Source: Hippopus hippopus (Eukaryota; Mollusca; Bivalvia; Cardiida; Cardiidae). From it: DNA of 64,000 nucleotides. The translations under genes were made by a program, and so were the position numbers. How positions within the stretch are numbered: position 1 is the first letter of the stretch; every line of letters begins with the position of its first letter. Below are positions 1-64,000 of this stretch, in pieces. The notes below the pieces were generated by a model that was not told the DNA's origin, ran no database searches, and saw only the letters and a list, made by a program, of their open reading frames with translations. Location of the stretch: assembly GCA_946811185.2 (NCBI GenBank), contig OX328098.1, forward strand, positions 21,957,084-22,021,083, in the 5' to 3' direction.

Positions 1-499
1 CATGAAAAGATAATTATTATGCACAAATAACAACGAGAAGCAAGTAGGACGTAGTGGACTCGGTAAACTTCTCGGACACGCAGATATTCAGATGTGATAC
101 GTTCGTAATTCATTTACAAAATCATCCACCATTGTAAATTTTATAGAAATTTAACTTGGTTTGAGAACAGATATCCAACTGGAATTGAATTGATAGTTAA
201 ATGATGGTTTTAATATTAATTAACGTTCCTTTTTTGTTTGGTTGTTGTCTCTAGTCGACAGGTTACGTAATAGAACAGAATTGAACAGTATGTACTGGCC
301 GTTCGTTCTTTACCATTGATAGGCATGCTAGGCTTAAAAAAAAAAAGAAAAATGCGAGTCCAATTTTAATTTTGCGAGTGGAAAAAAAGCCACTTGCTAA
401 AATTTGCCAGTGGATAAAAAAAATGAAATTCGAACCCTGAACTTGCACCAACCAATCCTCAAAAATAAAATCTCTTGACCAAGATTGACAAAGAGTTAT

Positions 500-695
500 G
501 TCCAAACTGAAAGCATTTGCATATGACAATTTGGATTTGACTGGAATTTTTTAAATTTGGTCGTGAAGGAGCAGAAAACATAGTGAGAAAAGATGACAAC
601 TCTGATTACCAGCATTTTCTCCTTTTCCCGCAATGTTTTCAACAGGTTTGTTTTTGAGGTTCATTAAAACTCAGGAGTATGTGGTAAAGGGTTAA
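500..695 (-). mobile_element. P67 copy, one end missing
   Basis: The terminal TTAACTCTTTACC end is lost, but GAAAGCATTTGC, a decayed palindrome (right arm ACCAGCATTTTCTCC intact) and the closing GTGGTAAAGGGTTAA are present. Confidence 0.7.
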
Positions 696-718
696 CTACA
701 TTGACAAGGAAAGTGTCT

Positions 719-877
719 GACAGCATATTGGGAAAAGAGGAAATATTGCTGCTAACCAGCAATTTCTCCTTTTCACAAAATCCTTCTTAGTCTTTCTTTT
801 AAAGTACCAATCCCAACTTTCTCAAGAGCCATTTATAAGATTTTGTCTGCTTTTAAAATTTTGTTGTTGGATGAAGA
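719..877 (+). repeat. P67 copy, strongly decayed
   Basis: The core GCTAACCAGCAATTTCTCC is followed by a worn right arm ending in ATTTTGTTGTTGGATGAAGAG. Confidence 0.5.
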
Positions 878-1010
878 GTCTTTTACCAAATAATCCACAT
901 TTGAACGACCCTGAAGAAGAAGGCTTTTGAAAACACTGTAGGAAAATGAAAAAAAGCTGGCAACCAGTATTTTCTTGTTTGCCTGCAATGTTTCCCATTC
1001 TTGGGAAGTC
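878..1010 (+). repeat. P67 copy, left half with worn core
   Basis: It shows ACCAAATAATCC, ACGACCCTGAAGAAGAAGG and TGAAAACACTGTAGG followed by GCTGGCAACCAG; the right spacer is lost. Confidence 0.6.
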
Positions 1011-1027
1011 AATTCCAATCATTATAG

Positions 1028-1911
1028 GCATGTTTATAAGTCGCTCTCAACTGTTTTCAATCAGGATGAGTCAAAAATTTTGTCGTCTGGTAAGGATTAG
1101 AGCCAAGGATTGGTATAGTCCTTGAATTTTAGAAGAGGTACAGGATTTGGAGTGGTGGATGAAAGGTCGGATGAATCACCGAAATACCGTAAAAACACCG
1201 AAAGACCTCAAATTTTTTTTTTTCATTTTTTTTTTAATTATTAAGTTCAGGATTAGCACTCTCTTTTGTGTGTTTAATATCATTCAAAGAATTAATAAAT
1301 AGATCTATTTAATAATGTCATAGTCGACGATTCTTTAGTCAAGATTGGGTATGAATTTCGGTGTGTAACAGGCCAGATATGCGCGAGTGTTTCTGTGATG
1401 GTTCTCCACAGAAATCAATGATCAGTGTATATTAACAATGTCATTCTTCCAGACAATGGTTAAAAGTTTGATAAAGTTTGTTTTCTTAAAAAAAAAAGAG
1501 AGAGAAAAATACTGCATACTTATCAGTTATCTGACCCCAATAATGAAAAAAATATGGGTGTTTAGGTGGTATTTCGGTGATTGTCAGACCGATGGATGAA
1601 TTTAGGCATAGGATTTCCATGAAGTACAAAGCTTGACAAAGTGTTGATAGACCTTTCAGACTCATGGTTTGTAAACAAAAGTGTGAAAAAAATATTATAA
1701 GACAGGGAACAAAAGTAAGAAGAATTAGCTTACTACACCATATTGCGTAATGTAAACATCCTCCCATTTTAATGGCAACAGTTTGTCTGTGAATGGAGAG
1801 AGAAAAAAAACTCCCTAAAGCCTGGTGTTTAGACATGGTTGTGAAAGTGAACATATTGGCTTTGGCAACATATCACAGGCCCTGAACCCGTCTCTTCATA
1901 GGCTGTTTATG
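1028..1911. other. Unassigned sequence
   Basis: No gene or named repeat is seen. It contains A/T homopolymer runs near 1209-1240 and 1490. The 122-residue reading frame on the minus strand (1486-1854) has no recognisable motif and is AT-driven. Confidence 0.5.
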
Positions 1912-2136
1912 GTTTTACCACATGGCAAAAATTTAGACTTGTCCAAATCAAAAGCATTTGTAGACGATAAATTGAAATTTACTCAAAACATGAATTTTGT
2001 TTCTGAAAGGGTAGAAAACATTGTGGGAAAAGGAGAAAATGCTGGTTACCAGCATTTTCTCCTTTTTCCCACAATGTTTTCAAAAGTCTTCTTCTTTAGG
2101 GTCATTAAAACTCGGGATTGTGTAGTAAAGGGTTAA
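1912..2136 (-). mobile_element. P67 copy, nearly full length
   Basis: The palindrome is near perfect around CTGGTTACCAG. It closes with GTAGTAAAGGGTTAA, and that TTAA is also the first TTAA of the next copy. Confidence 0.88.
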
Positions 2137-2352
2137 CACTCTGCCAAACAAACAAATTCTCAGACTTTTCAGAAGCATTTGCAAATGATATTTTGAATTT
2201 ATTTTAAATGACATGATTTGCCTTGGAAAGAGTACAAAACGTGGGAAAAAGGGAAAAATACAGTTACTATCACTTTTTTCTTTTTCCACATTGATTTCTA
2301 AAGCCTGTTCCACAGGTTTGTTGAAACTCATGATTGTTTGGTCAAGGATTAA
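2133..2352 (-). mobile_element. P67 copy, head-to-tail with the previous one
   Basis: It starts TTAACACTCTGCCAAACAAAC and ends GTTTGGTCAAGGATTAA. The palindrome is badly worn (ACAGTTACTATCAC), so this copy is older than its neighbour. Confidence 0.75.
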
Positions 2353-2412
2353 ACCCTTGGAGTGCCTTTGACATCTTAAATTGACTTAGCAGCTATCTTT
2401 TTTTCCATTTCC

Positions 2413-2530
2413 TTCATTGTTTTCTACTTTACGAAAGACATTTTCCCTCATTTGAGCCACACTTAATTTGTTGTCTGCAATTACAGTGAACTGGACAAGT
2501 CCGAAATTTTGTCTTTTAGTGAAGAGTTAA
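2413..2530 (+). repeat. P67 right arm only
   Basis: TTGTTTTCTAC, ATTTGAGCCACAC, a worn GTCTGCAA and the terminus GTGAAGAGTTAA are present; everything left of the palindrome is absent. Confidence 0.7.
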
Positions 2531-2891
2531 TGGCAAAGAGAGTGTTTCTGGGGTAAAAGTAAAGAAAGTTATGGATTTACATGGAGGTCAAGAATGATTA
2601 AGTTTCAGAGGGAGGTGGTGGGAATCCAGAAAACTAGAGGGAGCCATGTCCCCATTTTGTCTGTAATGTTGTTTCAACTTATTTTGTTTTGTCTAAAACA
2701 ATGCATTGGGAGAAGGGTTGAATCTAAATCTAACAGTACAACTCTGGCCAGCTGACGGACTGGCTGAGGAATGTTCAGAAAACACCATCTGGCCATGCTT
2801 GTGTGCATTCTTTCACAGTGAAATGGGGTCAGCTGAATAATTTATTGAATTAAGAAAATACTGTAGGAAAAGCTCTGTTGATGAAAGTTGT

Positions 2892-3144
2892 TTAACTCTT
2901 AACCACACAATCCTGAGTTTTAATGACCCTGACGAAGAAAGACTTTTTTCCGATAACATTGTGGGAAAAGTAGAAAATGCTGGTAAGCAGCATTTATTCC
3001 TTTTCCCACGATGTTTTCTACTTTCCCACAATGTTTTCTACCCTTCCTAAGACTATTTTCTTTATTTGAGCCACATTGAAATTGTAGCACTTCTGCTTTC
3101 AATTTGGACCAGTCTTACATTTTGTTGTTTGGTAAAGAAGTAAC
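2892..3144 (+). mobile_element. P67 copy with a 20-bp internal tandem duplication
   Basis: TTAACTCTTAACCACACAATC opens it and TTTGGTAAAGAAGTAAC closes it. The outer part of the right palindrome arm is present twice in tandem (about 3005-3045), which explains the extra length. Confidence 0.85.
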
Positions 3145-3169
3145 CTTGTACCCAGAAAAATCTGGTGTT

Positions 3170-3384
3170 TTATCTATATACCACACAACCCCCAGTTTTA
3201 AAAGAGCCTTGACAGAGTATGCTTTTGAAAACATTGTTGGAAAAAGGGAAAAAAAAAGGGATGAATTTTCCACACTGTTTTCTGTCCTTGCAGAGAAAAG
3301 TATCATATGAACTGCATTTAATTTGTCTGCCAATGTGTTGAATTTGAACCAGTCAACATTTTTGTTGTTTTGGAAAGAGTTATA
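3170..3384 (+). mobile_element. P67 copy, central region deleted
   Basis: Left end ACCACACAACCCCCAG and right end TTGTTTTGGAAAGAGTTA remain. The core between the palindrome arms is replaced by an A/G tract, so the centre is gone. Confidence 0.7.
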
Positions 3385-3449
3385 AAACAACAAAATTGTT
3401 ATGTTTGAATGACCATAACAATTGATTGATCGATTGTATGGTGTTTAAC

Positions 3450-3605
3450 ATCATTTTCAACATTATTTCAGTTATATCGTAGCAGCCAGTGCACCTATCC
3501 ATGCTTTCCTGGAGTTTCTTTTTTTACCAGTACTCTGCACTATATTGTTTCCAAGTCACTGGCTGCTTTCCCAAATAACCATCGTCGAAACAATGGTAAG
3601 AGAGG
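3450..3605 (-). repeat. SINE B, 3' half, reverse orientation
   Basis: Reading the minus strand gives TGTTTCGACGATGG, GGGAAAGCAGCCAGTGAC, the ACTGGTAAAAA and CTCCAGGAAAGCATGGATAGG blocks seen at 42683 and 58097. The tRNA-like head is absent. Confidence 0.7.
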
Positions 3606-3618
3606 AGTGAATGAAAAT

Positions 3619-3688
3619 TAAATTGTTGTCTGCATGTACTTACAATTTTGACAAGTCTAAAATTTTGTCCTTTAATAAAGAGTGAGAA
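3619..3688 (+). repeat. P67 right end fragment
   Basis: It contains TTGTTGTCTGCATG, GACAAGTCTAAAATTTTGTC and AATAAAGAGT. Confidence 0.6.
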
Positions 3689-3705
3689 ATAGGCATTCAT
3701 CTAAA

Positions 3706-3772
3706 GCTGAGCCATATAGCTCAGTTGATAGCATACACAGCCTTTAAACCAGGGGTCTAGAGCTTGATTACC
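3706..3772 (+). repeat. Possible tRNA-like SINE head
   Basis: TATAGCTCAGTTGATAGCATAC resembles an A box and the following stretch a worn B box. No tRNA fold or SINE body is evident, so this is a weak call. Confidence 0.3.
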
Positions 3773-4315
3773 ATCATAGTAAACGTCTTTCTGAGGATGA
3801 AGGAAAGTCAAATTCACCAAATATTTTTGCCATTTAATGGCATGTATCAGCGGTCTTAAATGGGCATAAAAGCAGAATTTTACCCATTTTTTTGGTGGAG
3901 ATTCCGAGAAAGTTGGTATTTTGTTTGGAAAAATCATGAGAATGTGACTTTACCCTCAGTTGGGAAAAATTGCTAAAAAAAAAACAAATTTCATGCTATT
4001 AACTTGAACCAACAACCAATAAAACCTTAGTCGGCAACTGTACCATTGTGCTATGGAGCCAACTGTGTTAAAAATGTGTTTATCTTTTGTTAAGCAAAAA
4101 CAGCTGTACAGCTACTCCTGGAAAGGAAATTTTGCAGGAAAAATACGTAAAAACTGAGTAATTTTTGTATTTTACATGTATTTCAATCCCATACTTTGAT
4201 GTGAAATAAAAGCCATTTTTAAGTGAATGAAAATTAGGAGTCTGCGCTAAGACTTTCAAAGAAAAAAAACTTTGCTAAACAATATATATGTGGACCAAAT
4301 AATAGTTGGTCTTTT

Positions 4316-4446
4316 AAATGGTAGAAAACATTGTGGTGAAATGGTGAAAATGCTGGTTACCAGTATTTCCTACTTCTTTCACAATGATTCCCAAAGCCTT
4401 CTTCATTAAGGTTGTTAAAACTTGGGTATATGTGGTAAAGAGTTAA
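4316..4446 (-). mobile_element. P67 copy, 5'-truncated
   Basis: It retains GTAGAAAACATTGTGG, CTGGTTACCAG and the terminus TGTGGTAAAGAGTTAA; the longer spacer and its TIR are missing. Confidence 0.75.
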
Positions 4447-4499
4447 TTTTAAGATTTGTTTTTTTCGACAGCAAGAAACACAGTAACTTGTGCCACAAG

Positions 4500-4612
4500 G
4501 TAAAGTGTGATTGTAATCTCAAATGAAGAAGTGAACAGTGTAGATTATTGATTAGACTGCATGTTCTGTGCAGTCTGATCTTGAACTGCACTGTCCACAA
4601 AAGCATCTTGTT
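4500..4612. repeat. Family-2 hairpin MITE fragment
   Basis: GATTAGACTGCATG and GTGCAGTCTGATCTT are the two arms of the family-2 core; CACTGTCC follows. The ends are not clear. Confidence 0.55.
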
Positions 4613-4619
4613 TTGTCTT

Positions 4620-4865
4620 TGGTAGGAAAAAAGTGGAGGAGATAAGACAATGTGGGGTCATGTATACATGGAATTAAAGTGTGACAGATAAGGCCTAACT
4701 ATTTCCTTAGATGACATCTAGAGTATTACAGGAGACCATTTTGAAAAGATTATGGCTAAAGGATAAATTAATCATGGGCAATCCTGTTGGCACAATGTTC
4801 TAGAATGCATTCACACATTAGCATTTTACCAAAAAAATCTGTGTTCTAACCCTAACATACCATAT
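4620..4865. other. Unassigned sequence
   Basis: I recognise no gene or repeat here. Confidence 0.4.
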
Positions 4866-4990
4866 AGTGGGACAAGGGAAAATGATAGTAACCAGCATTT
4901 TCTCCTTTTCCCACCATGTTTTCTATTCTTTCAAAGGCAGTTTTTATTATTTCAAAAAGACAACTTGTTGTTTGCTAATACTTTTTCTTT
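4866..4990 (+). repeat. P67 copy, palindrome and part of right spacer
   Basis: The core is GATAGTAACCAGC with arms running to CACCATGTTTTCTA; both TIRs are lost. Confidence 0.65.
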
Positions 4991-4991
4991 T

Positions 4992-5221
4992 TACTACACA
5001 ATCTCAACATTTAATGACCCCATGGAAGAAAGCTATAGAAAATATTGCAGGAAAAGGAGAAAATGCTGGTAAACAGCATTTTCTCCTTTACCCACAATGT
5101 TTTCTTCCCTTACAAATACATTTAACGGTACATCCTAACATTTGAGCCACATGTACATGTATGGTCGTCTGTAAATGCATTAACAATGGAGTAGCCCAAA
5201 ATTCTGTTGTCTCGGAAAATG
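4992..5221 (+). mobile_element. P67 copy, full length, worn ends
   Basis: ACTACACAATC and TTAATGACCCC open the unit; the palindrome meets at CTGGTAAACAG. The right spacer has ATTTGAGCCACATG and GTCGTCTGTAAATGC. Confidence 0.75.
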
Positions 5222-5445
5222 TTTAATTTGTTGCAAAAGTTACTGGTAATTACTTCACTTCCACATTTAAAAGAGGTATTTATTTGTCGGCTTTTGATAA
5301 CGATTTGGCAAAGAAGTTGCACATTTCACTTATTTGCCTATCTTTGATCATAATTTTTAATGATTTTTGTCTAAATTGTGATCATAGTGACAGTCACGTA
5401 TGCCTTCACGTTCACAACAAAGAAAAATCATAAAGGCTAGGTCTG

Positions 5446-5676
5446 TACCAGACGACAAAATGTTTGTCCTGCGCATATTGAAAGCATTTGCAGACAACAA
5501 ACCAACCAGTGCTTAAATGATGGAATTTGTCTCTAAAACATTGTTGGACATGGGGACATTAATGTATTTTCAGTTACCAGCACTTACATGTGATTAATTC
5601 TTTTGCTGCAATGCTTTGGAAAAGCCCTCTTCAACAGTTTGGTATGAAAATGTGATAATTTTCGTGAAGGGTTAAT
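5446..5676 (-). mobile_element. P67 copy, decayed palindrome
   Basis: GAAAGCATTTGCAGACAACAAA and a terminal GTGAAGGGTTAA frame a core of which only CAGTTACCAGCA is recognisable. Confidence 0.7.
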
Positions 5677-5754
5677 GACAAATTAGGTAATAAAGCTTAA
5701 ATCTTGTCATAAATTTAAATTTTGATGGATAATAGAGCAAAATTAATGTATCCC

Positions 5755-5980
5755 TTAACCCTTTACCAAACAATCCAGGGTTTTCACGACCCTGAAGAGG
5801 CCTTTTAAAAACATTGTGGGAAAAGGAGAAAATGCTGGTAACCAGCATTTTCTCCTTTTTCAACAATGTTTTCTACCCTATCAGAGCAAGATTGCACCAT
5901 TTGTACCACCTTGAAATTATTGTCTGCAAGTGCTTTAAATTTGGACAAGGCTAACATTTTGTCATGTAGAAAAGGGTTAA
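5755..5980 (+). mobile_element. P67 copy, full length
   Basis: TTAACCCTTTACCAAACAATC to GTAGAAAAGGGTTAA. The left arm is canonical and the right arm reads TTTTTCAACAATG. Confidence 0.9.
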
Positions 5981-5996
5981 TTACTGAGTTAATATA

Positions 5997-6148
5997 CTTT
6001 ACTTAACAATATTGTGTGTTATCCATGCTCAGGAAGAAGTCCTTTGGAAACATTGTAAGACACCAGCACTTTCTCGTTTTCCCACAATGTTTTCAATGCC
6101 TTCGTAATCAGAATCTTCAAAACACAGGACTGTTTGGTCAAAAAGTTA
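5997..6148. repeat. P67 derivative with two short arms (left-left foldback)
   Basis: The short (left) spacer sequence AGGAAGAAGTCCTTTGG occurs on one side of the worn core, and its inverse, CACAGGACTGTTTGGTCA-type, on the other. The long spacer is absent. This is a symmetrised derivative, though worn. Confidence 0.5.
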
Positions 6149-6267
6149 AGCTTCATTCTAATTTCAAGTTTGTCTTCAGCTGAAGTTTTTAGTTCTGAAG
6201 AGTATAGATTAGATTTTGTTGTTTGGGAGTTCAGAAGTGTACTGGTATAGATTCATCCTTTGGGAAA

Positions 6268-6480
6268 GAGCTTTTACCACACAATGACAAGTAGTAACAA
6301 CACTGAGGAAAAAGGCTTTTGGAAACATTGTGGGAAAAGAAGAAAATGCTGGTAGCCAATGTAAATGTTTTCTATTGTATTAAAGAAAACTTTCACAATT
6401 TGATCCATAATAAATTTGTCGACTACAAATGTTTGGGGTTTGGATAAGTCTAAAATAGTGCAGCGTGGTAAAGGGATAAA
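6268..6480 (+). mobile_element. P67 copy, palindrome half lost
   Basis: TTTTACCACACAATGAC begins it and GTGGTAAAGGGATAA ends it. The left arm through ATGCTGGTAGCCA is intact, but most of the right arm is deleted. Confidence 0.78.
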
Positions 6481-6619
6481 ATAGGAAAAATTCAGATATA
6501 GCCTCTGAGTAGAATGGATCAAAATTCAAGGAAAGTATTTCAATTTTTAGTTGTTTCTTTGCAGTAATATCTCAGTATTTTTAGAGCCAAATTCAGGTTG
6601 CACTGATCTGGAATTGACA

Positions 6620-6687
6620 TTGTCTGCCACAATGTTTTCAAAATCCTTCTTTGTAAGGATCATTAGAACCAAGGATTGTGTGGTTAA
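6620..6687 (-). repeat. P67 end fragment abutting the next copy
   Basis: CCACAATGTTTTC through GATTGTGTGGTTAA; it shares its TTAA with the copy at 6684. Confidence 0.7.
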
Positions 6688-6912
6688 CCCTTTACCACAC
6701 AATGACGCCTTTTGACGCCCCTAAAAAAGAGGCCTTTTGAAAACATTGTGGGAAAAGGAGAAAATGCTGGTAACCAGCATTTTCTCCTTTTCCCACAAAG
6801 TTTTCTACCCTATCAAAGAAAAGTTGCGTCATTTGAGCCACTATGAAATTGTCGTCTGCAAATGCTTTCAATTTGGATAGGTCTTAAATTTTGCCGTGTG
6901 GTAAAGGGTTAA
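6684..6912 (+). mobile_element. P67 copy, full length (229 bp)
   Basis: TTAACCCTTTACCACACAATG to GTGGTAAAGGGTTAA. The palindrome is perfect except for CACAAAG in the right arm. It has the subfamily features GACGCC and CTACCCTATCAAAG, also seen at 36295 and 37209. Confidence 0.92.
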
Positions 6913-7080
6913 GAGTTAATCAAATTGAAAACATTTGCAGAGAACAAGATTAGTTATGCCTGAAGTGATGGAAACTTCAGTTTGATGGCAGTATCCTAGT
7001 ATTCTGCACTTTTTCTTTACCCACAATTTTTGCTACCCATTCACAGACATAATTATCTTGTAATTTGAGTCACACTTATG
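6909..7080. repeat. P67 derivative, worn right-right foldback
   Basis: Long-spacer sequence is present in inverse form on the left (CAAATTGAAAACATTTGCAG) and in direct form on the right (CTACCCATTCACAGAC, ATTTGAGTCACAC). The core is nearly unrecognisable. Confidence 0.5.
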
Positions 7081-7081
7081 T

Positions 7082-7273
7082 TTTTACCACACAACAAAAC
7101 TTTACACTTTTCCAAATTGAAAGCATTTGAAGACAACAAATAAAATGTGGCTCAACTGATAGGGTCTCTGGTAGGGTAGAAAACAATTGGAGAACCAGCA
7201 TTTTCTCCTTTTCTCACAATGTTTTCTTAAGCTTTCGCCCTGTTAAACCGGATATTGTGTGGTAAAGAGTTAA
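7082..7273 (-). mobile_element. P67 copy, core partly deleted
   Basis: TTTACCACACAACAAAAC to GTGTGGTAAAGAGTTAA. About 20 bp of the first palindrome arm is missing (AATTGGAGAACCAGC). Confidence 0.8.
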
Positions 7274-7550
7274 TTTTTCACATCCGAGTGCTTTCAATAT
7301 AGACAAGTCTAAAACTTTTGTTGTCTGGCGATGGGACAAAGTTTAGTTAGAAATGAGGAAAGAGCAGTATTTTGTGAGATGTGGTGAAAAGGGGCTTAGA
7401 CAGTGGGGCTGTTGGTTCTATTTACACATTTTTTTGCACTCTAAGGGCTTGTAAAGGTCAGGTGTTTTGTATTCTGTCTACACATATGAGAAAAGGAGGT
7501 CCCTTTTTACCTTTCAATATATTTCCAGCCTGCAGGGAAACAAAGGGCAC

Positions 7551-7634
7551 CCAAAATGCATTTTCTCCTTACCTCACTATGTTTCCTAAAACCTTCTGTG
7601 TCAGGGTTTTCAAAACTCGGCGTTATTTGTTTAA
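7551..7634 (-). repeat. P67 end fragment
   Basis: GCATTTTCTCCTTACCTCAC through TCAAAACTCGGCG; its TTAA is shared with the following copy. Confidence 0.65.
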
Positions 7635-7858
7635 CTCATTACCAAACGACAAAATTTTAGGTTTATCCAATTCGAAAGCATTTGCAGACGACAAAATAAA
7701 AGTGACTGAAAATTTGAAATTTGTTTTGTGAAGGGTAGAAAACATTGTGGGAAAAGGAGAAAATGCGATTACCAGCATTTTCTCCTTTTCCCACAATGTT
7801 TTCCAAAGGCTTCTTTCTCAGGGTCGTCAAAAGTAAGGATTGTGTGGTAATGGGTTAA
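7631..7858 (-). mobile_element. P67 copy, full length (228 bp)
   Basis: TTAACTCATTACCAAACGAC to GTGTGGTAATGGGTTAA. The palindrome is nearly perfect, with a 3-bp loss at the centre (ATGCGATTACCAGC). Confidence 0.9.
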
Positions 7859-8001
7859 GGGTTAAAGGAGTCTTTTTTTTTTTGCGGAACTTCATGTAAA
7901 TTACAGGTAAAAATTGCAAACACTGCCCCCCCCCCTCCCATTTCAGCAGACAACTTCTTTAAACATCCAATTGAAGGAAAGATTAAATGATCAACATGAC
8001 T

Positions 8002-8100
8002 AAAGATCTAAACAGAAACATTGTTACAGAAGGAGTTGTTGATCAGCATGAAGCTATGAGCATTATCTCCTTCTGCCACAATGCTTTCTGCCACTAGAGG
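8002..8100. repeat. Decayed palindromic core, P67-like
   Basis: AGAAACATTGTTACAGAAGG and its partner CCTTCTGCCACAATGC flank a diverged centre. Confidence 0.45.
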
Positions 8101-8150
8101 GAAGAAGTTATCTGTGAGAGGTTAGAGTTCAGTTTGGTTGGGTTTGAGTT

Positions 8151-8361
8151 TTAATCCTTATGCTGCTAAACTCGACTCACTGACCTTTTGCGGACAGTGT
8201 AGATCAAGATCAGACTGCACAGAACGTGCAGTCTGATCTTTGATATACACTGTCCGATAAGGTGATATTTCTCCCCAAAAATAAGTTTGAAATAGCAACC
8301 TTTGGGTTTTCACTATCGACTTGAAGGTATAATTTAATTTACTTGGCAGGATAGGGGTTAA
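8151..8361. mobile_element. Family-2 TTAA MITE, reference copy (211 bp)
   Basis: It runs from TTAATCCTTATGC to GGATAGGGGTTAA. The core is a perfect 15-bp stem, AAGATCAGACTGCAC (8206-8220) and GTGCAGTCTGATCTT (8226-8240), around a 5-nt loop, extended outward by imperfect pairing of GTGTAGATC with GATATACAC. It shares with P67 the TTAA ends and CCCTT-type termini but no internal sequence. It carries no coding capacity. Confidence 0.82.
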
Positions 8362-8569
8362 ACCTTTCTTGTCACAGAAACCCATCCAAACAGGAATAGA
8401 TTTGGAAAGGATTTTGGTAGATGAACAATCTGCTTCATTATCATCAGTTTCTCTATTTGTCAAAATATTTTTAATTGCTGTACCGGTCTCTAAATAGACT
8501 TTGGTTGTCTGTATTGTGTAACTTTGATATAATTCTGAATTTGAATTTCTTGAAGCAATGTTTAAGCCA

Positions 8570-8790
8570 ATTACCAAACAGCTCTGTGTGTTTACAACTC
8601 TGAGTCCGAGAGCTTTCAAAAACATTGTGGGGAAATGAACTGTAGCTAGATACAAGTATTTTCTCCGTTCTCCACCATGTTTTATACTCTTTCAAAAATA
8701 AACTCCATTAGTTGAGCAACATTTTATATGTTTTCAAATGCTTGCGATGTTGACAAGTCCAAAATTTTATAGTCTGGTAAAGAGTTCAGT
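8570..8790 (+). mobile_element. P67 copy, worn
   Basis: CAGCTCTGTGTG-type left end, AAAAACATTGTGGGGAAATG, then a worn centre and right end TAGTCTGGTAAAGAGTTCA. Confidence 0.7.
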
Positions 8791-9162
8791 TTAGGGGGGA
8801 AAAAAGGGACACTTATATGCAAATGGTTCGAGTAGTGGGGCATGACACATTCAAGTGTAATTTACTCCCGAAAAACACCTGTCCCTGGGTCAAAGTTCCT
8901 GGGCTCTGATTGGCTGGCAACAAAGGAAGAATTGAAATGTGTAAACCCTGTCGCGTGTCCCGACTGGGGTATCAGTTTATACAAAAATTACTCCGGATTG
9001 GATTTTATCAACTCTTTGCTCAGTTCAAGAATTAATCTTTAAATGGATTTATTAGGATTATCTGAGGATTTGTATGTGTCCTTTGCTTACTGCTTAATTG
9101 TTTTTGGCTTCTTTTTACACATTCTAGCTCCTTTAATTCCTTACCTCTATGCAATTTTTTAG
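8791..9162. other. Unassigned sequence
   Basis: I see no gene or repeat. GTCGCGTGTCCCGACTGGGG near 8950 is GC-richer than its surroundings, but the open frame there (8842-9042) has no recognisable motif. Confidence 0.4.
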
Positions 9163-9362
9163 ACCGGTGCAAATTGAAAGCATATGCAGACAACAAATTT
9201 TATGTTACTGAAATGAATATTTTTGAGTGTAAAAGGGTGGAAAATATTGTGGAAAATAGAAAAAAAAATGCAGGTTTCTAGAATTTTCTTCTTTTCCCAC
9301 AATGTTTTCACAGGCCTTCTCTATCAGTATTGTTAAAACTCGGGATTGTGTGGTAAAGGGTT
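9163..9362 (-). mobile_element. P67 copy, one TIR lost
   Basis: GAAAGCATATGCAGACAACA at the long-spacer side and TTGTGTGGTAAAGGGTTA at the other; the centre is worn (GCAGGTTTCTAG). Confidence 0.75.
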
Positions 9363-9782
9363 ACCTCTTGACAAAACAACATAATTTTGAACTAGACAAA
9401 ACTGAAAGATTTGCAGTTCTAGGAAAAATTAAATGCAGCTCAAATGATGATTTCTGTCTTTGGTAGGAGAGCAAACGTAGTGGGAAAAGGAAAAAAATGA
9501 TGGTGACCCAGAGAGGGAGTGATTTTGATTTCAAAATTGAAAATATTAATTATTCTCCACTAAACCCTATGGTGTGGGTACTCATTAGAATCATCTCATC
9601 AAGACGATTCTAATGAGTACCCACAACATAGGGTTTCGAAGGGAAATAATGACTTTAGAAAACCATCACTCCCTCTTATCTGGAGCTCTGGTGACCAGTA
9701 GTTTCTCCTTGTCCCACAATGTTTTCCAAAGCCTTTCTGCTCAGGGTTGTTATTACTACAAATTGTATTGTAAAGGGTTATC
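9359..9782 (-). mobile_element. P67 copy split at its centre by a foldback element
   Basis: The unit runs TTACCTCTTGACAAAACAAC ... AAAATGATGGTGACC, is interrupted from 9509 to 9688, and resumes with a second TGGTGACC followed by AGTAGTTTCTCC ... GTAAAGGGTTA. Without the insert its length is ordinary. Confidence 0.82.
9509..9688. mobile_element. 180-bp foldback element inserted in a P67 palindrome
   Basis: The inner arms, AAACCCTATGGTGTGGGTAC (from 9562) and its inverse ending at about 9635, pair almost perfectly around a short loop (ATCTCATCAAGAC). The outer arms GAGGGAGTGAT and ATCACTCCCTC pair too. It is flanked by an 8-bp direct repeat TGGTGACC (9501-9508 and 9689-9696). An 8-bp duplication and a CAG start would fit hAT-type movement (inference). 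Confidence 0.82.
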
Positions 9783-9801
9783 AATTAATTCTGTATCAAC
9801 T

Positions 9802-9975
9802 TTGAAAGAAAAAGCTTTGCCAAACATTGTAGGAAATGAAAAAAGTGCCGAAAAGCAGTAGTTTTTCCTTTTCCCACATTTCCTAAAATGTTCAAGCAAT
9901 TTAGCACTTGAGCCACATTCAGTTTGTCATCAGCAAAAAATTAATGCTATGAATTCAATTTGGACAAGCCACAGT
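9802..9975 (+). mobile_element. P67 copy, left TIR lost
   Basis: AAACATTGTAGGAAATG and its worn partner arm, then CACTTGAGCCACATTC and TCAATTTGGACAAGCC. Confidence 0.65.
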
Positions 9976-10006
9976 GTCAAAACAAACGCCTTGCTCCTCA
10001 GTGTCT

Positions 10007-10230
10007 TTAACCCTTTACCAAACAACAAAATTTTAGATTTGTCCAAGTTAAAAGCATTTGCAGAAGACAGCCTGAAGACAATATTTACATAGCTAAAATC
10101 ATGTCTTTGAAATACTAGAAAACTTTGTAGGCAAAGGAGAAATTACTAGTTACCAGTATTTTCTCCTTTTCCCACAATGTTTTTTAAAGCTTGATTTGTC
10201 AGGATCGTTACAAGTGTGGTTAAGGGATAA
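10007..10230 (-). mobile_element. P67 copy, full length
   Basis: TTAACCCTTTACCAAACAAC to GTGTGGTTAAGGGATAA. The centre is ACTAGTTACCAGTAT, with the change A for G shared by both sides of the dyad. Confidence 0.85.
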
Positions 10231-10309
10231 AATGAAAATGTTGGATTGTATTGGGTCTAAACAATCTATGGAACTAAAGATTGTTCATAATCCACTATCT
10301 TGTGATATT

Positions 10310-10405
10310 AACCTTGAAATTCAATTTCTTGTGGAAGTGTAGACCAAGATCAGGGCACAGGGATGTGCAAGCTGATCTTTGTTTCCAGTGTTGTGATAGA
10401 CATCA
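10310..10405. repeat. Family-2 hairpin fragment
   Basis: AGTGTAGACCAAGATCAGGG and GCAAGCTGATCTTTG flank a short loop; mismatches show age. Confidence 0.5.
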
Positions 10406-10445
10406 CAGTTTAAGACTCACTCTTTTACCACAATTTAATACTCAA

Positions 10446-10671
10446 TCTTTTACCACACAAACCAGAGTTGTAATGACCCTGAAGAAAGAAGGCTTTTGAT
10501 AACATTGTGGGAAAAGGAGTTAATGCTGTTTACCAGCATTCTACCCTTTTTCCCACAATGTTTTCTACTCTATCAAAGACACAAAATTAATTTGAGCTAC
10601 ATAAATATTTTGTCGTCTATACATGCTTTCAATTTGGTCGAGTCCAAAATTTTGTTGTATGGTAAAGAATC
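10446..10671 (+). mobile_element. P67 copy, full length
   Basis: CTTTTACCACACAAACCAG to GTATGGTAAAGAATCAA. The central part is worn (TGCTGTTTACCAGC), unusually with T rather than A at the centre for this orientation. Confidence 0.85.
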
Positions 10672-10964
10672 AAGCAGGTAATTAATGGGTGAATGCTTTG
10701 ACTGCTCACTTAGTCAATGAAAGATGTTAAATCTTCATGAAATAGATTTAACTTGCATGTAGCAGTTTCAAGACTGTTTTGACCAGAAAATATGTCTCAA
10801 AGTACTGTGCAGCACATAGATAAATGATCAGACTGCAGTCCACTCATTCACTCCAATACTCTATATGAGCATTTACCTTTTTCCCCCCAGTCTTTTCAGA
10901 AGCCCTTTCCAGGAATTGTTAAAGCCTATATTTTCTCAGATTAACTATCGTTTTTTAATTTCCT

Positions 10965-11171
10965 TTGAGAAAGAAAGCTGTTGCCAACAATTTCGGAAAA
11001 ACGAGAACCAGCACATGGTTACCAGCATTTTCTCCTTTTTTCCACAATGTTTTCCAACCTATAGAAGATGAATCTTACTTTTCTCCACATTGTTGTACTT
11101 TTTTTTTTGCCTGTGTACACAGTTTCAATTTGGACAATTCTGAAATTTTGTTGTCTAGTAAAGGGCTTAAC
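10965..11171 (+). mobile_element. P67 copy ending 50 bp before the E-protein exon
   Basis: The left arm is disrupted (GAACCAGCACATGGTTACC) while the right arm is good. It closes with TTGTTGTCTAGTAAAGGGCTTAA. The 3' splice site of the exon at 11222 lies in the next 50 bp. Confidence 0.72.
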
Positions 11172-11221
11172 AGTGTAATTCAGTCAAATCTTATTTGTCA
11201 ATTTCTTTGTTTCTATTTCAG

Positions 11222-11282
11222 GCCTGCCTACAGATTTGGCCAGAGTGACAAAGAGCTAAATGATCTGCTGGATTTTAGTGCT
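11222..11282 (+). CDS. TCF4/TCF12: E-protein (class I bHLH) exon encoding first half of AD1/LDFS activation motif
   Basis: This 61-bp internal exon has one leading base completing an upstream codon, then 20 codons ending FGQSDKELNDLLDFSA. The core DKELxDLLDFSA is the signature of activation domain 1 of E-proteins (vertebrate TCF3/E2A, TCF4/E2-2, TCF12/HEB), a short amphipathic helix that binds the KIX domain of p300/CBP and the TAFH domain of ETO proteins. Acceptor TTTCAG|G and donor GCT|GTGAGT are canonical, and the exon ends in phase 0. The motif resumes exactly at the next exon (33738), in frame, the same exon break I recall for vertebrate TCF4. The bHLH domain is outside the window. Vertebrate paralogues arose from one ancestor, so TCF3, TCF4 or TCF12 cannot be chosen for an invertebrate. 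A hairpin MITE ends about 50 bp upstream and another repeat starts within about 60 bp downstream. Confidence 0.9.
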
Positions 11283-11319
11283 GTGAGTATTGCTATATCA
11301 TCTGAACAGACCCTGAGAT

Positions 11320-11569
11320 AACCGGGTTGTTTTTGGCTTTAACTGATTGTCTTCCTGTGACTTTTGCAGACAGCAATAGATACAAGCTCCGACTGCAGAA
11401 AATGTGCAGTCTGGTCTTGGATCTATACAGTACACTGTAACCTTCCTGATGCCAAAGTATGAATCGTCTCCACAGGCTGCTAAAATTATCTTTGTAGAAT
11501 ATAAGAAAAAAAAAATCAACATGAATATATTTAGCAGCCAAAAAATTCAACATCCATTAGATGTTTTAA
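11320..11569. mobile_element. Family-2 MITE just downstream of the E-protein exon
   Basis: The core pairs CTCCGACTGCAGAAAATG with GTGCAGTCTGGTCTTGG imperfectly. Its far end abuts the TTAA of the P67 copy at 11566. It starts within roughly 40-60 bp of the exon donor. Confidence 0.6.
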
Positions 11570-11795
11570 CTCTTTACCAAACAACAAAAATGTAGACTTG
11601 TCTAAATTCAAAGCATTTGCAGATGACAATTTAAATGTGGCTCAAATGGTGCAAACTTTCTTTGATTAGGTAGAAAACATTGTGGGAAAAGGAGAAAATG
11701 CTGGTTACCAGCATTTTCTCCTTTTTTCCACTATATTTTCAAAAGGCTTCTTTCCCAGGGTCGTGAAATGTCGGCATTGTGTGGTAAAGGGTTAA
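11566..11795 (-). mobile_element. P67 copy, full length (230 bp)
   Basis: TTAACTCTTTACCAAACAAC to GTGTGGTAAAGGGTTAA, both TTAA intact. The first palindrome arm is canonical and the second has TTTTTTCCACTATATTTTC. Confidence 0.92.
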
Positions 11796-11905
11796 CATCT
11801 TTCCACTTGCACTAAAATCTGGTTTGTGGGTAGTCATAAAAAATGTCTCTTGGTCTCATGCAGAAGATTTGGATGAGTAACTGCAACACAGATTGCAATG
11901 AAGAC

Positions 11906-12017
11906 GTGACCTCTCTGTAAAGGGGGTTTAATGCATTTGCAAAAAGTATTGACCTAGGTCAGCCTGCACAGTCTGTGCAGGCTGACCTGAGTCGAAACTT
12001 TTTGCTTTTTGCTAATT
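11906..12017. mobile_element. Family-3 MITE, one half deleted
   Basis: CTCTGTAAAGGGGGTTTAATG then a core of AGGTCAGCCTGCACAG and CTGTGCAGGCTGACCT, a perfect 16-bp stem. Only one outer arm is retained. Confidence 0.75.
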
Positions 12018-12080
12018 TTCTGCTTTTCAATGGACCATTCTACTTCATGGTTTGGCAGATTGTTTGACAGAATTGATTTT

Positions 12081-13277
12081 TAGTTCAACCTGAGCACGAA
12101 GTGCTCAAAGTAAGCTTTTGTTATTGTGCTGTGTCCTTCGTCTGTTGTGTGTCTTGTGTTGTCCGTCGTCAACTTTTACCTTGTGTACGCTCTAGAGGCC
12201 ACATTTTCAGTCCGATACTCATGAAACTCGGTCAGAATGTTTGTCTTGATAATACCTTGGACGAGTTCGAAAATGGGTCATGTCAGGTCAAAAACTATGT
12301 CACTAGGTCAAATCTTAGAAAAACCTTGTGTACACGCTAGAGGCCATATTTTCAGTCCAGTACTTTTGAAAGTTGGTCAGAATGTTTATCTTGATAATAT
12401 CTTGGACGAGTTTGAAAATGGGTAATGTGGGGTCAAAAACTAGGTCACTAGGTCAGATTTTAGAAAAACTTTGTGTACGCTCTAGAGGCCAGATTTTCAG
12501 TCCAATACTTTTGAAAGTTGGTCAGAGTGTTTGTCTTGATAATGTCTTGGATGAGTTTGAAAGTGGGTCATGTAGGGTCAATAACTAGGTCACTAGGTCA
12601 AACATTAGAAAAACTTTGTGTATGCTCTAGAAGCCACAATATCAGTTCGATACTCATGAAACTTGGTCAGAATGTTTGTCTTGATAATATGTTGGACTAG
12701 TTTGAAAATGGGTCCAGTCAGGTCAAAAAACTAGGTTACTAGGTCAAATCTTAGATAAATCTTGTGTGCCCTCTAGAGGCCACATTTTCAGTCAAATACT
12801 CATGAAAGTTTGTCAAAATGCTTATCTTAATGTTATCTGAAAGGATTTTGAAAATGGGTCCTGTTGGTTCAAAAACTAGGTCACTGGGACCAATCTTTGA
12901 AAAAGCTTGTGTATGCTTTAGAGGCCACATTTTCAGGCAAACATTCATGAAACTTCGTCAGAATGTTTGTCTTGACAACATCTTGGATAAGTTTGAAAAT
13001 GGGTCATGTCAGTTTGATAACTAGGTCACCAGGACAAATCTTAGAAAAACCTAGTGTACACTATTTAAGTTTAATACTCATCAAACTTGGTGAGAATGTT
13101 TGTCTTGATGACATCTTGGATGAGTCTAGAAAAAGCTAGTGTACAAGCTAGAGGCCAAATTTTCAGTCCAATAATTATGAAAGCTTGTTAGAATTTCTGT
13201 CAATATATCTCCAGAGATTGAAAATAGGGCATGTTTGGTCAAAAGGCTCAGGTGAGCGACTTCAGGGCCATCTTGTT
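12081..13277 (+). mobile_element. Tandem-repeat element, 145-bp units (Helentron-like), copy 1
   Basis: It begins TAGTTCAACCTGAGCACG, has a CTG/GTC-rich leader, then about seven imperfect units of 145 bp. Successive unit landmarks CTAGAGGCCACATTTTCAG fall at about 12191, 12336, 12481 and 12626. It ends CTCAGGTGAGCGACTTCAG, which is inverse to the opening GCTCACCTGAG type sequence, followed by GGGCCATCTTGTT. The terminal hairpin seen in other copies has lost one arm here. Because 145 is not a multiple of 3, the many 60-80 residue frames across it are artefacts. Confidence 0.85.
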
Positions 13278-13519
13278 ATTGTTCTAAAATCCTGTGATGA
13301 CTTCCTTGGTATAATGCATCATGAAGAGGCATTAAACCTTTTGTCAGAGCAATGCTGAAAGAATTTTTTTCACATCCCTCTTGTCCGGACCTCCAAACAC
13401 TTTTCTTACCCAGACGTTGTTTAATGCACTAATAAAAATTATGACAAAGGGAGATATTGGAAATGTAAAACAAATATCTATATTTGTGACAATGTTTCTG
13501 TCATTTTGTTCAGTCTTCT

Positions 13520-13790
13520 GCCCCGCCCGGGTGGCTCAGTGGTGAGTGTGTCGGACTCATGACCTGGTGGTTGTGAGTTCGATACCCGGTTGAGGCGAGC
13601 TTTCTTTCCGGCATATTTTCGCCTCTCACCTCTGCTGAAGCATGTGAGAAAAGTAGTCGGTGGCTTTGGAAAGAAAGTTGTGTTAGTACTGGTGTGAGAA
13701 AGCCAGGAAACACATGTGCGTCACCGACCGCCATGATATGACCTTAGCTGTTAAAGTGGCGTTAAATCCCAATACAACCAACCAAACCAA
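13520..13790 (+). mobile_element. SINE A, full length, 14-bp target duplication
   Basis: The tRNA-derived head has an A-box-like TGGCTCAGTGGTGAG and a B box GAGTTCGATACCC. The body includes TGTGAGAAAAGTAGTCGGTGG, GTACTGGTGTGAGAAAGCC and CATGATATGACC, and the tail is (CCAA)n. It is flanked by direct repeats TTGTTCAGTCTTCT at 13506-13519 and 13791-13804. It is almost identical to the copy at 49809, so both are recent. The open frame on its minus strand is not a gene. Confidence 0.93.
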
Positions 13791-13825
13791 TTGTTCAGTC
13801 TTCTAGCCAGATGGTATCTTGCATG

Positions 13826-14053
13826 TTTACCCCTTTCCCAAACAACACATTTTAGACCCTTTCAAATTCAAAATATCTGCAGATGACAAATTCAAAAGTA
13901 GTACAAATGCGCTCAAGTTCTTTGATATGATAGAAAACATTGTGGGAAAAGGAGAAAAAGCTGGTTACCAGCATTTTCTTGTGTTTCACAATGTTTTGGA
14001 AAGCCTTCCTTCCTTGAGTCTTCAAAACTTTGAATTTTGTGGTTAAGGGTTAA
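13826..14053 (-). mobile_element. P67 copy, full length
   Basis: TTTACCCCTTTCCCAAACAAC to GTGGTTAAGGGTTAA. The left arm is canonical except AAAAAGCTGG; the right arm is shortened (TCTTGTGTTTCACAATG). Confidence 0.85.
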
Positions 14054-14199
14054 GATAAACATCAAAAACTGCCAAGTTAGTTGCTCCCTTCTGTAAAAGT
14101 TCCAAAAAATAAATACTTATTTCCAGGTAACATTGAAAGCAATATGAAACAGAATGCAGGGTAAACATTTTATATGCTAAAATAGTATTTCATCATTTT

Positions 14200-16966
14200 T
14201 AGCTCACCTGAGCATGAAGTGCTCATGGTGAGCTTTTGTGATGGTGCTGTGTCTGTCGTCCATCATGTGTTGTCCATCGTCAACTTTTACCTTGTGTATG
14301 CTCTAGAGGCCACATTTTTTGTCCGATACTCATGTATCTTGGTCTGATTGTTTTGTCTTGATGATATCTTGGAGGAGTTCGAAAATGGGTCATGTCAGGT
14401 CAAAAACAAGATGACACTAGGTCAAATCTTAGAAAGACCTTGTGTACACTTTAGAGGCCACATTTTCAGTCCAAAACTCTTGAGAAATGGTCAGAATGTT
14501 TGTCTTGATGATATCTCGGATGAGTTCGAAAATGGGTCATGTCGGGGCAAAAACTAGGTCACTAGGTCAAATCTTAGAAAACCCATGTGTACGCTCTAGA
14601 GGCCACATTTTCAGTCCAAAACTCTTGAAAGTTGTTCAGAATGTTTGTCTTGATGATATCTCGGATGAGTTTGAAGATGGGTCATGTCGGGTCAAAAACT
14701 AGGTAACTAGGCAGGGCTTTTTTTCCTTCTATTATTGAGGCAGATATTCGGTGACTGCCCAATTGCAAAAAGCATCATTTTTTCCCAATCATGGTGAAAG
14801 AATTTCCCAATTTTGCTGAAAGAATTTCCTAATTTTGCTTGAAGAATTTCTCATAATATGATGCTGAAATTCCCAATAAGTTAAAATACGAATTTCTCAA
14901 AAGCTATTTCAAACGACCAGACACAAAACTTTCGTTATTTAGCAGTGATTGAAACCGAAAGCAGGCTTTTTATTGATTTGTACCGAAATGACTCGGCTGA
15001 CTGCGCTGCAGTACGGCCGAAATGTTGCGTTTTCTTGGCACTATTTGGTTTGTTTAATGGAGGCATCCTCAACCGAACCGAGTTATTTTTTTGTGCATTT
15101 TAACACCGCACGTAGACTGAACACGGTTGTCATCTCCCTATCATTCAGTATTAAATCCTTTGACATGTTATGTAATTTTTGTCTTTAGTAGAAACTTACA
15201 GCTGACTAAAGAAGTTTACTTTAACTTAACACTGTGGAACACATTCTTACTCGGTTGCAGTCAACATATTAAAAAAAAACAAAAACGCTGTATCAAAGTA
15301 AAACATGTCAAGCACCGGGAAACATTATAAAAAGTTTGTTAAAAGGGCTGCAGATGATAAAGGCCACCACAGCCGGTTCAAATTCTTTGCTGATCGATCT
15401 ACAGGTAATAAAATCTCTGCATACTGAGTCTCAATCTGAAGTGCCGGTTCTGTTGGGCATTGCCGATCTCCCTTTGTCTGAAGACTAGACAATTATTATC
15501 ACTCCACGTGATGCAAACTCTACATCTCCAGTTAAAATATCCAAGCCTAGCCTTGTAACTTTTACAGAATATGATTCCCTTGTATCATATGATGGCCAGA
15601 AAGCAGCTCTTCTAAAGTATTAACTCCGGCACCCATGGGTGTACCACAGTAGTGTTAAAAAGGGCTATAAGCCTGTATGTGCAAATGCTGTGAGATATTT
15701 GACCATAGTTTAAGCAGTTAAAGTGTGACTGTTGAATTTGTTTCACTTAATTATTAAATTGCTGCACCTTTCTATTTACTGTATGTATGTACACTGCCAT
15801 TAATTTGTTTTATCGATGTACCTTGAAAGTAAGTCTGATTTTTCCCAATTTGGCCAAAATCGCCCTTGAATTTCCCAAAATGAAAAGCTAAGGCCCCTTC
15901 CCAATTTTTTGAAAAAAAAGCCCTGCTGTGTCAAATCTTAGAAAGACCTTGTGTATACTCTACAGCGATGTTTTCAGTCCAAAACTATCGAAAGTTGGTC
16001 AGAATGTTTGTCTTGATGCTTTCTAGAACAAGTTTGAAAATTGGTCTTGTTGGGTCAAAAACTAGGTCAGAAGGTCAAATCTTAGAAAAACCTTGTGTAA
16101 GCTCCAAAGGCCTCCTTTTCAGTGCAATACTCATAAAAGTTGATCAGAATTTTTGTCTTGATGATTTCTTGGATAAGTTTGAAAACGGGTCATTTCAGGT
16201 CAAAAACTAGGTCACTAGGTCAAATCTTACAAATCTTGTGTACACTCTAGAGGCCACATTTTCAGTCCAAAACTCTTGAAAGTTGGTCAGAATGTTTTTC
16301 TTGATGATATCTTGGATGAACCTGAAAAAGGGTCATATCGGGTCAAAAACTAGGTCACTTGGTCAAATCTTAGCAAACCTTATGTACGCTCTGGAGGCCA
16401 CATTTTCAGTCCAAAACGCTTTAAATTTTGTCAGAATGTTTGTCTTGATGATATCTCAGACGAGTGAAAATGGGTCATGTTGGGTCAAAAACTAGGTCAG
16501 TAGGTCAAATCTTAGAAAAACCTTGTGTACGCTCTAGAGGCCACATTTTCAGTGCAATACTCACAAAACTTGGTCAGAATGTTTGTCTTGATGATGTCTC
16601 GGACGAGTTTGAAAATGGGTCATGTTGGGTCAAAAACTAGGTAAGTAGGTCAAATCTTGGAAAAACCTTGTGTATGCTCTAGAGGCCACATTTTCTGACC
16701 AATACTTATGAAAGGTGGTCAGAATCTTTGTTTTGATAGTATTTACAATGGGAAAATTAGCTATGTTTGGCTAAAAAGTAGGTCACTGAGAGAAATTCTA
16801 GAAAAAACTTGTGTACAAGCTTGAGGCCAAATTTTCAGTCCAGTGATTATGAAAGCTTGGTAGAATGTTTGTTATAATACATGTATCTCAAAAGAGATCA
16901 AAAATCGGTCATGTTTGGTCAAAAGACTCACGTGAGCGACTTCAGGGCCATCATGGCCCGCTTGTT
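14200..16966 (+). mobile_element. Tandem-repeat element (Helentron-like), copy 2, split by a hAT element
   Basis: TAGCTCACCTGAGCATGAAG opens it, with three 145-bp units before the insertion (14712-15925) and about seven after. It ends GTGAGCGACTTCAGG, a terminal hairpin GGGCCATCATGGCCC, then CTTGTT. Removing the insert restores a continuous 145-bp unit, so this element predates the hAT. Confidence 0.88.
14712..15925 (+). mobile_element. hAT-type element, 1.2 kb, with decayed transposase-like N-terminus
   Basis: The termini are CAGGGCTTTTTTT and AAAAAAAGCCCTG. The 5 bp before it (CTAGG) and after it (CTGTG) sit where the tandem unit reads CTAGG once, so a 5-bp duplication with two later changes is likely. 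From ATG at 15305 it reads TGKHYKKFVKRAADDKG and then shifts frame; further on HPWVYHSSVKKGYK resembles the entry to the BED/TTF-type zinc finger of hAT transposases. Stops and a deletion relative to the 52756 copy make it a dead internally deleted derivative. The low-complexity flanks repeat AATTTCCCAATTTTGC. Confidence 0.8.
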
Positions 16967-17010
16967 TCAACATTTTCTGACAAATGACCGAAATTTTATC
17001 AATCTGCTGT

Positions 17011-17060
17011 GACTGGTCTTTGGACAAGGCTAAAATTTTGTCATCTGGTAAAGGGTTAAA
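17011..17060 (+). repeat. P67 right end fragment
   Basis: TTTGGACAAGGCTAAAATTTT through CATCTGGTAAAGGGTTAA. Confidence 0.65.
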
Positions 17061-17222
17061 AAGTGTCTAAAAGGGTAGAATTTGTATTTGACAGGATGAA
17101 AACATTGCAGGGGAAAAGGAGAAAATGCTGATAAACATTTTCTTCTCTTCCCACGATGTTTTCAAAAGCACTGTTCCCACAGGGCCTTGGAAAATAATGA
17201 ACTGTTTGGTAATGGGTTAAAA
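17055..17222 (-). mobile_element. P67 copy, long spacer lost
   Basis: GATGAAAACATTGCAGGGG to TGTTTGGTAATGGGTTAA. About 8 bp are missing at the centre (ATGCTGATAAACATTTTC). Confidence 0.72.
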
Positions 17223-17606
17223 ATTTGATACATCATCATTGTGAGGTTAAAGTTGCAAGAACAATTTCAGAATATTTTTTGTTTGTAACACTAGAATTCC
17301 CTTTCCCTCCTGGCTTCAGTGCTTTTTATTAAGTTTTTTTTTTGTAGTCTAATATTTTGTTTGGTTGCTATGCTGCATTTTTTGTTGCTATAACTATTTT
17401 ATGAATAGAAAAACAGGCATTTTATTCTAAAAAGGCTTTTTGCTAGAGAAAGTATTGTAAAAAACCTTGTTTATTATGAAATTATTTTGTACTTCCAAGA
17501 TTTAAACTTACAAAAATGTCTATTGTCAGATAGGTTTTTTTCGAAGGTGTAAGAGAATGGTGACTTTTACAACAGCACGCTTAATTTCTCCATGTTGTAC
17601 AATGTT
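17223..17606. other. Unassigned AT-rich sequence
   Basis: No gene or named repeat is seen. Confidence 0.4.
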
Positions 17607-17807
17607 TTAACCCTTTGCCACACACGAACATTTCAGATGACAAAGTAAATGTTATCCTTATTGATAGCTATTGGCTTTGACAGAGCAGAAAATATTGTAG
17701 GGAATAGAGAAAAACTGGTACCAGCATTTTCTCCTTTTCCCACAATGTTTTCAAAAAGCCTTTTCTTCATGGTCATTAAATCTTGGAACTGTGTGGCAAA
17801 GGTTTAA
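17607..17807 (-). mobile_element. P67 copy, worn
   Basis: TTAACCCTTTGCCACACACG to GTGTGGCAAAGGTTTAA. The left arm is shortened; centre ACTGGTACCAGC. Confidence 0.78.
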
Positions 17808-18095
17808 AGGCCTAAATCTTCTACAGGATCTTGAAAATAGGGGACTCAGTGATACTTTTACAAATTTGAAACAGTGGGACACAGGGCCCTCTGTCTGTGA
17901 AAAGTATGGGACATCTGTGAAATTTATGCACCCCTTTTTGTTGTATCCAAATTTTTTAAAATTGTTGCACTTGCCAAGTCGGGTGCTCGTTACAAAATTA
18001 ATCAATAAACAACAACCTCAATACCTTTTTATTTCGCGTTCAGCTTTATGTATTCCTTGGGATCATGTCAAGTTGCCTGTGTAAAGATGACTAAT

Positions 18096-18557
18096 CAGTG
18101 TTCCCACTAGCTTTTTATTTCAAGGGTACGCTTACATAGAGAGTATGACAATAATGGTTCTGAACTAGAGGTAAAGCAATCAATATTGATGATTTGCAGC
18201 ACAAAAGTCTGTTATATTAAGATACCTGTGGAAATTTACTGCTTAAAGTCATCAAAAAGCTGAAAAGACGGTCTGAAGTGACTCTGATCGGACAATGTCA
18301 GAAGGAACATTTTGTTGTGTCATTGGTTTCTGTGTTTTTTGCTTCGATCATTTTTTCATGCGAGTTAATTTATGGATAGGTATTTCCGCGTGATTTGATA
18401 ATAATTTATCAATAAGGGTAGCCTGTTATTTTACACAAGTTAAGCGGATAATGTTTTTTTTTTCTTACATGAGGTCTCGCATGTAACCAAAATTTGTTAC
18501 ATGAATTTCAATTCTATAACGTGATTTACGCAATAATTTGCGTGAGTGGGAACACTG
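18096..18557. mobile_element. 462-bp hAT-like element
   Basis: The terminal inverted repeats are CAGTGTTCCCACT (18096) and AGTGGGAACACTG (ending 18557). CAGTGTTCCC-type ends are common in hAT elements. I see no clear target duplication and no coding capacity. Confidence 0.65.
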
Positions 18558-19707
18558 AAAGCATTCGTCACAACTCGGCCGATTCCATAACTACATCTGA
18601 TTTGATGGCTCCCATCACCCAAGGTATGCCGAATGCAGTGAGAGGTGCATATCGGATGAGACCTAAGGTCGAATCCGATAGTCACCTCTTTACACACGCA
18701 AATGATCCAACCACACAGAAATGCAGACTGATGTAATATTCCTTTTATTATATACCTCACCACAATAACTGTAAAGAAACATCACAAAATCAATACAAAG
18801 AACCAAAAGTTCAGAGAACTATATTTATTTGTACATATGTACAATATTTATGAATGGCGGATGAATATAGATAAATAACGATAAGTCTGCATAGATCAGT
18901 ATGCATTTAAAAATGGCGGTTGCTACCCCGAGCCGCTACAAGAAAAAAGACAACAACTGTGGCTAAAAAATTATTTTTTTTAAACACTGAAAAGGTATTC
19001 AGTGGTTGTTATATCACTGTCACTGTCAAAAATAGTACATTTCTTTTCCTTTGTACACAGGAGGCAAGTCAAGCTTGTGATTATGAATCGCGATTCTTAA
19101 GTTCACAAGCGTATCGTACAGTAGCATATATGGAAATCTCTTTCGAAGCAACACATGAATTATGTAATGGGCATTGATATCGACAAAATGAAGTTCTGCA
19201 TAGAAACAATTTTTGAAAAAAGTAGACGAGAAGTAACAGATGAAATAGCTATGAATACACTAAAAAATGGGGTTTTTGTGCTTCGTCATGCAGGCCGAGC
19301 ATGTTAGGAATTTGGCGAAAAGAGCCGAACATCAATACACAACATAGTCCGTGTACACGATTATGCTCTACACACGGTACTAGACTGATACTGAAAAATT
19401 TTCTGTCAAGTTGTATTGGCGCGTTAGATAACGCCTGTATTTTACTCGGATCATTGATAGGTAAATAATAAAGTAGAATATTCTAAAAGATAAAACCCGG
19501 AACGCAGTCGCTCTTAAAATCCGAAACGCAGTCACACCGACGGGCAAATGTATGCACCCAAGAGATGCACATCTTTTAAAAATCTGCGTCCTTGGCGATT
19601 TTTATGCGCCATTCCCGCAGGGCGCGCAGGTAAATGAATCACTGGGACTGTTTGATAAAAGGGTTAAATAGCTCAATAACCATCAAGCAGTGCCCTAAAA
19701 TAGCATC
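18558..19707. other. Unassigned, GC-richer sequence
   Basis: It is noticeably richer in CpG than its surroundings, with no P67 copies over 1.1 kb. The start (18565-18600), read on the minus strand, resembles 44212-44250 (AGATGTAGTTA ... GAGTTGTGACGA). An ATG in a good context at 18913 gives only 17 codons (MAVATPSRYKKKDNN...) before a stop. It could be an old transposon or a promoter-like island; nothing decides. Confidence 0.4.
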
Positions 19708-19785
19708 ATTTGCCTCGCATATAATTTTGTTACCTGCAAAAGCTTTCAATATGGACTGGTCTCGAATTTTGTTTTCTGGCACATA
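19708..19785 (+). repeat. P67 right end fragment
   Basis: CCTGCAAAAGCTTTCAATATG and GTCTCGAATTTTGTTTTCTGG. Confidence 0.6.
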
Positions 19786-19879
19786 ATTATGTTTTCCCTT
19801 GGATGGCTGCTAAACTCTTGTACTTCTGTTATTTTTGAAACTCTGAAAGTTGATTTTATATCATGGTTTGTCTTAATGT

Positions 19880-20113
19880 TTAACCTTTTACCACACGACA
19901 AAATTATAGAAAGATCCAAAGCGGAAGCATTTCCAAAGGACATAGTAAACTTGGCACAAGTAATGGGATTTGTCTGTAAAAGAGAAGAAAACATTGTGGG
20001 AAAAGGAGAAAATGCTGGTAACCAGCATTAATTTTTCTCCTTTTCCTGCAATGTTTTCAAAAGGCTTCTTTCTCAGTGTCGTTAAAACTCGGGATTATGT
20101 GGTAAAAAGTTAA
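19880..20113 (-). mobile_element. P67 copy with flipped centre and small insertion
   Basis: TTAACCTTTTACCACACGAC to ATGTGGTAAAAAGTTAA. The body is minus-oriented but the centre reads GGTAACC, the form usual for plus copies. Six extra bases (TAATTT) break the right arm. Confidence 0.88.
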
Positions 20114-20316
20114 CTCTTTACCAAATGACAATATTTAGAGTTGTTCATTTTGAAAGCATTTTTAGACAACTAATAAGATTGCCTTTGTCAGGTTAGCAAA
20201 CATTGTACGAAAGGAGAAAATGCTGGATATGAGCATTTTCTCTTTTTCCCAAAATGATTTCAAAAGGCTCTTTCATCAGGGTTATTAAAAAATGGAACTG
20301 TTTGTTGAAGGGTTAA
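20110..20316 (-). mobile_element. P67 copy, shares TTAA with the previous one
   Basis: TTAACTCTTTACCAAATGAC to GTTTGTTGAAGGGTTAA. The centre is worn (CTGGATATGAGC) and shortened. Confidence 0.82.
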
Positions 20317-20527
20317 ATGTCAACATATCACACAAGTTTAAATGCCTGTTTTTCTTGGTAGTTTTTGTGTTAATACTTATGTTTTTGTTGTGTTTTCTTT
20401 TTTTCTCTTTTTATATATCTGCTACTATCTTCCCTGCACACACCACTGCATGTTGATTGTTGGCTCGGCTTGATGAAAAACAGTTTAACGACCCTTATCA
20501 CAAGGTTAGTATTGTTGTATTTAACAC

Positions 20528-20740
20528 TTAACGCTTTATCGCACAATGACCTTGAGAAAAATGGCTTTTGAAAACATTTTTGGAAAAGGAGAAAATGCTG
20601 GTAACCAGCATTTTCTCCTTTTCTTACAATGTTTTCGGCCTTACAAATGCAAATTCTAAGGTTAAATCATATATAATTTTCCGTCTGCAATTGCGTACAA
20701 TTTGGACCAGTCTAAAATTTTGTCGTTGGGTAAGGATTAA
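20528..20740 (+). mobile_element. P67 copy, full length
   Basis: TTAACGCTTTATCGCACAATG to GTTGGGTAAGGATTAA. Left arm ACATTTTTGGAAAAGG; right arm CTTTTCTTACAATG, so here the arms do not match. Confidence 0.85.
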
Positions 20741-20965
20741 TTCCAGGATTGTGCCAAGGATTTTTTTAGACAGGGAACAATAATACAATAAAGTTTCAGA
20801 AATAGGGAACATTTTTAAAATAAATAAGACAAAATGGGCTCATGACTAATTCCCAAATAGTTTTGAAAGGGGCACAGTCCTACCTGTGTGCTATATAATG
20901 GGACATTTGTGTCATTCAGTGGAACCATGTTCCAGAATCTGTGCCTTGGTAGTACACTGGAATCC

Positions 20966-21196
20966 TTAACTCTTTATTCAAACAACCCCGAGTTTTAATG
21001 ACCCTGAAAGGGATGGCTTTTGAAAACCATGTTGGAAAAGGAGAAAATGCTGGTAACCAGCATTTTCTCCTTTTCCAACATGGTTTTCTACCATGTCAAA
21101 GACAGAAATCATCATTCTAACTGCATGTATTTTATAGTCTGCAAATGTTTTTCAATTTGGTCTGGTCCAAACTTTTGTCGTTTGGTAAAGGGTTAA
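20966..21196 (+). mobile_element. P67 copy with co-varying palindrome arms
   Basis: TTAACTCTTTATTCAAACAAC to GTTTGGTAAAGGGTTAA. Both arms carry the same non-consensus sequence, GAAAACCATGTTGGAAAAGG on the left and its exact complement on the right, in place of GAAAACATTGTGGGAAAAGG. The 67-bp class palindrome therefore remains perfect despite an insertion and a substitution. Confidence 0.92.
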
Positions 21197-21337
21197 TTCT
21201 TTATCAAACAACAAAATTTTACATTTCTGTATCAAAATTGAGAGCATTGGTACATAATGAATTAACTCTTTATCAAACAACAAAATTTTAGACATGTGCG
21301 CAGTAATTATGCTGACAGTACCTAAATTCACTCTTAA
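21193..21337 (-). repeat. Two stacked P67 end fragments
   Basis: TTAATTCTTTATCAAACAAC at 21193 and TTAACTCTTTATCAAACAAC at 21262 are two minus-type ends, each only about 70 bp long, in front of a complete copy. Confidence 0.75.
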
Positions 21338-21560
21338 CTCTTTACCAAACAACAAAATTAGAGACTGGTCCAAATTGAAAGCATTTGCAGATGACAATAA
21401 ATGTGACTGAAAAATTGAAATTTGGTTTGGGAAGGGTAGAAAACATTGTGGGAAAAGGAGAAAATGCTGGTTACCAGCATCTTATCCTTTTCCCACAATG
21501 TTTTCAAAAGGCTTTTTTCTCAGGGTCGTTAAAAGTCGGGATTGTGTGATAAAGAGTTAA
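21334..21560 (-). mobile_element. P67 copy, full length (227 bp)
   Basis: TTAACTCTTTACCAAACAAC to GTGTGATAAAGAGTTAA. The palindrome is near perfect (CAGCATCTTATCC in the right arm). Confidence 0.92.
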
Positions 21561-21755
21561 CCTAACGATAGAATTTGAGAGCGTTTGCAGAAGACAAATG
21601 TAGCTGCAATGATGGTAATTGTATGTAAAAGATTTGAAAACCTTGTGGAAAAAGGAGAGAATGCTGGTTGCCAGCAATTTATCCTTTTCCAACATGGTTT
21701 TCAAAACGTTATTTCCTCAGAGCCGCTAAAACCCTGGAATGTGTGGTTAAGAGTT
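21557..21755 (-). mobile_element. P67 copy, head-to-tail
   Basis: It starts at the TTAA of the previous copy, with CTGGTTGCCAGC at the centre and TGTGTGGTTAAGAGTTGAA at the end. Right arm CCAACATGG, left arm CCTTGTGG. Confidence 0.82.
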
Positions 21756-21919
21756 GAACTTAAATGTGACTCAAATGATGGGGTCCTATAACTGACAGAA
21801 AACAATTTGAAAAAGGAGAAAGTGCTGGTTACCAGCATTTTTCTCCTCTTCCCTCAATGTTTTCAAAAGGCAATCTCCTTATGGTTGTTTAAACTGTGGA
21901 TTATGTGGTAAAGGGTTAA
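21756..21919 (-). mobile_element. P67 copy, long-spacer end truncated
   Basis: AATGTGACTCAAATGATGG, a worn left arm, CTGGTTACCAGC and terminus ATGTGGTAAAGGGTTAA. Confidence 0.8.
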
Positions 21920-22070
21920 GATGCTCTTGCAAATGGTATAGATCAAGATGAGACTGGGAACATACAGTCTGATCTTAGTTTTACACAATGCACTACTGAG
22001 ATATGTACAGTGTTTAAATAGGTATATTTACAAAAAAAAAATATCATTAATTTAGCGTTCTAGGGGTAGA
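21916..22070. repeat. Family-2 MITE, worn
   Basis: It begins at the shared TTAA, with GGTATAGATCAAGATGAGAC and ACAGTCTGATCTTAG as core arms; the far end is unclear. Confidence 0.55.
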
Positions 22071-22726
22071 TTATTGTCATGTTCAAGGGCTGTATTGGGC
22101 TTTTGAAAATATTTTGGTGTAGCCAGGGAATGTCTCTTGCATTCCTGGAGTGATAGGGGAGAGCACAAAAGGGGGGGGGGCTGTCTCCCTTTTCGTAAGT
22201 AAGGTCCAGGGAGACCTTGGGGGTGAGAATTTCTGCATTTAAGACCTTTTAGAGGTGATACTAATGCATTTTGAGACTTATCAATTGATCCCTACTCACC
22301 AGATTAAAAAGGAAATACAAAGAAGGAAAAATTAACCAAGTGGTACATACAGCCAACTGAAAAAGTGATGAGGCTATGGCCGGACCAGCCAGACAGCCAA
22401 TGACAGTCTTGTTTTCAATATTTTCTTTTTGTCAGGTCTCTTGAGTTGAGTTTCTCCAAATTAGCAATAGATTCAGTTTGATAATCACTTGGGTTACTAC
22501 CTTTGTATATTGGAAAAGATGGAAAAATGATTGAGCTTTGTTATGCTACAATCACCTAAAGTATTTCAATACATTATAACGTCTATATTTTGATGTTTGG
22601 TAAAGGGACCAAAGAAAATTGTGTCCTGTCAAGGAAAAATACCTTGAGGAAGCTATTTCAACTGTAGATTTGCAATAACTTCGTTGATTCTTTTGATAAT
22701 GAAGTAAATGTGTAAAGCCAATTTGA
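22071..22726. other. Unassigned sequence
   Basis: It contains a G-rich run (AAAGGGGGGGGGGC near 22170) and no gene or named repeat. Confidence 0.45.
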
Positions 22727-22933
22727 CAAAATTTTGGGCATCTTCAAATTAAAAGCATTTGCAAAAGATGAATGAAATTCAGCTTAGATGATTGGATTTG
22801 TCTTCAAAAGGGTTGAGAAAACTTATGGGAAAAGGGGAGAGTGCTGGTTTCCTGCATTTTCTCCTGTTCCCACAATGTTTTCAAAAGCCTTCTTACCTGG
22901 GGACAATTTGAAACACAGGATTACGGTTTAAGG
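22727..22933 (-). mobile_element. P67 copy, one TIR lost
   Basis: AAAAGCATTTGCAAAAGATG, core AGTGCTGGTTTCCTGCATT and ending GGATTACGGTTTAA. Confidence 0.72.
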
Positions 22934-23335
22934 CAAAGGATTATTGAAGGAAGAAGGTATGAGGCATCCCCCTCATGTACTCTGCCAGCTGTCACATCAA
23001 GTCATGTGATTTACCCAAACACAACCAATACACAAATAAATGTCAAGCCAGAAATAAGCCCTTTTTCATATTTTTGCATGATTTATTGCCATGGCAACCA
23101 TGTATTGTAAATTTTTGTTTGCCTCTTTTTTTTTTTAATCACTTGCCTGTGTGTTAGTGTTTTTATAGGGATACTCGATGCTTGTCAATATCTGACTGAT
23201 GATTTTTGTCCCTTTTCTATAATACGGGCTCTATTTTTGACCCTTGGCCATGATGGACGGTAGTGTTCTACCAAGGAAGGGACACTGTTACATGGAGAAG
23301 ATGCACCCGAGTCCATTCCATACAATCAGCCTGAA

Positions 23336-23556
23336 TTAAACCCTTTACCAAACAATCCTGCGTTTTAATGACCCTGAGAAAGAAGCCTTTTGAAAACATT
23401 GTGGAAAAAGAAGAAAATGCTGGATTACCAGCATTTTCTTCTTTTCCCACAATGTTTACTGACCTTTCCCAGACAAATCAAATCATTTGAACTGCATTAG
23501 ATTTGTCATCTGCAAATTGTGATTAGTCTAAAATTTTGTTGTCTGGTAAAGCGTTA
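23336..23556 (+). mobile_element. P67 copy, arms share AAGAAG/CTTCTT
   Basis: TTAAACCCTTTACCAAACAATC to GTCTGGTAAAGCGTTAG. The consensus AAGGAG is AAGAAG in the left arm and CTTCTT in the right, a matched change. One extra base lies at the centre (CTGGATTACCAG). Confidence 0.9.
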
Positions 23557-23656
23557 GAACTTTTTGGGACATTGACCCACTGAATAAGTAAAATGTCCCA
23601 TCATTGTGCTCACAGGTGAGACTTGATCACTTTCTCATTCATTTGAAAATTAATCT

Positions 23657-23877
23657 TGAGTTTAACACTGTACCACACAATTCCAAGTTTCAAATCCCAG
23701 AGTGAGAAAGCTTTTAAAAAGAATTGTGGGAAAAGGAGGAAACAGTGCTCCAAATCAGCATTTTCTCCTTTTCCAGCTATGATTTCTTCTCTTTTACAGC
23801 CAAGTCTTATAATTTGGGCAGTAAAATTTCATCTGCAAATGCTTCCAATCAGAGAACAATTATTTTTATCATTTTAA
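23657..23877 (+). mobile_element. P67 copy, worn core
   Basis: TTAACACTGTACCACACAATTC at the left; core AACAGTGCTCCAAATCAGC; right spacer TCATCTGCAAATGCTTCC. Confidence 0.78.
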
Positions 23878-24086
23878 CCCTTTCGGAGCCATAGACGAAA
23901 ATGGTGACTTTTGCAAACGGCATAGATCAAGATCAGACATGCACAGAATGTGCAGTCTGATCTTTGATCTATACCGTCGCTTGTATAGTCTAGCCTATAC
24001 AATCAAAATCTTTGTAAGTTTCAATGGATTGTATATAGAGCCGTTAGAAGAGGTCGAGTTTATTTATTTGGTGCTGAAAGAGTTAA
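23874..24086. mobile_element. Family-2 TTAA MITE (213 bp)
   Basis: TTAACCCTTTCGGAGCC to GTGCTGAAAGAGTTAA. Core arms AGATCAAGATCAGACATGCAC and GTGCAGTCTGATCTTTG with GGCATAGATC/GATCTATACC extension. Confidence 0.8.
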
Positions 24087-24087
24087 A

Positions 24088-24194
24088 GACAAGTCTCATC
24101 ATTTGAACTACATGTACATTTAATTTGTATGCAAATGCTTTCATTGCACATGGTCCAGTCTAGAATTTATTTTCTGGAAAAGATTAAATTAAGG
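24088..24194 (+). repeat. P67 right arm only
   Basis: GACAAGTCTCATCATTTGAAC, GTATGCAAATGCTTTC and CTGGAAAAGATTAA. Confidence 0.65.
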
Positions 24195-24305
24195 ATGAAT
24201 ATATATGAAATCATAGTACCAAAAGGAGTTCTAAATTCCTCATTATGAGCCATCACTTTGATTCCCACGATGCTTTCAAAGATCTCTACTGCTATGGGCA
24301 AAAAA

Positions 24306-24513
24306 TTAACCCTTTACCACACAATCCTAAGTTTTAGCTACCCAAAGGAAAATGACGTTTGAAAGCATTGTGAGTAAAGGAAAAAATGAACCAACATTTT
24401 CTTCTTTTTCCACAATTTTTCTACTCTTTCCAAGACAGATTTCATGATTTGTTCGTCTGCAAATGCTTTCAGTTTGGACGACTCTAAAATTTTGTGTTCG
24501 ATAAAGAGGTAAG
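24306..24513 (+). mobile_element. P67 copy, short core
   Basis: TTAACCCTTTACCACACAATC to GTTCGATAAAGAGGTAA. About 15 bp around the centre are missing (AAAATGAACCAACATTTTC). Confidence 0.85.
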
Positions 24514-24741
24514 TCTTTACCAAATAACAAAAATTTTGAGTTGTCCAAATAGAAAGCATGTGCAGATGACAATTTAAGTGTGGCTGGAATTATGCTTTTT
24601 GGCTATGAAAGAGTAAAAAACGTTGTTAGAAAAAGAGAAGATGCTGCTTTTCAACAATTTCTCCTTTTCCCCCACAAAGTTTTCAAAAGCTTTATATATC
24701 AGTGTCGATAAAACATGGATTTTGTGGAAAATGATTAATGA
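24510..24741 (-). mobile_element. P67 copy, worn
   Basis: GTAAGTCTTTACCAAATAAC to TGTGGAAAATGATTAA. The core reads GATGCTGCTTTTCAACAATTTC. Confidence 0.8.
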
Positions 24742-24888
24742 GATTAGCCATGCTGGTTGGTCAAGTGGATATCCAGTTTCTCTCTTAGCTGTTTCCTCTC
24801 AATTTGTTTAAGTTACAACTTACTCATTTTACACTGATTGTGAAACACAATCTTACAACTAAGATCAATTACTTTTGATGATTGCTGA

Positions 24889-25200
24889 GCCACAGTTACA
24901 CAGTTGGTAGGGCACAGGACGTGAGAACAGGGGTTACGTGGTTCAAATCCCCAGCTTGGCCGATTACTTTCCAAGGATTGATGATAGTCATTGCAACGGG
25001 ATTCATTCCTCTCTCTACATTGGATGGTTATGTAGGAAAGCAGCCAGTGGCTTTGGAAGAATATTGGGCAAAGTACTGGTACAGAAACCTCAGGAAAGTA
25101 TGGATAGGTGCACTGGAATGATGGAATAAACTGAAATAATGTTGAGAACAGCGTTAAATACTAATCAATCAATCAATCAATCAGTCAGTCAATCAAACCT
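24889..25200 (+). mobile_element. SINE B, full length, worn
   Basis: tRNA-like head ACACAGTTGGTAGGGCACAGG with B box GTGGTTCAAATCCCC, body AAGGATTGATGATAGTCATT, GGAAAGCAGCCAGTGGC, AGGAAAGTATGGATAGGTGC, and a (CAAT)n tail. Confidence 0.82.
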
Positions 25201-25433
25201 AGCCAGTTTCTGGGCTTGGGTTTAACTGGCTCAATTGGGATTCAAACCAAAAATCTTTTATGTGAGTGGCAGACTCTTCAACCCTACACTACTGTCTCCC
25301 CAGTTCTCTCAAAACTTTTTGTTTTGTTGGCTACAAAGATCTTTTTTTCACCATGTTCTGGATTTATAATCAGGAAATTTTGGTTAAATCCCTCCTCGAG
25401 GTTCTAGTCACATGGAGTAGCCAGGCTAGACAC

Positions 25434-25632
25434 TAAACCATGTACCAAAAGATTGTGTTTTCATGACCAGGGGAATGAAAGCTTTTCAAAACCTTGTGGG
25501 GAAAGAAGAAAATGCTGGTGACCAGCATTTTCTTCTTTTCCTACAAGGTTTTGTGTCCTCAAAGCTCATCAATTAGAGTTGTATCTGGTTTTTTGTTTCC
25601 ACCAATTTTAAATTTGGTGTGAAGTTGAGTCT
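25434..25632 (+). mobile_element. P67 copy with co-varying arms, right end lost
   Basis: ACCATGTACCAAAAGATTG at the left. Both arms read CCTTG/CAAGG instead of CATTG/CAATG and AAGAAG/CTTCTT instead of AAGGAG/CTCCTT. The centre is GGTGACC. Confidence 0.83.
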
Positions 25633-25642
25633 TGAGTCTTTT

Positions 25643-27022
25643 TAGCTCACCTGAGCACAAAGTGCTCATGGTGAGTTTTTGTGATCGTGCTGTGTCCGGT
25701 GTCCGTTGTGCGTCGTGTGCTGTCTGGCGTCAACTTTTATTTTGTGTATGCTCTAGAGGCCACATTTTCAGTCCGATACTCATGAAACTTGTTCAGAATG
25801 TTTGCCTTGATGATATCTTGGATGAGTTCGAAATTGGGTCATGTCAGGTGTAAAACTAGGTCATTAGGTCAAATCTTAGAAAAATCCTGTGTACACTCTA
25901 GAGGCCACATTTTCAGTCTGATACTCATGAAACTTTGTCAGAATGTTTGGCTTGATGATATCTCAGACGAGTTTGAAAATGGGTCATGTGGGGTCAAAAA
26001 CTAGGTTACTAGGTCAAATCTTAGAAAAACCTTGTGTATGCTGTAGAGGCCACATTTTCAGTCCAATGCTCTTGAAAGTTGGTCAGAAGGTTTGCCTAGA
26101 TGAAATCTTGGACGAGTTTGAAAATGGGTCATGTCAGGTCAAAAAGTCGGTCACCAGGGCAAATCTTAGAAAACCTTGTGTATACTCTAGAGGCCACATT
26201 TTCAGTCCAATACTCTTTAAAGTTGGTCAGAATGTTTGTTTAGATGATGTCTCAGTTGAGTTTGAAAATGGGTCATATGGGGTCAAAAACTAGGTCACAA
26301 GGTCAAATCTTAGAAAAACATTGTGTACCCTCTAGAGGCCACATTTCCAATCAAGTACTCATGAAAGTTTGTCAGAATGCTTGGTTTGATGTTATCTCAG
26401 ACGATGTGGAAAATGGGCCAGGTCGGGTCAAAAACTAGGTCACTGGGACCAATCTTTGAAAAATCTTGTGTACGCTCTAGAGGCCACATTTTCAGTCCAG
26501 TACTCATGAAACTTGGTCAGAGTGGTTTTCTTGATAACATTTTGGATGAGTTAGAAAATGGGTCACATCAGGTCAATAACTAGGTCACTGGGTCATATCT
26601 TTGAAAAACCTTGTGTATGCTCTAGAAGCAACATTTTCAGTTCAGTACTCATGAAACTTGGTCAGAATCCTTGAGGACATCTTACACGAGTTTAAAAATG
26701 GGTCAGGTAGGGTCATAAAAATGGGTCAGGTAGGGTCAAAAACTAGGTCACATAGTCAAATTTTTGAATAACCTTGTGTATGCTCTAGAGGCCACAATTT
26801 TAGTTCAATACTCATGGAACTTGGTCAAAATGTTTGTCTTGATGACATCTTGGACGAGTCTAGAAAAAGCTTGTGTACAAGCTAGAGGCCAAATTTTCAG
26901 TCCAATAATTATGAAAGCTTATTAGAATGTTTGTCATGGTATCTTGGAAGAGATTTAAAATGGATCATGTTTGGTCGAAAGACTCAGGTGAGCGACTTCA
27001 GGGCCATCATGGCCCTCTTGTT
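25643..27022 (+). mobile_element. Tandem-repeat element (Helentron-like), copy 3, intact
   Basis: It opens TAGCTCACCTGAGCACAAAG, with about eight 145-bp units (one with a 25-bp local duplication near 26695-26740). The end is CTCAGGTGAGCGACTTCAGG, then hairpin GGGCCATCATGGCCC and TCTTGTT. This is the cleanest copy for defining both ends. Confidence 0.9.
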
Positions 27023-27403
27023 GAACGTAAAGAGTTATTTTAAAAGTCTGAATATACATGTAGCTAACACCCTTTAACAAAAGATGTCTTGTTTCCAAGA
27101 GGTTAGGAATGAAGGCATCTGAAAATGTTTTGAAAAAAGGATTACTTTATGACCACAAATTAAAATTACATAGAATTCAAAATGTGGGTCTGGGAAAATG
27201 AAAAAAAAAAACAAAAACACTTTGACTTTTTCTTCAAATCTGTAAAAACATGGGATAGTTTAGGAGAGGGTTACCAAAAGGTTTTTTTTGGTCCCAGTGA
27301 AAATGCACAACATATTCAACATTCTAAGGCTGAACTCTCTTCCAGTCCTGCTTTTCCTGAAAGTATTGACAACAAAAATTTTAATTATATGTGGTAATAT
27401 GTT

Positions 27404-27543
27404 CAGGTGTGTCTTCGATGGATTCAAAGCATTAGGGGAAAACAGGAAAAAATGATGCTGGTAACCACCATTTTCCCCACAATGTTCTCTTAAGCTTTTC
27501 TTCAGGGTTGTTTTATCACAGAATTAGTTGCTAATGGTTATCC
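27404..27543 (-). repeat. P67 copy, worn
   Basis: GATGCTGGTAACCACCATTTTC with right flank TTCAGGGTTGTTTTATC; both TIRs eroded. Confidence 0.55.
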
Positions 27544-27599
27544 CTCAAAGTAGAAGTAAATTTTTAGTCCGAAAAAAATAAACAGGCTATATATGGCAG

Positions 27600-27754
27600 A
27601 GTTGGTTCAAGCATAGTGTACAGTGCAGATGTAAGTACACCTCCAAGATTAGACTGCAAAGACCTCTGCTGTCTCTTGCACAGGCCTACGCTGTCTCTTG
27701 ATCTTTATTCTGGGCAAAAGCAGTAAAATTTATGCACAGCTCTATAAGGGTTAA
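27600..27754. repeat. Family-2 MITE, worn, with local duplication
   Basis: AAGATTAGACTGCAAAGACC and TCTTGATCTTTATTCTGGGC flank a duplicated GCTGTCTCTTG; ends at the TTAA used by the next P67. Confidence 0.5.
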
Positions 27755-27978
27755 CTCTTTACCAAACAACAAAGTTTCAGACTGGTCCAAACTGAAAGCA
27801 TTAGCAGATGACAAATTAAGGGTGGCTCAAGTGATGAATTTGTCCTTGATCAGGTAGAAAACATTGTGGGAAAAGGAGAAAATGCTGGTAACCAGCATTT
27901 TCTCCTTTTCCCATAATGTTTGTAAAAGCCTTTTTCCTCAGGGTCGGTAAAAGTCAGAATTTTGTTGTAAAGGGTTAA
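27751..27978 (-). mobile_element. P67 copy, full length (228 bp), flipped centre
   Basis: TTAACTCTTTACCAAACAAC to TGTTGTAAAGGGTTAA. The body is minus but the centre is GGTAACC. Arms canonical except CCCATAATG on the right. Confidence 0.92.
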
Positions 27979-28079
27979 TTCAAAACACAACACCCTGTGG
28001 TTGATTTAGACTTAATTGGTGGAAATTTTTAGACCAGTATTTTCAGGGATGATAATCCATATTTCTTTCTATGCCAAAG

Positions 28080-28175
28080 GTGACTGTAATACCTTGTGCA
28101 GATAGCTTAGACCAAGATCAGACTGGACAGAAGGTACAGTTGCCATCTGATCTTTGATGTACACCATCTTCAACT
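28080..28175. repeat. Family-2 hairpin, worn
   Basis: AGACCAAGATCAGACTGGAC and CCATCTGATCTTTGATG pair across a short loop; CACCATC follows. Confidence 0.5.
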
Positions 28176-28269
28176 TGATTCTATACTATTCATTTGCAAT
28201 GCAAGTGTAACGCAGCCAGTATTTGGTCTCTGAAAAGAGAGCAATGGGTATATTTATCATTGAGAAGGT

Positions 28270-28510
28270 GAATTAGATGTAACCAACATCCACTCTCTCC
28301 AAAGTTAAAAATTGGCTGAGGCAGAATCAGTGGAAAACTAACAAGCTAAGCTCATTGTCACTGGTTATAGTGTTGGATCTGTGATTTGGAAATCATGGCT
28401 TGAATTCCCCATTGATAGCACTGGTCATGTTGGAGTGTCCAGGTGGGCCAGGCATTGCAGAGATCAGCCTAGTGTTGTTAAAGCCGATGAAATGCATGAA
28501 TAAGAGAGCT
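28270..28510 (+). repeat. Possible SINE-like remnant
   Basis: GGTTATAGTGTTGGATCTG and GGCTTGAATTCCCC might be worn A and B boxes, and TGTTAAAGCCGATGAAATGC resembles a SINE end. No second copy is in the window. Confidence 0.3.
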
Positions 28511-28667
28511 TTTACCTTGATATTTCTGAGATGGTGTTGAAATCAGCTTAAAACAATATTCAAATGAACTAAGAAAAAAATCTAGTGCTGGGATTCATTG
28601 TATGTTCATCAACAATGTGTTGCTATGCATCGAAAACATCTGTTTCCTAGTCTATTCAGAGAGCTGT

Positions 28668-28875
28668 TTAACCCTTAGAGCGCTGAATAAAACAGAAATG
28701 TTCATCCTAAAAATATGAGACTAATCATTCCAATTCATAGTTCCTTTTATCTACACTGTCTCAGCAAAGCAGACAGTGTAGATCAAAGATCAGGCTGCAC
28801 ATTTTTTGCAGCCTGATCTTGATCTACGCAGGTTTCAAAGACAACTGTTGTTGTGGAAGGCAATTTAAGGGTTAA
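28668..28875. mobile_element. Family-2 TTAA MITE (208 bp)
   Basis: TTAACCCTTAGAGCGCTG to GGCAATTTAAGGGTTAA. Core arms GATCAAAGATCAGGCTGCA and TGCAGCCTGATCTTGATC are longer and better paired than in other copies, with both carrying GGCTGC/GCAGCC where the family has GACTGC/GCAGTC: a matched change. Confidence 0.83.
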
Positions 28876-29253
28876 CAGTTAGTTTTCCAGGCACCTGCTA
28901 GAGAATGATTTTTCCTGTGTCCAGCTGCCAGGGGGAATGATTTGCTTTCTGTGATGTTTGACACATTCCCTGGAATTTCCCACCTTTTTTCTCTTACTGT
29001 CTGTTGCTAATGAAGATGTTTCTTTTCTTGTGAATTTATTGAAAAGAGAAGTAATTGCCTGTTAGAAAAAAGATGTATTGGTTTTTTTTTTTTCCAATTC
29101 CAAACAGTTTCAGTAATTTCTGATATTTCTTTAGAAACAAACTCAAATCTCGCCTTGAGCTGAAATACCTGTGCAGCATTAAATTTTGGCTTTGAAAACA
29201 GCATTGTTGCATATTGATGTTCAACAGAAATGCAGTAAACTATATAAATACAT

Positions 29254-29497
29254 TTAACTCTTTACCAAACAACAAAATTGTAGACTTGTTCAAATTGAAA
29301 GCATTTGCAGAAGGCAAAATACATGTGGCTCAAATACATGTGGCTCAAAAATTGAAATTTGTTTTGGGAAGGGTAGAAAACATTGTAGGAAAAGGAGAAA
29401 ATGCTGGTTACCAGCATTTTCTCCTTTTCCTACAAAGTTTTCCTAAGGCTTCTTTCTCAGGGTTGTTAAAAGTCGGGATTGTGTGGCAAAGAGTTAA
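29254..29497 (-). mobile_element. P67 copy (244 bp) with 16-bp tandem duplication
   Basis: TTAACTCTTTACCAAACAAC to GTGTGGCAAAGAGTTAA. ACATGTGGCTCAAATA is duplicated, explaining the length. Both palindrome arms have TAGG/CCTA for TGGG/CCCA, a matched change. Confidence 0.93.
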
Positions 29498-29530
29498 ATA
29501 TTCCTGATAGGTGGAGGGATACTTTGGCAT

Positions 29531-29532
<2 letters not shown>

Positions 29533-29563
<31 letters not shown>

Positions 29564-29600
29564 CTCTCTCGGTCGGTCGGTCAGTCCGTCCGTCAGTTCA
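29533..29600. repeat. Microsatellite (TGTC)n / (GGTC)n
   Basis: Tandem TGTC grading into TCTC and GGTC units. Confidence 0.9.
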
Positions 29601-29783
29601 ACCCTTTTATTCCTTTAGAAAAGTACATACCCCTTTTCCACAAGGGAAAATCAGTTTCATGTGAATACTTATTCCTCAGAGTGCATTCAAGAAAGAAGTT
29701 GGGGGGAAAAAAGGTCTTTTTGAGTGCAAACTTGGGTTTACTTGTTGACTGTTTTCATGGGAGTGTCTTTGAGAAAGGCACTT

Positions 29784-30009
29784 TAATCTTATACCAATGA
29801 CAAAATTTCCGAGTCTTGTCCAAATCCAAAGTATTTGCAGAAGACAAATTAGATGTTTCTGAAAAGGTGGGATTGTCTTTGAGTAGTAATTAAACAAGGT
29901 GAAAAAAAATAGAGAAAATATTGGTTTCCAGTGTTTTCTCCTCTTCCTACAATGTTTTCACAAGCTGTCTTCCTGAAGGTTGTTTAAACTTGGAATTGTG
30001 TGATAAAGT
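29784..30009 (-). mobile_element. P67 copy, worn
   Basis: TTAATCTTATACCAATGACA to TGTGTGATAAAGTTTA; centre ATTGGTTTCCAGTG. Confidence 0.8.
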
Positions 30010-30019
30010 TTATAGAGCC

Positions 30020-30128
30020 CTAGCCTAGTTCTTGTGAAACCCAGGACACACATTATCGAGTGAGTTGTCTCCGTGATACAACTAAAATAATGCTGAAAGC
30101 GACATTAAACAGCATACAATCGATGAGT
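30020..30128 (+). repeat. SINE 3'-end fragment
   Basis: CCCAGGACACACATTAT, GTGATACAACTAAAATAATG and GACATTAAACAGCATACAATC match the 3' end of SINE B. Confidence 0.6.
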
Positions 30129-30189
30129 GTTTGATAACGATGTCTTTAAACCCAGTACCCTGCTGCTGTAGAGGCTAATTTTCTAATAT

Positions 30190-30262
30190 GAAGGAAGGGG
30201 AAAATAAAGGAGAAGAAAAGTAGCACATGCTATTTGCTCCTTCTCTCACAAAGTTTGCAAAT
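30190..30262. repeat. Decayed P67-like core
   Basis: GGGGAAAATAAAGGAGAAG and CTCCTTCTCTCACAAAG are candidate arms with a diverged centre. Confidence 0.35.
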
Positions 30263-30345
30263 TTTAGCCCTCAACTGAACAGAACGTAGAAAGATACAGT
30301 TTTACTTTTATGGGATAACATTGTGAATGAAATGATCTGATTAAG

Positions 30346-30574
30346 ATAATCCTTTACCAAACAATCCCAAGATTTCACAATAATGAGAAAGGGACCTTTT
30401 GAAAACATTTTTGGAAAAGGAGAAAATGCTGGTAACCAGCATTTTCTCCTTTTCCAAAAATGTTTTATCCATATTCATAAGCAAATCCCTCCCATTTTAG
30501 CCACATTTAATTTGTCCTCTGCAATTGCTTTCAATTTAGATGTTTCTAAAAATTTTGCTGTATGGTGAAGAGTA
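30346..30574 (+). mobile_element. P67 copy (229 bp) with co-varying arms
   Basis: AATCCTTTACCAAACAATC to TATGGTGAAGAGTAA. Both arms carry ATTTTTGG/CCAAAAAT in place of ATTGTGGG/CCCACAAT, so the palindrome is perfect over 32 bp per arm despite two changes. Confidence 0.92.
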
Positions 30575-30830
30575 ATGGAATTTTTCCTCAAGTAGTTCCT
30601 CCAAAGAAGTAAAAGAGGGGGCACTAATTTTTGTCTCCGTGAAAGGGAGAATCCAATTAAATAATTTATTTGATTCCAAGGAGAGGAGAGATCATTTGCA
30701 ATGTCATAGAATGGTGTATTTCCCGTCAAAAAGATCAAGAAGCCAATTTGCCGGGGAATGCTGATGGATTTAGTTGTTCAATTACAGGAGATTATAGAGG
30801 CCATTTTGCCCAGGGTTGTTTTCTACCCTG

Positions 30831-31067
30831 TTAACTCCTTTCTACACAACATTATTTTTTTTTGTACTTGTCCAAATTCAAAGCTTTTGCAGACAATATC
30901 ATTACTAAATATGTTTCAAATTATGGACTTTTTCTTGGAATTGTAGAAAACTTTGTGGGAAAAGGAGAAAATGCTGGTTATTAGCATTTTCTTCTTTTCC
31001 CACAATGTTTTCAAAAGCCATCTTGTTTAGGATAGTTAAAATATGGGTTTATGTGGCACAGGGTTAA
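30831..31067 (-). mobile_element. P67 copy, full length
   Basis: TTAACTCCTTTCTACACAAC to ATGTGGCACAGGGTTAA. The centre reads CTGGTTATTAGC. Confidence 0.88.
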
Positions 31068-31235
31068 CCTGTTATCAAATGAGATTTTTTTTTTTAACCT
31101 AGAGAAAGAATATCTTTGAAAGCATAAGATAGGATAAGAAAATAGTGATTTCCAGCAATTTCTCCTTTGCCCTCCATGTTTTCTACTCTTTCATTCACAA
31201 GTGCTATCATTTGAACCACATTTTATTTCATGAGT
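31064..31235 (+). mobile_element. P67 copy, worn, back to back with the previous
   Basis: TTAACCTGTTATCAAATGAG, a worn core GTGATTTCCAGCAATTTCTCC, and TTTCTACTCTTTCATTCAC with ATTTGAACCACATT. Confidence 0.68.
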
Positions 31236-31471
31236 GTTAAAGTGCCAATAGCTGTCAAAAGTGAAAAAAAGGGGGTGTTAAAATGCTTTTAAATGTAAAT
31301 CATACCATCTAAAAGTATGAAAAATATTGTTAAGACAATCTGTTATTGTGCGGTCAGGCCAAGTTTTAGTCGATGGCAGGAAAATGAATTTCAAGACTAG
31401 GTTAAAAGTTGCAACGTCTTTCTATATCTTTTTTTTTACTTTTTGCCAAATTTTGAACCCTTTTAAAATTT

Positions 31472-31650
31472 TAACCCTTTACCACACAATCACCATGTGA
31501 CCTTGACAAAGAACTCTTTTGAAAAGATTGTGGGAAGGGATTTTCCTCCTTTTCCTACATTATTTTCTAACTTAGAAAAGACAAATCATCATTTGAACTA
31601 CATGTTATTTTTTGCTTGAAAATGCTTTCAATTTGTTCGTGTCTAACTTG
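31472..31650 (+). mobile_element. P67 copy, centre deleted, right end lost
   Basis: TTAACCCTTTACCACACAATC and TTTGAAAAGATTGTGGGAAGG are followed directly by TTTTCCTCCTTTTCC. The right TIR is missing, replaced at 31671 by another element. Confidence 0.8.
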
Positions 31651-31670
31651 AGTCAGCTAGCTGTTCTATT

Positions 31671-31934
31671 TGGCCTGCAGCACGCGAAAAGGGGCATTCG
31701 GATATTTGTGTAAAGTGTCGTCTCGGATCAGCCTGCGCAGTCCGCGCAGGCTAATCCGAAACGGCACTTTACGACTACATTAAATTTTGTTCTTCAGTAG
31801 ACTTGCGCAAAACAGAAAATTACATGAAAATGGAAAGTGTCATCTCGGATTAGCCTGTGCTGATCGCGCAGGCTGATCCCGAGACGACACTTTACGCAAA
31901 TGTCCGAATGCCCCTTTTCGCGTGTTGCAGGCCA
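31671..31934. mobile_element. 264-bp foldback with a palindrome in each arm
   Basis: The arms of about 100 bp begin TGGCCTGCAGCACGCGAAAA and end with its near complement. They include CACTTTACG-type TGTAAAGTGTCGTCTCGG in inverse orientation on both sides. Each arm itself contains a small palindrome, CAGCCTGCGCAG with CTGCGCGGACTGCGC-type pairing. It carries no coding. The sequence is of a type I associate with bivalve genomes (recollection). Confidence 0.85.
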
Positions 31935-31992
31935 TATAATTTGCTTTATGTTGCAACTAGCTGCTAATAATAACTCAAAGTCTCAAGTACAG

Positions 31993-32310
31993 CTGCTGAG
32001 CCTGGTAGAGCATTTGGGAAGCATACAGGACTTGAATCCGGGGGGGGGGAGGGGTTGCTGGTTTGAATCAAAAGCTAGGCCAGTGTCCTTCTGAGGAATG
32101 ATGAAAGCCATTATGACAGGATTCTTTCCTCTCTCACCCCTGATCATTGTTTCGAAAATTGTTATGTGGGAAAGCAGCCAGTGGCTTGTGAACAAGATTG
32201 TATGAAGTACTGGTAAAAAAACTCCAAAAAGGGATGAATAGGAATGCTTGCCAGCACTGTATAACTGAATTAATGTTGAAAACGGGTTTAAAAACTATGC
32301 AAACAAACAA
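31993..32310 (+). mobile_element. SINE B, full length, worn
   Basis: Head TGAGCCTGGTAGAGCATTTGG, a G-run in the anticodon-like region, B-like GGTTTGAATCAA, then GGGAAAGCAGCCAGTGGC, GTACTGGTAAAAAAACTCC and a (CAAA)n tail. Confidence 0.78.
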
Positions 32311-32490
32311 AGTGATGAAACAGATTTGACTAGTTTGGTGTATTGAAAATACACTGCAGTTTGACTTGTTCAGTTGTAAATATGATTGAAGACGAATGTC
32401 ACTACCCAAGTCATTAGTATGATGAGGCAGACTGATATGTCAAGATTTTTTCAAAGATTGATTACCCACTTCATACATTTACAAACGCTT

Positions 32491-32722
32491 TGTAACCCTT
32501 CACTAAACAATCTCTGATTGAGATGACCTTTGGAAAGAATGCTTTTGAAAACATAGTGGGAAAAGAAGAAAATGCTGGAAACCAGCATTTTCTTCTTTTC
32601 CCACAATGTTTTTCTGCCCTTTTAGAGACAAATCATTTCAATGTAGCCAAATTTGATTTGTTGTCTGCAAGGGCTCCGATTTGGTCAAGTATGAAATTTT
32701 ATTGTGTTGTGAAGTGTCATTA
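32491..32722 (+). mobile_element. P67 copy, arms share AAGAAG/CTTCTT
   Basis: GTAACCCTTCACTAAACAATC to TGTTGTGAAGTGTCA. The centre is GGAAACC. The AAGAAG change is matched in both arms. Confidence 0.88.
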
Positions 32723-32753
32723 AAGAACTTAAAGAAATATAATTATAAATAGT

Positions 32754-32790
32754 AACTCTTTACCAGTCGATAAAATTTTATGTTTAGTCC
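32754..32790 (-). repeat. P67 end fragment
   Basis: TAACTCTTTACCAGTCGATA followed by AAATTTTATG. Confidence 0.6.
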
Positions 32791-33010
32791 TATGAACCCT
32801 TTACCATGCAATCCCAAGTTTTAGCAACCCAGAGGAAGAAGGCTCTTGAAAACATTGCCGGAAAAGGAGAAAATGCTGGTAACCTGCATTTTCTCTTCCT
32901 CAAAATGATTTCAACCCTTCCGAAAACTAATTTTCAAGTTACACTTATTTTGTCATCTGCAAATGCTTTCAGTTTGGACTCTTCTAAAATTTTGTTGTTG
33001 ATAACCACTT
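32789..33010 (+). mobile_element. P67 copy, full length
   Basis: TGAACCCTTTACCATGCAATC to TTTTGTTGTTGATAACC. Left arm ATTGCCGG; right arm shortened (CTCTTCCTCAAAATG). Confidence 0.85.
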
Positions 33011-33064
33011 AAATGCACATGCAGACAAGCAATTAAATGTGTCCCAATTGGTGTGATTTGTGTT

Positions 33065-33292
33065 CTAACCCATTACCACACAATCCTGACTTTGAATGAC
33101 CCTGAGAAAGAAGCCTTTTGAAAACATTGTGGGAAAAGGAGGAAATGCTGGTTGCCAGCATTTTCTCCTTTTCCCAAAATGTTTTCTACCCTTCCCAACC
33201 AAATTTCAATTTTTCAGTCACATTTGTTTTGTTGTCTGCAAAAGCTTTCAATTTGGACCAGTCTGTAATTCTGTGGTTTGGTAAAGAGTTAA
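33065..33292 (+). mobile_element. P67 copy, full length (228 bp)
   Basis: CTAACCCATTACCACACAATC to GTTTGGTAAAGAGTTAA; centre CTGGTTGCCAGC. Confidence 0.92.
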
Positions 33293-33737
33293 ACAGTATG
33301 ATTTAAATTTAAATGTATTATGACACCTGCTTTGATATTTTGGCCTCTACTGGGTCTTTAAAAGTATTGTGTGAAAAGAAGAAAGAAGATCCTCTTGTTT
33401 TCCTCAATATTTGATACACCATCTTCTTCCCTGGAGCTGTAAACAAATTTTAGTAAAGAAATGAAGGAAATTCAGGAGTTGGGAGAGACACTATCTGTTG
33501 AACCAACAATACTTCCCCCTCCCTTTCATCTGTAATCCCAGGAAAAAGCAGGCAAATAAAAAATGTAGAGTTAGGTGCCAAATTTTCCAGCCATTGTGAG
33601 ATATTATTTCTAGAAAATAAATTACGAATTTGGATATTGCTGCACTGTGGTCCCAGGGAGAATTATCCATTTCTCTCACACAGTAGAATCTCAATCCACA
33701 TATGTAACTTTCTTGATGTTTTATTGTTTTATTTCAG

Positions 33738-33819
33738 ATGTTTTCCCCTCCAGTCAGCTCAGGGGTCAAGGGTCCAGGACCTGGCGGAAATATGGAAATG
33801 TACAATGCATATAAACAAG
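33738..33819 (+). CDS. TCF4/TCF12: E-protein exon encoding second half of AD1 (MFSPPV) and following linker
   Basis: This 82-bp exon has acceptor TTTATTTCAG|ATG and donor CAAG|GTAAGG. It reads MFSPPVSSGVKGPGPGGN, then MEMYNAYKQ, and leaves one base (G) for the next codon, so it begins in phase 0 and ends in phase 1. MFSPPVSSG is the conserved end of the E-protein AD1 region; joined to the 11222 exon it gives DKELNDLLDFSAMFSPPV. The Gly/Pro-rich tail fits the poorly conserved linker of these proteins. The frame stays open past the donor to 34223, but that extension runs into a MITE and is not coding. Because the exon begins with ATG, an isoform starting here and lacking the LDFS helix is conceivable, though nothing in the sequence shows it. 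Confidence 0.9.
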
Positions 33820-33845
33820 GTAAGGAAACTTTACAAGAAATCTAT

Positions 33846-34100
33846 GAGACATGCTCTGGAAAAAAAGGGGGTTTAATGCATCTGTATGATGCATTATACC
33901 AAACAAGTCACATAATGTGTATAAAATCCATTTTGTCTAAAAACCAACTGAATCATGATGTAGAATGGTCTTTGGACATACAGGAAATTTACAAAAAGCA
34001 AAAAGTTTTGACACCTCTCAGCCTGCATGAAGTATGCAGGCTGACATGGGTTGATACTTTTTGCAGATGCATTAAACACCCTTTTTACAGAACTTGGCTC
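33846..34100. mobile_element. Family-3 MITE 30 bp after the second E-protein exon
   Basis: Outer arms ATGCTCTGG ... GGGGGTTTAATGCATCTG and GCAGATGCATTAAACACCC pair imperfectly. Core CAGCCTGCATGAAG and TATGCAGGCTGACATGGG. It starts about 27 bp downstream of the donor at 33820. Confidence 0.8.
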
Positions 34101-34130
34101 AGATATATATATGTCAAATTTGGAGATACT

Positions 34131-34358
34131 TTAACTCTTTCCCAAACGGCAAATTTTGGACTTGTCCAAATTGAAAGCATTTGCAGACGACAAAATAAAC
34201 GTGACTCAAAAATTGCAGCTTGACTTCAGAAGAGTAGAGAACATTATGGGAAAAGGAGAAAATGCTGGTTACCAGCATTTTCTCCTTTTCCCACAATGTT
34301 TTCAGAAGGCTTCTTCCTCTGGGTCGTAAAAAACAGGGATTGTTTGGTAAAGGGTTAA
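34131..34358 (-). mobile_element. P67 copy, full length (228 bp)
   Basis: TTAACTCTTTCCCAAACGGC to GTTTGGTAAAGGGTTAA. The palindrome is near perfect (ACATTATGGG on the left). Confidence 0.92.
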
Positions 34359-34569
34359 GTTATCATGCTGTTTTTGTGAATTACGAAACTGCACAGACTG
34401 TAAAATCTGTAATTGACAGATTTTGGAGCAAACACTGGTGCAAGGTGCAGCTGCTATTTACAAGTGATTTCTCCTTGTACCTCAATGCTTTCAGTATTTC
34501 CCCAGCTAATGAAGGCATAGTAGCTGAACCAACACTAGATTTTGACTTACAGGTATTTTTGGTTTGAAA

Positions 34570-35597
34570 ATGATTAATGTTCAGTAAGATGATATCTTTA
34601 TGACCAATGCTCTCATGATCTTTTAATGTCTCCTGTGTGCTAATTTTGTAAGTTTCAATGAGACAATGAAGTAATGATGAGATAGGCTCTTATGGCCTAA
34701 ATTTCATTGAAATTGCCCAGTGAAGAGGATTAAAATGACTTTAGTTTTGTCAGCTCTATATGGTTATTGAAAAATGAAATGTATTAAACATTTTTTTTCT
34801 TTCAAAGTGACAGCACTGACAGAAATATTGTAACACCAACCACAATGAATGCTATATAGTTTCATTTGCATAGTTTTTGTCTGGGATTGAAACACTTCAT
34901 GTTACAAATTATGGTCCCAGGCAAAAGCATTGGGGTGGGAAAGAGAATGAGGCTGGAGCATTCATGATTAAACTATATATTAAAGAAATTCTGAGCTTTG
35001 AAAATATGAATTAAGAACAATAAGTGTCCTACTGAATACAGAAAAGTTTCATTTGGATAGTTTGTCAGAGTTTGAAATACCATATAGTAGCCAATTAATG
35101 GTCCGATGAATGTCATGGGATGGCACATTTTACAGTAATGGAGAAATTGGGTGCTTTTTTCACTCTGTCTATTGCATACATTAAACAATCGAAAATTCAA
35201 CTATGTGCAATAAATATATTTGTTATAAATACAGCAAATGTCAAAGCATTTAAGTTTTAGAAATTGAAAATTTCTGTTGGACTGTATTAGTGTTTTTATG
35301 GACCCTTATAATTATATGGCGTGGGCATTTGTTGGAAACAATATGGTTATAGCTTTGCTTCATAATGTGGCAATGGAATTCAGTTTAATTCTGGCATGGT
35401 TTTGCCATGAGGTAGTCTCTTTTTTTTTTTTCACAAATCATGGTTAGCCTGTGGTATGTCGTAAATGTCAAACCTGCATGCTTGTAACTTGTCATTCAAG
35501 TGTGCAGGTGTGAAAGTCCTATGTTACAGCCAAGAGGTTGAGATTTAACTCAATATATGACAATAAAATGTTGGACTCCTCCATATTTAAAACATAA
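34570..35597. other. Unassigned intronic sequence
   Basis: About 1 kb without recognisable repeats, the longest such stretch near the exons. No reading frame or conserved motif stands out. Confidence 0.5.
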
Positions 35598-35778
35598 TTT
35601 TGCAGATGACAAATTGAATGTGGCAAAAACTGATGAGATTGGGTAGACAAAATTGTTTGAAAAAGGAGAAAATGCTAGTTACTACCATTTTCTCCCATTG
35701 AAAGATTTTTATTCATGTTTCCCTCGGATTTCTTCTTCAGGGTCATAAAAAGAAGGAGTTGTTTGGTAAAAGGCTAAC
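35598..35778 (-). mobile_element. P67 copy, one end lost
   Basis: GCAGATGACAAATTGAATG, centre GCTAGTTACTACC and terminus GTTTGGTAAAAGGCTAA. Confidence 0.7.
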
Positions 35779-35824
35779 CCTTTGCCACACAAGCCTGATT
35801 TTAACAACCCAAGGAATAAAGCTT

Positions 35825-36064
35825 TTAACTCTTTACCAAACAACATTTTAGACTATTCATAATCGAAAGCATTTCCAGACCACTGAAGAAATGCTTCGCA
35901 GTTGATGAACTTTGTCTTTGAAAGGGTAGAAAATATGGTTAACAGCACAATGTTTTCTCTATTTTTAGAAGCGAATTCGATCATTTTATTGTCATTTATA
36001 TTGTTTCTGCATTTGCTTTCAATTTGGACAAGTCTAAAAATTTGTTTTGTGTTAAAGAGTTTAA
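35825..36064. mobile_element. P67 derivative with two long arms (right-right foldback)
   Basis: Both ends are the long-spacer end: TTAACTCTTTACCAAACAAC on the left and TTGTTTTGTGTTAAAGAGTTTAA-type on the right. GAAAGCATTTCCAGAC on the left pairs with TGCATTTGCTTTCAATTTGG on the right. The palindromic core is nearly gone. The preceding CTAACCCTTTGCCACACAAG (35775) is a left-end fragment. Confidence 0.72.
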
Positions 36065-36066
36065 GG

Positions 36067-36106
36067 AAGTGGAGCCATACAAGGTCATCATGGCCCTCTT
36101 GTTTTG
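36067..36106 (+). repeat. 3'-terminal fragment of a tandem-repeat (Helentron-like) element
   Basis: AGTGGAGCCATACAAGG followed by TCATCATGGCCC and TCTTGTT matches the last 40 bp of the element at 44483. Confidence 0.7.
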
Positions 36107-36294
36107 TAGTATTTAGGTCACATACGATTCCAGATGGTAAGATGGTTGGTTACTGTTTTTATTTTTTCATGGAGAAAACCATATGTTGGAGAGTCATCTC
36201 AGTTCATGTCCCATGAGGGAACATGTGTTACTTCATTGCAAACCCATTTATTTACCAAACAAGCCATTACTCCTTTAGCCACAATGTTTAACCC

Positions 36295-36522
36295 TTAACC
36301 CTTTACCACACAATGACGACTTAACAGCCCAGAGGAAGGAAGCCTTTTGAAAACATTGTGGGAAAAGGAGAAAATGCTGGTAACCAGCATTTTCTCCTTT
36401 TACCACAATATTTTCTACCCTATCAAAGAGAGAAATTATCATTTGAGCTACATTGAAATTGCCGTCTGCAAATGCTTTCGATTTGGACAAGGCTTAAATT
36501 TTGTCATGTGGTAAAGAGTTAG
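36295..36522 (+). mobile_element. P67 copy, full length (228 bp)
   Basis: TTAACCCTTTACCACACAATG to GTGGTAAAGAGTTAG. The right arm has TTTTACCACAATATTTTC. Same subfamily as 6684 and 37209 (CTACCCTATCAAAG). Confidence 0.92.
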
Positions 36523-36714
36523 AGCGCCTTTTAAAACTTTTTACGGCCAGTGTTATTCAAGATCAGACTGCACAAATATGCAGTTTAATCTTTGATCTCT
36601 ACTGTCCTATTGCTGAAGCGCTCTGGACAAAAGCCACAATGAAATTGCAGTTATTTGGATTTTATCGCTAGACTGGACATGTTAGTCAGGTTTCATGGGT
36701 GCTCTAAGGGTTAA
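36520..36714. mobile_element. Family-2 MITE
   Basis: GTTAGAGCGCCTTTTAAAAC to GTGCTCTAAGGGTTAA; core AAGATCAGACTGCACA with TATGCAGTTTAATCTTTGATC. Confidence 0.75.
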
Positions 36715-36736
36715 CTCCTCTAGCACAAAATATATG

Positions 36737-37022
36737 GGCCACACTCTGTGGAAAGGGGGCTTAATGCATCTGTGCTCTATCATGCCAAGCAAGTCATCGT
36801 AATTATAATTATAATTACATCTCCATAAAATCCTTTTTTTTTTCAAACAACTGGCGGAATCATAAGGTTGCAGGTCCCTTGAAATGTAGAAAATTGACCA
36901 ATTGCAAAATGTAGCGACTAAGGTCAGCCTGCCACTAAGGTCAGCCTGCGCAATTCACACAGGCTGACCTTGGTCGATTCTTTTAGCAGAATGCATTAAC
37001 CCCCCATTTACAGGACTGGCTC
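36737..37022. mobile_element. Family-3 MITE with duplicated core segment
   Basis: GGGCCACACTCTGTGGAAAG, then GGGGGCTTAATGCATCTG; end CAGAATGCATTAACCCCCC. The core AAGGTCAGCCTGC is duplicated in tandem (CACTAAGGTCAGCCTG twice) before CACAGGCTGACCTTGG. Confidence 0.8.
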
Positions 37023-37077
37023 GTATATAAACCTTTTGAAAGCTTGAAAGACAATCCACTGAAATGCAGAAATACTT

Positions 37078-37212
37078 TTAACCGTGTAGGCTTAACTTAA
37101 CAATGAAACGGTTTGTTTTTAAGATCAGATAGCACATTCTGTGCAGTCTGATCTTGGTCTTATGCTGTCTGCAAAAGCCGCTATCATTGTCTATGATGCT
37201 GAAAGAGTTTAA
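37078..37212. mobile_element. Family-2 MITE, shortened
   Basis: TTAACCGTGTAGGC to GATGCTGAAAGAGTTTAA; core AAGATCAGATAGCACA with GTGCAGTCTGATCTTGG. Confidence 0.7.
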
Positions 37213-37436
37213 CCCTTTACCACACAATGACGACTTTTGACACCCCTGATAGAGAAGGCTTTTGAAAACATTGTGGGAAAAGGAGAAAATGCTGGTAATC
37301 AGCATTTTCTCCTTTTCCCACAATGTTTTCTACCCTATCAAAGAAAAATCATTTCATATGATCCACATTGAAACTGTCCTCTGCAAATGCTTTCAATTGG
37401 GACAGGTCTAAAATTGGTCGTGTGGTAAAGGGTTAA
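37209..37436 (+). mobile_element. P67 copy, full length (228 bp)
   Basis: TTAACCCTTTACCACACAATG to GTGTGGTAAAGGGTTAA. Perfect palindrome except the centre (CTGGTAATCAGC). Confidence 0.93.
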
Positions 37437-38285
37437 TAGGGAGTACTCAGTGTACAAGGAACTCCATATTGTTGATTGGGCTGGTGTTATTGCCTGCATC
37501 CTGGGACACATTATAGGGCCATGTGGTTATTAACAAGGGTTTTCATTTAAGTTGCTTTTTTGAGCAGGTACTGCTTAGAATGCAGAGGACATAACATTTC
37601 TCTATTTGCAGAGGAAAACATTGTGGTTGAAGGAAAAATTGCTTGAAACATTGTTCTTCATAATTGTGTGTTTATGTTTTAACTACTGACACTGCTTGGA
37701 AAAAACACAGGGCCATGATTGAGAATGGAACTAGGGAGCCCCAGGTTTCAAGTTATAAGTTGAGCCAGGCAGCTTCCCTTCAGAGCCACACAGTAACCCA
37801 AAATGTTCAACCATGCCTACTATACTCACTGATAAACCATAGGGGTCCGTAGTTTGACTCCTGGCACCCATAGACTATATAGTATAAACAAGGGATTTAA
37901 CTGTATGCAGTCCGTTACTCGCCCCCGGTTACAAAAAACAACGTATCTTTTCTACCCCATCAGTTATTCTCCTATTTTTTTCTACAGCTGAGAGCTAAAA
38001 CATTTTTCTACCAGAAAAACATAACTGTTTGTCAGTGGCTAATGCAGTCTGGCTGATACATTAGCTCGAACTTGTAAAGTCGCTCAAAAATCTTCGCCAT
38101 TGACACTGTACTTGGGAAATCAAGCATGGGTGACTTTCCCCTCAAAGTAGAAAAAAATAATTCTTAAAACAGTAAATTATAATTAAAGGATGCTAACATA
38201 ATTTAAACTAGTCTGCATGAATCCATGAATTTTGACTTTAAAAGATGTACCAAACAACCCTGTGTTTTATTGATCAGGTAGGACA
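37437..38285. other. Unassigned sequence
   Basis: A short P67-like core (GGAAAACATTGTGG, 37613-37660) and otherwise nothing recognised. The 62-residue frame 37664-37852 has no motif. Confidence 0.4.
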
Positions 38286-38492
38286 GCTCTCTACCAGAGG
38301 ACAAAATTTTGGGCTTGTCAAAATTAGAGGCCTGAGTAGATGACAATTAGTGGGAATGAAATGATAAGATTTTCCTCTGAAGTATTAAAAATGTGATGGA
38401 AAAGGAGACACTGTTGCTGGTTTCCAGCATTTTCTCCTTTTCCCCAGGCCTCTTATTTCAGGGTTGTTGAACAGCTAATTGTAGAAGGGATA
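38286..38492 (-). mobile_element. P67 copy, worn
   Basis: CTCTCTACCAGAGGACAAAA, centre GCTGGTTTCCAGC and a shortened far end. Confidence 0.68.
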
Positions 38493-38696
38493 TTCTCTAC
38501 GTTTTGTTGACCTAGATAGAAATCGTAGAGTGTCTCTGTGAATGGCAGTCAGCCGCTACAGCTGTGTAAAGATTTTCCAGTCTGGTTCCAGGTCAGAATA
38601 AACATCTGCAGACTGGATCTACTCTACACATTTCACCTGTTCACCAGACAGCACCTGGGTTAGACTACTGCAAATTTTTACCAGATTGTGTTTTAA

Positions 38697-38928
38697 ACCC
38701 TTGCCAAATAATCTTTGAGTTTCAACAAACCTTTCAAAAGAAGGTACAGTATTTGACAACATTGTGGGAAAAGACAAAATGCTGGTAACCAGCATTTTGT
38801 CCTTATCTTACAATGTTTTCTACCCATTTAGAAACATACTCCATCATTGCAGACACATTTGATGTGTCGTCTGCAAATGCTTTGAAATTGGACAAGTCTC
38901 AAGTTCTGTTGTTTGGTGAAGAGTTGAA
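38697..38928 (+). mobile_element. P67 copy with co-varying core
   Basis: TAAACCCTTGCCAAATAATC to GTTTGGTGAAGAGTTGAA. The inner arm reads AAGACAAAATGCTGG and CCAGCATTTTGTCCTT, so GACAAAA/TTTTGTC is matched on both sides in place of GAGAAAA/TTTTCTC. Confidence 0.85.
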
Positions 38929-39004
38929 ATAAGACTGATAATTCATGGAGAGTTGGATTATTATTTGTTTGAAACAATAGAAACAAAACAGACTTCACAC
39001 TGCT

Positions 39005-39231
39005 TTGCCCTTTACCAAACATTGAAGTGTTTAAGGCCCCTGAGAAAGGACCGAAGGCCTTTGAAAACATTTTAAGAAAAGGAAACAATGTCGGAACCAG
39101 TATTTTCTTCTTTTTAGACAATATTTTGTACCCTTCAATTACAAATTCCTTTATTTTAGCCATATTTAATTTATCGCATGCTAGTGCTTTCACTTTGGCA
39201 AGCCTTAATTTTTCTTCCTTGTTTAAGAGTC
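39005..39231 (+). mobile_element. P67 copy, worn
   Basis: GCCCTTTACCAAACATTG start; core GTCGGAACCAGTATTTTC; right spacer GCATGCTAGTGCTTTCACTTTGG. Confidence 0.75.
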
Positions 39232-39547
39232 AGTAGAAATAAATATACACTTTTAAGACACATGGCTATTATTCTAATGAAATTTATTTAAGGAAAGAAG
39301 GTAACTGTTGAACTTAAGGATTCCTTGTGGGTGTGGGCAATAAAGCAATGATTCATCATTTGTAACAACAATTTGGATTGGACATGGGGAGTATCATCAA
39401 TTGTAACAACAATTTTGATAGGACATTTTAGGGGCAGAAAATCATGAGACACTTGTTCCAGATTTTGCAAGCTGTTGCCTGATGTTGATCAATATGAATT
39501 ATAGATTTCACACAGTGTTTTTCATTGTGAGTGATAAATTTTCCACT

Positions 39548-39785
39548 TAGTTATCTCTGTATCATATGACAAAATTTTAGACTTCTCCAAATTGAATGCT
39601 CTTGCAGATGACAATTCAAATATGGCTTAATTGACAAAATTTGTCTTTGAAAGGGTAGGAAGTGTTGTGGGAAAAGCAGAAAATGCTGATTATTGTAGAA
39701 ATAATTTTTTTCTTACCTCACATGATTTTCAAAAGCCATTTTACTCCAGTTTTTTTTTAAACATGTTTGTTTGATAGAGGATTAA
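39548..39785 (-). mobile_element. P67 copy, worn
   Basis: ACAAAATTTTAGACTTCTCC near the start, GGGTAGGAAGTGTTGTGGG, a diverged core and GTTTGATAGAGGATTAA at the end. Confidence 0.75.
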
Positions 39786-39824
39786 TGAACTGGGTCCTGT
39801 CTTCAGATTTATTTCAAAGGAGGT

Positions 39825-40042
39825 CTTGAACCCTATACAAAACAAATCTTGTGTTTAAATCACCCTGAATAAGTCTTTTGAAAACCTTGTGTGATAAAAG
39901 AGAAAATGCTAGTAACAGCAATTTTCACACAATGTTTTCTACCTTTTCAAAGACAAGCACTGTCATTCGAGCCACATTTAATTTGTCACCAGCAAGTGCT
40001 TGCAAAATGGAAGTCTAGAACTGTCATCTGGCAAAAGTTAAA
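39825..40042 (+). mobile_element. P67 copy, part of right arm deleted
   Basis: GAACCCTATACAAAACAAATC start, CTAGTAACAGCAATTTTCAC core and ATTCGAGCCACATTTAATTTG spacer. Confidence 0.78.
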
Positions 40043-40429
40043 ACCTTAGATTGAAATGGAGGAATGCTCTTCAGAAAAAAAAATTGAAAGTTGGATTAGC
40101 AATCAGTTTTGTTTGTACAATGTGTGTTTAGGTTTTAAACTTAATACTAGTATGTGTTGATTCCTGGCATTTTAGAAGGACATACAATGTTGTCTACTGC
40201 TTGTAAAATGTTGCAGAAAGTATAGATGTAATGAGTTTACCCATTAAAAAACGATCGAATGTTTTTTAACGCTTTATAACGTGCAACGTCTTGGTCACCC
40301 ATCTAGGCAACAACCAAAATGCATGCTGCTTAAAGTGCAAGGAGAGAAATACACCAAACTGCATGCTGTAAAAGCTACCTCAACTGCAAAGCAAGTTTTA
40401 AGTGCTTACATATCTAACAATTTCCATTG

Positions 40430-40600
40430 AGAAAACCTTTTTCAAACGTTGTTGTCTTCCTCATCAGAGAGCTTTATTTCATGTGTACCTGTTTTGAATT
40501 TGTCATCTGAAACTTTCAGTTTAGAAGAGTCAAAAACATGTTGTTTGAACTTTATTTTTTAATAAACCTTTTCAAAAGGACAAAATTTGGACTTGTCCTT
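40430..40600 (+). repeat. P67 remnants, interrupted by the hAT at 40602
   Basis: GAGAAAACC, TTGTCATCTGAAACTTTCAG and AAAAGGACAAAATTTGGACTT are worn P67 pieces. Confidence 0.45.
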
Positions 40601-40601
40601 A

Positions 40602-41872
40602 CAGGGTTCGACATTAAGGCACGTCCGAATGACATTGTCTAGCAAAAGATCGTTTCGGGCTAGTAGAGGCAGCTTCCAGCTAGCAGAATGGTCTAGTGCA
40701 AAAATTGAGACAATTACTTTAAGTGTCAATTTCATGTTTCGCATAAGTGACGAAAATCGACCTTACATGTCGTTTGCCGAAAAAGATCGTTTATAAAACT
40801 TGCGATTTTTTTCAAGCAGCGATAATTTCATTGACAACTTCTTAATTGTGAACAGGAAGACGGTAGCGCATGCGCAGTAACCCATAACTTCACTGGAAAA
40901 ACCAAATTGAACTGAAAATAGAGTAAGGCTAGTAGACCGGAGTCCACGGTATGTCGCTATTTCGTCGGCCGGGATAAAAGTTGTAAATTTTATCATGACT
41001 GTTATCATTTTGTCAGAGTATTTGATCTTCTAACAAGAATTTCTTACGTCTACCTCTATTTTGGAATACCGTAGTTTCATTTTGACGACAACCGAGAATG
41101 CGTCGTCCAGACGTTTACCTAGACAATGGAGCAGATGACCGGTGAATATGCAAAGCTTGCATAACTTCAAAACAACATCTGATCGGGAGGAGTGAAGTCA
41201 TAAAATGAAGCTAAAAAACAGAAATGAATCGAAACAAAAGTAGATCTAGATGAATAGAATTAGATCTAGTCCACAGATAAAAGATCATTTTAGACCTTGA
41301 ATGGAAAGCTAATTGGCGCCGTTGGTTTGTTTGATTCAGAGGAAAATGTTATGTTTTCTTTGCAGACAGTTTAATAAATGGAAGATTTGTTCCAGGATCT
41401 GATAACATTATACCAAAATGTTTTTATCCTTTTGACTCAAATTCTGTTATTTGAGCATTAGTTAGAGACTAATATATTGTCCGTGATTGCTTTAAAAATG
41501 GATGTCTAAATTGTCGTCCTCTAGTAAAAAATCGTAATTGAAATAATTAACGGGGAAACATTCATTGATCATGATAAAGTGTGCCGAGTTAGTTTGGGGC
41601 GATACCTGTCCTTTAGTGGCTGTTAATACTTGCGAAAGTGCTAACTTCTGTATTCTGTAACTTCTGACGTCCACACAGTAGATTATCATGACATTGTCAT
41701 TTTTTTGTTACAATTTGGTATAATCACAAGGGAAATAACAGAGCTTTTGATCTACTTTATACTTTTCTTCATTTTGCAAAACTGGTCTAGTAGAAATCTG
41801 AAATGGTCTAGTAAAAATTGCAAATTACTAGTCCACTGATCTAGTTGGAAAAAATGTTAATGTTGAACCCTG
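40602..41872. mobile_element. hAT-type element, 1.27 kb, no intact coding
   Basis: Terminal inverted repeats CAGGGTTCGACATTAA (40602) and TTAATGTTGAACCCTG (ending 41872), with subterminal CTAGT-rich words (GGGCTAGTAGAGG, GGTCTAGTAAAAA). Direct repeats CCTTA flank it (40597-40601, 41873-41877). The interior is richer in CpG than the host DNA. No transposase motif is recognised in any frame. Confidence 0.82.
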
Positions 41873-41874
41873 CC

Positions 41875-42103
41875 TTAACTCTTTAACAAACAACAAAATT
41901 TTAGACTGGTCCAAATTGAAAGCATTTGCAGATGACAAAATTAATGTGACTCAAACATTGAAATTTGTTCTAGAATGGGTGGAAAACATCGTGGGAAAAC
42001 GAGAAAATGCTGGTTACCAGCATTTTCTCTTTTTCCTACAATGTTTTCAAAAGTCTTCTTTCTCAGAGTCGTGAAAACCGGGGATTGTTTGGTAAAGAGT
42101 TAA
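41875..42103 (-). mobile_element. P67 copy, full length (229 bp)
   Basis: TTAACTCTTTAACAAACAAC to GTTTGGTAAAGAGTTAA. It begins 2 bp after the hAT end, within its flanking CCTTA repeat. Confidence 0.93.
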
Positions 42104-42255
42104 ACGGTTTGCCATTGACATTTAGGGTATAAAACATTATGTGATGGAGAAGGTGCTGCCTGGTTAACAGCATTTTCCCCATTTCCCATAATGTTTTCAC
42201 TAGCTCTCTTCCATAGGGTCAATTACAGTCGGGATTGTACAGTTAAAGTTTTAAT
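42100..42255 (-). mobile_element. P67 copy, long spacer mostly deleted
   Basis: It shares TTAA with the previous copy; core GCTGCCTGGTTAACAGC and CCATAATG arm; end TACAGTTAAAGTTTTAA. Confidence 0.75.
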
Positions 42256-42682
42256 CTAAATTGCACAGACAAGAGTGGAAAGCAAGACAACTTGTTGTTG
42301 TCTGACTTATTTCAGAAATTTGTTGTTACACTCCAGATGTTGACCGACTCTTACAACAGAATTACCCATCATTTTTGATAATAACTGCTTTCCAAATTTT
42401 AAAATACCATTATGAAAAAAGCAGCCATTTGATATTAGCTGTTGGTACACATTTGGCAAACCCTGATTGATCTGTAAATCAAATTCCTTGGGGATGGGGA
42501 TGATATGCACCTACAGGGTATATATCTTTGGAAATTCACCACTTTACCATTCCTAAAATTGTAAGGCTCCACTGAAAGAAACAAAACACAAGTCACAATT
42601 TTCTTTTGAAACATTTCTAAATACATTGACAAACAGTTTGTACATCCAATTTTTAACATCGTCTATCAATTCCTTTAGCAAA

Positions 42683-42985
42683 TTTCAGGACTTGAGAACA
42701 GGCAGTCGTGGGTTCGATCCCTGATTACTACCCCTGGCTCGGCAAATTTCTTTCCGTGGATTGATGATAGTCACCGCAACAGGATTCATTCATCTCCCAT
42801 TGCTGACCATTGTTTCGACGATGATTATGTGGGAAAGCAGCCATTGGCTTGGAAAGATGATTTTACGGAGTACTGGTTAAAGAGACTCCAGGAAAGCATG
42901 GATAGGTGCACTGGCAGCCGTGATATAACTGAAATAATGTTGAAAACGGTGTTAAACACCATACAATCAATCAATCATTCAGTGA
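42683..42985 (+). mobile_element. SINE B, 5'-truncated
   Basis: It starts within the tRNA-like head (CAGGACTTGAGAACAGGCAG), B box TGGGTTCGATCCC, full body and a CAATCAATCAATC tail. Confidence 0.83.
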
Positions 42986-43107
42986 CAAGTTGATAGATGC
43001 GAAAAACTTCACCATGGTTGTTGATGTCGTTGCTATTCGATTTACATTGGCGCAGCCATGTACAAGATCATGTGACTGACAAAATGGATCCTTGATGCCT
43101 GCAAGAT

Positions 43108-44213
43108 TAAACCACTGTCACACCAGGGTGGCGATCTCACAGCGTCCAATCAAAAATGCAGAACGCCAAGGTGCGCGCAGTACAATCGCAAGCATCGTCA
43201 CAGCAACGCAGTGGCATCGCGAATAGACGCGTTGGGATCGTCTAGGACGCCGAGGGACGGCGCGCAGTTTGAGAATGCACAAAACAATCGCCGTGGCTCG
43301 GCGTTCTGAGAAGAGCATAGTGGGATCACAGGAAGGTCGTCTTCGCGACTCAGGTCTCCCACAACGCCATGGGAGCTCCGCCAGCACGCACAAAGGTCGC
43401 AGTGCGAACGCTATGGATGTGGGTGGCGCTTGCACGGAGTCTGTACCGCGCGCTTTGAGATGTCACCGCGTCTCAACTGTTCTTATACGGCGCGTCAGCG
43501 GCACTAATACAGCGCGTCACTGGCGCTGACACGGAGTGTTATTTATTTCACTGCGCTCTTAGAACGACTCCTCTGAGCTGCAACGGTGATCACTGCGCTT
43601 GTAAGGCGCTTCTACAGGGTCCATCAGTCTTTCTCTGACAAAAACAAACATGTAGTAGACGAAGTATGCAAATAAACATTCAATTCACCATGGCTGATGT
43701 ACTCTAGTAAGCCGGGCTAGTAATGGTGGAGGAGTTAACAGTGGTTGACTTGCTTCTGTTTGAGAGGGTTGGGGTTTATTTCCTGCTTTTTCCCCTTTTC
43801 TTTTTATGAGCATAGTTTTATTCTCCGTTGACTTTTTGAGACCACAGCAAAGAAACAATTGATTAATAAATGTGTATACATACAATTCATTTTCAGAGAT
43901 TGTTCATTGTCACGCCTTCTGTGTAGTGTGAGCGCCTTCAGAACGCTGTGAACGCGCAGTGCACGTAGTATGAGCACCGTGAAAGCGCAGAGCACGCAGT
44001 GAGAGCGCAGAGAATCGCCAAGAAGAACTCCGTAGGAACGCGATAACACGCCATAGCAGCTGCGTAGCATTGCATTGGTCATGGTGAGAACATCGTGACA
44101 TCTCCGTCCTCGCAAAAAACATTCGATTTTTCCTGCAATCTCATGGCGCTCTGGGAAATTAAACAATGCCGTCCCAATGCAGTGGATATGCCGTATAGTG
44201 TGATAGGGGCTTT
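43108..44213. mobile_element. GC-rich 1.1-kb element built of short reiterated words
   Basis: The ends are imperfect inverted repeats (CACTGTCACACCAGGG at the left; the complement of CCCCTATCACACTATACGG at the right). The interior is a sharp GC and CpG island of degenerate 10-12 nt words such as GAGCGCAG, GAACGC and their complements GCGTTC and GCGCTC. Open frames of up to 120 codons exist on both strands, but they are Arg/Ser/His-rich by-products of the words. It contains no recognisable protein. Confidence 0.7.
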
Positions 44214-44404
44214 AGATGTAGTTACAGTATCCGATGAGTTGTGACGAGTGTGTTGATACAGTCTTGGTGTTGTGACGCCATTCCAATGATATTCTTGTCC
44301 CAAACTGTTTCCAGACATAATTAGCAAGGGATGCTTCCTCTGTAGGACAAAATTTAGATCCAGTCATATATTGAAATTTGAATTTTGCAGACTTCAATTA
44401 AAAT

Positions 44405-44482
44405 AAGGCACCAGTAATAGAATTTGCTTTTAGGGGAGAAAATACTGGTTACAAGCATATTGACCTTCTCCTGAAATGTTTT
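44405..44482 (-). repeat. P67 core next to a Helentron-like insertion
   Basis: GGGGAGAAAATACTGGTTAC and TCTCCTGAAATGTTTTT. The element at 44483 follows directly, and similar TTTTCCTGAAATGTTTTTG lies just past its far end (about 45626). Confidence 0.5.
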
Positions 44483-45597
44483 TAGCTCCACTGGCCAAAG
44501 GCCAGTGGGCTTATGTCATGGCCCGGTGTCTGTTGTGCATCCGTCCGTCTGTGTGTTGTGTGCATTAACTTTTATTTCAAACATCTTCTCCTCTGAAACT
44601 ACTTATCCAATTTTGATAAAACTTAACAGAAATGTTCCTGCCATGGTCCTCTTCAGAATTTTGTAAAAGAATTTGATTCCTTCAAAAACTCTGGTTGCCA
44701 TGGCAACAAAACTGAAAAACATTAAAAATCTTTGAAAATCTTTTTGTCTGAAACCATAAGGCCTAGGGCTACCAAATTTGGCATGTAGCTTTATCTAGTG
44801 GACCCCTACCAAGAGTGCCCAAATTGTAGCCCTGGCGTCAAATTTGGTCCCGCCCCGGGGGTCACAAGTTTTATATGGGCTTATATAGGGAAAGCTTTAA
44901 AAATCTTCACATACCTAGCCATGAAGCCTAGGGCTACCAAATTTGGCATGTAGCTTTGTCTAGTGGGTGTCTATCAAGGGTGTCCAAAGTATAACCCTGG
45001 GGTCAAATTTGGCCCCGCCCCGGGGTTCAGAAGTTTTATATAGGGCTTATATAAGGAAAACTTTAAAAATTTACTTGTACCTAGCCATAAGGCCTAGGGC
45101 TACCAAATTTTGCATGTAGCTTGATCTAGTGGACCTCTACCGAGAAGGCCCAAATTATAGCCTTGGGGTCAAGTTTGTCCCCACACCAGGGGTCACACAT
45201 TTTACATGGGCTTTTATAGTGAAAACTTTATAAATCTTCTTGTTACTAACCATAAGACCTAGGGCTACTAAATTTAGCCCTGTCTCAGGGGTCTCATGTT
45301 TTACAGGGCCTTTTATTGAGGAAACTTGGAAAATCTTCTTGTTTATAACCACACATTTTAGACCTGTATTTGGTATGGGGCTTTATCTTGTGGAAGTCCA
45401 CCAGGATTCAAGTAATTATAGCTTTGTGGTCAAAAATGGCTTTGCCCTGGGGTCATAACTTTCTTGAGGATTTCATTGAAAAAATTTTGTATGTCTTCTA
45501 GTTTGAAATCTGTTGGCCAAGTATTGTAATGTTTGGCTTGTAGTGTTTTTAGTTATTAGCCAGTGGAGCGATACAGGGCCATCATGGCCCTCTTGTT
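44483..45597 (+). mobile_element. Tandem-repeat element, 165-bp units (Helentron-like, second family)
   Basis: It opens TAGCTCCACTGGCC with a short hairpin GGCCAAAGGCC. About four units of 165-166 bp are marked by CCTAGGGCTACCAAATTTGG near 44761, 44926, 45092 and 45257. A GTTGCCATGGCAAC palindrome lies at about 44695. It ends GCCAGTGGAGCGATACAG (inverse to the opening), hairpin GGGCCATCATGGCCC and TCTTGTT. No coding is recognised. Confidence 0.88.
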
Positions 45598-45687
45598 TAA
45601 AACTTGCAGCAACAGGTATTTTCACCTTTTCCTGAAATGTTTTTGAACACTGTTGGCCTTGGGATTGTAAAACAGATAATGTTTAGG

Positions 45688-45913
45688 TAACTCTTTACCA
45701 GACAACATAATTACAGAAATGTCCCAAATTGAAAGCATTTATAGTCAAAAAATTTGATACGACTCAGATGCTAGGGTTTGGCTTTGAAATGGTAGAAAAC
45801 ATTGTTTAAAAAAGGAGAAAATACTGCTACCTGCATTTTCACACTTTCCCACAATATTTTCAAAAGCCCTTTTACTCAGTGTTATTAACCTGGAATGTTT
45901 GGTAAAGAGGTAA
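45688..45913 (-). mobile_element. P67 copy, full length
   Basis: GTAACTCTTTACCAGACAAC to TGTTTGGTAAAGAGGTAA; core GAAAATACTGCTACCTGC. Confidence 0.85.
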
Positions 45914-46178
45914 GGAGCCCAGCCGGGTAGCTCAGTGGTTATTAATGTATCTGACTTGTGACCTGGTGGTTACAGGTTCGATATCTGGTTACGGCAAACT
46001 TTCTTTCTGGTGATTTTTGCGCCTCTCATCTCTGATGCATTTGAGAAAGTAGTTAATGGCTTGGAAAGAAAGTTGTCAGTATTAGTAAGCCAGGAAACAC
46101 ATGCGTAGGTGCACTGGCCACTGTGATATGACCGTAGCTGTTAAAACCCCATGAAACTCCTACACAAACCAACAAAAA
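45912..46178 (+). mobile_element. SINE A, older copy
   Basis: AGCCGGGTAGCTCAGTGG, B box AGGTTCGATATC, GCCAGGAAACACATGCG, GTGATATGACCGTAGCTG and ACAAACCAAC tail. It is visibly more diverged than the other two copies. Confidence 0.85.
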
Positions 46179-46842
46179 GATGTAAGGATGAACAGATGTA
46201 AGTGGAAAGGGAAGACTACACATTTTCACCTGTTTTCTATCTGTGCTAGTAACACATGTGCTTCCAGTTTTAGTGATTAGAAACAGCTTCCAGTAGTTGG
46301 TTTTTTTTTTTAACCAGAGAAACTTTCTGGGGGTTGTCTCAAAGGTGTTCAAAATATACTTGGTTATACCAGGCTTGATTTTACTATAGCAGAGGACAGA
46401 ATTTTAGACTTTTCCGCTTTAAAAGCATAATGAGACAAACTTCTGATGATTGTGGTCTTTAAAAAGGGTTTTACACTCTGGGAAAAGGATAAAAGTGTAC
46501 AGAATATACCCAGCTTACTTTACGAGCTATTGGCAGATATATCACTTGAACACAGCATCCAGTGGCTGTAACAGATAATGGAATCTCTAGGTGCTGTGAT
46601 ATGACTGAAAGTATAAAGTATCAACGCCTTTTCAAACAACATTTTCTACACATTCAAAGACAAGGGTAGTTGATTTGTTAGCAGAAAGTTTAATGCTTAC
46701 AGTAATTATAGTATGGATTCTAGAATTAAATTTTGTCATGTAGAGCCATTTTTAGCAACCATTCTCTGTTGCGTTCCAAGTCTGATTCTAAAGAATTTTT
46801 ATAAATTTCAAAGTAATCCAATTTCTGATAGGTAAACCAGAT
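46179..46842. other. Unassigned sequence with P67 traces
   Basis: ACAGAATTTTAGACTTTTCC near 46398 is a worn P67 piece; otherwise nothing is recognised. Confidence 0.4.
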
Positions 46843-47095
46843 GAGCCATGCTCTGGCTAAAGGGGGCTTAATGCATCTCTGAGATGCGTGATAACATACA
46901 TGTCATGATATAATAATGAATCCATCAAATCCTGTTTGTATAACAAGCTAGGTATACTGGTCCTTTGACATGCAGAAAATTGACCAAAAGCAACAAGTTT
47001 CAACCCAGGTCAGCCTGCACAGTCCATGTGCAGGCTGACCAAGGTGGATACTTTTTGCAGATGCATGAAACCCCCTTTTCACAAAGCATGGCTTC
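46843..47095. mobile_element. Family-3 MITE, reference copy (253 bp)
   Basis: The best terminal inverted repeats of the family: GAGCCATGCTCTGG ... GGGGGCTTAATGCATCT and the complement of GAAGCCATGCTTTG ... GGGGGTTTCATGCATCTGC. Core CAGGTCAGCCTGCACAG and TGTGCAGGCTGACCAAGG. Confidence 0.85.
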
Positions 47096-47587
47096 AACAG
47101 TTTAGCCAGTCAGAAGTAGTGTTACTCTAGAAATTTAGAATCTTTGTTGAATATGGGCCCTGATAGGGAATTCAAATGTCTTGAAGCAAGAGATAGGAAA
47201 AACGAAAAACAAGAATGTGCAATACTTAACTTGAAAATGAAATACAAAAAAAAAAACATTACAGGACAAAAAGTGTAAGGTCAAAAGATTTATAGAATGG
47301 TGAAACAGCTGGGGTCGGATGAGATTTCCATACTGGAGAAATTTTCCAAGAGACCATGTGGCTCAGGTGTTTTCTTGTGCTTCCAACATATTAGGATCCG
47401 ATTGATCTTTAACCAAACCAGCTGGGGCCCCCCTCTTAATTTCTTGTTATTTTCTGCTTTTTTAAATGCCAATTGGAAGAGAAAAAATGAAATTAAAATC
47501 ATAGATTTGACTTAAAGGTGTAGTTGTATGATTTTATTTCCTTATGGATTGAATTGGAAGTTTTCGAAGGAATGATTGTACCATACT
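47096..47587. other. Unassigned sequence
   Basis: The overlapping 70-72 residue frames on both strands near 47290-47515 have no motif. Nothing else is recognised. Confidence 0.4.
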
Positions 47588-48020
47588 TAATCTTGTACCA
47601 AACATTCCCATGTTTAAGCAACCAGAAGTGAAGTCTGTCTTATTAAAGATGATTCCTATCATTTGCACGGATTTTCATTTGTCATCTGCAACATGCTTTC
47701 AAGTGAGGACAGAGCATAGTAGCCCATTTGGTAGCATACAGGACTTGAAACCAGGGGAGTCACTGGTTGGAATCCCTAGCCCAGCCAGCTTTCTTTCCCA
47801 GGATTGATGATATTCATTTTTAACGAGGTAACAAAGGAAAGCAGCCAGTGCTTTGGAAAGAATATTTTGCGAAATTCTTGTCAGAGAAACTCCAGAAAAG
47901 CATGGATGGGTGCAGTGGCTGCCATGATATAACTTAATGTTGAAAACAGCATTAAACATCAAACAAACAAACATTCAAACTAAACAGGTCTAAATTATGT
48001 GGTTTGGTATAGAGTTTAAC
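47588..48020 (+). mobile_element. P67 copy, core deleted, split by a SINE B
   Basis: TTGTACCAAACATTCCC left end and TCATCTGCAACATGCTTTC right spacer, then SINE B (47714-47972), then AACAGGTCTAAATTATGTGG and GTATAGAGTTTAA. Confidence 0.72.
47714..47972 (+). mobile_element. SINE B inserted in a P67 copy
   Basis: Head AGTAGCCCATTTGGTAGCATAC, B-like GGTTGGAATCCC, body with an internal deletion, CTCCAGAAAAGCATGGATGG and (CAAA)n tail. Confidence 0.8.
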
Positions 48021-48116
48021 AATATTTTGAGGACAGCCACTCCTTTAGGTTATATTTGTCAGTATGTACTTGGTAACTTCAACCTCATTATTTCTATACC
48101 ATAATCTTATATGTTC

Positions 48117-48315
48117 AATCCTTTACCACACTTGCCTTTTGAAAATGTTGTGGGAAAAGGAGAAAATGCTGGTTACCAGCATTTTCTCCTCTTCCTACAA
48201 TGTTTTCTACCCTTTCAGAGAAAAATTCCATCAGTTGAGCCTCATTTTAATTGTCATCTGGAAAGGCTTTCAATTTGAACAAGTCCAAAATTTTGTTATG
48301 AGGTATAGAGTGAAC
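48117..48315 (+). mobile_element. P67 copy, left spacer shortened, flipped centre
   Basis: CCTTTACCACAC joins directly to TTGCCTTTTGAAAATG. The body is plus but the centre is GGTTACC. Right end ATGAGGTATAGAGTGAA. Confidence 0.85.
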
Positions 48316-48541
48316 CCTTCAACAGACAACAAAATTATGGGCTTGTCCAAGTTGAGAACATTTGCAGACGACATATTGAACATGGCTAAAATGATATGAT
48401 TTGTCTTTGAAAGAGTAGAAAGCAGTGTGGGAAAAAGAGAAAATGCTTGATACCAGCATTTTCTCCTTTTCCCATAATGTTTCCAAAAGCTCTCTTCCTG
48501 CTATTGAGGTTAAAACTTGAAATTGTTTGGTAAAGGGTTGA
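48312..48541 (-). mobile_element. P67 copy, full length (230 bp)
   Basis: TGAACCCTTCAACAGACAAC to GTTTGGTAAAGGGTTGA; centre ATGCTTGATACCAGC. Confidence 0.88.
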
Positions 48542-48673
48542 TTACTGACTTACACCTTTTGGGTGAAAAGCTCCTAAAAATATTGTGGGGCAAGGAACAA
48601 TTTGAAATACAAGAATAAAGGAACTGTTGCCCATGACATGTCCGAATAATGTCGAAGGTAATGCCACCTTTCA

Positions 48674-48745
48674 ATCGACCAACCAACCAACCCACCCACC
48701 AAGCAACCACCCAACCCACCTTTCCAACCAACCAACCAATTGATC
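48674..48745. repeat. Microsatellite-like (CCAA)n / (CCACCCAA)n
   Basis: Tandem CCAACCAACC and CCCACCCACC units without a SINE in front, possibly a SINE A tail remnant. Confidence 0.8.
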
Positions 48746-48959
48746 AGTCAATATCAGTTTTCCTGAATTTGCAATTACATCATTATGGTGGTAAAAGATT
48801 CAAATTTGATAGGGAAGCCTTTTAACAGATGGGAAAAGTTTACTACATGTAGTTTAGATAGATTTCTCCTTTTGTTACATAGTTCTCATCCACCTTCTAA
48901 TTTATTTACCACCCAGAATGCTATTTATTGTCATTGGGGATAGTGCACACAGGACTTAA

Positions 48960-49167
48960 GCTTTTGTTTACCACACAATCCAGAGTTTTGATGACAGTAA
49001 GAAATAAGACTTGAAAATATCGTGGGGAAAGAGGAAATGCTGGTAGCCAGTCCCACAATCTTTTCTGCCCTTTCACAGACACATCCCATCTTTTGAGTCA
49101 TATTTGTCATTTGCAAATGCTTTCAATTTGAACAAGTCTGAGTTTGTTGTTTGGTTATGAGTAAAGT
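48960..49167 (+). mobile_element. P67 copy, right palindrome arm mostly deleted
   Basis: TTTACCACACAATCCAG left; GAGGAAATGCTGGTAGCCAG directly joined to TCCCACAATC; right spacer CATTTGCAAATGCTTTC. Confidence 0.8.
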
Positions 49168-49322
49168 TTACTCCAAAAGACTGGTAGTAATTCTTAGTTG
49201 GTCAGCCATGGGAATTGCACCCATACTCTAAAGTATGGAGAGATTTGTTGCTTAGTAGTTTCATGCTGTACCATTTTAACCAACCGAGAGGTATCAAATA
49301 AATGATTTTGTATATGGGTGGG

Positions 49323-49537
49323 TTAACTCTTTACCACACACAAAAATGTAGACTTGTCCAAATTGAAAATATTTGCAGATGACAATATAAATATGGCCCA
49401 AATAATGGGATTTGTCTTTGAAAGGGTAGAAAACATTGTGGGAAATGGAGAAAATGCCAGCATTTTCTCCTTTTCCCACAATGTTTTCCAAAGGGTTTTT
49501 CCTCAGGTTCATTAAAACTTGGGATTGTGTGTGTTAA
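49323..49537 (-). mobile_element. P67 copy, centre lost by a precise deletion
   Basis: TTAACTCTTTACCACACAC to GATTGTGTGTGTTAA. The arms meet as GAGAAAATGCCAGCATTTTC: about 10 bp around the centre (TGGTTACCAG type) are gone. Confidence 0.9.
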
Positions 49538-49612
49538 TCCTTGGCTAATAGTCAGGCTTTGATCTCCATTCACACTTCAAAACAGCTGAAGCCTTTTCCA
49601 CACTATCACCAC

Positions 49613-50131
49613 TTAAACTCTTCCCAAAGGATGAAATTGTATACTGGTTCAAATTCACAGCATAATTATGCAGACAACAAATTGAATGTTACTGAAAAAA
49701 TGAAATTTCTCTTTGGAGCTGCAGAGAAAATTAGAAAAGGAGAAAGTACTGGTTACTAGCATCGTCTCCTTTTTCGAAATTGTTTTCAATAGTCTTTCTT
49801 CTTTAGGGCCCGCCCGGGTGGCTCAGTGGTGAGCGTGTCGGACTCATGACCTGGTGGTTGTGAGTTCGATACCCGGTTGAGGCGAACTTTTTTCCCGGCG
49901 TATTTTCGCCTCTCACCTCTGCTGAAGCATGTGAGAAAAGTAGTCGGTGGCTTTGGAAAGAAAGTTGTGTTAGTACTGGTGTGAGAAAGCCAGGAAACAC
50001 ATGTGCGTCACCGACTGCCATGATATGACCTTAGCTGTTAAAGTGGCGTTAAACCCCAATACAACCAACCAACCAACCAATCTTCTTTAGGGTTGTTGTT
50101 AAACTGTGGATTGTTTGGTAAAGGGTCAAGT
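49613..50131 (-). mobile_element. P67 copy split by SINE A
   Basis: TTAAACTCTTCCCAAAGGATG to TTGTTTGGTAAAGGGTCAA once the SINE (49809-50080) is removed. The break lies in the short spacer. Confidence 0.85.
49809..50080 (+). mobile_element. SINE A, full length, 12-bp target duplication
   Basis: Direct repeats TCTTCTTTAGGG at 49797-49808 and 50081-50092 flank it. The head GGTGGCTCAGTGGTGAGCG and B box GAGTTCGATACCC are intact, and the tail is (CCAA)n. Differences from the 13520 copy are few (I count roughly eight), so both moved recently. Confidence 0.94.
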
Positions 50132-50136
50132 TGTTT

Positions 50137-50364
50137 TTAAATCTTTACCAGATGACATAATTTTAGACTAGTCCAAATTCGAAGCATTTGCAGACGACAA
50201 AATTAAGGTGACTCAAACTTCGAAATTTGTTTTGGGAAGGGTAGAAAACATAGTGGGAAAAGGAGAAAATGCTGGTTACCAGCATTTTCTCCTTTTCCCA
50301 CAATGTTTTCAGAAGGCTTATTCTCAGGGTCGTGAAAACCCGGGATTGTGTGGTAAAGGGTTAA
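50137..50364 (-). mobile_element. P67 copy, full length (228 bp)
   Basis: TTAAATCTTTACCAGATGAC to GTGTGGTAAAGGGTTAA. Palindrome near perfect (ACATAGTGGG left arm). Confidence 0.93.
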
Positions 50365-50443
50365 GGGCACAAGGTCAAAGATATTTTTGGTGAAGGTGTA
50401 AGAGCCAGATTTGTTGAATGAATAACATCATAAAGTGACGTTC

Positions 50444-50672
50444 TTAACTCTTTACCACACAATCCCAAGTTTTAACGACCCTGAAGAAGAGGGCTTTTGG
50501 AAACATTGTGGGAAAAGGAGAAAATGCTGGTAACCAGCATTTTCTCTTTTTCCCACAATGTTTTCTACCCTTCCATGAGCAAATTTTGATTTTTGAGTCC
50601 AATCTATTTTGTCGTCTGCAAATGCTTTCAGTTTGGACAAGCCTAAAATTTTGTCGTCTGGTGAAGGGTTAA
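50444..50672 (+). mobile_element. P67 copy, full length (229 bp)
   Basis: TTAACTCTTTACCACACAATC to GTCTGGTGAAGGGTTAA. Palindrome perfect but for CTCTTT in the right arm. Confidence 0.94.
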
Positions 50673-50805
50673 ACCTTGTCCTGCTGAACAAATGAAATGA
50701 AACTTTTAAGCTGAAAGTAAGAACCCAAATTTTCCTATTTCCTATCTTTTGGAGGAATGATGTCTTTTTATCAGACAGTGTAGATGGTATATGGAAATTT
50801 CTGTT

Positions 50806-50906
50806 AACGGGTAGAAAACATTCTGGGAAAAGGAGAAAGTACCGCATAGTGGTTACCAGCATTTCTACAATTGTTAAAAATCTGGATTATCTGGATAACA
50901 GTTAAG
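50806..50906 (-). repeat. P67 copy, truncated
   Basis: GGTAGAAAACATTCTGGG, an insertion before TGGTTACCAGC, and a worn right side ending ATAACAGTTAA. Confidence 0.65.
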
Positions 50907-51221
50907 AATCTAAACTGCCAGACAAGTCCCATTAGGCATCACCACTACTCATTTTGTCCTAAGAAAATTGTCTTCATAAAGGGAGGTAATTTGATAATAA
51001 GAGGACTAATAATTACCCTGTGGCCTTTGCAGACTGCCTCATAAATAGAGGTTGAACTGGACATTTTGGCAACTTATGTCCAATGTTCTCCTCACCTCCT
51101 GGTCTGTAATTTGATGAATAGAGAATTAGTTTGTCACTTACAAGCTATTTTAGATTCCATCTTTGACCATCAGAATGAGGATTATAAAGCTCTGTTGCTC
51201 CTCAACTCCTGATCATCGTTC

Positions 51222-51419
51222 AGTATTTCAGACTTGTCCATTAATGACAAAATGAATTCGGCTCAAATGATGGAGTGATAGGTTATGTAACCAAAAGGGT
51301 AGAAAACATTGTGGGAAAAGGAGAATATGCTGATTACCAGCATTTTCGTCCTTATCCCACAATGTGTAAGCCTAATCAACTTAGGGTCTTAGAAATGGGG
51401 TTGTTTAGTTAAGGGTTAA
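51222..51419 (-). mobile_element. P67 copy, one TIR lost
   Basis: TCAGACTTGTCC near the start; centre ATGCTGATTACCAGC; end GTTTAGTTAAGGGTTAA. Confidence 0.82.
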
Positions 51420-51423
51420 CCCT

Positions 51424-51652
51424 TTAACTCTTTACCAAACGACAAAATTGTGGGCTTGGCCAAATTGAAAGCATTAGTAGACGACAAAATAAATGTGGCT
51501 CAAAAATTGAAATTTGTTTTGGGAAGGGTAGAAAACATTGTGGGAAAAGGAGAAAATGCTGGTTACCAGCATTTTCTCCTTTTCCAACAATGTTTTCAAA
51601 AAGGCTTCTTTCTCAGGGTCGTTAAAAGTCGGGATTGTGTGGTAAAGAGTTT
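51424..51652 (-). mobile_element. P67 copy fused to the next in opposite orientation
   Basis: TTAACTCTTTACCAAACGAC to GTGTGGTAAAGAGT. The last TTAA is missing; the sequence runs straight into TTTTTACGACCC of a plus copy. Right arm CCAACAATG. Confidence 0.92.
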
Positions 51653-51853
51653 TTTACGACCCAGAGGAAGAAGCCTTCTGAAAACAATATGGGAAAAGGA
51701 GAAAATGCTGGTAACCAGCATTTTCTCCTTTTCCCACAATGTTTTCTACTCTTCTAAAGTTAAGTTTCGATTTTTGAGTCACATTGATTTTGTTGTCTGC
51801 AAATGCTTTCAATTTGGACCAGTCTATAATTTTGTCGTTTGGTAAAGAGTTAA
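51653..51853 (+). mobile_element. P67 copy, left TIR lost at a fusion point
   Basis: It starts at TTTACGACCCAGAGG of the left spacer and is complete thereafter to GTTTGGTAAAGAGTTAA. Left arm ACAATATGGG. Confidence 0.9.
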
Positions 51854-52075
51854 CAGACAGTCATCCCTTGTTTCACCGACCTTGAAGAATAACACTTTTA
51901 AAAACAGTTTGAGAAAGGCAGAAAATGTTGGTAATCAGCATTTTCCTCTTTTCTCAAAAAGTTTTCTGACCTTTCTTGGACAGATTCTCCGATTCAGACC
52001 GCATTAGAGTTGTTGTCTACGAATTCTTACTATATATACAAGTCCTAAAATTTATCACTTAGTATAGGGTTGAAG
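51850..52075 (+). mobile_element. P67 copy, worn
   Basis: TTAACAGACAGTCATCCC, core ATGTTGGTAATCAGC, end CTTAGTATAGGGTTGAA. Confidence 0.75.
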
Positions 52076-52112
52076 ATTACAGTAAAGGGGCAAAAATGAA
52101 GAGAGCTTTATA

Positions 52113-52313
52113 TCCCTTTACCAAAGAGTCCAGACTTTGAACGACCCTAAGGACTTTTGAAAACATTGTTGCAAAAGGAGAAAATGCTGGTAACCAGCAT
52201 TGTACTTTTCAAATTGAAATTTTAATGTTTCATTCACATTGTATTTTGTTGTCTGCAGATGCTTACAATTAGGACAAGTCTGAAATTTTGTCATTGGTAA
52301 AGAGATAATTGAA
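52113..52313 (+). mobile_element. P67 copy, right arm deleted
   Basis: CCCTTTACCAAAGAGTCC; the left arm is intact to GGTAACCAGCATTG, then the right arm is lost; spacer GTTGTCTGCAGATGC. Confidence 0.82.
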
Positions 52314-52633
52314 ATTGATATTTTTTACTCAGTAGGAGATATCTTCAAAATATTACAAATTTCAGGTCATGTCCCAAAAAAGTTTTTTACCCGGTCCCGC
52401 AGTACATGTATTTTGTACTGACAGGACTGTTTGGACTGTTGTCTGAAAAGTACAATAAATGTGAAATGAAGGAAAAAAAAGTTGCTAAGGAAGATTGGCT
52501 GTTTTATTGTACCATGTTTTTATGCTACTTTCAATCAAATCACAGTAACAGCTCACCCATCTGTTTATGTGCTGGGAACTCAGCTAGGGCTCTGAATTTT
52601 CTTGCCCAAGGACACTTCCAGGAAAAACCTTTT

Positions 52634-52745
52634 TTATAGACAAATACCATCATTCTAGTCACTTTTCATTTGTTGTCTGCAAATGTTATAAATAATTATG
52701 TACAATTGGACAAGGCTAAACCTTGCCATACGGTTAGGGGTAAAG
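52634..52745 (+). repeat. P67 right arm only
   Basis: ACAAATACCATCATTCTAGTC, TTTGTTGTCTGCAAATG, ACAAGGCTAAACCTTGCC. Confidence 0.68.
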
Positions 52746-52755
52746 TGTACAAAAG

Positions 52756-53946
52756 CAGGGCTTTTTTTCCAAAAATTGGGAAGGGGCCTTAGCCTTTCAT
52801 TTTGGGAAATTCAAGCATGATTTTGGCCAAATTGGGAAAAATCAGGCTGAATATAAATTAATGGCAGTGTACCTACATACAGTAAATAGAAAGGTGCAGC
52901 ATTTAATAAGTGAAACAAATCCAACAGTCACACTTTAACTGCTTAAACTATGGCCAAATATCTCATAGCATTTGCGCATATAGGCTTATAGCCCTTTTTA
53001 ACACTACTGTGGTACACCCATGGGTGCCAGAGTTAATACTTCAGAAGAGCTGCTTTCTGGCCATCATATGATTCATAGGGAATCATTATCTGTGGAAGTT
53101 ATACGGCTAGGCTTGGATATTATGTCTGGAGATGTAGAGTTTGTATCATATGCAGTGATAGTAATCGTCAAGTCTTCAGACAACGGGAGATCAGCGATGC
53201 CCTACAGAACCGGCACTTCAGATTGAGACTCGGTGTGCGGAGATTTGATTACCTGTAGATCGATCGGCAAAGAATTCGAACGTTTCACGCCGAAAGTAAA
53301 TAGGCTGCGCTTGCCTTTATCATCTGCAGCCCTTTTAACAAACTTTTTGTAATGTTTCCCGGTTTTTGACATGTTTTACTTGGGTACAGCGTGTTAGTTC
53401 TTTTTTTTTTAATACGTTGACTGCAAACGAGTAAGAATGTGTTCCACAGTATTAAATTAAGAAAACTTCTTTTGTCAGCTGTAAGTTCTTACGAAAGACA
53501 AACAGTTATATAATATGTCAAAGGATTTAATATCGAATGACAGGGAAATGACAACCGCGTTCAGTCTATGTACGGTGTCATAATGCGCAAAAAATAACTC
53601 GGTTCGGTTAAGAATGCCTCCAATAAACAAACCAAATGGCGCCAAGAAAACGCAACATTTCGGCCGTAATGCAGCGCAGTCAGCCGAGTCATTTCGGTAC
53701 AAATCAATAAAAAGCCTGCTTTCGGTTTCAATCGCTGCTAAATAACTAAAGTTTTGTGTCTGGTCATTTGAAATAGCTTTTGAGAAATTGGTATTTTAAC
53801 TTATTTGGAATTTCAGCATCATATTATGAGAAATTCTTCTAGCAAAATTGGGAAATTCTTTCGCCATGATTGGGAAAAAAAGATGCTTTTTGCAATTGGG
53901 AAGTCATCGAATATCGGCCTCAATTATAGAAGGAAAAAAAGCCCTG
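52756..53946 (-). mobile_element. hAT-type element, second copy, inverted relative to 14712
   Basis: Termini CAGGGCTTTTTTT and AAAAAAAGCCCTG. On the minus strand, from an ATG near 53372, it reads TGKHYKKFVKRAADDKG and stays open further than the 14712 copy, through SNSLPIDLQVIKSPHTESQ, before a stop. HPWVYHS also recurs. The two copies, 38 kb apart in opposite orientation, derive from the same internally deleted element; each carries its own disabling changes. Confidence 0.8.
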
Positions 53947-53951
53947 AGAGG

Positions 53952-54180
53952 TTAATCCTTTACCAAACAATCCCTGGTTTTTACGACCCAGAGGAAGAAG
54001 CCTTCTGAAAACAATGTGGGAAAAGGAGAAAATGCTGGTAACCAGCATTTTCTCCTTTTCCCACAATGTTTTCTACTCTTTTAAAGTCAAGTTTCGATTT
54101 TTGGGTCACACTGATTTTGTTGTCTGCAAATGCTTTCAATTTGGACCAGTCTAAAATTTTGTCGTTTGGTAAAGAGTTAA
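53952..54180 (+). mobile_element. P67 copy, full length (229 bp)
   Basis: TTAATCCTTTACCAAACAATC to GTTTGGTAAAGAGTTAA, palindrome near perfect (ACAATGTGGG). It starts 5 bp after the hAT end. Closely similar to 51653 and 59338 (GACCCAGAGGAAGAAGCC). Confidence 0.94.
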
Positions 54181-54238
54181 AAACAAAAATTTGAGAAGGC
54201 AATTAGAAATACAAAGCCTTTTAACCCCATCTAGGAAG

Positions 54239-55541
54239 CAGGGCTCCCGCTGTCGATCGCCAGTGGCGCCAAATGCGAAAATTAAAAAAAAATGGCACCA
54301 AAAATGAAGCACTGGCGAATGTACTGGCGACAAGTAAATCTCTATAAACTATTCTTAAAAGATCTTAACTCTGACATAAACAGTATGTATCAGGTGTGAA
54401 GGAAGCCCGCATTACTGGTTGTCACACATAATCAAGCTGACATTCATTAAAGGTCTTGTCTAATTACACACCATACTTGCATACACACCACGCAATCAAA
54501 TATCGATTTTGCCACGCCCCGTTGAGCACACAGAATCTACTGCGAACCAATCAGAAATCAGATACAAGATTTAGTTACCGCCCATAATTTCTATAGCCAC
54601 GCCTTGATTATGCCTTACCTGGTCAGCAACCTCTCACTGGCTAGCATTTTATTGTGTGTATTTAACGATGTCGTTAATGAAAAACGTGATAATGGTATTG
54701 ATCTGCTTATCTTGCGTAAAAATGACAGATTTTGAAGTTAGTTGCTACCCGTAACGAAAATTTTATATCAAATAATGCGGAATTTTTTTTCTGAAAATTA
54801 ACTGACATGAAAAATGGATCATCGAAAAAACGTGAAAACACATGACACAACATGTCAGTTTGATGTTGTCCGATCAGAAGCACTTCAGACTGCCTTTATA
54901 GCCTTGATAGTGACTTCAAGCAATAAATTTACACAAATATATGTATAAAACTATAAGTAGGTGCTAAAATATCTGTCTAATAATGAGGAAAAAACCTGGG
55001 TGATTTTATGACACGAAAATGCTGAATGTTGGCAGGGGGGGTGTTGCACTTTGTAGGCCACTTTGTCTTACAGTGATAGATCTAGCACTGGAACAAGTGA
55101 CTATAGAGGACACTAATATAGAGAGAAAAAGACCAGAATAAAAGGCCCTTTTAACAAATAAAATCTTCAGTAATTTTTAGGATAAAAGAAATGATGTATT
55201 AACCCTTTACCACACAATCCCAAATTTCTTCCATAATTTCATTAAAACTTAAGTAATTCTAACAGGTTGGCAGTTATAGAATTACAGAGCTGTATTACTT
55301 TTCAAATACAAATTCTATTTCCCTGTAGCTCACAACCTTGAAAACCCTGGTTGGGGGGGAAGGAACATAAGTAAGCATGTACAGCACTACTGAGCAATGG
55401 ATTTAGTAGCTTTAACATTGGCCAATAAACTGAAGTGTCTAATGTACTATGTGGCTACTTTAGTTGGCTCCTACTGGCCCCAATTTTTATGAGGTGGCGA
55501 ATTTGATGGCGCAAGAATTAAAACTTGCAGGGGAAACCCTG
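54239..55541. mobile_element. hAT-type element, 1.3 kb, with 6-bp target duplication
   Basis: Terminal inverted repeats CAGGGCTCCCGCTG and CAGGGGAAACCCTG (complement CAGGGTTTCCCCTG), flanked by perfect direct repeats AGGAAG (54233-54238, 55542-55547). Subterminal GGCGCCAAATGCG and GGTGGCGAATTTG words pair. It contains a short P67 left-end fragment (TTAACCCTTTACCACACAATC, about 55199). No transposase motif is seen. Confidence 0.85.
55199..55256 (+). repeat. P67 left-end fragment nested inside the hAT element
   Basis: TTAACCCTTTACCACACAATC, then after a deletion CATTAAAACTTAAG. It gives a P67-in-hAT-in-P67 nesting. Confidence 0.7.
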
Positions 55542-55736
55542 AGGAAGTAAACTTTTTACAACATTGTTTGAATAGGAGAAAATGCCCATAAACCACATTT
55601 TCTCCTCCCACAATGTTGTCTGTCCTGTCAAAGACAAATTCTATCATAATATTATGCACCTCATTCAATTTGTCATTTACACACATCTGTACAAGTACTT
55701 TCAAATGCAGCATTTTTTTTCATTTTGTGAAGGGTT

Positions 55737-55940
55737 AATGCCTTTTACTACTATAGTTGCTTCTGTGGCTTCTGCCAGTGTAGATAAAGATCAGACTGCA
55801 TTAAAGTGTTGTCTGAACCTTGTTGTACAATGTCCCTTTGCTTTGACATTCTGCTATAAAGCAACCTTTAAATTGCTCACATTTAGGTGTAATTTTTTGT
55901 CAGAAAGTTTCAAGTTTAACTGGCTTGCTAAGGGTTACAG
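55737..55940. mobile_element. Family-2 MITE, worn
   Basis: TTAATGCCTTTTAC to GCTAAGGGTTAC; core AGTGTAGATAAAGATCAGAC with TGTTGTCTGAACC. Confidence 0.6.
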
Positions 55941-56535
55941 TTTCTATACTTTTTGTCCTTAAATTGAGATTGTTTCTTAATATCAGTAAAAGCAAGTTCA
56001 TGTATCAAGAGTTTAAGGGTAGAATTAATTTTTCATTTGTGGCAAATTGTCCCAATTCAGTGTTCACACTTTGTTGATTAAGCATAATGCCTCTTGTATG
56101 AATAAAACCCCTCAAAGAAAAAAAAACTTTGTAGAATAATTTTGGATTTGTGCATGATTGACACCTTACCTTTTGCACAATAATTTTTGCATTTTACATC
56201 CACTTTCTAAAACATTGTGACAAAATTGGAAGTTGTTTGTAGCATGCATTCTTTTTTCTATTATGCTTTTACAAGTGTTCATGAAACCTAATTGAAATTC
56301 TTTCAATGATATTATATTTTGAAAGAGAAGTTGTTAACTATGTCTACCTCAAATTATTGATAGGGTAGCTCTGGAAAAAGTGCAAGGCCAAAGGGAGCCA
56401 TAGATGTTTTTCCGGAGGGGGTGGGAGAAATAAAGTCAGTAGTTCTGTTTTTGAACTCCTGGCATGCTATAGGTTTTATAGACTTCTTCCTGGGAAGTTT
56501 ATATCATGATCACTTGGATCAATTGTTAGTTGCAT
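55941..56535. other. Unassigned sequence
   Basis: AG|GGTAGCTCTGGAAAAAG at 56363 was examined as a possible exon and not accepted. Nothing else is recognised. Confidence 0.4.
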
Positions 56536-56715
56536 TTATGGTGTTCATTGCTGTTTTCAACATTATTTCAGTTGTATGGCAGCTGGCAAGTGCATGTATC
56601 TATGCTTGCTTGGCGTTTCATTTTACCATTACTATGCGCAATATTCTACCCAAGCCAGCAGGTGCTTTCCAACATACCATTCTTGAAATGGTCAACAGTG
56701 AGAGCAATGAAAGCT
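56536..56715 (-). repeat. SINE B, reverse orientation, 5' part lost
   Basis: On the minus strand it shows GGAAAGCACCTGCTGGCTTGG, TAATGGTAAAATGAAACGCC and CAAGCATAGATACATGC, followed by the ATACAACTGAAATAATGTTG tail. Confidence 0.7.
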
Positions 56716-56810
56716 GTCTCAATGACAGTCTTTAACCTTTTGAAAGAAATTGGTCAAGTTGGGGATTTTAATGTGCAACACCCTGGTATAAACTCCTGCA
56801 TGTTACCTGC

Positions 56811-57017
56811 ATGTTTGGACTTGTTTAGAGTGAAAACATTTTGCCTAAGACAGTAAATGTGACTAAAAAACTGAAACATATCTATCGACAAGAAGAAATC
56901 ATTGTTGGAAATGGAAAAAAAATGCCGATTATCAGCATTTTCTCCTTTTCCCACAATGTATTCAAAAGGCTTTCTCCTCAGGGTCATTAAAACTCGGGAT
57001 TGTGTTGTGAAGGGTTA
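56811..57017 (-). mobile_element. P67 copy, one TIR lost
   Basis: TTTGGACTTGTTTAGAGTG, core GCCGATTATCAGC, end GTGTTGTGAAGGGTTAA. Confidence 0.8.
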
Positions 57018-57361
57018 AAAGACATCCAGAACATTTCTGCTGTTCTATTGAATAATTCAGAGAAACAAATTATTTAATTTCTTTGGCCTAGTTTTCAATA
57101 AAAAAAAAAATTGAGGATTTACTTGATTTGCCATAATAGAGGGGGGACTATTTCCGACTGATTAACCCTCAAAGCAAACACCTGGCTTTTGGAAAACAAA
57201 GAGAAGATACCCCTTAGTGCATTTTGTTATTAACATTTTTCTCTACAAAATTCTGTTTGAAATACATATTTATATTTTCAAAATACTGAAATACAATATG
57301 GGAAAAGTAATATTTTGAACGTTTGACTCAGAGGGTTGAAGTTGTTTTGTGCAGTAAGATG
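57018..57361. other. Unassigned sequence
   Basis: AT-rich; TAACCCTCAAAGC at 57172 and CTCAGAGGGTTGAA at 57328 may be ends of a worn TTAA element. Confidence 0.35.
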
Positions 57362-57464
57362 CCATTTAACACAAGTAAATCTTTTGAGAATGTTGTAAGA
57401 ACATGAGAAAAATGCTGGTAACCAGCTTTTTTGTCCTTTGCCAACAATGTTTCTACCCCTTTTA
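57362..57464 (+). repeat. P67 core, both ends lost
   Basis: TCTTTTGAGAATGTTG and GCTGGTAACCAGC with a shortened right arm. Confidence 0.65.
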
Positions 57465-57687
57465 ACTCTTTATCAAACGACAAAATTATAGACTGGTCTA
57501 AACTGAAAGCATTTGCAGACGACAAAATAAATGTGACTGAAAAATTGAAATTTGGTTTGAGAAGGGTAGAAAACATTGGGAAAAGGAGAAAATGCTGGTT
57601 ACCAGCATTTTCTCCTTTTCCCACAATGTTTCAAAAGGCTTCTTTCTCAGGGTTGTTAAAAGTCGGGATTGTGTGGTAAAGGGTTAA
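57462..57687 (-). mobile_element. P67 copy, full length (226 bp)
   Basis: TTAACTCTTTATCAAACGAC to GTGTGGTAAAGGGTTAA. The left arm lacks 3 bp (ACATTGGGAAAAGG). Confidence 0.93.
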
Positions 57688-57783
57688 AGATAAATCCCGT
57701 TTTTTGAGCTGCATTTGTCATCTGCAAAATTTAATGCTTTCAATTTGGACTAGCGTAAAATTTTGTTGTCTGGTTGAAAAATT
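57684..57783 (+). repeat. P67 right arm sharing TTAA
   Basis: TTTTGAGCTGCATTTGTC, TGCTTTCAATTTGGACTAGC, GTTGTCTGGTTGAAAAATTAA. Confidence 0.7.
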
Positions 57784-57789
57784 AATGCA

Positions 57790-58009
57790 GCTGGTTGACT
57801 TATCACACAATCCAGAGATTAAACAACCCTTTAGAAGAAAGCTTTTGAAAACATTGTGGGAAATGGTTTAACCAGTATTTCTCCTTTTCACACCATGTTT
57901 TCTTACCGTCTCAAGACAAATCATATCATTTGAGCAACATTTAATTTGTCGTCTTGAAATGCTTTCATTTAGGACCAGTCTAGAATTTTGTTGCATTGTA
58001 AGGGGTTAA
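57790..58009 (+). mobile_element. P67 copy, core shortened
   Basis: GACTTATCACACAATCCAG; ATTGTGGGAAATGGTTTAACC; right spacer ATTTGAGCAACATTTAATTTG; end TTGTAAGGGGTTAA. Confidence 0.83.
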
Positions 58010-58096
58010 CTCTACCAAACAACAGAATTTTGAGTCTTGTCCAAATTGAAAACATTTCCAGATGACAAAATAAATTGGCTTAGAGATTGAATTGCA

Positions 58097-58382
58097 GAGC
58101 TACAGTAGCTCAGTCGGTAGGGTACAGGACTTGAGAACAGGGGGTCGTGGGTTCGATCCCTGGCTCGGCCAATTTCTTTCAAAGGATTGATGATAGTCAA
58201 TTCGACAGGATTCATTCCTCTCCCACCGCTGACCTTTGTCTCAACGATGGTTATGTGGGAAAGCAGCCAGTGGCTTGGAAAGAAAACTGCGGAGCACTGG
58301 TAAAAGAAACTCCAGGAAAGCATGGATTGGTGCACTGGCCGCCTTGATATAACCGAAATGATGTTGAAAACGGTGTTCATCA
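58097..58382 (+). mobile_element. SINE B, reference copy
   Basis: tRNA-derived head with A box TAGCTCAGTCGGTAGGG and B box GGGTTCGATCCC. The body AGGATTGATGATAGTC, TATGTGGGAAAGCAGCCAG, GAGCACTGGTAAAAGAAACTC, GCATGGATTGGTGCACTGG, then TGATATAACCGAAATGATG. Its 3' half is similar to SINE A in the segment from GGCTTGGAAAG to TGATATRACC. It is followed directly by a (CAT)n tail. Confidence 0.92.
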
Positions 58383-58391
58383 TCATCATCA

Positions 58392-58467
<76 letters not shown>
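58379..58467. repeat. (CAT)n-(CAA)n microsatellite, SINE tail expansion
   Basis: CAT repeats change into CAA repeats directly at the SINE B 3' end. Confidence 0.95.
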
Positions 58468-58578
58468 GAATTTTGTTTTTGGAAAGGTAGAAAACAGTGT
58501 GGGAAAGGCGAAAGGCTAGTAATCAGGATTTTCTCCTTTTCCAACAATGCTCTTAAAAGGCTTCTTTCTGAGGGTTGT

Positions 58579-58806
58579 TTAACCCTTTTCCAAACAACAA
58601 TATTTTATACAAGTCCAAATTAAAAACTTTTGCAGGGGACAAAATAAATATAGCTGAAAATTGAAATTTGATTTGGGAAGGATTGAAAACATTGTGGGAA
58701 AAGGAGAAAATGCTGGTTACCAGCATTTTCTCCTTTTCCCATAATGTTTTCAAAAGGCCTCTTTTTCAGGGTCGTTAAAAGTCGGGATTGTGTGGTAAAG
58801 AGTTAA
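58579..58806 (-). mobile_element. P67 copy, full length (228 bp)
   Basis: TTAACCCTTTTCCAAACAAC to GTGTGGTAAAGAGTTAA; right arm CCCATAATG. A 30-bp P67 end (AGGATTGTGTGATAAAGAG) follows it to 58833. Confidence 0.93.
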
Positions 58807-58842
58807 ACTCAGGATTGTGTGATAAAGAGTTAATGCATCTGG

Positions 58843-59043
58843 TTAACTCTTTACCGCACAATCCTGAGTTTTAATGACACTAAAGAAGGAGACTTTTAGA
58901 GGCATTTTCTTCTTTTCCCACATTGTTTTCTGCCTTTTCACTAACAAGTTTGAATACTTGAGTCAGATTTATTTTGTTGTCTGTCTGCATAATTATGCTT
59001 TCAGTGTGGACGTCTAAAATTATGTGGCTTTGTAAAGAATTAA
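58843..59043 (+). mobile_element. P67 copy, left palindrome arm deleted
   Basis: TTAACTCTTTACCGCACAATC to GGCTTTGTAAAGAATTAA. GACTTTTAGAGGCATTTTC joins the left spacer to the right arm. GTCTGTCTGCATAATTATGC has a small insertion. Confidence 0.86.
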
Positions 59044-59148
59044 GAACATAAGTGTATCTGAAAAAAACTCAAAAATGGAAGTTGCTTTAACTTAGCAACT
59101 GCAGAATTATTTTTGGAAAAAAATGATTATGTAAGTGTCTGTAAAATT

Positions 59149-59341
59149 TACTCTTTACCACACAATCCTGAGTTTTAACAACCCTGAGAAAGAAGCCATC
59201 GCTGGTAACCAGCATTTTCTCCTTTTCCAACAGTGTTTCTACCCTTGCCAAAACATATTTCAGTTTTTGAGTCACATTTGTCGTCTGCAAAGGCTTTAAA
59301 TTTGGACAAGTCTAAAATTTTATTGTGTGGTAAAGAGTTAA
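59149..59341 (+). mobile_element. P67 copy, left palindrome arm deleted
   Basis: TTTACTCTTTACCACACAATC to GTGTGGTAAAGAGTTAA. AAAGAAGCCATCGCTGGTAACC shows the join, independent of the 58843 deletion. Confidence 0.88.
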
Positions 59342-59566
59342 CCCTTTACCAAACAATCCCTGGTTTTTACGACCCAGAGAAGGAAGTCTTCTGAAAACAT
59401 TGTGGAAAAAGGAGAAAATGCTGGTAACCAGCATTTTCTCCTTTTCCCACAATGTTTTCTACTCTTCTACAGTCAAGTTTCAATTTTTGAGTCACGTTTA
59501 TTTTGTTGTCTGCATATGCTTGCAATTTGGACAAGTCTAAAAGTTTGTCGTTTGGTAAAGAGTTAA
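59338..59566 (+). mobile_element. P67 copy, full length (229 bp), shared TTAA
   Basis: TTAACCCTTTACCAAACAATC to GTTTGGTAAAGAGTTAA; left arm ATTGTGGAAAAAGG. Confidence 0.94.
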
Positions 59567-59689
59567 AGCTTAAAGTATTAATCCCTGACTGTGGAACTTT
59601 TTTATGGTGAAAGGATCGAAAACAATTCAATGTACTTTTATGGCATGACTTGGCAGAATTCGATTTGTCTTTGTTTAACAAAATACAAT

Positions 59690-59900
59690 AAAATCCCGAC
59701 TTTTAATTACTCTGGCGAGGTATGCTTTTGAAAACATTGTGGGAATAGAGGAAAATGCTGGTAACCAACATTTTCTCCTTTTCCCAGTGTCTTCTACCCT
59801 ATCAAAGACTGATGTCATCTTTTGCACCACAATTAGTTTCTTGTCGGCAAATGCTTTTGATTTGGTAGAGTCCTAAGTTTTATCATTTGGTAGAGTTAAC
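59690..59900 (+). mobile_element. P67 copy, left TIR lost
   Basis: AATCCCGACTTTTAATTAC, ATTGTGGGAATAGAGG, GGTAACCAACATTTTC, end ATTTGGTAGAGTTAA. Confidence 0.83.
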
Positions 59901-60083
59901 TAGTAAAATCATTCTTCCTTCGACAGATTGGGGGGGGAGGGGGGTATTTTAGAGTTTGAAAGGGTAGAAAACTTTGTGGAGAAATTAATTGGAAAATCGA
60001 ATGTAGAGAACAAGATTATTAACTCATACATATTGAAAGCATTTGCATCTGACTATTAGCGTTTGGTCAAATTATGTGATTTT

Positions 60084-60706
60084 TAGCTCCACTGGCCGAA
60101 GGCCAGCGAGCTATTGTCATGGCGTTGTGTCCGTCGTGCGTGCGTGCGTCCGTCCGTTCGTTCGTCCGTTCGTCCGTGCTTGCGTCTGTAAACTTAACTT
60201 AAAAAACTTCTCCTCAGAAACTATTGACTGGATTTTTACCAAATTTCACAGGAATGTTCCTTTGGTGGTCCTCTTTCAAATTCCTTCAAATAATTGTGTT
60301 CCATGAAGAATTCTGGTTGCCATGGCAACCAAAGTAAAAAACCTTTAAAAATCTTCTCCTCCCAAACCGCTATTTGGATAGCATTATTATTTTGCAGGAA
60401 TGTTCCTTAGATACAGGTTTATAGATTTCCTTAAAAAAAAAAAGATCTGTCAAAAAACATGGCTTTTATGGGAGACTCATTTTCCTTTTATGGTATAAAG
60501 TAAAATCTTTGAAAAATTTCTTCTCTAAAACTATTCATTGGATTTCATTGTTGTTTTGCAGGTAAGTTCCTATGGTGGTTGTCTACCAAATTGTTTCTTC
60601 AGTGAGCTAAAATGCAGGATTGAATGATAATTGTTAAAAACTTCCTTTCGCCATTATAGAAATATCAGGCCTGTGGAGCGATACAGGCGCTCAAGCGCCT
60701 CTAGTT
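60084..60706 (+). mobile_element. Second-family tandem-repeat-type element, no array, different end hairpin
   Basis: TAGCTCCACTGGCCGAAGGCC start, a GTCC/GTTC-rich leader (60130-60187), GTTGCCATGGCAACC, and an end GGCCTGTGGAGCGATACAGG. The terminal hairpin here is GGCGCTCAAGCGCC followed by TCTAGTT. The stem sequence differs completely from GGGCCATCATGGCCC but pairs equally well. Confidence 0.82.
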
Positions 60707-60868
60707 CTTTCAAAGGGCAGAAGACAGAGTTGGAAAAGGAGTAAATGCTGGTAACATATAATAATCACTCTCTTGTTTTCTCCTTTTGTGAGTATTTTTT
60801 CAAAAGTTTTCCTTCCAAAGATGGTGAAAACATTGGACAGCTTTGGTAAAAAGTTTCAGCCTTTTAAA
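60707..60868 (-). repeat. P67 copy, worn, next to the preceding element
   Basis: CTTTCAAAGGGCAGAAGACAG, ATGCTGGTAACATATAATAA, end CTTTGGTAAAAAGTTTCA. Confidence 0.6.
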
Positions 60869-60874
60869 CCTAGA

Positions 60875-61026
60875 AAATCTCACAAAATACCAGACAGGGA
60901 AGATTACAGATCTAACTTATTATTATGTGCTGTCTGATCTTGACCTACACTGGTCACTAAAGCAACACAAATTGTGAAAAGCACCTCAGGGATTAGTGAC
61001 TGTTTTCACCAAATGATAAAGTTTAA
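60875..61026. repeat. Family-2 MITE, worn
   Basis: Only the arm GTGCTGTCTGATCTTGACC and CTACACTGGTC are clear. Confidence 0.45.
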
Positions 61027-61251
61027 CCCTTTACCAAACAATCCCGGGTTTTAACGACCCTTGGAAAGAAGTCTTTTGAAAACATTGTGGGAAAAGGAGA
61101 AAATGCTGGTAACCAGCATTTTCTCCTTTTCCCACAATGTTTTCTACTCTGCCATGGACAAATTCTACCATTTGAGCCACCTTTAATTTGTCGTCTGCAA
61201 ATGCTTTCAATTTGGACCAGTCTAAAATTTTGTTGTTTGGTAAAGAGTTAA
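61023..61251 (+). mobile_element. P67 MITE, reference full-length copy (229 bp)
   Basis: This is the best copy to define the family. It begins TTAACCCTTTACCAAACAA and ends GTTTGGTAAAGAGTTAA, giving a near-perfect TIR of about 19 bp including TTAA at both ends. Positions 61078-61144 form a perfect 67-bp palindrome: arms of 33 bp starting GAAAACATTGTGGGAAAAGG, meeting at a single unpaired A (61111) inside CTGGTAACCAG. The spacers are unequal, about 29 bp between TIR and palindrome on the left and about 85 bp on the right (containing TTTGAGCCAC and GTCTGCAAATGCTTTCAATT), so orientation can be read. No open reading frame of transposase type fits in 229 bp, so it is non-autonomous. TTAA flanks and CCC-type termini point to piggyBac-like mobilisation (inference). 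Confidence 0.93.
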
Positions 61252-61478
61252 CTGTTTGCCACAAAATCCCAAGTTTTAACCACTCTGAGAAATAAGACTT
61301 TTGAAACAATGTAGGAAAAGGAGAAAATGCTGGTAATTATCATTTCTCCTTTGACCAAAAAGTTTTTTCTAACATACCAAATGATAATTTTCATCATTTG
61401 AGCCACATTTATAATTGCTGTCTGAAAAAGCTTTGAATTTGGACAAGTCCACATTATTGTTGTATGGTAAAGAGTTAA
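61248..61478 (+). mobile_element. P67 copy, head-to-tail with the reference copy
   Basis: TTAACTGTTTGCCACAAAATC to GTATGGTAAAGAGTTAA; core worn (CTGGTAATTATC), so older than its neighbour. Confidence 0.88.
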
Positions 61479-61657
61479 GGTGTTTGATGACAGTGAAATA
61501 AAGGCCAATCAGATGATTGGATATGTCTTTGAAAGGGTAGAAAAAATTGTGGGAAAAGGAAATAATGCTAGTTACCATTATTTTCTCATTTACCAACAAT
61601 GTTTTCAAAAGCGATCTTCCTCAAGTTAAAAATTCAAGATTATGTGGTAAAGAGTTA
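61475..61657 (-). mobile_element. P67 copy, long spacer shortened
   Basis: TTAAGGTGTTTGATGACAG; GCTAGTTACCATTATTTTC; end ATGTGGTAAAGAGTTA. Confidence 0.8.
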
Positions 61658-61842
61658 CTTGACCAAATTGAAAGCTTCTGCAGACCACAAATCAAATGAA
61701 ACCCAAAAGATTATTTTTATCTTTGAAATAGTTGGAAACATTGTTGAAAAAGGAGAAAATGTTGGTTACTAGCATTTTCTCCTTTTTCCACAATGTTTCC
61801 ATTTCTTCTGTAGGGTTGTAAAACATGGGATCGTCTGTTCAT
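61654..61842 (-). mobile_element. P67 copy, far end lost
   Basis: ACCAAATTGAAAGCTTCTGC, ATGTTGGTTACTAGC, GGTTGTAAAACATGGG. Fourth member of the chain starting at 61023. Confidence 0.8.
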
Positions 61843-62002
61843 TCATTAATTACAGTGATTTAGAAATTGGGAAAGTGTAGGTGGTGTGCATTTCAGATAT
61901 CTGTTTCCTGATCTGGATAAAATGTGCAAGATTTTGAGAGAGATACAGACTTGCAGTAGATTTTCTCTGCCTGCCTTGCTCCCTCCCCTGCAAATGTATG
62001 TT

Positions 62003-62076
62003 TGTCTGTCACAATGTTTTCAAAAGCCTTCTTCCTCAGGGTTGTAAAACACCAGATTGGTTGGTGAAGGTTCAAC
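62003..62076 (-). repeat. P67 end fragment
   Basis: CACAATGTTTTCAAAAGCC through TTGGTTGGTGAAGGTTCAA. Confidence 0.7.
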
Positions 62077-62250
62077 TCTTTACTAACAATATAGTGGGGC
62101 TAAAATGATTGAATTTGTCTGTGAAAGGATAGAAAAAATTGTGGGAAGAGGAGAAAATGCTGGTTACTGGCATTTTCTCCTTTTTCCACTGTGATTGCAA
62201 GCCTTCTTTTTCAGGGTTGTAAAATATGGGATCATTTGGTAAAGGGTTAA
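62072..62250 (-). mobile_element. P67 copy, long spacer deleted
   Basis: CAACTCTTTACTAACAATA joins GGGGCTAAAATGATTG; core CTGGTTACTGGC; end ATTTGGTAAAGGGTTAA. Confidence 0.84.
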
Positions 62251-62478
62251 CTCATTACCCCACAATCCCATGTTTTAGTGACCCTGAAGAGGAGTCTTTT
62301 GAAACATTGTGGGATAAGGAGAAAATGCTGGGAACACGCATTTTCTTCTTTTCCAAAATGCTTTCTATCATTTCAAAGACTGAAATCTTCATTTGGACCA
62401 CATTTGATTTGTAGTCTGCAAAATTTATGATTTCTAGTTAGTGGAGTCCAAAATTGTGTCTTTTGGTAAAACAGTTAA
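62247..62478 (+). mobile_element. P67 copy, full length, shared TTAA
   Basis: TTAACTCATTACCCCACAATC to TTTTGGTAAAACAGTTAA; core CTGGGAACACGC. Confidence 0.88.
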
Positions 62479-62833
62479 TACAAGGTGCTATGAACAAAGT
62501 TTTGATTGTATAAATTTTGTTGTGGTCAAATGACAGAACTGATGTTGATATGGTGTTAAACTTCTTTTTTCTCTTTCATACCATGAAAGAGCCTATTTAT
62601 TTGGGTTTGGAGACTAGTGCAGTGGCAGTGAAAATTTCCTGTTCATTGTAGAGAGACTGGTTACTCTAATTGACCTATCAAAACCAGACCTGTGGGTTAT
62701 TGATTGTAAAAGCGGTCCACATTGTTTACAATGGCAGTAGGAAATGTAGGAAAACATAAAAAATCTGCTTCTCATGTTGTATGAAATGTCAAAGCATGGC
62801 TGTGGGAGAGCAATAACCATTGCCTGCCTCTAC
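62479..62833. other. Unassigned sequence
   Basis: No gene or repeat recognised. Confidence 0.4.
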
Positions 62834-63056
62834 ATTTTACCGTATAATAAAATTTCACACTTGTCTATATTAAAAGCATTTGCAGACAACAATTAAATTG
62901 TGGCTCAAATTATCAGATTTTTCTTTAGAAGGGTAGAAATCTTGTGGGAAAAGGAGGAAATGCTGGTTACTAGCATTTCCTCCTTTTCCTGCAATGTTTT
63001 CAAAAGCCTTCGTTCTCAGGATCATAAAAACATGGAAGTGTTTGGTAAAGGGTCAA
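62834..63056 (-). mobile_element. P67 copy with co-varying arms
   Basis: CATTTTACCGTATAATAAAA to GTTTGGTAAAGGGTCAA. The inner arms read GGAGGAAATGC and GCATTTCCTCC, the same change (GGAGAAAATGC in the family) on both sides. Confidence 0.88.
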
Positions 63057-63070
63057 AAGTAAATTTGCAG

Positions 63071-63299
63071 TTAACCCTTTACTACACAATCCCAACTTTT
63101 AACAACTCTGAAAGAGAAGGCTTTGGAAAACATTGCGAGAAAAGGAGAAAATGCTGGTAAACAGCATTTTCTTCTTTTTCCACAGTGTTTTCTACCCTAT
63201 CAAACGCAAAAATCATAATTTTAGTAACAGTTTATTTGTTCTCTGCAAGTGCATTCAAATTGGACGAGTCCAGAATTTTGTCGTGTGGTAAAGGGTTAA
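63071..63299 (+). mobile_element. P67 copy, full length (229 bp)
   Basis: TTAACCCTTTACTACACAATC to GTGTGGTAAAGGGTTAA; core CTGGTAAACAGC, right arm TTCTTCTTTTTCCAC. Confidence 0.92.
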
Positions 63300-63605
63300 G
63301 TATAATGTTTATTTCGTGCTTTCCGGTAGGTTATCGAGAAATATCGGTGAAATATTTTCGATATTTCATGGTTACGACCAGTGAAAATACCGATTTTTAT
63401 ATTCTAACTCTTCATTCGAAGGTGGAAACAGTTGTTCTCGCGCACTAGTTATCTTACATTTATCGTGCTTGACATAATATTGTAATGCGTTGCTATGCGG
63501 AGGGGGTACGCCATGGGGAATAACCGAAAAGAACTGTAATGGATTTTGATTAAGTTCCTCCCAAAAAGATTTAAAAGCATGAAATAAATAGAATATTTTT
63601 TTTTT
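63300..63605. other. Unassigned sequence
   Basis: ATATCGGTGAAATATTTTCG and CAGTGAAAATACCGAT (63340-63395) form a weak inverted repeat related in wording to the next element. Confidence 0.4.
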
Positions 63606-63783
63606 GTGAAAGATCAAAATTTATTTCATTGAGTGAACATCATCGGTAATATTTTCACGAGGGGCTGCGCCAATCGTGAAAATATTACTGATGATGTTCA
63701 CTCGATGAAATAAATTTTGATGCGGCCACTCGTGAAAATATTACCGATGATGTTCACTCGATGAAATAAATTTCGATCTTTCA
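63606..63783. repeat. Foldback with one left arm and two tandem right arms
   Basis: The left arm TGAAAGATCAAAATTTATTTC ... ATCATCGGTAATATTTTCACG (about 55 bp) is matched by two tandem inverse copies on the right, each with CGTGAAAATATTAC and GATGATGTTCACTCGATGAA, separated by GCGGCCACT. No coding. Confidence 0.85.
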
Positions 63784-63809
63784 CCGAAAAAAACAAATAT
63801 CCTCTATGT

Positions 63810-64000
63810 ACCAGAGTACAAAATATTAGTTTTGTCCGTACTGAAAGCATTTGCAGATGACAAGTTACTTCTGGTTCAAATGATTGGATGTGATATTGAG
63901 TTTTCTACTTTTTTGCAAAAGAGATCTCGGTCACTAGAGCCACATTTACGTAGTTTGTCCTACAAATGCTTTCATGGGTGCGTCGAAAATTTTGTTGTCT
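63810..64000. mobile_element. P67 derivative (right-right foldback), cut by window end
   Basis: The left side reads CTGAAAGCATTTGCAGATGACA (inverse long spacer), the right side AGAGCCACATTTACG and CCTACAAATGCTTTCATGGG (direct long spacer). The 67-bp core is replaced by GAGTTTTCTACTTTTTTGC. Confidence 0.68.

Follow-up and report, generated by a model that had tools for sequence, protein, structure and literature searches.

Palindromic Elements at the Locus

The window (the whole 64,000-nucleotide stretch analyzed, from Hippopus hippopus contig OX328098.1) contains 81 scorable copies of a 229-bp, TTAA-flanked, MITE-like element that carries a 67-bp palindrome, P67, made up of two 33-bp arms and one central base. 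The consensus element starts and finishes with TTAA, a feature of piggyBac-like MITEs, and 16 of its 20 outermost positions are complementary as terminal inverted repeats. Extrapolation from our sample puts the genome total near half a million copies. A second palindromic element is referred to as family 2. The copies listed below include a reference copy with a perfect consensus palindrome; matched pairs are arm positions changed on both sides and still complementary.

20966..21196, plus strand: P67 element; palindrome 21022-21088, three matched pairs and no single-arm changes
23339..23556, plus strand: P67 element; palindrome 23392-23457, one matched pair and two single-arm changes
25432..25660, plus strand: P67 element with decayed ends (the 3' end aligns poorly); palindrome 25487-25553, three matched pairs and two single-arm changes
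28668..28873, no strand assigned: family-2 element; inverted arms lie within 28744-28820 and differ from the family-2 consensus by one matched change
29254..29497, minus strand: P67 element; palindrome 29376-29442, one matched pair and one single-arm change
30347..30573, plus strand: P67 element, TTAA altered at both ends; palindrome 30401-30466, two matched pairs and one single-arm change
32493..32717, plus strand: P67 element; palindrome 32547-32612, one matched pair and two single-arm changes
38700..38927, plus strand: P67 element; palindrome 38755-38820, one matched pair and four single-arm changes
61023..61251, plus strand: reference P67 element with intact ends; perfect consensus palindrome, 61078-61144
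62829..63056, minus strand: P67 element; palindrome near 62942-63001, one matched pair and four single-arm changes

A preliminary description of this DNA had named eight P67 copies as bearing the same change in both arms, and all eight do carry at least one matched pair against the consensus. These eight are a selected tail of the window set. The family-2 copy at 28668, for which the same had been claimed, has near-perfect arms in addition to its matched change.

Copies Sampled and Null Model

Candidate P67 copies numbered 309, of which 244 were kept once those with a low score, an unclear orientation, or under 60 arm bases aligned had been removed. One palindrome had been counted twice (L001:4351), and its removal gave the final sample of 243 copies, 81 in the window and 162 outside it. 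Some analyses were made on 186 or 210 copies, and not all of these were repeated on the 243. For family 2, 82 places were located and 75 copies scored. The null expectation was obtained by exchanging right arms between copies whose flanks had diverged to a similar degree, so that shuffles are age-matched and keep column-specific rates.

Matched Changes Exceed the Shuffled Expectation

The 243 copies contain 102 matched pairs, compared to 62.9 ± 7.4 in shuffles (about 1.6 times the expectation), and none of 1000 shuffles reached 102. The proposal that paired changes go beyond chance is thus borne out. Window copies have 39 matched pairs, 434 single-arm changes and 23 pairs changed on both sides without complementarity; shuffles gave 19.7 ± 4.2 matched pairs, with 39 reached in 0 of 1000. 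Copies outside the window have 63, 991, and 62, respectively, and their 63 matched pairs (42.3 ± 5.8 shuffled) were reached in 1 of 1000. The excess appears in all four quarters of flank age (9 vs. 3.0, 19 vs. 11.0, 39 vs. 21.8, and 35 vs. 24.0). Non-complementary double changes total 85, compared to 72.4 ± 7.4 (53 of 1000 shuffles reach 85); this class does not clearly stand out from the shuffles, so what is in excess is mainly complementary change. A near-perfect inverted repeat that is more perfect than chance, a feature of quasi-palindrome template switching, is therefore found in the P67 sample.

Chance, mutation hot spots or assembly error could also generate matched pairs, and shuffling alone supplies 62.9 of the 102 and simulation 45.2. 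We nevertheless regard this as a highly improbable source of the excess, since the shuffles preserve column rates and flank age, the excess recurs outside the window, and a control on the terminal inverted repeats is flat (51 matched vs. 49.8 ± 6.3 shuffled). Chance accounts for roughly half of the matched changes, and the sample holds 1425 single-arm changes, so arm correction would be only occasional.

Position, Variety, and Spectrum

Matching is concentrated in the outer 20 arm pairs (78 vs. 42.6 ± 5.8 shuffled), compared to 24 vs. 20.2 ± 3.8 in the inner 13. Single changes in clean copies are distributed as 47 outer and 14 inner, and in decayed copies as 663 outer and 421 inner. In five of 210 copies, two or more matched changes occur alongside an equal or smaller number of single-arm changes; shuffles average 0.76 such copies, with a maximum of 5 in 500.

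The preliminary description had allowed that all paired variants might trace to a few master copies. This is not what we found: the 243 copies hold 46 distinct matched variants (32.2 ± 3.5 shuffled), 26 of which occur once. Carriers of the same variant show no excess flank sharing (9.0 vs. 8.39 ± 0.62 age-matched, reached in 81 of 500), although 2 of the 13 variants with at least three carriers lean toward shared flanks (15 of 500 and 21 of 500). The nearest relatives by flank of matched-change copies are distant (0.11-0.38), with no usable sibling among 210 copies. The base-change mix of matched pairs is better described by the spectrum of single changes than by the square of that spectrum (lnL difference 2.9 and 2.3).

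Mirrored insertions were absent (0 of 101) in 210 P67 copies, as were matched deletions, save one both-arm deletion across the center of one copy. This counts against template switching, which ought to carry indels from arm to arm as well, but if only a few per cent of changes are corrected, no more than a few mirrored indels would be expected. The same 210 copies gave no sign of palindrome growth past the arms.

Target-Site Decay as a Clock

Among clean-armed copies, 14 of 88 TTAA bases are altered in those with matched changes, compared to 16 of 361 in those without (345 unaltered). This first comparison included some badly aligned 3' ends; a recount on recognizable ends was weaker but held (10 of 72 vs. 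14 of 348). Clean-armed copies with matched changes thus look like old insertions, because their TTAA sites have decayed. TTAA was scored in 234 of the 243 P67 copies, leaving out nine with no recognizable end, and across these 234, matched changes were predictive of TTAA decay even with the single-arm count taken into account (p = 0.003). The strength of this result is moderate: when copies rather than bases are counted in the cleanest class, any TTAA change is present in 5 of 11 vs. 11 of 46 (p = 0.26), and no association appears in copies that bear at least six single-arm changes (p = 0.55).

These results bear on the possibility that matched changes were made in source elements, through correction there or through selection for a working palindrome in mobilization, and were then inherited by arms that stayed unchanged after insertion. 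When source flanks are allowed to diverge, this inherited model fits the arm and flank summaries as well as correction does (distance 6.5 vs. 6.4, score -13.0 vs. -14.3). The scarcity of inner single changes in clean but not decayed copies is what constraint on sources would give, and the most frequent matched pairs of family 2 co-occur in the same copies, so that source inheritance seems to dominate in that family. For P67 we nonetheless think inheritance from sources rather unlikely: TTAA decay accompanies matched changes at a given single-arm count, carriers of one variant overall do not share flanks, and the base-change spectrum is unlike that of two independent hits. The target-site clock is the sole separator of in-place copying from inherited sources.

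Two further lines of argument were discarded. Grouping 186 copies by single-arm count had made matched changes appear young and inherited, but such a grouping selects on the outcome itself, and a different picture emerged when copies were sorted by flank age. Matched-change copies also have fewer single changes than their age predicts, which does not discriminate, as an inherited model with diverged sources yields the same.

Ectopic gene conversion, in which an old copy has its palindrome replaced by the matched-variant palindrome of another copy, would leave aged flanks around clean palindromes and spread variants without flank linkage. Its commonest clean donor, however, would be the consensus, which erases changes rather than building combinations private to one copy, like the three matched changes at 20966 or the four in copy L014:6184, and we judge such conversion quite improbable.

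The preliminary description had offered three readings: arm correction, a structure selected during mobilization, or diversification of the sources. The clock favors the first, acting after insertion; on the other side, most changes are unpaired, the inherited model matches arms and flanks equally, and family 2 looks subfamily-bound.

Proposed Mechanism

The excess is probably explained by occasional in-place copying of one outer arm onto the other after insertion. An element would insert, its palindrome would mutate in one arm, and a growing DNA strand would later fold back on the inner stem, so that the first arm serves as template for the second (quasi-palindrome template switching). The inner 13 pairs may act as the priming stem, and each event would be a single copying step that takes place in the inserted copy rather than in a source element. 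The fold-back model for quasi-palindrome mutation reportedly goes back to Ripley in 1982.

Simulated copying of the outer 20 positions at rate 2 gives 96.7 ± 14.4 matched pairs, which would correspond to about two events per palindrome over the period in which a site takes one substitution, or about 0.2 per average copy. A tract of 26 positions fits about as well as 20, and a mean tract of 10 nearly so; tract length is therefore not pinned down. Tract copying gives a better fit than correction of single sites, and copying of the whole arm predicts too many inner matched changes.

We advance more tentatively, at somewhat less than even confidence, a genome-wide version: some half a million dead palindromes may be corrected arm by arm in place via replication fold-back, with the inner 13 bp spared as priming stem, to form a selection-free record of germ-line template switching that, per palindrome, runs at roughly double the substitution rate of a single site. 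Selection on individual P67 copies seems unlikely, because most copies look like dead DNA.

Relation to Known Systems

Large chromosomal palindromes have kilobase arms homogenized by arm-to-arm gene conversion via homologous recombination, for which 33-bp arms would be very short. The two systems would nevertheless share arms that homogenize each other.

Quasi-palindrome mutation by template switching is described in yeast, where imperfect inverted repeats are made perfect as one arm templates the other (PMC3820800). A P67 arm would template its partner in the same way; unlike the selected events at a single yeast reporter, P67 copying is deduced statistically over scattered copies and comes with no mirrored indels. 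RNA hairpins are reported to be created and maintained by template switching, with multi-base compensatory changes arising in one hairpin-primed step that keeps the loop (PMC8794818). The copying proposed here would likewise be one hairpin-primed step. The authors of that study call their own evidence for stem maintenance circumstantial, and their stems are under RNA selection, whereas P67 copies mostly look dead.

In great apes, short-range template switching leaves inverted-repeat footprints in the animal germ line, and many conversions from near-perfect to perfect repeats miss that study's significance test (PMC7954356). The ape events were found by comparing species; those proposed for P67 are read from copies within one genome. 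The piggyBac and piggyBat ends combine TTAA chemistry with internal palindromes (PMC11707139), as the P67 element combines TTAA with a palindrome inside, but theirs are described as short sites for transposase binding that lie close to the ends (19 bp in piggyBac), unlike the 67-bp internal palindrome of P67.

Paired DNA and RNA stems may be kept up by template switching rather than by selection, and matched hairpin changes need not imply RNA selection. A palindrome at very high copy number with its own target-site clock would allow the rate of such events, their tract and their geometry to be measured in one genome. If the proposal is true, the estimated half-million scattered copies are a record of a mutation process otherwise hard to see.

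No clear loop inversion was seen in the scored family-2 copies. In P67, 35 of 237 copies have T in place of A as the central base; no arm column exceeds 17, and some flank columns are as variable as the central base.

The P67 Element and Its Abundance

The P67 palindrome occupies columns 56–122 of the 229-bp element consensus, which starts TTAACCCTTTACCA and ends TGGTAAAGAGTTAA, and consists of two 33-bp arms with one base between them. We call the element TTAA MITE-like; a piggyBac kinship, judged from the ends, is a guess. It takes up 31.5% of the window, as well as 12.6% (35,143/280,000 bases) of 28 stretches sampled at round coordinates outside it in the genome (1.07 Gb, 34 contigs). Extrapolating from these stretches, which held 147 scorable palindromes (one dropped afterwards), gives roughly half a million copies genome-wide. 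Two window copies, 6772 and 37297, differ by only ~1% in flank sequence from copies at sampled loci elsewhere (L020:1485 and L024:4259, respectively), which is a sign of recent movement or duplication. Other repeats in the window are:

63597–63793, inverted repeat, arms of 53–77 nt with 90–92% complementarity
25640–26000, other dispersed or tandem repeat, units starting near CTCTAGAGGCCACATTTTCAG, seen twice

Matched Changes in the Palindrome Arms

Matched changes, i.e., complementary changes in both arms at one pair, are present in all eight window copies named in the preliminary description. Across the 243 copies there are 102 matched pairs, 1425 single-arm changes, and 85 non-pairing double changes. 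When right arms were shuffled among copies with similar flank divergence (1000 shuffles), 62.9 ± 7.4 matched pairs were expected and 102 was never reached; for the 162 copies outside the window, on which the preliminary description did not draw, 63 were observed vs. 42.3 ± 5.8, a value reached once in 1000. Non-pairing double changes showed no clear excess in the 243 copies (85 vs. 72.4 ± 7.4; 53/1000 reach 85). The excess of matched changes is a real effect, and simulated independent mutation, already judged insufficient in the preliminary description, produced only 45.2 ± 7.3, far from the data. The pairing above chance proposed there holds, but most arm changes are single-arm and about half of the matched ones are at chance level (62.9 by shuffling, 45.2 by simulation).

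The excess sits in the outer 20 pairs (78 matched vs. 42.6 ± 5.8 shuffled), with no clear excess in the inner 13 (24 vs. 20.2 ± 3.8) and none in the terminal inverted repeats of the element, which are also inverted but far apart (51 vs. 49.8 ± 6.3). Descent of the matched variants from a few master copies, weighed earlier, does not describe them: 46 distinct variants were found (32.2 ± 3.5 shuffled), and carriers of the same variant share no more flank variants than age-matched copies overall (9.0 vs. 8.39 ± 0.62; 81/500 reach 9.0), with two of the 13 variants having at least three carriers leaning toward sharing (15/500 and 21/500). The excess also persists without the nine commonest variants (52 vs. 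37.2 ± 5.6; 7/1000 reach 52). The base-change mix of matched pairs fits the single-change spectrum better than its square, as expected for one mutation copied rather than two independent ones, although the lnL difference is modest (2.9 in copies with ≤5 single-arm changes, 2.3 with ≤2).

In clean arms without matched changes, few single-arm changes fall in the inner 13 pairs (14, vs. 47 in the outer pairs), in contrast to decayed copies (421 inner vs. 663 outer); constraint in source elements could explain this. Separately, at sampled locus L001:4318-4450 (C1 near 5.004 Mb), two segments resembling the right arm come after a P67 left arm, and they share one change that matches the left arm, possibly a captured product of copying or duplication.

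Copying in Place or Inheritance

We consider it probable that one arm was copied onto the other in place, after insertion. With copying rates expressed per palindrome relative to the per-site substitution rate, copying of the outer 20 pairs at rate 2 gave 96.7 ± 14.4 matched pairs in simulation (distance 6.4, score −14.3); an outer-26 tract fit about equally (6.2). Inheritance of matched changes with the insertion, from sources whose flanks had diverged too and with pairs set in the outer 20, gave 92.6 ± 9.4 (distance 6.5) and a slightly better score (−13.0). Arm and flank data therefore cannot tell the two apart.

Separating them rests on a target-site clock. Judged by CpG loss, copies with matched changes and ≤2 single-arm changes appear old (9/44 kept, compared with 98/175 for clean copies lacking matched changes), but the same appearance would result from a diverged source. 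TTAA is cleaner, since every insertion should begin with it intact. Altered TTAA bases rise from 16/361 in clean copies without matched changes to 82/440 with 6–8 single-arm changes and 111/521 with 9 or more; TTAA therefore acts as a target site renewed upon insertion. Copies with matched changes and ≤2 single-arm changes have 14/88 altered (recognizable ends only: 10/72 vs. 14/348 without matched changes). With single-arm count accounted for, matched changes still predict decay of the TTAA sites over 234 copies (p = 0.003), a result that speaks against inheritance and leaves it a rather unlikely alternative. Shuffling within single-arm count gave p = 0.028 over the full set and 0.0038 when limited to copies with ≤5 single-arm changes (outside the window, 0.024; window, 0.011). 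Two results run counter to this: in the cleanest class, 5/11 copies with and 11/46 without matched changes have any TTAA change (p = 0.26); with ≥6 single-arm changes there was no association (p = 0.55).

Possible Mechanism

In-place copying could proceed by fold-back: the growing strand would move past the palindrome center, fold back by pairing through the inner stem, and copy the outer part of the first arm. Such a switch would leave an outer-only footprint. A switch of this type, primed by a hairpin, has been described in which the stem is corrected and the loop retained (PMC8794818), as has conversion of imperfect into perfect inverted repeats in yeast (PMC3820800). Ape comparisons gave 4017 significant short-range switches, with many near-perfect to perfect conversions counted as non-significant (PMC7954356). 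Contrary to the template-switch prediction, 210 copies contained no mirrored insertions (0/101) and no matched deletions save one spanning a center. Of 237 copies, 35 have T in place of A at the center base (element column 89), more than are changed in any arm column (at most 17), and their share climbs from 5% to 20% with flank age; this is compatible with an inter-strand switch, but is only a hint because certain flank columns are equally variable.

The process is already known in kind; its setting in scattered element copies and the outer-stem footprint appear new. Among the titles and abstract openings listed, none concerned arm-to-arm correction within a MITE palindrome, and we found no paper combining quasi-palindrome, template switch, and transposable element, most subscription journals lying outside the scope of both searches.

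Family 2

The second palindromic family (75 copies scored, including window copy 28668) showed no clear loop inversion among these copies. The preliminary description reported matched changes for copy 28668; the family as a whole also has an excess of matched pairs (41 vs. 20.1 ± 4.0 shuffled within flank bins; 29.7 ± 4.7 within arm-change bins, 18/1000 reaching 41), but the commonest pairs tend to occur jointly in a copy, the pattern expected of inherited subfamilies. A common cause for the two families is thus not required.
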